Part shown: positions 1-26,238 of the stretch, in pieces
Layout of the letters: every line of letters starts with the position of its first letter
Numbering within the stretch: position 1 is the first letter of the stretch
Source of the DNA: Pararhodospirillum photometricum DSM 122
GTDB taxonomy: Bacteria > Pseudomonadota > Alphaproteobacteria > Rhodospirillales > Rhodospirillaceae
Direction of reading: 5' to 3'
Length of the DNA stretch: 26,238 bases
Assembly: GCF_000284415.1 (NCBI RefSeq)
Contig: NC_017059.1
Coordinates: forward strand, 1,628,544 to 1,654,781
Notes under the pieces: generated by a model
Told to the model about the DNA's origin: nothing
Database searches by the model: none
Seen by the model: the letters and a program-made list of their open reading frames with translations, nothing else
Position numbers and translations under genes: made by a program

Positions 1-13
1 CCCCCCGTGACCG

Positions 14-46
14 AGGGGTCTGGGGAGGCCCCGCCTCCCCGGCCTT
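14..46 (+). repeat. Palindromic intergenic element, copy 1 (AGGGGTCT to GCCTT orientation)
   Basis: Hairpin arms TGGGGAGGC and GCCTCCCC flank a 3-nt loop, with AGGGGTC on the left and GGCCTTCC on the right. It lies upstream of the small membrane protein gene. Whatever precedes it is outside the window. Confidence 0.85.
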
Positions 47-76
47 CCCTTCCCTCTCCCAACAAGGACACCGCTC

Positions 77-317
77 ATGGCCTCTCCGGTTCCCCGGACT
101 CCCGGCCCCGCCTCGCCCTTGAGCGATACCGTGGCCAAGGTGCGCGACACCCTGGCGACCTTGGGGCAAATCCACGCCGACACCCAAAACCTATCGACCC
201 GCCTCACCCGACTGACGCGCTGGGTCTACATCCTGACCGCCCTGGTCAGCGTGGCCATTATCCTGATCCTCGTTTTTGCTGCTGGTGGTCCTGGTCGCCC
301 TGTTTGTGCGCTCGTGA
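77..317 (+). CDS. Small membrane protein, 79 aa once a homopolymer frameshift is repaired
   Basis: I do not recognise a family. The ATG at 77 follows an AAGGA about 10 nt upstream. The first 50 or so residues are polar with heptad-like spacing (DTVAKVRDTLATLGQIH, then TRLTRLTRW), suggesting a short coiled coil. A single hydrophobic segment starts at WVYILTALV. As sequenced, the frame runs through the T5 run at 273-277 into a low-complexity, proline- and cysteine-containing tail ending near 400. Removing one T gives GTT TTG CTG CTG GTG GTC and continues the hydrophobic helix as LVLLLVVLVALFVRS, with a stop at 315-317. The repaired protein would have a C-terminal membrane anchor of about 30 residues and a basic end, facing the cytoplasm if N-in. 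That the repair yields continuous membrane sequence supports a real gene; its function is unknown. Confidence 0.5.
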
Positions 318-374
318 CGAGCACTTACCCCCCAAGGCCCGAGGCTCTGCCATGCGGATTTCCCCGGCGCGCGG

Positions 375-403
375 TTTACAGCTTGATGACGGGTTGCTAA
401 GGT
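375..403 (+). promoter_or_regulatory. Weak sigma70-type promoter candidate for prs
   Basis: TTTACA (375-380) matches the -35 consensus at 5 of 6 positions and is followed after 17 nt by TAAGGT (398-403), a poor -10. The spacing is ideal and the site lies 86 nt before the prs ATG, but such matches occur by chance. Confidence 0.22.
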
Positions 404-488
404 CCGCGCCGACTGGACCGGGGAGGTCCCCCCGCCCTTTGCGCCGCCCCCCGGACACCTGCCCGCGCCGCCAACTGGGAATCCCGGA

Positions 489-1421
489 ATGAAAATCCTG
501 GCCTGCAACAGCAATCGCCCTCTGGCCGAGGCGATCGCCAGCTTTCTCAATCTTGAACTCACTCACGCCAGTGTCAAGCGATTCAGCGACATGGAAGTTT
601 GGGTGGAGATCCTCGAAAACGTGCGCGGCGAAGACGTCTTCGTCGTTCAGTCCACCAGCTACCCTGCCAACGACAATCTGATGGAACTGCTGGTCACCCT
701 CGACGCCCTCAAGCGCGGCTCGGCGCGGCGCGTCACGGCGGTGATCCCCTATTTTGGCTACGCCCGTCAGGACCGCAAGACCGGACCGCGCACCCCGATC
801 ACCGCCAAGCTGGTGGCCAACCTGATCACCAGCGCCGGCGCCAACCGCGTGGTGACGCTCGACCTGCACTCGGGCCAGATCCAGGGCTTTTTCGATATCC
901 CGCTCGACAACCTGTATGCCGCGCCGGTGTTCTCCAAGCACATCATCGAGCATTTCCGGGGCGAACGGCCCATGGTGGTCTCGCCCGACGTGGGCGGCGT
1001 GGTGCGCGCGCGCGACCTCGCCAAGCGCATTGATGCCGACCTCGCCATCATCGACAAGCGCCGCGAGCGCGCCGGCGTGTCCGAGGTGATGAACATCATC
1101 GGCGACGTGCGCGGCCGCGACTGTATCTTGGTCGATGACATCGTGGACTCGGCCGGCACCTTGTGCAACGCGGCGGTGGCGCTCAAGGCCTCGGGGGCCA
1201 ACTCGGTGGCGGCCTATGTCACCCATGGCGTGCTTTCGGGCGGCGCCGTGGCCCGCGTGGCGTCGTCGCCCCTCGATTCCCTGTGCATCACCGACAGCAT
1301 CCAGGCCACCGAGGCCATGCGTCTGGCGCGCAACATTCATCAGATCTCCATCGCGCCCCTGATGGCCGAGGCCATGCGCCGGGTCAGTCAGGAGGCGTCG
1401 GTGTCGAGCTTGTTCCTTTAA
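489..1421 (+). CDS. prs: Ribose-phosphate pyrophosphokinase (PRPP synthetase)
   Basis: Transfers pyrophosphate from ATP to ribose 5-phosphate, giving PRPP for purine, pyrimidine, histidine, tryptophan and NAD synthesis in the cytoplasm. The 310-residue product has the normal length of bacterial class I enzymes. It opens with [17 protein letters not shown]. The catalytic and ATP-loop region includes [11 protein letters not shown], the flexible-loop/ribose region has [16 protein letters not shown] and [15 protein letters not shown], and the PRPP-binding motif [10 protein letters not shown] lies at residues 215-224. No strong Shine-Dalgarno is visible before the ATG, but the conserved N-terminus begins exactly there. 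Palindromic element copy 2 follows the stop by 12 nt. purD lies downstream on the same strand, so two purine-route genes are neighbours, though the 108-nt gap with an element between them argues against tight coupling. Confidence 0.97.
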
Positions 1422-1433
1422 AGTAAAAAAAGC

Positions 1434-1464
1434 AGGCTGGGGAGGCGGGCCTCCCCAGACCCCT
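1434..1464 (-). repeat. Palindromic intergenic element, copy 2
   Basis: AGGCTGGGGAGGC, a 3-nt loop and GCCTCCCCAGACCCCT form a 9-bp perfect stem. It starts 13 nt after the prs stop, with an A-rich run (AAAAAAA) between the stop and the hairpin. On the minus strand this reads as a hairpin followed by T residues. Confidence 0.9.
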
Positions 1465-1529
1465 CCATTCCTTTGCGTGGTCGGCTTCTCGACCGTTAAG
1501 ACCCTCGGAAGATAAGGAAGTAGCCCACG

Positions 1530-2797
1530 ATGAAGGTCCTGGTCATTGGATCCGGCGGACGGGAACACGCACTGTGTTGGAAGCTTGCCCGCTCCCCGCT
1601 AGCTGACGAGATTTTGTGCGTGCCCGGCAATCCCGGTATCGCCCAGGTGGCCCGGTGCATTCCCGGATCGGTGACCGACATCGACGCCTTGGTGGCCATC
1701 GCCCTCGCCGAGGGGGTGGGTTGGTGGTCGTGGGGCCCGAGGCGCCTCTGGTTCTCGGGCTGGCCGATCGCCTGCGCGAGGAAGGGGTCCCGGTGTTTGG
1801 TCCCGGGGCGGCGGCCGCCGCCCTGGAGGGCTCCAAGGCCTTCATGAAGGATGTGCTAACCCGCGCCGGAGTGCCCACCGCGCGCTACGGCTCCTTTGAT
1901 ACGGTCGAGGCGGCGCGCGCCTTCATCCGTGCCTTCGACGGCGCCTTGGTGGTCAAGGCCGATGGCTTGGCCGCTGGCAAGGGCGTTATCCTGTGTCCCT
2001 CCGCCGCCGAGGCCCTGGCCGCGGTCGAGGACATCATGGTCGCACGGGTGTTCGGCGCCGCCGGCGACCGGGTGGTCATTGAGGAGTTTCTGGAAGGCGA
2101 GGAGGTCAGCTTCTTTGCCCTGTGTGACGGCTTGCGCGCCCTACCCCTGGTCGGCGCCCAGGACCACAAGGCGGTGGGCGACGGCGACACCGGCCCCAAC
2201 ACCGGCGGCATGGGCGCCTACTCCCCGGCCCCGGTCTTTACCGAGGCCCTGCGCGATCAGGTGATGAACGACATCATCGCCCCCACCTTGCGCACCCTGG
2301 TCGAGCTGGGCTTTCCCTATCACGGGGTGCTGTTCGCCGGCTTGATGATCACCCGCGAGGGGCCTAAGGTTCTGGAATACAACGTGCGCTTTGGCGATCC
2401 CGAGTGCCAGGTCCTCCTGGCCCGCTTGGAATCCGACCTCCTGCCCGTCTTGCTTGCCGCCGCCCAGGGGGAGTTGGGCGAGATCTCGTTGCGCTGGTCC
2501 ACCGACGCCGCCTTGGTCGTGGTCATGGCCGCCGAGGGGTATCCCGGCACGCCGCGCACCGGCACCGAGATCCGGGGCCTTGACCGGGCCGCCCAGCTTC
2601 CCGGGGTTGACGTTTTCCATGCCGGCACCAAACTCGATGCCGAGGGGCGCGTCGTCGCGGCCGGAGGACGGGTGCTGGGCATCACCGCACGGGGGCCCTC
2701 CCTCGCCGAGGCTCAGGCCCGCGCCTATGCCGGCGTTGATGCGGTGGACTGGCCGGAAGGGTTCTGTCGGCGGGACATCGGCTGGCGGGCTCTTTAA
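1530..2797 (+). CDS. purD: Phosphoribosylamine-glycine ligase (GAR synthetase), frame broken once
   Basis: ATP-grasp enzyme joining phosphoribosylamine to glycine in the second step of purine synthesis. The ATG at 1530 has AAGGAAG upstream. The N-terminus [19 protein letters not shown] is the family signature. The frame then breaks: translation from 1530 is good up to LAEGVG near 1720, and resumes in the +2 frame from 1721 with [15 protein letters not shown]. One base is missing in the G-rich stretch 1712-1720; adding a G restores an open frame of about 423 residues, normal for PurD. Downstream are the ATP-grasp signatures [12 protein letters not shown] and [24 protein letters not shown], and the metal-ligand stretch [10 protein letters not shown]. 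The C-terminal domain is complete. I take the break as a likely sequence error because conservation is intact on both sides; a real pseudogene would be surprising for a core gene. Confidence 0.93.
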
Positions 2798-2800
2798 AAA

Positions 2801-2830
2801 AAGCTGGGGAGGGACGGCCTCCCCAGGCCT
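2801..2830 (-). repeat. Palindromic intergenic element, copy 3 (variant)
   Basis: CTGGGGAGGGACGGCCTCCCCAGGCCT, an imperfect copy whose left arm reads GGGGAGG-GAC and whose right flank has GGCCT instead of GACCCCT. It begins 4 nt after the purD stop. Confidence 0.75.
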
Positions 2831-2867
2831 CTCGGGACGAAAGAGGGGCGGGCTCAGGAGATCCGTG

Positions 2868-3746
2868 GTGCCCTTTCTTTATGACATGCCGTTGTTCCGA
2901 CCGCCCTCGGAAGCCGAGTCGCTGATTTTTCAGGTCACCCTGGGCTGCGGCCATAACCAGTGTGCCTTTTGCTCCATGTACCGGAGCAAAACCTACACGG
3001 TGCGTTCCCTCGACGCGCTGGAGTGCGAGATCCGCACCGCCGCCATTGCTTGGCCCGACGCCCACCGGGTGTTCCTGGCCGATGGCGACGCCTTTCGCCT
3101 GCCGACCGACCACCTGTTGAAGATCCTTTCCTTTCTGCGAGACGCCTTCCCCAGTCTGGCCCGGGTGTCGTGCTATGCCACGCCCGGCGACATCCTGCGC
3201 AAGAGCGAAGACGAGCTGGCCGCCCTGCGCGCCGCCAAGCTGTCTTTGCTTTATGTCGGGCTGGAAAGCGGCGACCCGGAGACTGTGCGCCGCGCCGCCA
3301 AGGGTGCCTCACCAGAGGCCGCCGGCCGGGCGGTCAACCGGGCGCAGGCGGCGGGCCTCAAGGTCTCGGCCACCATCATCCTGGGGCTGGCCGGCCGGGT
3401 CCGGGCCCGGGAACACGCCTGGGCTACGGCGGTGATGATCAACAAGGCGCCGCCGGTTTATCTGTCGGCGCTGTGCCTTATGCTGACCCCGGAACGCGAA
3501 GGCCCGTTCCGGGCGCGCTTTGACAACACCTTCGAGCCGCAGGATGACGAGGGCTTGCTGGGGGAGTTGGAGCTGATGCTTGAGACCTTGAACCCGCCGC
3601 GCCCGGTTATCTTCCGTTCCAACCACGCATCGAATGCCCTGGCCCTGGCCGGGACTTTGCCCCGCGACCGCGACCGCCTTTTAGCCGAAGTGCGGGCGGC
3701 GCGAGCCGAGGGCGAGGTGCGGCCGGTGGTGAGCCGTCGGCTTTAA
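2868..3746 (+). CDS. Radical SAM domain protein of unknown specificity
   Basis: Predicted iron-sulfur enzyme that cleaves S-adenosylmethionine to a 5'-deoxyadenosyl radical. I chose the GTG at 2868 because AGGAG (2856-2860) ends 7 nt before it; GTG 2865 and ATG 2883 are alternatives. The product is 292 residues. The cluster ligands are C27, C32 and C35 in VTLGCGHNQCAFCSMY, a CX4CX2C spacing rather than the classical CX3CX2C. Later come the radical SAM barrel segments LADGDAFRLP (near residue 67), ARVSCYATPGDIL and LLYVGLESGDPETVR (SAM-binding-like GLESG), and ATIILGLAGR. No B12-binding or C-terminal SPASM cysteine domain is visible. The family often appears as an uncharacterised COG1032-like protein. 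Its neighbours (purD, EF-G-like) do not reveal a substrate. Confidence 0.85.
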   Translation: MPFLYDMPLFRPPSEAESLIFQVTLGCGHNQCAFCSMYRSKTYTVRSLDALECEIRTAAIAWPDAHRVFLADGDAFRLPTDHLLKILSFLRDAFPSLARVSCYATPGDILRKSEDELAALRAAKLSLLYVGLESGDPETVRRAAKGASPEAAGRAVNRAQAAGLKVSATIILGLAGRVRAREHAWATAVMINKAPPVYLSALCLMLTPEREGPFRARFDNTFEPQDDEGLLGELELMLETLNPPRPVIFRSNHASNALALAGTLPRDRDRLLAEVRAARAEGEVRPVVSRRL

Positions 3747-3748
3747 AG

Positions 3749-3781
3749 AAGGCTGGGGAGGCGCGGCCTCCCCAGACCCCT
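3749..3781 (-). repeat. Palindromic intergenic element, copy 4
   Basis: AAGGCTGGGGAGGC, a 2-nt loop, GCCTCCCCAGACCCCT. It begins 3 nt after the radical SAM stop and faces copy 5 in inverted orientation 42 nt away. Confidence 0.9.
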
Positions 3782-3823
3782 CGATCAAATGGGCCCTTCG
3801 CGCGAAGCATGCCCCATGAGCGG

Positions 3824-3855
3824 AGGGGTCTGGGGAGGCGAGCCTCCCCAGCCTT
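3824..3855 (+). repeat. Palindromic intergenic element, copy 5
   Basis: AGGGGTCTGGGGAGGC, GA loop, GCCTCCCCAGCCTT. It ends 4 nt from the stop of the minus-strand EF-G-like gene and is the inverted partner of copy 4 in the convergent intergenic region. Confidence 0.9.
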
Positions 3856-3858
3856 CCC

Positions 3859-5874
3859 TTACCCAGCCAAAAACGCCTTACGCGCCTCGACCACCTCCTC
3901 GGCCGCCCGTCCCGTCACCTCCTGCAAGTGGTCGAACGTCCACTGGAAGGTGCCAACGCCCATGGTGGCCGAGCGGATCTCGACGATCAGGTCGTGCATT
4001 TCCGCCTGGGGCAGATAGCCCTGCACCACGTCCCAGCCGGCCCAGCCTTCCTTGGGCATGAACCCAAGGATCTGGCCGCGCCGGGTGCTGAGGGCACGCT
4101 GGGCGCGGCTGGTCGCCTCGGTCGGCACGCTGATCTCAACGGTCAGGATCGGCTCCAACAACACGGGATCGCCCTTGGGCATGCCCTCGCGCATCGCCAA
4201 CTGAGCGGCGGAGCGGAATGCCTGCTCGGAGCTGTCCACCACGTGATACGAGCCATCGGTCAGGGTGACAACGATGTCCACCACCGGGAAGCCCAGCGGC
4301 CCGCGCGCCAGATACTCGGTCACGCCATGCTCGACGGCCGGGATGTACTGCTTGGGCACCACGCCGCCGGTGATGGTGTCGGTGAACTCGAAGCCGGCGC
4401 CACGCGGCCGGGGCGCGATGGTCAGGTGCACATCGCCAAACTGCCCGTGCCCGCCCGACTGCCGCTTGAACCGGCCCTGCTGGCTCACCGCCGCGCGAAT
4501 GGTCTCCTTGTAGGGCACCTGGGGCCGCGAGACATCGACCTCGACGTGGAACTGGCGGGCCAGCCGGGCCAGGGCCACCTGGAGGTGGATGTCGCCTTGC
4601 CCCCAAAGCAGAAGCTCGCCGGTCTCGGTGTTCATTTCCAGGCGCAAGGAGGGATCCTCCTCGCACAGCTTGCCCAGCGCGGCGGTCAGTTTCACGTCAT
4701 CGCCTTGCTTGCGGGTGCGCAGGGCGAGGGCGAACAAGGAGGTGAGGGTCGGGGGTGCGTCGGCGGCGCTCTCGCCGTTGAGGAGCGCGCCGGTGGCCTG
4801 GTTCTCCAAACGGCCGATGCCGACGATAGCTCCCGCCGGCACCTCGGAGATCTTGGTCTGGGCCCCGGCCGGGAAGGCATAAAGGCCTGTCACCTTATCG
4901 CCGTTCAGGCTGGCGCCGTCCTTGAGGCCCGAGGTCCACACCCGAGCCAGGGACAGCTTGCCCACGTGCTCGGCGTGGTGGGTTTTGAAGATCTGGACCA
5001 CGGGTCCCGGGCCTTCCAGGCCGAGGCGGGCGCGGGTTTCGTCGAGGGTCGGGGCCTCGTGACGCAAGGCCTTGAGCAAGCGGCGCACACCGCTGTCTTG
5101 CAAGGCGCTGCCGAAGAACACCGGCACCAACAGATCCTCGCTCAGATCCTTGGCCAGGGCCTGATAAACTTCTTCTTTGGGCGGTGTGGTATCGGCCAGC
5201 AATTCTTCCAGCAAGGCGTCGTCGAAGTCGGCCAGATGCTCCAGGAGAGCTTGGCGCTCCTCGCTCTTGCGATCTTGCAGGTCCTCGGGGATCTGGATCA
5301 AAGCGCTGGGCTGGCCCGCCTGATAGCGATAGGCGCGCTCGCTGACCAGATCAACGTAGCCCACCACCTTGTCGCCCTCGCGGATGGGGATTTCGCGGGC
5401 AATCAGCGGACGCGCCGACACCGCTTGCAAGGCTTCGATCATGGCGCGCACCGAAGCGTCGGCGCTTTCCATTTTATTGATGAAAATCAGGTGGGGAATG
5501 CCTCGACGATCCAGGAAGTTGAGCAACGGCGTGAGCATCACGGCCCGCGCCGGGTCGGGCTCGCAGACCACCACGACCACATCGGCCACCGCCAGGGCGT
5601 TGTAGGTGTCTTGGAGGAACTCCACCGATCCCGGACAATCCAGGAAGGTCCAAGGACCGCCCAGATAGCTGGTCTGGGCCACATTGACTTCCACCGTCAT
5701 TTCGCGCTCGCGCGCCTCGGGGGAGGCATCGCCAACGGTCGAGTGCTCGGGGACCGTGCCCTTGCGGTGGATCGCCTCGGTGGCCAGCAAGAGGGATTCC
5801 ATCAGGGTCGTTTTGCCGCTGGCATACGGTCCCACAATGGCGGCCACACGGGGCGCGGACGCTCTGTCGGGCAT
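3859..5874 (-). CDS. Elongation factor G-like translational GTPase with degenerate G motifs
   Basis: The ATG at 5874 (AGGAG 8 nt upstream) is preferred to a GTG at 5883 that overlaps that Shine-Dalgarno; the product is 671 residues, slightly shorter than canonical EF-G (about 700). Domain order is EF-G-like: G domain, an OB-like domain II, domain III (DIHLQVALARLARQF), domain IV with GGHGQFGDVHLTI, and domain V (GFMPKEG to a long C-terminal helix). The P-loop is GPYASGKT (15-22) instead of GHIDAGKT. The DxPGH motif reads DCPGS (79-83), so the catalytic histidine is serine, and NKxD reads NKME (133-136). The family is a known EF-G-like paralogue with no settled role, distinct from the fusA beside rpsL/rpsG. 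It is not a ribosome-protection protein by any motif I can identify. Whether it hydrolyses GTP normally is an open question. Confidence 0.9.
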   Translation of the reverse strand: MPDRASAPRVAAIVGPYASGKTTLMESLLLATEAIHRKGTVPEHSTVGDASPEAREREMTVEVNVAQTSYLGGPWTFLDCPGSVEFLQDTYNALAVADVVVVVCEPDPARAVMLTPLLNFLDRRGIPHLIFINKMESADASVRAMIEALQAVSARPLIAREIPIREGDKVVGYVDLVSERAYRYQAGQPSALIQIPEDLQDRKSEERQALLEHLADFDDALLEELLADTTPPKEEVYQALAKDLSEDLLVPVFFGSALQDSGVRRLLKALRHEAPTLDETRARLGLEGPGPVVQIFKTHHAEHVGKLSLARVWTSGLKDGASLNGDKVTGLYAFPAGAQTKISEVPAGAIVGIGRLENQATGALLNGESAADAPPTLTSLFALALRTRKQGDDVKLTAALGKLCEEDPSLRLEMNTETGELLLWGQGDIHLQVALARLARQFHVEVDVSRPQVPYKETIRAAVSQQGRFKRQSGGHGQFGDVHLTIAPRPRGAGFEFTDTITGGVVPKQYIPAVEHGVTEYLARGPLGFPVVDIVVTLTDGSYHVVDSSEQAFRSAAQLAMREGMPKGDPVLLEPILTVEISVPTEATSRAQRALSTRRGQILGFMPKEGWAGWDVVQGYLPQAEMHDLIVEIRSATMGVGTFQWTFDHLQEVTGRAAEEVVEARKAFLAG

Positions 5875-5977
5875 GGCTGGCACTCCTGAGCAACGGGGAA
5901 AAACCTAAAGATCCGGTGCATTCACCGGCCTTGGAAGAACCCTCATGCTTTCAGGGGCGACCGGCCCTGGCAAGGGA

Positions 5978-6004
5978 AAAGGGCGCCCAAGACGAGCGCC
6001 CTTT
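5978..6004 (-). terminator. Intrinsic terminator after the aminotransferase gene
   Basis: A perfect 9-bp stem (AAAGGGCGC at 5978-5986, GCGCCCTTT at 5996-6004) with a 9-nt loop. It sits 33 nt past the aspartate aminotransferase stop. Read on the minus strand, the stem ends in TTTT. It also has T-rich sequence on the other side, so it could work in both directions. It separates the aminotransferase from the EF-G-like gene. Confidence 0.85.
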
Positions 6005-6036
6005 CTTCTTTCTTGCAATGGATGTAATGCCTTGAC

Positions 6037-7401
<1,365 letters not shown>

Positions 7402-7446
7402 TCAAGGCCTGCAACGAGACCATCGAGAGAGAGACCCCAGGATCGG

Positions 7447-7478
7447 AGGGGTCTGGGGAGGCCCGCCTCCCCAGCCTT
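7447..7478 (+). repeat. Palindromic intergenic element, copy 6
   Basis: AGGGGTCTGGGGAGGC, CC loop, GCCTCCCCAGCCTT followed by CTCTTTTT. It lies just beyond the stop of the minus-strand trkH gene (7496). Confidence 0.9.
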
Positions 7479-7495
7479 CTCTTTTTCCCCCCGGA

Positions 7496-8992
7496 TCACT
7501 CGCTCCAGAAGCGTCGGCTGAGAAGCACGTAGACGGTAAAGAACTCCAAGCGCCCCAGCACCATGGCAACCGACAACACCCACTTGGCGGAATCGGGCAA
7601 GGGCGCGAAGTTACCGACCGGGCCGATGATGGGCCCCAGGCCGGGCCCGACGTTACAGACCGCCGTCGCCGCTCCTGAGAGGGCCGTCACCCAGTCGAGG
7701 CCCAACGCCGTCAGAATCACGGCGATCAGGGAGGTGGTCGAGCCCATGGCGAAGAAGAACAGCAACACCGAAATGGCGATGTCGTCGTCGATCGGCCGCC
7801 CGGCGTAGGTCGGCAAGATCACGGCATGAGGCAAGTAGCGCCGACGGATATGGGCGCGCAGAATTTTAAGAGAGACCTGAAGGCGAAACGTCTTGATGCC
7901 GCCCGCCGTTGATCCCGTACAGCCGCCCACAAAGGTCAGCATGAAAAACATCAAGACGGGAAACGGCCCCCACAAGGTGTAGTCCTCGGAGGCAAAGCCC
8001 GTGGTGGTCACCACCGACGTCAGATTAAAGGCCGAGGTGGTCAGGGCGTGAAAAAACCCGACCTCTCCTTGCATCACCCGCCACAGGGCCACACCCAGCC
8101 AACAGGTGGCGAGAAACACCACAAAGCCCCGCACCTGGGCATCGCGCCACAACAACCCGAAGTCGCCCCGCGCCGCCCGGACATAGAGGGGAAACGGCAA
8201 GGACCCCAGCATCATGCCCATGGTGGACAGCCAAAGGCCCAACGGCGGCAAGGCAGCCAGCGAGGCATCGGAATTGGCAAAGCCGCCGGTGGACACCGTG
8301 GCAAAGGCCAGACACACCGCATCGAACGGTGATTGCCCGACGGCCAGATAGGCCACCATGATCAGGGCGGTCAGAGCCAGATAAACGGCGGAAATCGACA
8401 CCCCCAACGCCCCGATGCGTGTAAGTCCGCGCTCGGTGGTGTCGGAGCTTTCCATGCGAAACAACTGCATGCCGCCGACTCGCAACGCCGGCAACAAGGC
8501 GATGGCCATGCCGATGATGCCGATGCCGCCGATCCACTGCAACAAGGCCCGCCAGAACAAAATGCCCGGCGGCTGGGTGTCCAGGCCAGAAATCACCGTG
8601 GATCCGGTGGTGGTCAACCCCGAAATGGTCTCGAAGTAGGCATCGCTAAAGCTCAGGTGCTCCGACGAAAACATGAACGGTAGGCTGCCGAACACCCCCA
8701 GGGTGAACCACGCCGACGCCGTCAGGATAAACCCCTGGCGCATGGACAGGTGCAGGTGGGGCCGGGCGTTGGCAAACGCCAGCCCCAGCCCAACAAACAC
8801 CGTGATCCCCGAGGCCCACAAAAAGCCCAGCCAGTCCTGATCACGGACCAGGGCATCCAGCAAGGCCGGGGCCAGCATGGCCAGCCCCAACCCGGTGGTG
8901 AACAAGCCCAGGACAAAGAAAACAGGGCTGAGATCGACGGTCCCCAGGCACAAACCGGGCGCGCCGAGTTCCCGTGGATCGTTCAAGGCCAT
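7496..8992 (-). CDS. trkH: TrkH/KtrB-family potassium uptake protein
   Basis: Inner-membrane K+ translocating subunit. The 498-residue protein is hydrophobic throughout, with many membrane segments beginning VFFVLGLFTTGLGLAMLAP. The four selectivity-filter half-loops of the family are visible: SGLTTTGSTVI, ATVSTGGFANSD, SVVTTTGFASED and AVCNVGPGLGP. Other hallmarks are LLQWIGGIGIIGMAIALLP, the intracellular-gate-region glycine-rich loop FVGGCTGSTAGGIKTFR, and the C-terminal FFTVYVLLSRRFW. The length and the IGGIGI motif fit TrkH rather than the shorter KtrB. The ATG at 8992 lacks a good Shine-Dalgarno, so the start is less certain than the identity. The cytoplasmic NAD-binding partner TrkA is not in the window. 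The gene is divergent from the histidine kinase across a 445-bp gap. Confidence 0.95.
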   Translation of the reverse strand: MALNDPRELGAPGLCLGTVDLSPVFFVLGLFTTGLGLAMLAPALLDALVRDQDWLGFLWASGITVFVGLGLAFANARPHLHLSMRQGFILTASAWFTLGVFGSLPFMFSSEHLSFSDAYFETISGLTTTGSTVISGLDTQPPGILFWRALLQWIGGIGIIGMAIALLPALRVGGMQLFRMESSDTTERGLTRIGALGVSISAVYLALTALIMVAYLAVGQSPFDAVCLAFATVSTGGFANSDASLAALPPLGLWLSTMGMMLGSLPFPLYVRAARGDFGLLWRDAQVRGFVVFLATCWLGVALWRVMQGEVGFFHALTTSAFNLTSVVTTTGFASEDYTLWGPFPVLMFFMLTFVGGCTGSTAGGIKTFRLQVSLKILRAHIRRRYLPHAVILPTYAGRPIDDDIAISVLLFFFAMGSTTSLIAVILTALGLDWVTALSGAATAVCNVGPGLGPIIGPVGNFAPLPDSAKWVLSVAMVLGRLEFFTVYVLLSRRFWSE

Positions 8993-9437
8993 GGCGTCCG
9001 CCCCGTGCTATCAAAGGAAAAACCCCCCAGGCGCCCACGACGGCCCCCGAAGACAAACCCGCGAACCCTACCCGACCCGCGCCCGCCCCGGCAAGCACCC
9101 CGCCGCCAGCGTTCCCGGGGCGTCCACTGTCGGCGCCTCCCCACAAAAAAAGCGTTAATTTGATCCACTGCCGGGACAACGAAAAAGGAAAGAGGGGGCC
9201 GCGCAGGAGACCAGCCTCCCCCGCCGGCCGTTCTGGATGGGAAGGGAATCACCCCGCCCCCAACGCCCCCTCTCCCCAAAAACCCTCTTTCACTCCCCCT
9301 CGAGAACAAACCATTGCCGCGCCGGATCGGGAGTGTCAGGATTCAGCGACCAACCGTCCTTTGCGTCCGGGCGCCCCTGGGTTGGCGCGCGCCAAGAAAA
9401 GCGGGCGTTTTGATTATTTTAAAAAGTATACCTCCCC
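8993..9437. other. Divergent intergenic region between trkH and the histidine kinase
   Basis: This 445-bp stretch holds no gene I can support. It is C-rich with many short homopolymers in the middle and becomes clearly AT-rich at 9409-9432, just before the kinase start. It should hold both promoters, but I find no convincing -35/-10 pair, operator or copy of the palindromic element. Confidence 0.5.
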
Positions 9438-11935
9438 ATGGCCCTGCATTCCCTGCGCTCCGTCCTCCTGGCTTCGGCGGTCACGCTGACGGTGGCGTCG
9501 GGACTGGCCATCAGTGCCTTTGCCTTTAACACGTCACGACGGACGGTCGAACAAGTATCGGCCGCACTCCGCCACGAAATCGCCCGTCAGGTCACAGACC
9601 ATTTGCGGTTTTCCCTGGAAGGCGCACGCACCTCCTTGCGTGAGGTGGCCTTTGCTTTCGAAACCGGCCTGTTGTCCCTGGACAATCCCTCCCAGGTGGA
9701 ACGGGCCTTCCTGCTCAAGACGTTGTACAACCCGGTTATCACCGCCGTTAAGCTGGGAACCCGCGACGGCGGCATCGTAGCCGGCCTCCACACCGGCGCG
9801 GGCACCGGCCCCGGCACCGCGGGCTGGCTGATCCGAACCGAAGGTCTCATCGCCGGCCCGCTGATCCGCACGCCGGTGGATGCTAAGGGACAAGCCCTGG
9901 GACCGCCGCAACTCTATCCCGGCTACGACACCCGCGAGCGCTCCTGGTACCAAGACGGTGCCAAGGACCGGGATTTCGTGTGCGGCTCCATCTACGCCGT
10001 CTACGACACCCAGGACCTGTCCCAGCCGTGCAGCCTCGCCATTACCGGACCCCAGGGGGTCTTTCTCGGGGTGGCGGGCGCTGATCTCCAGTTGTCCGAG
10101 ATCAGCGCCTACCTAGCCCGGCTGCACACCACCACCCCAGGCCTGACCTTCATCATCGATCGCCAGGGGAACTTGGTGGCCACGTCCACCGGCGACGAGA
10201 TCGTGCACCCCGGGAGCCCCCAGCCCCCCCGCCGCTTGGCCGCCCGCGAGAGCAAGAATCCCCTGATTGCCGCCAGCGCCCACGCTTTTGAGACTCAGTT
10301 CCCCCCCGGGAGGTGGAGGTCGGAGGCCAACGCTACGCCCTGGAAATCGCCCCTGTCGATGAGCCGGCCCCGCTGGGCTGGCAGGTCATCAACATCGTCC
10401 CCGCGACGATTTACCACGCCCCCTTGGAAGAGGGGAACCGGGAGACCCTGTGGCTGATTTTGGTCTCGGTCGCCCTGATGGCCGGGATCATGGCCCTGGT
10501 GGCCCGGCACATCCTGCGCCCCCTGGACACCCTGACCTGCTCGGTCCAGGCGGTGGCGCGGGGAGATTATTCCCGCCGCCTCGACACAACCCGCGCCGAC
10601 GAAATCGGCGATCTGGCCCGCGCCGTCGATGCCCTGACCCAGCAATTGGACTCGTCGCGCGCCACCTTGGAACGGCGCCTGACCGACATCAGTGCCGCCG
10701 AGGCCCGCTTCGAGACACTGTTTGAGAGCGCCGAAATCGCCATCTGGAACGAAGACTTTACCGACTTGGCCGGGCGCCTGGAAATCTTGCGCCATCAAGG
10801 CGTGGTCGATCTGCGCGCCCACCTGCGCCAGACCCCCGAATTGGTCTGGGAGTTGCTGGCCTGCGTGCGCGTGCGCCACGTCAACCGCGCTTCGCTGCGC
10901 CTGTTCGGCGCGCGCGACGAAGCCGAGATCCTGTCGGGCCTCGCCCGGATCGTCACCCCGGAAACCCATGGGGTGCTCATCAACAAGTTTTGCGCGGTCT
11001 GGGCCCGGGAGAGCGTCTTCCAAAGCGAAACCGTACTGCGCACCCTGGGGGGCGAGCGCCGGGTGGTGCTGCTGTCGTTTCCTGTGCCGCAAACCGCCGA
11101 GGGCTTGGCCGCCGTGCCGGTAAGCTTCCTGGACGTCACCCCCATTCGCAAGGCCGAGGACCGCTTGCGGCGCAACACCCTCGAACTGGAGCGCTCCAAC
11201 TCCGACCTGGAGTCCTTTGCCTACGCCTCGGCTCACGACCTGCGCGAGCCGTTGCGCAACATCACCTCCTACACCACCTTGCTCTCGCGGCGACTGGCCG
11301 ACCGCCTGGAGCCGGAGGAGCAGGAGTTCTTCCACTATGTGCACCAAGGCGCGCTGCGCATGGACGACTTGGTGTGCGACCTTCTGGAGTTCTCGCGCAT
11401 CGGCCGCCCGGGCCGCCCGCTAGAGCCGGTCGATCTCGCCGACGTCACCGAGCGGCTGCTGCGCGCGCCGATCGAGGCCGGCGCCGAAACCGAAGGCGCG
11501 GCCTCCTTGCCCGTTGTGCTGGGCATCCCGGCCGACCTGGAAAAGCTCTACACCAACCTGCTGGGCAACGCCCTCAAATACCGCTCGCCCGACCGGCCCT
11601 TGCGCCTCACCTTCGGCGCGGTGCCCGAGGGATCGTTCTGGCGTTTGTGGCTGCGGGACAACGGCATCGGCTTGCAACCCGGCCAGGGCTACGAGGAGCG
11701 CATCTTCCGCCTGTTCCAGCGCCTGCACGGCCGCGCCGAGTACGGCGGCGGTACCGGTATCGGCCTCGCCATCTGCCGCAAGGTGGTGGAGCATCATGGC
11801 GGGCGGATGTGGGTGGAGTCGCCGGGGCTGGACCAGGGGACGACCTTCTTTTTCACCCTGCCCGCACCGCCGCCACGGGTCGGACCGCCGGGCAGTGTTT
11901 TCGGGCGGATGGAGTTGTTGCCCAAGGATCCCTGA
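9438..11935 (+). CDS. Membrane sensor histidine kinase (Cache-HAMP-HisKA-HATPase), frame broken once
   Basis: Predicted two-component sensor. From the ATG at 9438 there is an N-terminal membrane segment (residues about 5-28), then a periplasmic sensor of roughly 290 residues with the Cache-type motif YDTRERSWYQDGA. The frame is good to about residue 288 (TQFPP), breaks at the C7 run 10301-10307 and resumes one frame over as PREVEVGGQRYALEI; adding one C restores it. A second membrane segment (LWLILVSVALMAGIMAL, 10450-10500) leads to a HAMP linker (RPLDTLT to DEIGDLARAVDAL), a weak PAS-like region and a phytochrome-kinase-style H box SAHDLREPLRN, with His codon at 11234-11236. The ATPase domain has an N box NLLGNALKYRS, RDNGIG, and GGGTGIGLAICRKVVEHHGG. 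No response regulator lies beside it, so its partner and signal are unknown. Confidence 0.88.
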
Positions 11936-11948
11936 GCACGGGAAGGGA

Positions 11949-11977
11949 AGGCTGGGGAGACAGGGCCTCCCCAGACC
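11949..11977 (-). repeat. Palindromic intergenic element, copy 7 (degenerate)
   Basis: AGGCTGGGGAGACAGGGCCTCCCCAGACC. The left arm reads GGGGAGACA, so the stem is imperfect and the distal CCCT is lost. It lies 14 nt after the kinase stop and 7 nt from the Anbu gene stop on the other strand. Confidence 0.75.
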
Positions 11978-11983
11978 GCACGT

Positions 11984-12763
11984 TTAGCCGGGAGCCCCGG
12001 GCAGCAGGTCTTCGGCGAAGGGCAGGTCGGGGAGGTCGTGGAACAGGCGGCGCACCCCCTCGCCCCATTGGTCGCGCAAGGTCAGCAAATAGGGGTCATC
12101 GGCCCGCAGGCGCCGACGCACCGCGCTGCCGAGGCTGTCGCGGCGATAGATCAGGAGATCAAGCGGCGGCCCGACCGAGAGGTTGGAGCGCATGGTGGAA
12201 TCGAAGGATACCAAGGCGCATTTGGCGGCCTCGGCCAGCGGCGTTTCGTGGGAAATGACCCGGTCCAAGATCGGCTTGCCGTACTTGGTTTCGCCAATCT
12301 GGAAAAAGGGCGTGTCCTCCCCAGCTTCGATGTAGTTGCCGGCGGCATAGATCATGAACAGGCGCATCGGCCCGCCCCGTACTTGGCCGGCCAGCAGGAA
12401 GGAACAGATGAAATCGTTGCCTTGTTCACGCAAGGCAGCGGCATCGCGGTGATGCACAGCACGCACCGCCTCGCCCACCGCGCGAGCGGCCGCTGTCAGG
12501 CCGGGCACGGTCATCAGGCGGCCATGCGAGGCCGGGGCGATCTCGTCGCCCTCCTCCAGACGCACCGAATCTTCCAGCAGCGCAACCACCGACTGGGTGA
12601 TGGCGAGATTACCGGCCGAAAGCAGCACGATCACCCGCTCGCCCGGACGCTCCCACACCCTTAATTTGCGAAACGTGGCAACATTATCAACGCCGGCATT
12701 GGTCCGCGTATCGGCAGCCATGACCAACCCGTCGTTGAGCAGCATGCCCAAACAATAGGTCAC
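11984..12763 (-). CDS. Anbu-type proteasome-like peptidase
   Basis: Member of the Ntn-hydrolase family related to proteasome beta subunits and HslV, known as Anbu. I chose the GTG at 12763 rather than an upstream ATG at 12790: GGGAG lies 7 nt before it, and this start makes threonine residue 2 (M-T-Y-C), the position that becomes the N-terminal nucleophile in this fold once Met is removed. The product is 259 residues. Family landmarks follow: GMLLNDGLVMAADTRTNAGVDN near the N-terminus, FRKLRVWE, LLSAGNLAITQSV, MIYAAGNYIEA and KYGKPILDRVI. In many bacteria Anbu sits with ATP-grasp, alpha-E and transglutaminase-like genes; none of them is here. It is divergent from the biotin operon and convergent with the kinase. 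The substrate is unknown. Confidence 0.9.
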   Translation of the reverse strand: MTYCLGMLLNDGLVMAADTRTNAGVDNVATFRKLRVWERPGERVIVLLSAGNLAITQSVVALLEDSVRLEEGDEIAPASHGRLMTVPGLTAAARAVGEAVRAVHHRDAAALREQGNDFICSFLLAGQVRGGPMRLFMIYAAGNYIEAGEDTPFFQIGETKYGKPILDRVISHETPLAEAAKCALVSFDSTMRSNLSVGPPLDLLIYRRDSLGSAVRRRLRADDPYLLTLRDQWGEGVRRLFHDLPDLPFAEDLLPGAPG

Positions 12764-12838
12764 CCGAGTTCTCCCTTTCTGGTGCCTCAAGTTTCCCCCG
12801 GACGGCCCAGGCTTTCAAGCGGATTCCCCTAGGAAGGG

Positions 12839-12871
12839 AGGGGTCTGGGGAGGCCCCGCCTCCCCAGCCTT
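12839..12871 (+). repeat. Palindromic intergenic element, copy 8
   Basis: AGGGGTCTGGGGAGGC, CCC-type loop, GCCTCCCCAGCCTT followed by GCTTTCCTTTTT. Unlike most copies it lies between two divergent genes (the Anbu peptidase and bioF), before the BioR boxes. Confidence 0.88.
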
Positions 12872-12912
12872 GCTTTCCTTTTTCCCCTTCCCCTTCACCC
12901 CCCCTCCTATTT

Positions 12913-12922
12913 TTATAGATAA
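12913..12922 (+). promoter_or_regulatory. BioR-type operator, box 1
   Basis: TTATAGATAA is an exact match to the published BioR consensus TTATMKATAA of alphaproteobacterial biotin genes. It lies in an AT-rich patch 88 nt before the bioF start, so it could repress the operon when biotin is sufficient. A TATGAT -10-like hexamer (12953-12958) lies between it and box 2. Confidence 0.8.
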
Positions 12923-12985
12923 AAATTCCCGTGCAATCCCCTAAAACCCCCGTATGATGCCACCACCATAGATCATGCCTCAATA

Positions 12986-12995
12986 TTATCTATTA
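12986..12995 (+). promoter_or_regulatory. BioR-type operator, box 2
   Basis: TTATCTATTA matches TTATCTATAA, the other orientation of the BioR consensus, at 9 of 10 positions, 14 nt before the bioF start codon. A third, weaker ATAGAT core lies at 12968-12973. Confidence 0.65.
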
Positions 12996-13009
12996 TCAGG
13001 CCCTCACCG

Positions 13010-14156
13010 ATGCCCCACCCTCCCCCCCGCCTCGCCCGCTACCAAGCCGATCTCGACCAACTGGCGCGCCGGGGCCGGGGCCGGGCCCTGCTGCCGGCCC
13101 AGGGCCTCGACTTCTCGTCCAACGATTACCTCGCCCTGGCCAACGACCCGGCCCTGGCCCAAGCCGCCCACGACGCTTTGGCGCGCGGCGTGCCGGTTGG
13201 GGCCGGTGGCTCGCGCCTGCTGCGCGGCAACCACCCGGAACACCAAGCCCTGGAGGCCGAAGCCGCCCGCTTTTTTTGGCGCCGAGCGGGTGCTCTATTT
13301 CAACAGCGGCTACACCGCCAATCTGGCGGTCCTCTCGACCTTGCCGCGACGCGGCGACTTGATCGTCTACGATACCCTGATCCACGCCAGCGCCCACGCC
13401 GGCATCAAGGCCGGCCGCGCCCACGCCCTGGCGGTGCCCCACAACGACGCCAACGCCATCGCCACCACCTTGGAACGCTGGCGGCAGGCGGGCGGACGCG
13501 GGGTGCCGTGGATTGTCGTGGAAAGCCTCTACTCCATGGACGGCGACCCGGCGCCGCTCGCCGACCTTGCCCTCATCGCCCAGCGCCACGACGCCTTTTT
13601 GGTGATCGACGAGGCCCATGCGACCGGCGTGCTGGGGCCCCAAGGACGCGGCCTCGCCGCCGCTCTGGAAGGCCAGGACAACGTCATCGTCGTGCACACC
13701 TGCGGCAAGGCCCTCGGCACGACCGGCGCGCTGGTGGGGGCCCCGGCTGTTTTGTGCGACACCCTGGTGGCCCAGGCCCGACCCTTTTTGTATGCCACCG
13801 CCCCCTCGCCCCTTCAGGCCGCCTTGGTGCGTGCCGCCTTGGCGCTGGTGGCCCAGGACGACGGGCGACGCGCCCGGCTGGCCGATATGGTGGCCCAGGC
13901 CAACCAGCAGCTTGGCGCCAAAACCGGCCGGCCGGGCAGCGGCTCGCACATCCTCCCGGTGATCGTGGGCGACAACGCCCGCGCCGTCGCTCTCGCCAAC
14001 CGCCTCCAGGCGCGGGGCTTCGACGTGCGGGCCATCCGCCCGCCCACGGTGCCGCTGGGCACGGCGCGCTTGCGCCTGAGCCTCACCCTCCACGCCGATG
14101 AGGCCGCTGTGGCGGCCCTGACCACGGCCCTGGCCGAGGAGCTTGCATGTCCGTGA
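13010..14156 (+). CDS. bioF: 8-amino-7-oxononanoate synthase, frame broken once
   Basis: PLP enzyme condensing a pimeloyl thioester with L-alanine, the first step of biotin ring assembly. The ATG at 13010 opens MPHPPPRLARYQADLDQLA, followed by DFSSNDYLALAND and VGAGGSRLLRGNHPEHQALE, all typical of BioF. At the T7 run 13271-13277 the frame breaks; removing one T gives AARFFGAERVLYFNSGYTANLAVLS and the rest is open to 14156. Further landmarks are VVESLYSMDGDPAPL, DEAHATGVLGPQGRG and the PLP lysine (codon 13707-13709) in HTCGKALGTTGA. The repaired length is about 381 residues, normal for the family. An alternative open frame from 12975 has a meaningless N-terminus and is an effect of the frameshift. 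It is the first gene of a biotin operon and overlaps bioD by 10 nt. Confidence 0.94.
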
Positions 14157-14797
14157 TCCTGCCCCGCCGCCTTGTGGTCAGCGGCACCGATACCGGGATC
14201 GGCAAAACCGTGGTGGCCGCCGCCCTGACCCAAGCCCTGAACGCCGCCTATTGGAAGCCGGTGCAAGCCGGCCTTGACGGCGAGACCGACAGCGCCACCG
14301 TTGCCCGGCTGGCCGGCGTGGGGCCGGCGCAGATTATCCCCGAGGCGTGGCGCCTCACCACCCCGGCCTCGCCCCACCGGGCCGCCGCCCTTGATGGCGT
14401 GACGATCGATCTGGTCGGCTTGGTGCCGCCAGCGGCCCCGTCCCTGGTCATTGAGGGGGCCGGGGGCGTGATGACTCCCCTCACCCGCTGCGACACCTTC
14501 GCCGACCTTTTCGCGCTGTGGCGGATCCCGGTCGTCCTGGTGGCCCGCACCGCGCTGGGCACCCTCAACCATACTTTGCTGGCCCTGGAGGCCCTGGGTC
14601 ATCGGGACGTGCCGGTGGTCGGGGTGGCGTTTGTCGGCGATCCCCAGCCCGATACCGAGGCCCTGATCCCGGAGATGACCGGCGTTCCCCGCCTGGGCCG
14701 CCTGCCGGTTCTGCCCTCCCTGACCCCGGACACCCTACGCACGGCGTTCCTCACCCATTTCCCGGACGTTCACCCAGCCCCTGCGGAGACCCCGTGA
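14147..14797 (+). CDS. bioD: Dethiobiotin synthetase
   Basis: Carboxylates 7,8-diaminononanoate and closes the ureido ring using ATP and CO2. The 216-residue protein has the P-loop GTDTGIGKT at residues 13-21, the substrate-binding YWKPVQAG near 35-42, and the [10 protein letters not shown] segment, all classic BioD motifs. It starts inside the end of bioF (10-nt overlap) and its TGA overlaps the bioA ATG (sequence TGATG), so translational coupling is likely. Confidence 0.97.
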
Positions 14798-16071
14798 TGC
14801 CCGCCTCCCCGTCGCCGGTCTGGCGCCCCTTTACCCAGCACCACCTCGACCCGGCCCCGCCTCACATCGTGCGCACCCAAGGCGCCTGGCTGGAGGATGC
14901 CCAAGGCCGGACTTATCTCGACGCCATCTCTTCGTGGTGGGTGATCACCCACGGGCATCGCCACCCGGTGATCATGGCCGCCATCGAACAGGCGGCGCAC
15001 ACCCTGGACCAAGTGATTTTCGCCGAGTTCACCCACGCGCCGGCCGAAGCCCTGGCCCGGGGCCTGATCGAGCGGGCGCCGCCCGGCCTGACGCGCGTTT
15101 TCTATTCCGACAGCGGCTCCACGGCGGTGGAGGTCGGGATCAAGATGGCGTTCGGTTTCTTCCACAACCAGGGCATCCCTCGATCGCGGCTGGTGGTGAT
15201 GGAGCACGGCTATCACGGCGATACCATCGGCACCATGTCGGCGGGAGCGCGCGGCGTGTTCAACGCCCCCTATGCGCCCTTGCTGTTCGAGGTCGCCACG
15301 CTGCCGTTTCCCGAGCCCGGCCACGAACAGGCCACCTTGGATGCCTTCGCCGCCCAGTGCCAGACCGGCGAGGTCGCCGCGCTGCTGATCGAGCCCCTGG
15401 TTCTCGGAGCCGGCGGCATGAAAATGTATCCGGCCTGGGTACTGGGCGAGCTGAAGCGCATCGCCGAGCACGCCGGGGTCTTGCTCATCGCCGACGAGGT
15501 TATGACCGGCTGGGGCCGCACCGGCACCCTGTTTGCCTGCACCCAGGCCGCCCTCACCCCCGACATCTTGTGCCTGTCCAAGGGCCTGACCGGCGGCGCC
15601 TTGCCGCTGGCCGCCACCTTGTGCACCGAGCCGATCTTTGCCGCCCATCTGGCCGAGGACCGGCGCAAGACCTTTTTCCACTCCAGTTCCTATACCGCCA
15701 ACCCGCTGGCCTGCGCCGCCGGGCTGGCCAATCTCCAGGTCTGGGACACCGAGCCGGTCCAAGCGCGCCTCGACACCCTGGCCACCCACCAGCGCGAGCG
15801 GCTGGCCCGCTTTGCCCACGACCCCCGTTTTGTCAACGTGCGCCAGTGCGGCACCCTCACCGCCTTGGACGTCCGGGTCTTCACCCCGGGCTATCTTTCC
15901 GACATCGGCCCACGCCTGCGCCGCTTTTTCCGCGAGCGCGGCGTGATCATCCGACCGCTCGGCAACGTCATCTATCTGATGCCCCCCTACTGCGTGACGG
16001 GCAGCGAACTGGATCTGGCCTACGAGGCCATCGACGAAGCCGTGGCCCGCATCGCCGGGGGGACCCCATGA
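14797..16071 (+). CDS. bioA: Adenosylmethionine-8-amino-7-oxononanoate aminotransferase
   Basis: PLP class III aminotransferase converting 8-amino-7-oxononanoate to 7,8-diaminononanoate, typically with SAM as amino donor. The 424-residue product has the BioA N-terminus [10 protein letters not shown], the substrate-pocket [13 protein letters not shown] (45-57), the PLP region [14 protein letters not shown] (104-117), [14 protein letters not shown], the [11 protein letters not shown] motif (233-243) and the PLP lysine K262 in CLSKGLTGG. The two tryptophans at 47-48 and the SAM-type pocket argue against the lysine-using BioK variant, but I cannot exclude it. The ATG overlaps the bioD stop, and its own TGA overlaps the next ATG. 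Confidence 0.97.
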
Positions 16072-17057
16072 CTCCAGGCCTCGCCAGCCGCCTCGCCGGA
16101 GTCGGCCACTTTGTCCCAGAACAGCGCATTGCCAACGCCGTGCTGGAAGAGCGCCTGGGCCTGGAGCCCGGGTGGATCGAACGGCGCACCGGCATCCAGG
16201 CCCGGCGCTGGGCCGCCCCCGACCAGAGCCTCAGCGACCTCGCCCTCCCGGCCGGCCAGCATGCCCTGACCGCCGCCGGGATCGACCCCGACGACGTGGG
16301 GCTGGTCTTGCTGGCCACCTCGACTCCCGACCACCTACTGCCGCCCACCGCGCCTCTGGTCGCCCACCGCCTGGGACTGCGCCGCACCGGGGCCATCGAC
16401 CTGACCGGCGCCTGCTCCGGCTTTCTCTACGCCCTCACCCTGGCCGATGGCTTTGTGCGCACCCAGGGCCGGGCGGTGCTGGTCATTGCCGCCAACCTCC
16501 TCAGCCGACGCATGAATCCCCTGGAACGGGCCAGCGCCATCGTCTTTGCCGACGCCGCCGGCGCCGTGGTCCTCACCCCCGATGGCCCGCCCGGCACCGG
16601 CTTGGTGGGGGTCGATCTTGATGCCGATGGCCGCCACTACGACCTGATCACCATCCCGGCCGGCGGCAGCAAGCAGCCCTTCCACCCCGACCTGGATCCC
16701 CGCGACGTGCTGATGACCCTGCGCGATGGCCAAGCGGTGTTCGCCCACGCGGTGCGTATGATGACCCACTGCTCGCGCCGCGCCCTGGCCCAGGCCGGCG
16801 AAAGCCCCGCGACCCTCGATCGCTTCCTGCCCCACCAAGCCAACGCCCGCCTCTTTGATGCGGTCGGCGAGCAGTTGGGCCTCGACCCCCGGCGCACGGC
16901 GCGCAGCATCGTCGAGTACGGCAACGCCTCGGCCGCCACCATTCCCCTGTCGCTGTCCCTCTCCCACCAGGAGAGGCCGCTGCACCCGGGGGAGCGCCTG
17001 CTGCTGTGTGCCGCTGGGGCCGGCATGATGGGGGGGGCCGTGGTGTGGCGCGTGTAG
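16068..17057 (+). CDS. bioZ: KAS III-like 3-ketoacyl synthase, probable BioZ
   Basis: A 329-residue FabH-fold enzyme with the Cys-His-Asn triad visible as C116 ([11 protein letters not shown]), H256 (LPHQAN) and N286 (YGNASAA). It overlaps bioA by 4 nt (ATGA) as the last gene of the bioFDA operon. In alphaproteobacteria the KAS III paralogue in this place is BioZ, which starts pimeloyl-ACP synthesis by condensing glutaryl-CoA with malonyl-ACP and so bypasses BioC/BioH. Position and coupling make that role far more likely than housekeeping FabH, whose gene normally sits with plsX. The sequence alone does not prove the acyl substrate. Palindromic element copy 9 follows the stop. Confidence 0.9.
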
Positions 17058-17065
17058 AGAAAGGG

Positions 17066-17097
17066 AAGGCTGGGGAGGCGGGCCTCCCCAGACCCCT
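17066..17097 (-). repeat. Palindromic intergenic element, copy 9
   Basis: AAGGCTGGGGAGGC, GG loop, GCCTCCCCAGACCCCT, starting 9 nt after the bioZ stop. The sequence beyond it (CGATTCCTGGGGCCGCGCCTC) resembles the sequence after copy 10, so the repeat unit may be longer than the hairpin. Confidence 0.9.
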
Positions 17098-17186
17098 CGA
17101 TTCCTGGGGCCGCGCCTCCCTAGCCATCCCCTGGACCAAGCGGTATAAGGGAAAAGTCTCCCTGTCTCAGCCGAGAGGATCCTGCG

Positions 17187-18029
17187 ATGAAAGTTCTGGT
17201 GGCGTCCGATCTCACCGCAGCGGCCGATCGCGCCCTGGCCCGCGCCGCAAGCCTCGCCCGCCAGCCCACCGACACCATCCACGTCGTCCACGTGGTGGAC
17301 GCCAGCCTCCCCCACGATCTGCAAGGCCCGGCCCTAGAGTGGGCCCGCACCGTCCTCGCCCGGCAACTGGAGGACATCCAGGGGCCGCGCACCTCGTTCG
17401 AGGTGGTCGCAGGCCGGTTGCGTCCGGTGATCCTGGCCCAGCTCAAAAGCCTGGACGCCGACCTCCTGGTGCTGGGCCGCCGTGACCCCGATCCCGAGGC
17501 CTCGCCCTTCATCGAGACCGCCGCCGGCCACCTGCTGCGCGAGTGCCAGCGTCCCGCCCTGGTGGTGCGCGACGCCCCCCGGCAGCCCTACCAGAACGTG
17601 GTCATCGGCGTGGACTTCTCGGTCCAGTCCCGCGCCGCCCTGCGCCAAGCCCGGCAGGTCGCCCCCGACGCCTGCCTGCATCTGGTCCACGCCGACGACA
17701 ATCCCTTCGCCGACCGCCCGGAAGCCGCCGAGTTAGGGAGCCTCGACTACAGCCGGCGCCTGGAGCACGAGGCCTTTCTCGCCGCTGAAATGGAGTTGCT
17801 GACCCGGGCGCTGATCGAGGCCGGCCACCCTGCCGACCGCCTGACCAGCGAGATTGCCGAGGGAACGCCCGAGGCCGCCTTGGGCCAAGCCTTCCGCCGC
17901 ACCTCGGCTGATCTGCTGATCATCGGCACCCACGGCCGCACCGGCTTGTTCCGCGCCCTCTGGGGCAGCGTCGCCACCCGCCTTTTGGAAACGCCGTTTT
18001 GCGATACGTTGGTGGTTAAGGCACCTTAA
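17187..18029 (+). CDS. Tandem-domain universal stress protein (UspA family)
   Basis: A 280-residue cytoplasmic protein of two Usp domains, residues about 1-130 and 135-280. GAGAGGATC lies before the ATG. The first domain opens MKVLVASDLTAAADRALARA and contains DLLVLGRRDPDPEASP, which lacks the glycine-rich nucleotide loop. The second opens VVIGVDFSVQSRAALRQA and contains GTHGRTGLFRALWGS, a complete GX2GX9GS ATP-binding signature. One degenerate and one ATP-competent half is a known Usp arrangement. Such proteins are usually induced by starvation, oxygen limitation or other stresses, but the sequence does not say which. It stands alone between two copies of the palindromic element and is convergent with acoR. 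Confidence 0.93.
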   Translation: MKVLVASDLTAAADRALARAASLARQPTDTIHVVHVVDASLPHDLQGPALEWARTVLARQLEDIQGPRTSFEVVAGRLRPVILAQLKSLDADLLVLGRRDPDPEASPFIETAAGHLLRECQRPALVVRDAPRQPYQNVVIGVDFSVQSRAALRQARQVAPDACLHLVHADDNPFADRPEAAELGSLDYSRRLEHEAFLAAEMELLTRALIEAGHPADRLTSEIAEGTPEAALGQAFRRTSADLLIIGTHGRTGLFRALWGSVATRLLETPFCDTLVVKAP

Positions 18030-18033
18030 AGGG

Positions 18034-18065
18034 AAGGCTGGGGAGGCTTGCCTCCCCAGACCCCT
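18034..18065 (-). repeat. Palindromic intergenic element, copy 10
   Basis: AAGGCTGGGGAGGC, TT loop, GCCTCCCCAGACCCCT, 4 nt after the usp stop. It forms an inverted pair with copy 11, 43 nt away, in the convergent usp/acoR gap. Confidence 0.9.
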
Positions 18066-18108
18066 CCATTCCTGGGGCCCGGCCTCGCTCGTAGCGCCAA
18101 AATCAACG

Positions 18109-18140
18109 AGGGGTCTGGGGAGGCAAGCCTCCCCAGCCTT
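18109..18140 (+). repeat. Palindromic intergenic element, copy 11
   Basis: AGGGGTCTGGGGAGGC, AA loop, GCCTCCCCAGCCTT, ending 5 nt from the acoR stop on the minus strand. Inverted partner of copy 10. Confidence 0.9.
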
Positions 18141-18145
18141 CCCTT

Positions 18146-20032
18146 CTACGCCTCCCCTCCCCGCCCGCCTTTCAAGCGCCGGTACAAGGTACTGCGGCTC
18201 ACCCCCAGCCGACGGGCCGCTTCCGAGAGGTTGCCCTGGCACTCGGCCACGGTGCGGGCCATCACCGCGTCGGCGGTGGCGCGCAACGAGGTGTCGGGGG
18301 CTGGACCGGTCCCCAGGTCTTCGATCAAGTCCTCGGGCAGATGAGCCCAGCCGATCGAGCGCTCGCCCGGATCGAGCAAGGCGCAGGCAAAGCGCAGCAC
18401 ATTGAACAACTGGCGCAGGTTTCCCGGCCAGCGATAGCGCGCCAGGGTATTGGCAACGTCGGGCTCCAGGGCCACCCCGGCCCCCGGGGCCAGATCCTCC
18501 AAGATGCGATGCACCAGGGCGGGAAAGTCGCTGCGCTCGCGTAAAGGGGGCAGGGTCAAGGTGACGCCGTTCAGGCGGTAATACAGGTCGGCCCTAAAGC
18601 GCCCCTGCTCCACCGCCTGCTTCAAGGAGCGGTGGCTGGCGGCGATCAGGGCGAAATCAACGGCGATGGGCTTGCCGCCGCCCAGGGGCACCACCTCGCG
18701 CTCCTGCAACACCCGCAGCAGGCGCGCTTGCAAGGCGAGCGGCATGTCGCCGATTTCGTCGAGGAACAAGGTGCCGCCGTGGGCCTCGCGCAGCCGGCCC
18801 GGGGCGCCCTCGCGCCGGGCGCCGGTGAAGGCCCCGGGGGCGTAGCCGAACAACTCGGCCTCGATCAAGGTTTCGGGCAAGGCGGCGCAGTTGACCGCCA
18901 CCAGGGCCCGGTCGCGGCGCGGCCCCGAGGCGTGGATGGCCGCCGCCACCTTTTCCTTGCCCACCCCGGATTCGCCATGCAGCAACAGGGGGATCCCTTT
19001 GTCCATGACCTTGCGGGCCCGCTCCAGGCACAGGCGCAAGCGCTCGTCGCCGGTATCGAGGGCGGCCAGGGCATCGGGAGGGACCGCCTTGCCCGAGGGC
19101 TGGCGCCGACGCGCGCCTTCCTGGCCCTGCACGAACAAGGAGTGCCCGTCGCGTCCGGCCAAGCGCGCCACGCCGCCGCGCCGGGTGAGGTCTTTCAAGG
19201 CATCAAGCCCGGTGTCGAGCACGCTCTCCAGGGCAATGCGGCCCAGGGCTTCGGGCGGGATTCCCAGCAGGGCCTGGGCCTCGCGGTTGGCGCCGACGAT
19301 CTGCCCCGCGCCGTTGACGGCCACCAAGCCTTCGCCCAAACGCCCCAGGCCCTCCACCCGGGGATGCAGGTGCAAGCACCACGCGCTGGCATGGTGCTCG
19401 GCGAACAGGGCGTTTTCGAGGGTACGGCCGGCGGTTTCGACCAAGCCGGCCAAGGTGGGCGGGCGGCCCTGACCGGGGCCGGAAATATCGAGCACCCCGA
19501 GCACCCGGCCATCGGAGCCGCGCACCGGGGCGGCGGTACAGCTCAAAAAGCGGTTGCAGTCGAAGAAGTGCTCTGGACCATGCACGACCACCGCCCCTCC
19601 CTCGGCAAGGGCGGTACCGATGGCGTTGGTACCTCGGTCGTTTTCATGCCAACACGCGCCGGCTTGCAAGGACACCCGCTCGGCCCGGCGCAGGAACTCA
19701 GGATCGCCCAGCGCTTCGATCACCACGCCTTGGTCATCGGCCAGGATCACCATGGAGCCGGTCCCTCGCACCCGGGCATAAAGCTCCTCCATGACCGGCC
19801 GGGCCTGACGCACCAAAGCGCGGCGCCGCTCCACCACCTCGCGCAGCCGAAGCGCCGGCAGAGGATCGCCGCCATAGGGCCGGGCAAAGGGCACCAGCCC
19901 CGCTTTCAAGCAGCGCTCCCACGACCGGGCCAGCGGGGGAGCGAGAAAGGGGGGAGGGGGAACGGAACCGCTCTCAAGCAAGCGACGGACAGGGCGCAGC
20001 GGAGCATTCCCCGTGCTTTGAAACGAGTCCAT
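18146..20032 (-). CDS. acoR: Sigma54-dependent activator, AcoR type
   Basis: Bacterial enhancer-binding protein that remodels sigma54 RNA polymerase. The ATG at 20032 has a GGGAGGA Shine-Dalgarno 8 nt upstream; a longer frame to 20092 lacks conserved sequence. The 628-residue product has a GAF sensor (about 93-210) and a PAS-like region (about 230-290). The AAA+ domain carries Walker A GESGVGKE (353-360), the sigma54-contacting loop GAFTGA (400-405) and Walker B GTLFLDEIGDM (420-430), plus the arginine-rich DLYYRLNGVTLTLPPLRER. A Fis-type helix-turn-helix (NLSEAARRLGVSRSTLYRRL) ends the protein. There is no phosphoacceptor domain, so it likely senses a small molecule directly. It is divergent from acoD and adhB, which it presumably activates. 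Acetoin-cleavage genes (acoABC) are absent, so acetaldehyde or ethanol is a plausible effector. Confidence 0.93.
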   Translation of the reverse strand: MDSFQSTGNAPLRPVRRLLESGSVPPPPFLAPPLARSWERCLKAGLVPFARPYGGDPLPALRLREVVERRRALVRQARPVMEELYARVRGTGSMVILADDQGVVIEALGDPEFLRRAERVSLQAGACWHENDRGTNAIGTALAEGGAVVVHGPEHFFDCNRFLSCTAAPVRGSDGRVLGVLDISGPGQGRPPTLAGLVETAGRTLENALFAEHHASAWCLHLHPRVEGLGRLGEGLVAVNGAGQIVGANREAQALLGIPPEALGRIALESVLDTGLDALKDLTRRGGVARLAGRDGHSLFVQGQEGARRRQPSGKAVPPDALAALDTGDERLRLCLERARKVMDKGIPLLLHGESGVGKEKVAAAIHASGPRRDRALVAVNCAALPETLIEAELFGYAPGAFTGARREGAPGRLREAHGGTLFLDEIGDMPLALQARLLRVLQEREVVPLGGGKPIAVDFALIAASHRSLKQAVEQGRFRADLYYRLNGVTLTLPPLRERSDFPALVHRILEDLAPGAGVALEPDVANTLARYRWPGNLRQLFNVLRFACALLDPGERSIGWAHLPEDLIEDLGTGPAPDTSLRATADAVMARTVAECQGNLSEAARRLGVSRSTLYRRLKGGRGGEA

Positions 20033-20098
20033 GGCTGTGTCCTCCCTTGGGCGCCCTGCACACGAGCGGCCGCCTCTTCTTTTATCCCTCAAGCCCCG

Positions 20099-20133
20099 AG
20101 GGGTCTGGGGAGGCGAGCCTCCCCGGCCTTTTT
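20099..20133 (+). repeat. Palindromic intergenic element, copy 12
   Basis: AGGGGTCTGGGGAGGC, GA loop, GCCTCCCCGGCCTTTTT. It lies between the divergent acoR and acoD genes, upstream of the sigma54 promoter. It has the best T run of the family and looks like an intrinsic terminator in the plus direction. Confidence 0.9.
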
Positions 20134-20161
20134 CACGTTATTTTTGCGGCCCTTTAAAGGC

Positions 20162-20173
20162 GCATTGCAATGC
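20162..20173. promoter_or_regulatory. Perfect 12-bp palindrome, candidate activator site
   Basis: GCATTGCAATGC is its own reverse complement and lies about 150 nt upstream of the sigma54 -24 element, within the usual enhancer distance for AcoR-type activators. I see only one exact copy, and the assignment to AcoR is inference. Confidence 0.4.
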
Positions 20174-20313
20174 CGATTTACCCGGCTCGCTAGATTTCGC
20201 CACGCTCCCCCTGCCCCGGCCTGTTCCATTTTGGCACACCCGCGCCGGTCAGCGGACGAGGCGGACAGGGCGTTCTTGCGATGCACCGTGTTTGTTTTCA
20301 AGGCTCTGAGCCT

Positions 20314-20329
20314 TGGCACGCCCTGTGCT
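20314..20329 (+). promoter_or_regulatory. Sigma54 (-24/-12) promoter of acoD
   Basis: TGGCACG-CCCT-GTGCT matches the consensus TGGCACG-N4-TTGCW at all but one of its fixed positions, with the GG and GC dinucleotides correctly spaced. It lies 74 nt before the acoD ATG and beside a divergent sigma54 activator gene, which strongly supports it. Confidence 0.82.
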
Positions 20330-20402
20330 GTGTTCCAGGGGCGACCGCCTGGGCAAGACGCCAAAAGCCTAAAGGCCAAAAAACCAAAGGGAGGAAGACG
20401 TT

Positions 20403-21923
20403 ATGCTGTATGCCGGACCCGGAAGCGAAACGGCCCCCGTTTCCTTCAAGCCGCGCTACGACAATTTCATCGGGGGACGCTGGTGTCCGCCGGTGGAGGG
20501 CGCCACCTTCGACACCGTGACCCCGATCACCGGCGCGGTCTATACCCAGGCCGCCCGCTCGACGGCCGCCGATATCGAGCTGGCCCTGGATGCCGCTCAC
20601 GCCGCCGCCGACGCCTGGGGCCATGTCAGCGTCGCCGAACGCGCCTTGATCCTCAACCGCATCGCCGACCGCATGGAAGCCAACCTGGAAAAGCTGGCCT
20701 ATGCCGAAACGGTCGATAACGGCAAGCCGATCCGCGAGACCCTGGCCGCCGACATTCCGCTGGCCATCGACCACTTCCGCTATTTCGCCGCGTGTATCCG
20801 GGCGCAAGAGGGCACCTTGGCGCAGATCGACGCCAACACGGTGGCCTATCACTTCCACGAGCCGCTGGGCGTGGTGGGGCAGATCATCCCCTGGAACTTT
20901 CCGATTCTCATGGCCGCTTGGAAGCTGGCCCCGGCCCTGGCCGCCGGCAACTGCGTGGTGCTCAAGCCGGCCGAACAGACCCCGATCAGCATCTTGGTGT
21001 TCATGGAACTGATCGCCGACCTGCTGCCGCCCGGGGTGATCAACATCGTCAATGGCTTTGGCTTGGAAGCCGGCAAGCCGCTCGCCTGCTCCAACCGCAT
21101 CGCCAAGATCGCCTTCACCGGCGAAACCAACACCGGCCGCCTGATCATGGGCTACGCCAGCCAAAACCTGATCCCGGTCACGCTGGAACTGGGCGGTAAG
21201 TCGCCCAACGTGTTTTTTGCCGACGTGGCCGCCGAGGATGACAGCTACCTGGACAAGGCCATTGAGGGCTTCGTGATGTTCGCCCTCAACCAGGGCGAGG
21301 TGTGCACCTGTCCGTCACGCGCCCTGATCCAAGACACGCTCTACGACCGCTTCATGGAGCGCGCCCTGGCCCGCGTCGCCGCCATTCGCCAGGGCAGCCC
21401 GCTCGACACCGAGACCATGCTGGGCGCCCAGGCCTCCGGCGAGCAGATGGAAAAGATCCTGAGCTACATCGACATCGGCCGCAATGAAGGGGCCGAGGTC
21501 CTGGCCGGCGGTGGCCGCGCCCATCTCGGGGACACCCTGGAAGGCGGCTATTACATCCAGCCCACGGTGTTCAAGGGCGACAACCGCATGCGCATCTTCC
21601 AGGAGGAGATCTTCGGCCCCGTCGTCGCGGTGACCACCTTCAAGAACGAGGACGAGGCGCTCCACCTCGCCAACGACACCCTCTACGGCCTGGGCTCGGG
21701 CGTGTGGACCCGCGACGCCAACCGCGCCTATCGCTTCGGCCGGGGGATCAAGGCCGGGCGTGTGTGGACCAACTGTTACCACCTGTACCCCGCCCACGCG
21801 GCCTTCGGCGGCTACAAGCAATCGGGCATCGGCCGCGAGACCCATCACATGATGCTCGACCATTACCAGCAGACCAAGAACATCTTGGTGAGCTATGCGC
21901 CGGGCGCTTTGGGCTTCTTCTAG
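20403..21923 (+). CDS. acoD: NAD-dependent acetaldehyde dehydrogenase (AcoD/ExaC type)
   Basis: Oxidises acetaldehyde to acetate in the cytoplasm. The ATG at 20403 follows GGGAGGAAG. The 506-residue length equals that I recall for Ralstonia AcoD, and long stretches agree with it, including [32 protein letters not shown] and the C-terminal YAPGALGFF. Catalytic residues are visible as E262 in ELGGKSPN (262-269) and C301 in [11 protein letters not shown], with N165 in PWNF. A cofactor-fold glycine lies in FTGETNTGR (238-246). It is driven by a likely sigma54 promoter beside acoR and followed by adhB, so it should complete ethanol-to-acetate oxidation. A general aliphatic aldehyde role is also possible. 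Confidence 0.94.
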
Positions 21924-21940
21924 CTCGGCGAGAAGAGGGG

Positions 21941-21974
21941 AAGGCTGGGGGAGGCGCGGCCTCCCCAGGCCCCT
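21941..21974 (-). repeat. Palindromic intergenic element, copy 13
   Basis: AAGGCTGGGGGAGGC, GC-type loop, GCCTCCCCAGGCCCCT, with one extra G in the left arm. It lies 17 nt after the acoD stop, between acoD and adhB. Confidence 0.88.
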
Positions 21975-21981
21975 CGGTTCA

Positions 21982-22007
21982 GGGGGAGAGTGTCTTCCCC
22001 GGTTTTT
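21982..22007 (+). terminator. Weak terminator or attenuator between acoD and adhB
   Basis: GGGGGA (21982-21987) pairs with TTCCCC (21995-22000) around a 7-nt loop, followed by GGTTTTTT. The 6-bp stem with one G-T pair is weak, so partial read-through into adhB would be expected. Confidence 0.45.
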
Positions 22008-22049
22008 TCAAAAAAAGTGCGCACATTATGCGCCTTAGGAGGATCCGTC

Positions 22050-23201
22050 ATGGCTGAGACCGCTTTTTTCATTCCTTCCCTCAACCTCATGGGGGCCGGC
22101 TGCCTGCAAGGGGCGATCGCCCAGGTGCGTCGCCACGGTTTCGCCCGCGCCTTGATCGTCACCGATACCGTGCTCAACAGTCTTGGCATGGCGAGCCAGG
22201 TAGCCAAGCTGCTCGCTGACCACGACATCAGGAGCTGTATCTTCGATGGCGCCCAGCCCAACCCCACGGTCGGCAATGTCGAGGCCGGACTGGCCCTGTT
22301 GCAGGCCGAGCATTGCGATTGCGTGATTTCGCTGGGCGGCGGCTCGTCGCACGACTGCGCCAAGGGCATCGCCCTGACCGCCACCAACGGCGGCTCGATC
22401 CGCGATTACGAAGGGGTGGACAAGTCCAACCGGGCCCAGTTGCCCCTCATCGCCATCAACACCACGGCCGGCACGGCCAGCGAGATGACCCGTTTTTGCA
22501 TCATCACTGACGAGTTGCGTCAGGTGAAGATGGCCATCGTCGATCGCCACGTCACGCCCTTGCTGTCGGTCAACGACCCCGAGCTGATGCTGGGCAAGCC
22601 GCCGTTGCTCACCGCCGCCACCGGCATGGATGCCCTGACCCACGCCGTCGAGGCCTATGTGTCCGTCGCCGCAACGCTGATCACCGACGCCTGCGCCCTC
22701 AAGGCCGTGTCGATCATTTCCAACACCTTGCGCACCGCCGTCGCCGAAGGGAGCAATCTGGCGGCGCGCGAGGCCATGGCCTACGCCGGCTTCCTAGCCG
22801 GCATGGCGTTCAACAATGCGTCGCTGGGGTATGTCCACGCCATGGCCCACCAGCTCGGCGGGTTCTATGACCTGCCGCATGGGGTGTGCAACGCGGTGTT
22901 GCTGCCCCACGTCGAGGCCTTCAACGCCGATGTCGCCGCCTCCCGTCTCAAGGACGTGGCCCACGCCATGGGGGTGGACACGGTGGGCATGACGGATGCC
23001 GAGGGCGCCCAGGCCTGCCTCGCCGCCATCCGCCGCCTGTCGGCCGATATCGGCATCCCGGGCGGGCTGACCGAGTTGGGGGTCAAGGAAACGGACATTC
23101 CGGTTCTCGCCGCCAATGCTCTCAAGGATGCCTGTGGCTTGACCAATCCGCGTCGGGCTGATCAGGCGGAAATCGAAGCGATCTTCCGCGCGGCGGCGTA
23201 A
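22050..23201 (+). CDS. adhB: Iron-containing alcohol dehydrogenase, Zymomonas AdhB-like
   Basis: NAD-linked group III dehydrogenase interconverting ethanol and acetaldehyde. The ATG at 22050 has a strong AGGAGG 7 nt upstream; a longer frame from 21990 is not conserved. The 383-residue length equals Zymomonas mobilis ADH II as I remember it, and long segments agree with it: [44 protein letters not shown] and [25 protein letters not shown]. The metal ligands of the family are D194, H198, H263 and H277. The NAD-binding GGGS lies at 97-100. It follows acoD on the same strand, so together they could oxidise ethanol to acetate; in reverse, AdhB could make ethanol in fermentation. Confidence 0.95.
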
Positions 23202-23208
23202 AAAAAGC

Positions 23209-23241
23209 AAGGCTGGGGAGGCGCGGCCTCCCCAGACCCCT
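23209..23241 (-). repeat. Palindromic intergenic element, copy 14
   Basis: AAGGCTGGGGAGGC, GC-type loop, GCCTCCCCAGACCCCT. It starts 7 nt after the adhB stop, with an A6 run between, and ends 8 nt from the convergent enoyl-CoA hydratase stop. Confidence 0.9.
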
Positions 23242-23249
23242 CGGTTTGT

Positions 23250-24026
23250 TTAGCGGTCGGTGAAGCTGGGCTGGCGCTTTTCGATGAAGGCGGTCATGCC
23301 TTCTTTCTGGTCGTCGGTGGCGAAGGTGGCGTGGAACACCCGGCGTTCGTAGTGGATGCCCTGGGCCAGGGTGGTTTCGTAGGCGGTGTTGACCGCTTCC
23401 TTGACCATCATGGCAATGGGCAGACTCTTGTCGGCGATGGTCTCGGCGATCTTCATCACCTCGTCGCGCAGGTCATCAAGCGGCACAATGCGGCTGACAA
23501 GGCCGCACTTCCAGGCCTCGTCGGCATCCATCATGCGCCCGGTCAGGCACATGTCCATGGCCTTGGACTTGCCGACAAAGCGGGTGAGGCGCTGGGTGCC
23601 GCCGGCGCCGGGCATGGTGCCCAGGTTGATCTCGGGCTGGCCGAACTTGGCGTTGTCGGCGGCGATGATCATGTCGCACATCATGGCCAACTCGCAGCCG
23701 CCGCCCAGGGCGAAACCGGCCACTGCGGCGATCACCGGCTTGCGACACTTGGTGACGCGTTCCCAGCCCAGGGTGATGAAGTCCTCGAGATAGGCATCCA
23801 TGTAGGACTTGCCGGCCATCTCCTTGATGTCGGCGCCGGCCGCGAAGGCCTTCTCCGAGCCGGTCAGGACGATGACGCGAACGTCCGGGTTGGCCTCGAA
23901 GGCATCCAGCGCCGCGCCAAGATCCCGGATCAGACCCGAGGACAGCGCGTTGAGCGCCTTGGGTCGGTTGAGGGTGATCACCCCGACCTTGCCGCTGGTT
24001 TCCACGAGGATGGTGTCGTAGGCCAT
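23250..24026 (-). CDS. Enoyl-CoA hydratase (crotonase)
   Basis: Adds water to trans-2-enoyl-CoA in beta-oxidation or related acyl-CoA routes. The 258-residue length is typical. The two catalytic glutamates are present: E112 in [13 protein letters not shown] and E132 in [20 protein letters not shown], 20 residues apart as in the mitochondrial enzyme. The oxyanion-hole segment [11 protein letters not shown] (60-70) is intact. The ATG at 24026 has a modest GGAG upstream. The next genes upstream on the same strand are the exported protein and mutM; in several alphaproteobacteria I recall a crotonase near mutM/ubiE and the dnaA region, but here adhB lies on the other side. A short-chain crotonyl-CoA role is likely but not proven. 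Confidence 0.93.
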
Positions 24027-24110
24027 GGGTGCCTGCTCCGTTACGATGGGGTGACGAAGAAAGGAGGGGGAAGACGGACCGGGAAGAGATGAAAAAGCCT
24101 TGCGGGTGCG

Positions 24111-24479
24111 TCAGCCCCCAGGCGCCAGGGAAAAGCGCACGGTCAGGGTGGACGAGCCCCCGGTGAAGTCAAGATCGAGAATCTCGCCATCGCGCACGAA
24201 GGAGTGCGGGCCGTGCACCTGCCAGCCGAGTTGGGGCAAGGTGTCGCGATAGAAGGACAGCACCTGGGACGCGGAGACCGTGCCGGTGGCATAGGCCTCG
24301 ACCAGACGGCCAGCCGGGCTGTCAAACACCATGCCGGCTCCGGGCATGGGGGTGAGCACCGGCATCAGGGGGATGTCGTCCATCCCCAGAATGAAGCGGG
24401 GGCCGTCGTCCCCGGCGAACACCGGCGTCGCCATCGCCAGGGCCAGGACAAGCCCGACCGCTGCCCAGAGCCCCGTCAT
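24111..24479 (-). CDS. Small exported protein of unknown function
   Basis: I prefer the ATG at 24479: it gives a textbook signal peptide (MTGLWAAVGLVLALAMATPVFA, cleavage after AFA before GDDG) and has GGGAG about 10 nt upstream. An ATG at 24554 would add 25 basic residues before the signal. The mature part is about 100 residues. It has a segment rich in Met and Pro (MDDIPLMPVLTPMPGAG), then an alpha-beta region, ASQVLSFYRDTLPQLGWQVH, SFVRDGEILDLDF and a beta-rich end STLTVRFSLAPG. No lipobox cysteine or catalytic motif is visible. The FYRDTLPQLGW helix resembles small periplasmic domains in unannotated proteins between mutM and the crotonase gene in related bacteria, but I cannot name a family. 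Confidence 0.75.
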   Translation of the reverse strand: MTGLWAAVGLVLALAMATPVFAGDDGPRFILGMDDIPLMPVLTPMPGAGMVFDSPAGRLVEAYATGTVSASQVLSFYRDTLPQLGWQVHGPHSFVRDGEILDLDFTGGSSTLTVRFSLAPGG

Positions 24480-24574
24480 GCTGTGCTGTCTCCCGCGTTT
24501 TGGCTGGGCGAAGGGCCGCCGCCCGGTCGCTGTCCGAGATGGTGTCGTGTTCATGGGGGGGGGATCCTACACCA

Positions 24575-25420
24575 TCACGCCTGACGACGGGGACAGAAAA
24601 ACGTCGAGCGTCCGGCCTGGACGGCCCGAACAATACCGCCGGTTTGCCCCACAAGGCAGGTACAGCCCGGGCAAGGCTCCCCTTCCCTTCCGTAAACCGC
24701 CACCTCCAACTGGAAGAGCCCAGAGCTGCCGTCTGCTTGCCGATAATCGCGCAACGAGCTGCCGCCCGCCGCCAGGGCCTCGCCCAAAACGCCCTGGATC
24801 GCCGCCAACAGGCGCCCGACCTCCCCGAGATCAAGATCGGCGGCCGGCCGCCACGGCGAGAGGCCGGCGCGAAACAGGGCCTCGCAGACATAAATGTTGC
24901 CAAGGCCGGCCAGCACCTTTTGGTCGAGCAATACGGTTTTCAACGGCCCCTGACGCCCGGCCAGCCTGGCGGCCAGGATCGGCGCCGTCAAGGCGGGATC
25001 GAGCGGCTCGGGCCCCAGGCCGGCCAGCAGGGGATGGGCCAAGGCGCCCTCGGGGCCGGCGAAGACCAGCAGGCCAAACCGGCGCGGATCGCAAAAGGTC
25101 AGGCGCTGGCCGGCGTCGGTGTCGATCAGCACATGGTCGTGGCGCCCCGGCGCGGGATGATTTTCCCAAGGCGCCACGGTCACGCGTCCCGACATGCCAA
25201 GATGGAGCAGCCCCTCAAGGCCGTCCTCCAGGGTGAAAATCAGGTATTTTGCCCGCCGTGTCAGGTCCTTGACCCGCCGCCCGGTCAGGCGGGACGCGAG
25301 GTCGGGGGGCAGCGGCAGGCGCAAGGAGGGGCGCCGGGCCTCGACGCGGATCAGGCGTCGACCGACGAGATGGGGAAAAAGGCCCTTGCGCAGGGTTTCG
25401 ACTTCGGGCAACTCGGGCAT
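24575..25420 (-). CDS. mutM: Formamidopyrimidine-DNA glycosylase with atypical zinc finger
   Basis: Base-excision repair glycosylase/AP lyase removing 8-oxoguanine and ring-opened purines. The start at 25420 is fixed by biology: the mature protein must begin with the catalytic proline (MPELPEVET), P2 and E3; the longer frame to 25591 is spurious. The product is 281 residues. Landmarks are HLGMSGRV, the DPRRFG loop and the H2TH region GLGNIYVCEALFRAGLSP. The C-terminal finger reads CPGC, then 22 residues, then FFCPRRQA. The usual pattern is CX2CX16CX2C; here the spacer is longer by six and the fourth ligand is Arg instead of Cys. The codon is CGT, one transition from TGT. The DNA-contacting arginine segment AGRSTFF is kept. 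It is divergent from ubiE. Confidence 0.95.
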   Translation of the reverse strand: MPELPEVETLRKGLFPHLVGRRLIRVEARRPSLRLPLPPDLASRLTGRRVKDLTRRAKYLIFTLEDGLEGLLHLGMSGRVTVAPWENHPAPGRHDHVLIDTDAGQRLTFCDPRRFGLLVFAGPEGALAHPLLAGLGPEPLDPALTAPILAARLAGRQGPLKTVLLDQKVLAGLGNIYVCEALFRAGLSPWRPAADLDLGEVGRLLAAIQGVLGEALAAGGSSLRDYRQADGSSGLFQLEVAVYGREGEPCPGCTCLVGQTGGIVRAVQAGRSTFFCPRRQA

Positions 25421-25566
25421 CGCGAGGCTCGCTGTCCAGGATGAAAAGAGGGGGCCGCGGGGCCGGTCCCAAGGCGGCACCTTCCGGCCGGTCGCCTGGG
25501 GATCCACGCCCGAGGAAGGGGGAAAAACCTGTTCCTCCCATTGGTCGGATGCTCTAAGGTGCGCGC

Positions 25567-26238
25567 ATGACACAGGATAACGAGACGACACATTTCGGTT
25601 TCCAGACCGTCAAGGCCGACGAGAAGGCCGGCATGGTGCGGGAAATCTTCAATTCCGTGGCCCCACGCTACGACCTCATGAACGACCTCATGAGCGGCGG
25701 TGTCCACCGCTTGTGGAAAGATGCGTTTGTGGACTGGCTCGACCCGCGCCCGGGTCGTCAGTACCTGGACGTGGCAGGCGGCACCGGCGACATCGCGTTT
25801 CGCATCCTGAACCGCGCCAACCGCCGCGCCGAAGGCTCCCACGTCCCCCTGTCCGGCCAGCCGACCCAGGTCACGGTCTGCGACATCAATTATGAGATGC
25901 TCCACGTCGGACGCAACCGCGCCCTTGATCGCGGCCTGACCTCGGGCCTGTCGTGGGTGGTGGGCGACGCCGAGCACCTGCCCCTGCCCGATCGCAGTGT
26001 GGACGTGTATACCATCGCCTTTGGCCTGCGCAACGTCACCCACATCGACCAAGCCATCCGCGACGCGTGGCGCGTGCTGCGCCCGGGCGGCAAGATGATG
26101 ATCTTGGAGTTCAGCCGGGTCGTGCTGCCGCTGTTCGACAAGCTCTATGACACCTACTCCTTCAAGGTGCTGCCGCTCATGGGCCGCTACGTCGCCCAGG
26201 ACGAGGAAGCCTACCGCTATCTGGCCGAGAGCATCCGT
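25567..26238 (+). CDS. ubiE: Demethylmenaquinone/2-polyprenyl-6-methoxy-benzoquinol methylase, 5' part
   Basis: SAM-dependent C-methyltransferase of ubiquinone (and menaquinone) synthesis, at the inner face of the membrane. The ATG at 25567 is followed by 223 further codons and the window ends inside the gene; the family is about 250 residues, so only the C-terminal part is missing. Signatures include VREIFNSVAPRYDLMNDLMSGGVHRLWK, the SAM motif YLDVAGGTGDIAFRI, VTVCDINYEML, GDAEHLPLPD and AFGLRNVTHIDQA. It is divergent from mutM over 146 bp and is probably followed by ubiB as in many proteobacteria (inference). Confidence 0.96.
   Translation, partial: MTQDNETTHFGFQTVKADEKAGMVREIFNSVAPRYDLMNDLMSGGVHRLWKDAFVDWLDPRPGRQYLDVAGGTGDIAFRILNRANRRAEGSHVPLSGQPTQVTVCDINYEMLHVGRNRALDRGLTSGLSWVVGDAEHLPLPDRSVDVYTIAFGLRNVTHIDQAIRDAWRVLRPGGKMMILEFSRVVLPLFDKLYDTYSFKVLPLMGRYVAQDEEAYRYLAESIR

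Follow-up and report, generated by a model that had tools for sequence, protein, structure and literature searches.

The 14 palindromes scattered through the window, the 26,238-nt stretch of Pararhodospirillum photometricum DSM 122 DNA that was analyzed, belong to a high-copy repeat that we interpret, with moderate confidence, as a REP/REPIN-like and probably mobile element, whose G-rich strand could fold into an intrastrand triplex and whose siting at gene ends would reflect tolerated insertion. Rather than a signal built for gene ends, it appears to be a spreading repeat of a class that has been little described. The original prediction had suggested a REP-like element or a MITE remnant, and this suggestion is supported by the high copy number, the intergenic sites, the inverted pairs with matched loops and the absence of the repeat from the 16 compared junctions of a same-genus genome.

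All 14 palindromes were found at the positions originally listed, and inspection of the copies agreed with the description of nearly constant arms around variable loops. A 20-mer with a 2-base loop, allowing up to 3 mismatches, matched 7 times compared with 0.15 expected in shuffled sequence; the remaining 7 window copies have a 3-base loop or an altered arm. The element strand was taken as the strand bearing the 5' GAGGGGTC tag, and coordinates follow the core positions. Element 1 lies at 13-46 (plus strand, core 22-40). The tail of element 2 (1433-1465, minus, core 1439-1456) is 11 nt past the stop of a PRPP synthetase-type gene, and that of element 3 (2800-2833, minus, degenerate core 2806-2824) is 2 nt past the stop of a GARS-type gene. 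Elements 4 (3749-3782, minus, core 3755-3773) and 5 (3823-3855, plus, core 3832-3849) are the left and right halves of an inverted pair with unlike loops, CGC and GA, which DNA folding predicts to form one long joint hairpin (-50.0 kcal/mol, z -8.4). Element 6 (7446-7478, plus, core 7455-7472) has its tail 17 nt from the stop of a TrkH-type gene, element 7 (11948-11981, minus, core 11954-11972) is a single copy in a convergent gap, element 8 (12838-12871, plus, core 12847-12865) lies in a divergent gap, and the tail of element 9 (17066-17098, minus, core 17072-17089) is 8 nt past a stop. Elements 10 (18034-18066, minus, core 18040-18057) and 11 (18108-18140, plus, core 18117-18134), again left and right halves of an inverted pair, share the loop AA when read in the tag orientation, and their predicted joint hairpin is also long (-58.3 kcal/mol, z -11.8). 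Element 12 (20098-20130, plus, core 20107-20124) occupies a divergent gap, element 13 (21942-21975, minus, core 21948-21966) has its tail 17 nt past a stop, and element 14 (23209-23242, minus, core 23215-23233) is a single copy in a convergent gap. As originally noted, the GCCTT/AAGGC side lies close to a stop codon, at 2-17 nt, in 11 of the 14 elements.

The genome contains 705 exact cores. Flanks were analyzed in 81 stretches that include the window and total 1.63 Mb, in which 421 tagged copies were kept from 476 cores; the other 55 had weak or ambiguous flanks, and cores less than 30 nt from a stretch end had been dropped beforehand. Extrapolation from 42% of the genome gives approximately 1,000 tagged copies. 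The element is longer than the original prediction had it: in 241 single copies, sequence information extended from about 19 nt before the core to 14 nt after it. A copy thus measures about 54 nt, with a G-rich strand that reads approximately CCCCAGGAAygGAGGGGTC-TGGGGAGGC-nn(n)-GCCTCCCCA-GCCTTyyyTTTT, that is, the tag GAGGGGTC, a 10-bp stem (CTGGGGAGGC), a loop of 2-3 nt and a GCCTT tail. Across 339 copies, conservation of the four C/G bases of the tag reached 95-96%, close to that of the arms. A GGGGTYY tag also stands before other hairpins in several Pseudomonadota. Counts obtained with variable-gap patterns are numbers of matches, not copies, since a given copy may be counted repeatedly, chiefly on the reverse strand.

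The closeness to stop codons extended to the whole sample, with copies at a median of 16% of the distance that separates a stop from the following start (KS p = 8e-30). A copy was present in 103 of the 193 gaps between convergent genes and in 45 of the 195 between divergent genes, with none in the 52 divergent gaps shorter than 150 nt. The orientation rule, however, did not hold beyond the window: the tag was 5' in the sense strand in 106 of 211 tandem-gap copies over 1.63 Mb (p = 1), and in 78 of 156 when only single copies were counted. Of the random orientation and random position that the original prediction had named as evidence against itself, only the former was found. Because both orientations are equally common, an oriented gene-end signal under selection was rejected. 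The 11 agreeing cases in the window consist of two tag-inward pairs (3749/3824 and 18034/18109), two convergent-gap singles (11949 and 23209), which have stops on both sides so that either orientation faces a stop, and five tandem singles, which agree by chance. GC skew over the sampled stretches, checked for a replication-strand bias, revealed no clear replichores.

These results bear on whether the repeat is a functional gene-end cassette, a terminator or mRNA 3'-end stabilizer selected at each gene, as had been proposed. Such a cassette would fit the strong placement right after stop codons and in convergent gaps. In addition, the element resembles an intrinsic terminator in one orientation, with a G+C-rich hairpin followed by a T-rich tract: single copies with the tag 5' in the sense strand scored as terminator-like over the element in 43 of 72 tandem and 17 of 34 convergent gaps, compared with 43 of 297 and 11 of 102, respectively, for gene ends without an element, where a hit at any place was counted. 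But the opposite orientation, which lacks the T-rich tract, scored in 10 of 76 tandem and 3 of 34 convergent cases and is equally common, so the terminator proposal has support in one orientation only. Orientation had no significant effect on the T content of the tail (p = 0.06 and 0.74), and of the 16 compared junctions that carry the element here, none carries it in a same-genus genome, in a comparison that covered all 86 gene pairs. We consider a selected cassette quite unlikely. A transposon-based explanation, in which a conventional transposase mobilizes each inverted pair as a complete non-autonomous element (a MITE or an end of an insertion sequence) and the singles are half remnants, is somewhat less improbable, though still doubtful. 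Among 63 close pairs, 46 had their tags inward (p = 2e-15), the spacer was 55-59 nt in 23 of these 46, and loops were identical between partners in 25 of the 46 compared with 5.3 expected, so that, as in REPINs and BIMEs, two inverted palindromes behave as one unit. Four tag-inward pairs in genome G013, which join two stem types with starts 50 bp apart and have extended conserved flanks, also fit this explanation. Against it, 297 of the 421 copies have no near partner, outnumbering the 124 paired ones, and show distinct boundaries in their own right; outward-facing pairs, 13 in all, also occur; and no transposase was recognized, by eye in the first 60 residues, among 16 genes flanked by tag-inward copies. 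Full flanks were found in 68% of paired vs. 45% of single copies, and partner flanks, unlike loops, were no more similar than random. Target-site duplications could not be read against genome G029 (55 of 86 gene pairs, median protein identity 75%), which was too diverged for the orthologous gaps to give exact insertion ends.

In their general layout the copies also resemble established REP sequences: REPINs and BIMEs are tagged palindromes with hundreds of extragenic copies and inverted pairs as units (PMC3733652; RAYT-associated REPINs and BIMEs are also the subject of PMC3116915 and PMC2817692). Unlike those with a RAYT, the present element bears a GGGGTYY tag and has no Y1 transposase match. 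The RAYT-type transposase that the original prediction proposed to look for gave no PF01797 (Y1_Tnp) match in this genome (G000) at an E-value of 0.001, in a search that matched 5 of 14 control genomes, and dependence on a resident RAYT was rejected. Seven of the eight carriers searched gave no match to the domain (G000, G029, G039, G013, G027, G002 and G126), and only G014 possessed it. Could the repeat be a GTAG- or CGTC-tagged family that later lost its RAYT? The sections of PMC3733652 on these families describe short tagged palindromes in high copy number, intergenic and arranged as head-to-head dimers, and CGTC REPs are there mostly alphaproteobacterial, with no known dedicated transposase. 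However, the consensus has neither tag, with GAGGGGTC instead of GTAG at the foot of the palindrome, and whereas CGTC REPs have a stem of 8-9 bp, a loop of 4-5 nt and a CCA tail (PMC3733652, same sections), its stem is 10 bp, its loop 2-3 nt and its tail GCCTT. Together with the presence of Y1_Tnp in only G014 among the eight carriers searched, this makes such a descent very improbable.

The reading we prefer, a REP/REPIN-like repeat with a foldable G-rich strand, draws its triplex component from the tag. The conserved flank GAGGGG is the mirror of the purine arm of the hairpin, and the consensus GAGGGG-TCT-GGGGAG-(GCnnGC)-CTCCCC has the layout of a class I intrastrand triplex, defined in the part of PMC4666352 on these motifs as third-strand, purine and pyrimidine stretches in that order on one strand, with a stem of at least 6 and loops of 1-6 nt; a hairpin loop of 3 nt brings the second loop to 7 nt, slightly beyond the limit set by Holder et al. 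Tag and stem covary. In 33 genome-by-stem clusters, 37 of 44 positions fit purine-motif triads, compared with a mean of 18.9 and a best value of 31 in 20,000 permutations. The rule itself had come from part of this set (G000, G029, G013 and one copy from G014); a hand count over clusters selected before their flanking bases had been looked at gave a fit at 12 of 15 positions. The mirror register gave a fit of 0.73 in G000 and 0.80 in the other genomes, and shifts of 1-2 nt gave at most 0.49 and 0.39. When stem position 6 was A:T in G000 (8 copies, which may share ancestry), the tag base was A in 6 of 8, compared with 26 of 392 at G:C (p = 4e-6). Opposite a stem A, the tag base was A in 254 cases, T in 40, C in 16 and G in 5 (positions 5 and 6 summed); T is an allowed base in purine-motif triads. 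With distinct sequences counted once each at positions 5-8, stem A was accompanied by A or T in 18 of 29 but stem G by G in only 33 of 66 (p = 4e-4), which weakens the case.

The fit was weaker in six further genomes (of 15), where, among the matches listed and with the full hairpin not demanded, 17 of 26 positions followed the triad rule. Position 5 fit in 13 of 16 clusters and position 6 in only 4 of 10, again among the matches listed, since the tag of several G-rich stems carries C or A at position 6. The 18 clusters of this test, of which 16 were counted, were entered manually, grouped by 6-nt stem and assigned the commonest tag base, several consisting of one copy; the tied cluster G537 GGGGAG was entered with the fitting base, and G494 GGGGGG also has two misfit copies. 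Position 7 departed from the rule, with a tag G opposite stem G in only 92 of 287, and ordinary DNA folding of one single copy did not outperform shuffled sequence (z of -0.8 and -1.3 on its two strands). It is conceivable, though we doubt it, that the tag is kept for a reason other than a triplex, as a protein site or by pairing with the pyrimidine tail or a shifted 3' arm. The incomplete triad fit, more so in the further genomes, would agree with this. RNA folding of the typed consensus paired the tag with the tail, a pairing that could account for some of the tag conservation here, and the sequence lets GAGG pair with CCTC of the 3' arm. But the tail varies between genera, being G-rich in G039 and G013, whereas the tag is constant; T, second commonest opposite stem A, by inspection fits no shifted Watson-Crick pairing; and mirror symmetry is rarely read by proteins.

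The original prediction knew of no named family with this sequence. A comparison of the window with Rfam yielded nothing at the gathering threshold, so that a known RNA family was rejected there, and a literature search with the element's sequence strings found no study of a bacterial repeat among the papers listed (15 of 28). However, Holder et al. (2015, PMC4666352) list Rhodospirillum photometricum DSM 122 among genomes with more than 500 triplex motifs, almost only G/C, and their count probably includes the present repeat, which is not described in the sections of that paper on the subject; according to the same sections, most short-stem motifs may be due to chance. The closest parallel in those sections is BoxC, the PIT element or TM-ECO, likewise a short G/C-rich intergenic repeat with a hairpin, a third strand and a 3-nt linker, showing no strand bias, sometimes forming close inverted pairs and distributed unevenly among close relatives. 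The differences are also clear: TM-ECO is class II, with its third strand 3' of the purine arm, and has the pattern CCCTCNCCC..GGGNGAGGG..GGGNGAGGG, and the present element shows neither that order nor that pattern, being class I with a 5' third strand and other arms. TM-ECO has 23 copies in E. coli K-12 MG1655 rather than about 1,000, lies upstream of genes more often than downstream rather than close to stop codons, and is not reported in those sections to show the stem/third-strand covariation found here.

We propose the following model. When the G-rich strand becomes single-stranded during replication, transcription or as a transposition intermediate, it would form the hairpin. Its 5' tag, GAGGGG, would turn back across the 3-nt TYY linker and occupy the major groove of the GGGGAG arm in antiparallel orientation, giving about six triads (G.GC, A.AT or T.AT) of a class I purine-motif intrastrand triplex. 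Copies may spread singly or as inverted pairs with inward tags, often with a 55-59 nt spacer, through an enzyme other than a Y1/RAYT transposase of this genome. They would persist mainly just behind stop codons, perhaps because insertion costs least there, and be purged from promoter-sized gaps. The resemblance of the hairpin and TTyyyTTTT tail to an intrinsic terminator in one orientation would be a by-product.

More tentatively, hairpins tagged with GGGGTYY might constitute a third large prokaryotic REP superfamily, alongside those tagged with GTAG and CGTC. Their tag would then be a triplex third strand rather than a Watson-Crick guide, the inner stem would diverge freely by species while the tag and stem foot stay fixed, and a non-RAYT enzyme that recognizes the three-stranded fold of single-stranded DNA would multiply it to hundreds of copies in scattered Pseudomonadota. 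The question also arises of what moves tagged palindromes that reach high copy numbers where no Y1 transposase is present. In the cited literature, the case for natural bacterial intrastrand DNA triplexes is built from sequence patterns and tests of one E. coli motif; triad covariation of a third strand with a hairpin arm, followed through many genera and stem variants, would be the evolutionary mark of a fold that matters in cells, and one testable at scale.

All 14 palindromes of the original prediction were found in the window (1,628,544-1,654,781 of the genome), and they belong to a true repeat family: the P. photometricum DSM 122 genome, a single contig of 3,876,289 bases, contains 705 exact cores, against 0 for the reversed control. 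The 20-mer with a 2-base loop gave 7 matches at ≤3 mismatches, where 0.15 were expected. Sampling covered 1,626,238 bases in 81 stretches, namely the window and 80 others of 20 kb each; these contained 476 cores, 421 of which were kept once recognisable flanks were demanded; scaling from these 421 copies suggests a genome total of about 1,000. G+C content was 64.7% (measured over 1.6 Mb), and cumulative GC skew over the sampled stretches gave no clean replichores. The consensus of single copies on the G-rich strand reads CCCCAGGAAygGAGGGGTC-TGGGGAGGC-loop-GCCTCCCCA-GCCTTyyyTTTT, with information spanning about 19 nt upstream to 14 nt downstream of the core and a loop of 2 or 3 nt in most copies. 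The unpaired tag GGGG is almost as conserved as the arms. The tagged exact core (TGGGGAGGC, loop, GCCTCCCCAGACCCC) had 452 matches in this genome and 0 in the 384 others of a class sample, which includes just one other member of the family; two genomes outside that sample, G029 (same genus) and G039, do contain it.

Genes were predicted with a codon-usage caller written for this analysis; a Pfam family was found for 19 of the 20 window proteins submitted, although one of these 19, at 9438-10457, is absent from the caller's listed window genes. The window also carries, on the plus strand at 12975-17057, four adjacent genes that resemble a biotin-type operon by Pfam family names alone (aminotransferase I/II, AAA_26, class III aminotransferase and KAS III), the AAA_26 match presumably being of the dethiobiotin synthetase type. 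On the minus strand, an elongation factor G-like protein (3859-5874; GTPase, EFG_III, EFG_IV and EFG_C domains) adjoins a radical SAM gene.

Of the 421 copies, 211 lay in tandem gaps, 119 in convergent and 62 in divergent ones, 17 fell within called genes and 12 were at stretch ends. The predicted closeness to gene ends was borne out, since tandem-gap copies lay at a median of 16% along the stop-to-start distance (KS p = 8e-30). In the same sampled set, copies occupied 103 of 193 convergent gaps, 177 of 474 tandem gaps of at least 60 nt and 45 of 195 divergent gaps, including 0 of the 52 divergent gaps shorter than 150 nt. The orientation rule, which holds for 11 of 14 copies in the window, failed across the sampled genome, where orientation relative to transcription was even (106/211 tandem-gap copies; 78/156 single copies). 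When the sense strand carried the tag on its 5' side, the element itself scored as terminator-like (a hairpin followed by a T tract) in 43/72 tandem and 17/34 convergent singles, compared with 10/76 tandem-gap and 3/34 convergent singles in the opposite orientation; element-free gene ends scored terminator-like anywhere in 43/297 tandem and 11/102 convergent cases. Because both orientations are equally frequent, termination by the element looks like a by-product.

Neighbouring copies less than 150 nt apart formed 63 pairs. Their tags pointed inward in 46 pairs (p = 2e-15), outward in 13 and the same way in 4, and the spacer was 55-59 nt in 23 of the 46 inward pairs. Partners had identical loops in 25 of the 46 inward pairs vs 5.3 expected (p = 2e-12), with seven loop types represented; among the 13 outward pairs, 11 had matching loops vs 1.5 expected, ten of these 11 having the loop CGC. 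Since partners share loops while their outer flanks are no more similar than random, the two loops of a pair change together, via movement of the unit or fold-back correction. Full flanks were found in 68% of paired copies vs 45% of singles. The pair at 18034/18109 folds into one long hairpin (z = -11.8); the plain DNA fold of a single copy did not outdo that of shuffled sequences (z = -0.8 and -1.3 for its two strands).

G029, the sole same-genus genome, has 20 exact cores. At 86 gene junctions kept between the sampled parts of the two genomes, 16 were occupied in P. photometricum and 0 in G029, a difference that is a gain in the former or a loss in the latter; the two are too divergent for insertion edges to be read. 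A RAYT-type transposase, which the original prediction suggested looking for, was not detected: a Y1_Tnp (RAYT/IS200 type) search of the P. photometricum genome gave no match, with 5 of 14 control genomes positive. Nor did Y1_Tnp match in G029, G039, G013, G027, G002 or G126; G014 had four matches. Among the 16 sampled genes lying between tag-inward copies, no transposase was recognisable by eye.

Other genera also have the tag GGGGTYY ahead of GGGG...CCCC, but with different inner stems. Matches were counted on both strands against a reversed control, and a single copy may count repeatedly: G013 had 206 (control 3), G039 498 (8), G027 21 (0) and G002 10 (2), and enrichment was not clear in G014 (38 vs 35). 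P. photometricum itself had 639 against 300, the control being high because the left end of the repeat itself, CCCC...GGGGTCTGGGG, also matches the reversed pattern. Any match was found in 72/385 genomes of the class sample, a few each at most besides G126, of another family (140; control 0), and in 61/249 genomes of a phylum sample, with high counts in G512 (844; 0), G537 (773; 16), G498 (644; 13), G526 (632; 3) and several others. The hairpins of G013 (L176-L195) lie within longer conserved units whose halves differ in stem (GGGGCC type and GGGGGAATT type) with tags inward, and four tag-inward pairs there unite two stem types with starts 50 bp apart. Most G039 loci (L197-L215) are tandem hairpins, the tagged one followed by GCGGGG... 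and a second (e.g. AAAGGGGCGGCGCCCCTTT). Among class-sample matches, GGGGGCACCTGGCAACAGAAGCCCC was listed in several otherwise match-poor Alphaproteobacteria (e.g. G329, G395, G435 and G147); it may belong to a conserved RNA gene instead of the repeat.

The sequence GAGGGG-TCT-GGGGAG has mirror symmetry, so the tag could in principle join the hairpin in an antiparallel purine-motif triplex. If the triplex matters, a tag G is predicted opposite a stem G:C, and a tag A or T opposite a stem A:T. We examined 368 copies from 12 genomes (260 from P. photometricum), all starting with GGGGTYYGGGG and having a mismatch-free stem of 6 or more. At position 5, stem A went with tag A/T in 273/290 and stem G with tag G in 32/37; at position 6 the values were 21/25 and 280/295. 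Position 7 violates the rule for stem G (92/287 with tag G). With distinct sequences counted once over positions 5-8, stem A had A/T in 18/29 and stem G had G in 33/66 (difference p = 4e-4). Across 33 genome-by-stem clusters, including genomes that had themselves prompted the rule, the rule was followed at 37/44 positions, compared with a mean of 18.9 and a maximum of 31 in 20,000 permutations, and clusters picked before their flanks were seen fit at 12/15 positions (hand count). The fit was weaker among the matches listed for six further genomes, with 13/16 at position 5 (p = 0.03) and 4/10 at position 6 (p = 0.006), the clear position-6 misfits being the G-rich stems of G512 and G526. Judged by these base triads, the tag behaves like the third strand of a putative triplex. 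A tag T is the second choice opposite A, and purine-motif triplexes cannot form in RNA according to Holder et al. 2015 (PMC4666352), which points to the G-rich strand acting, if so, as DNA.

The same paper catalogues intrastrand triplex motifs, with the E. coli BoxC/TM-ECO repeat studied, and lists R. photometricum DSM 122 as one of the genomes that contain >500 motifs almost purely of G and C, cautioning that the stems are 7 nt long in 77% of such motifs and possibly due to chance. The GTAG and CGTC REP classes are described in PMC3733652. Among the matches listed, mostly non-subscription literature, for the species' repeats, Rhodospirillaceae REP, Magnetospirillum palindromes, triplex repeats and strings from the element, there was no account of this repeat family. 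The element is best explained as a REP/REPIN-like repeat whose tag is capable of triplex pairing, belonging to a broad, little-described group of GGGGTYY-tagged hairpins.
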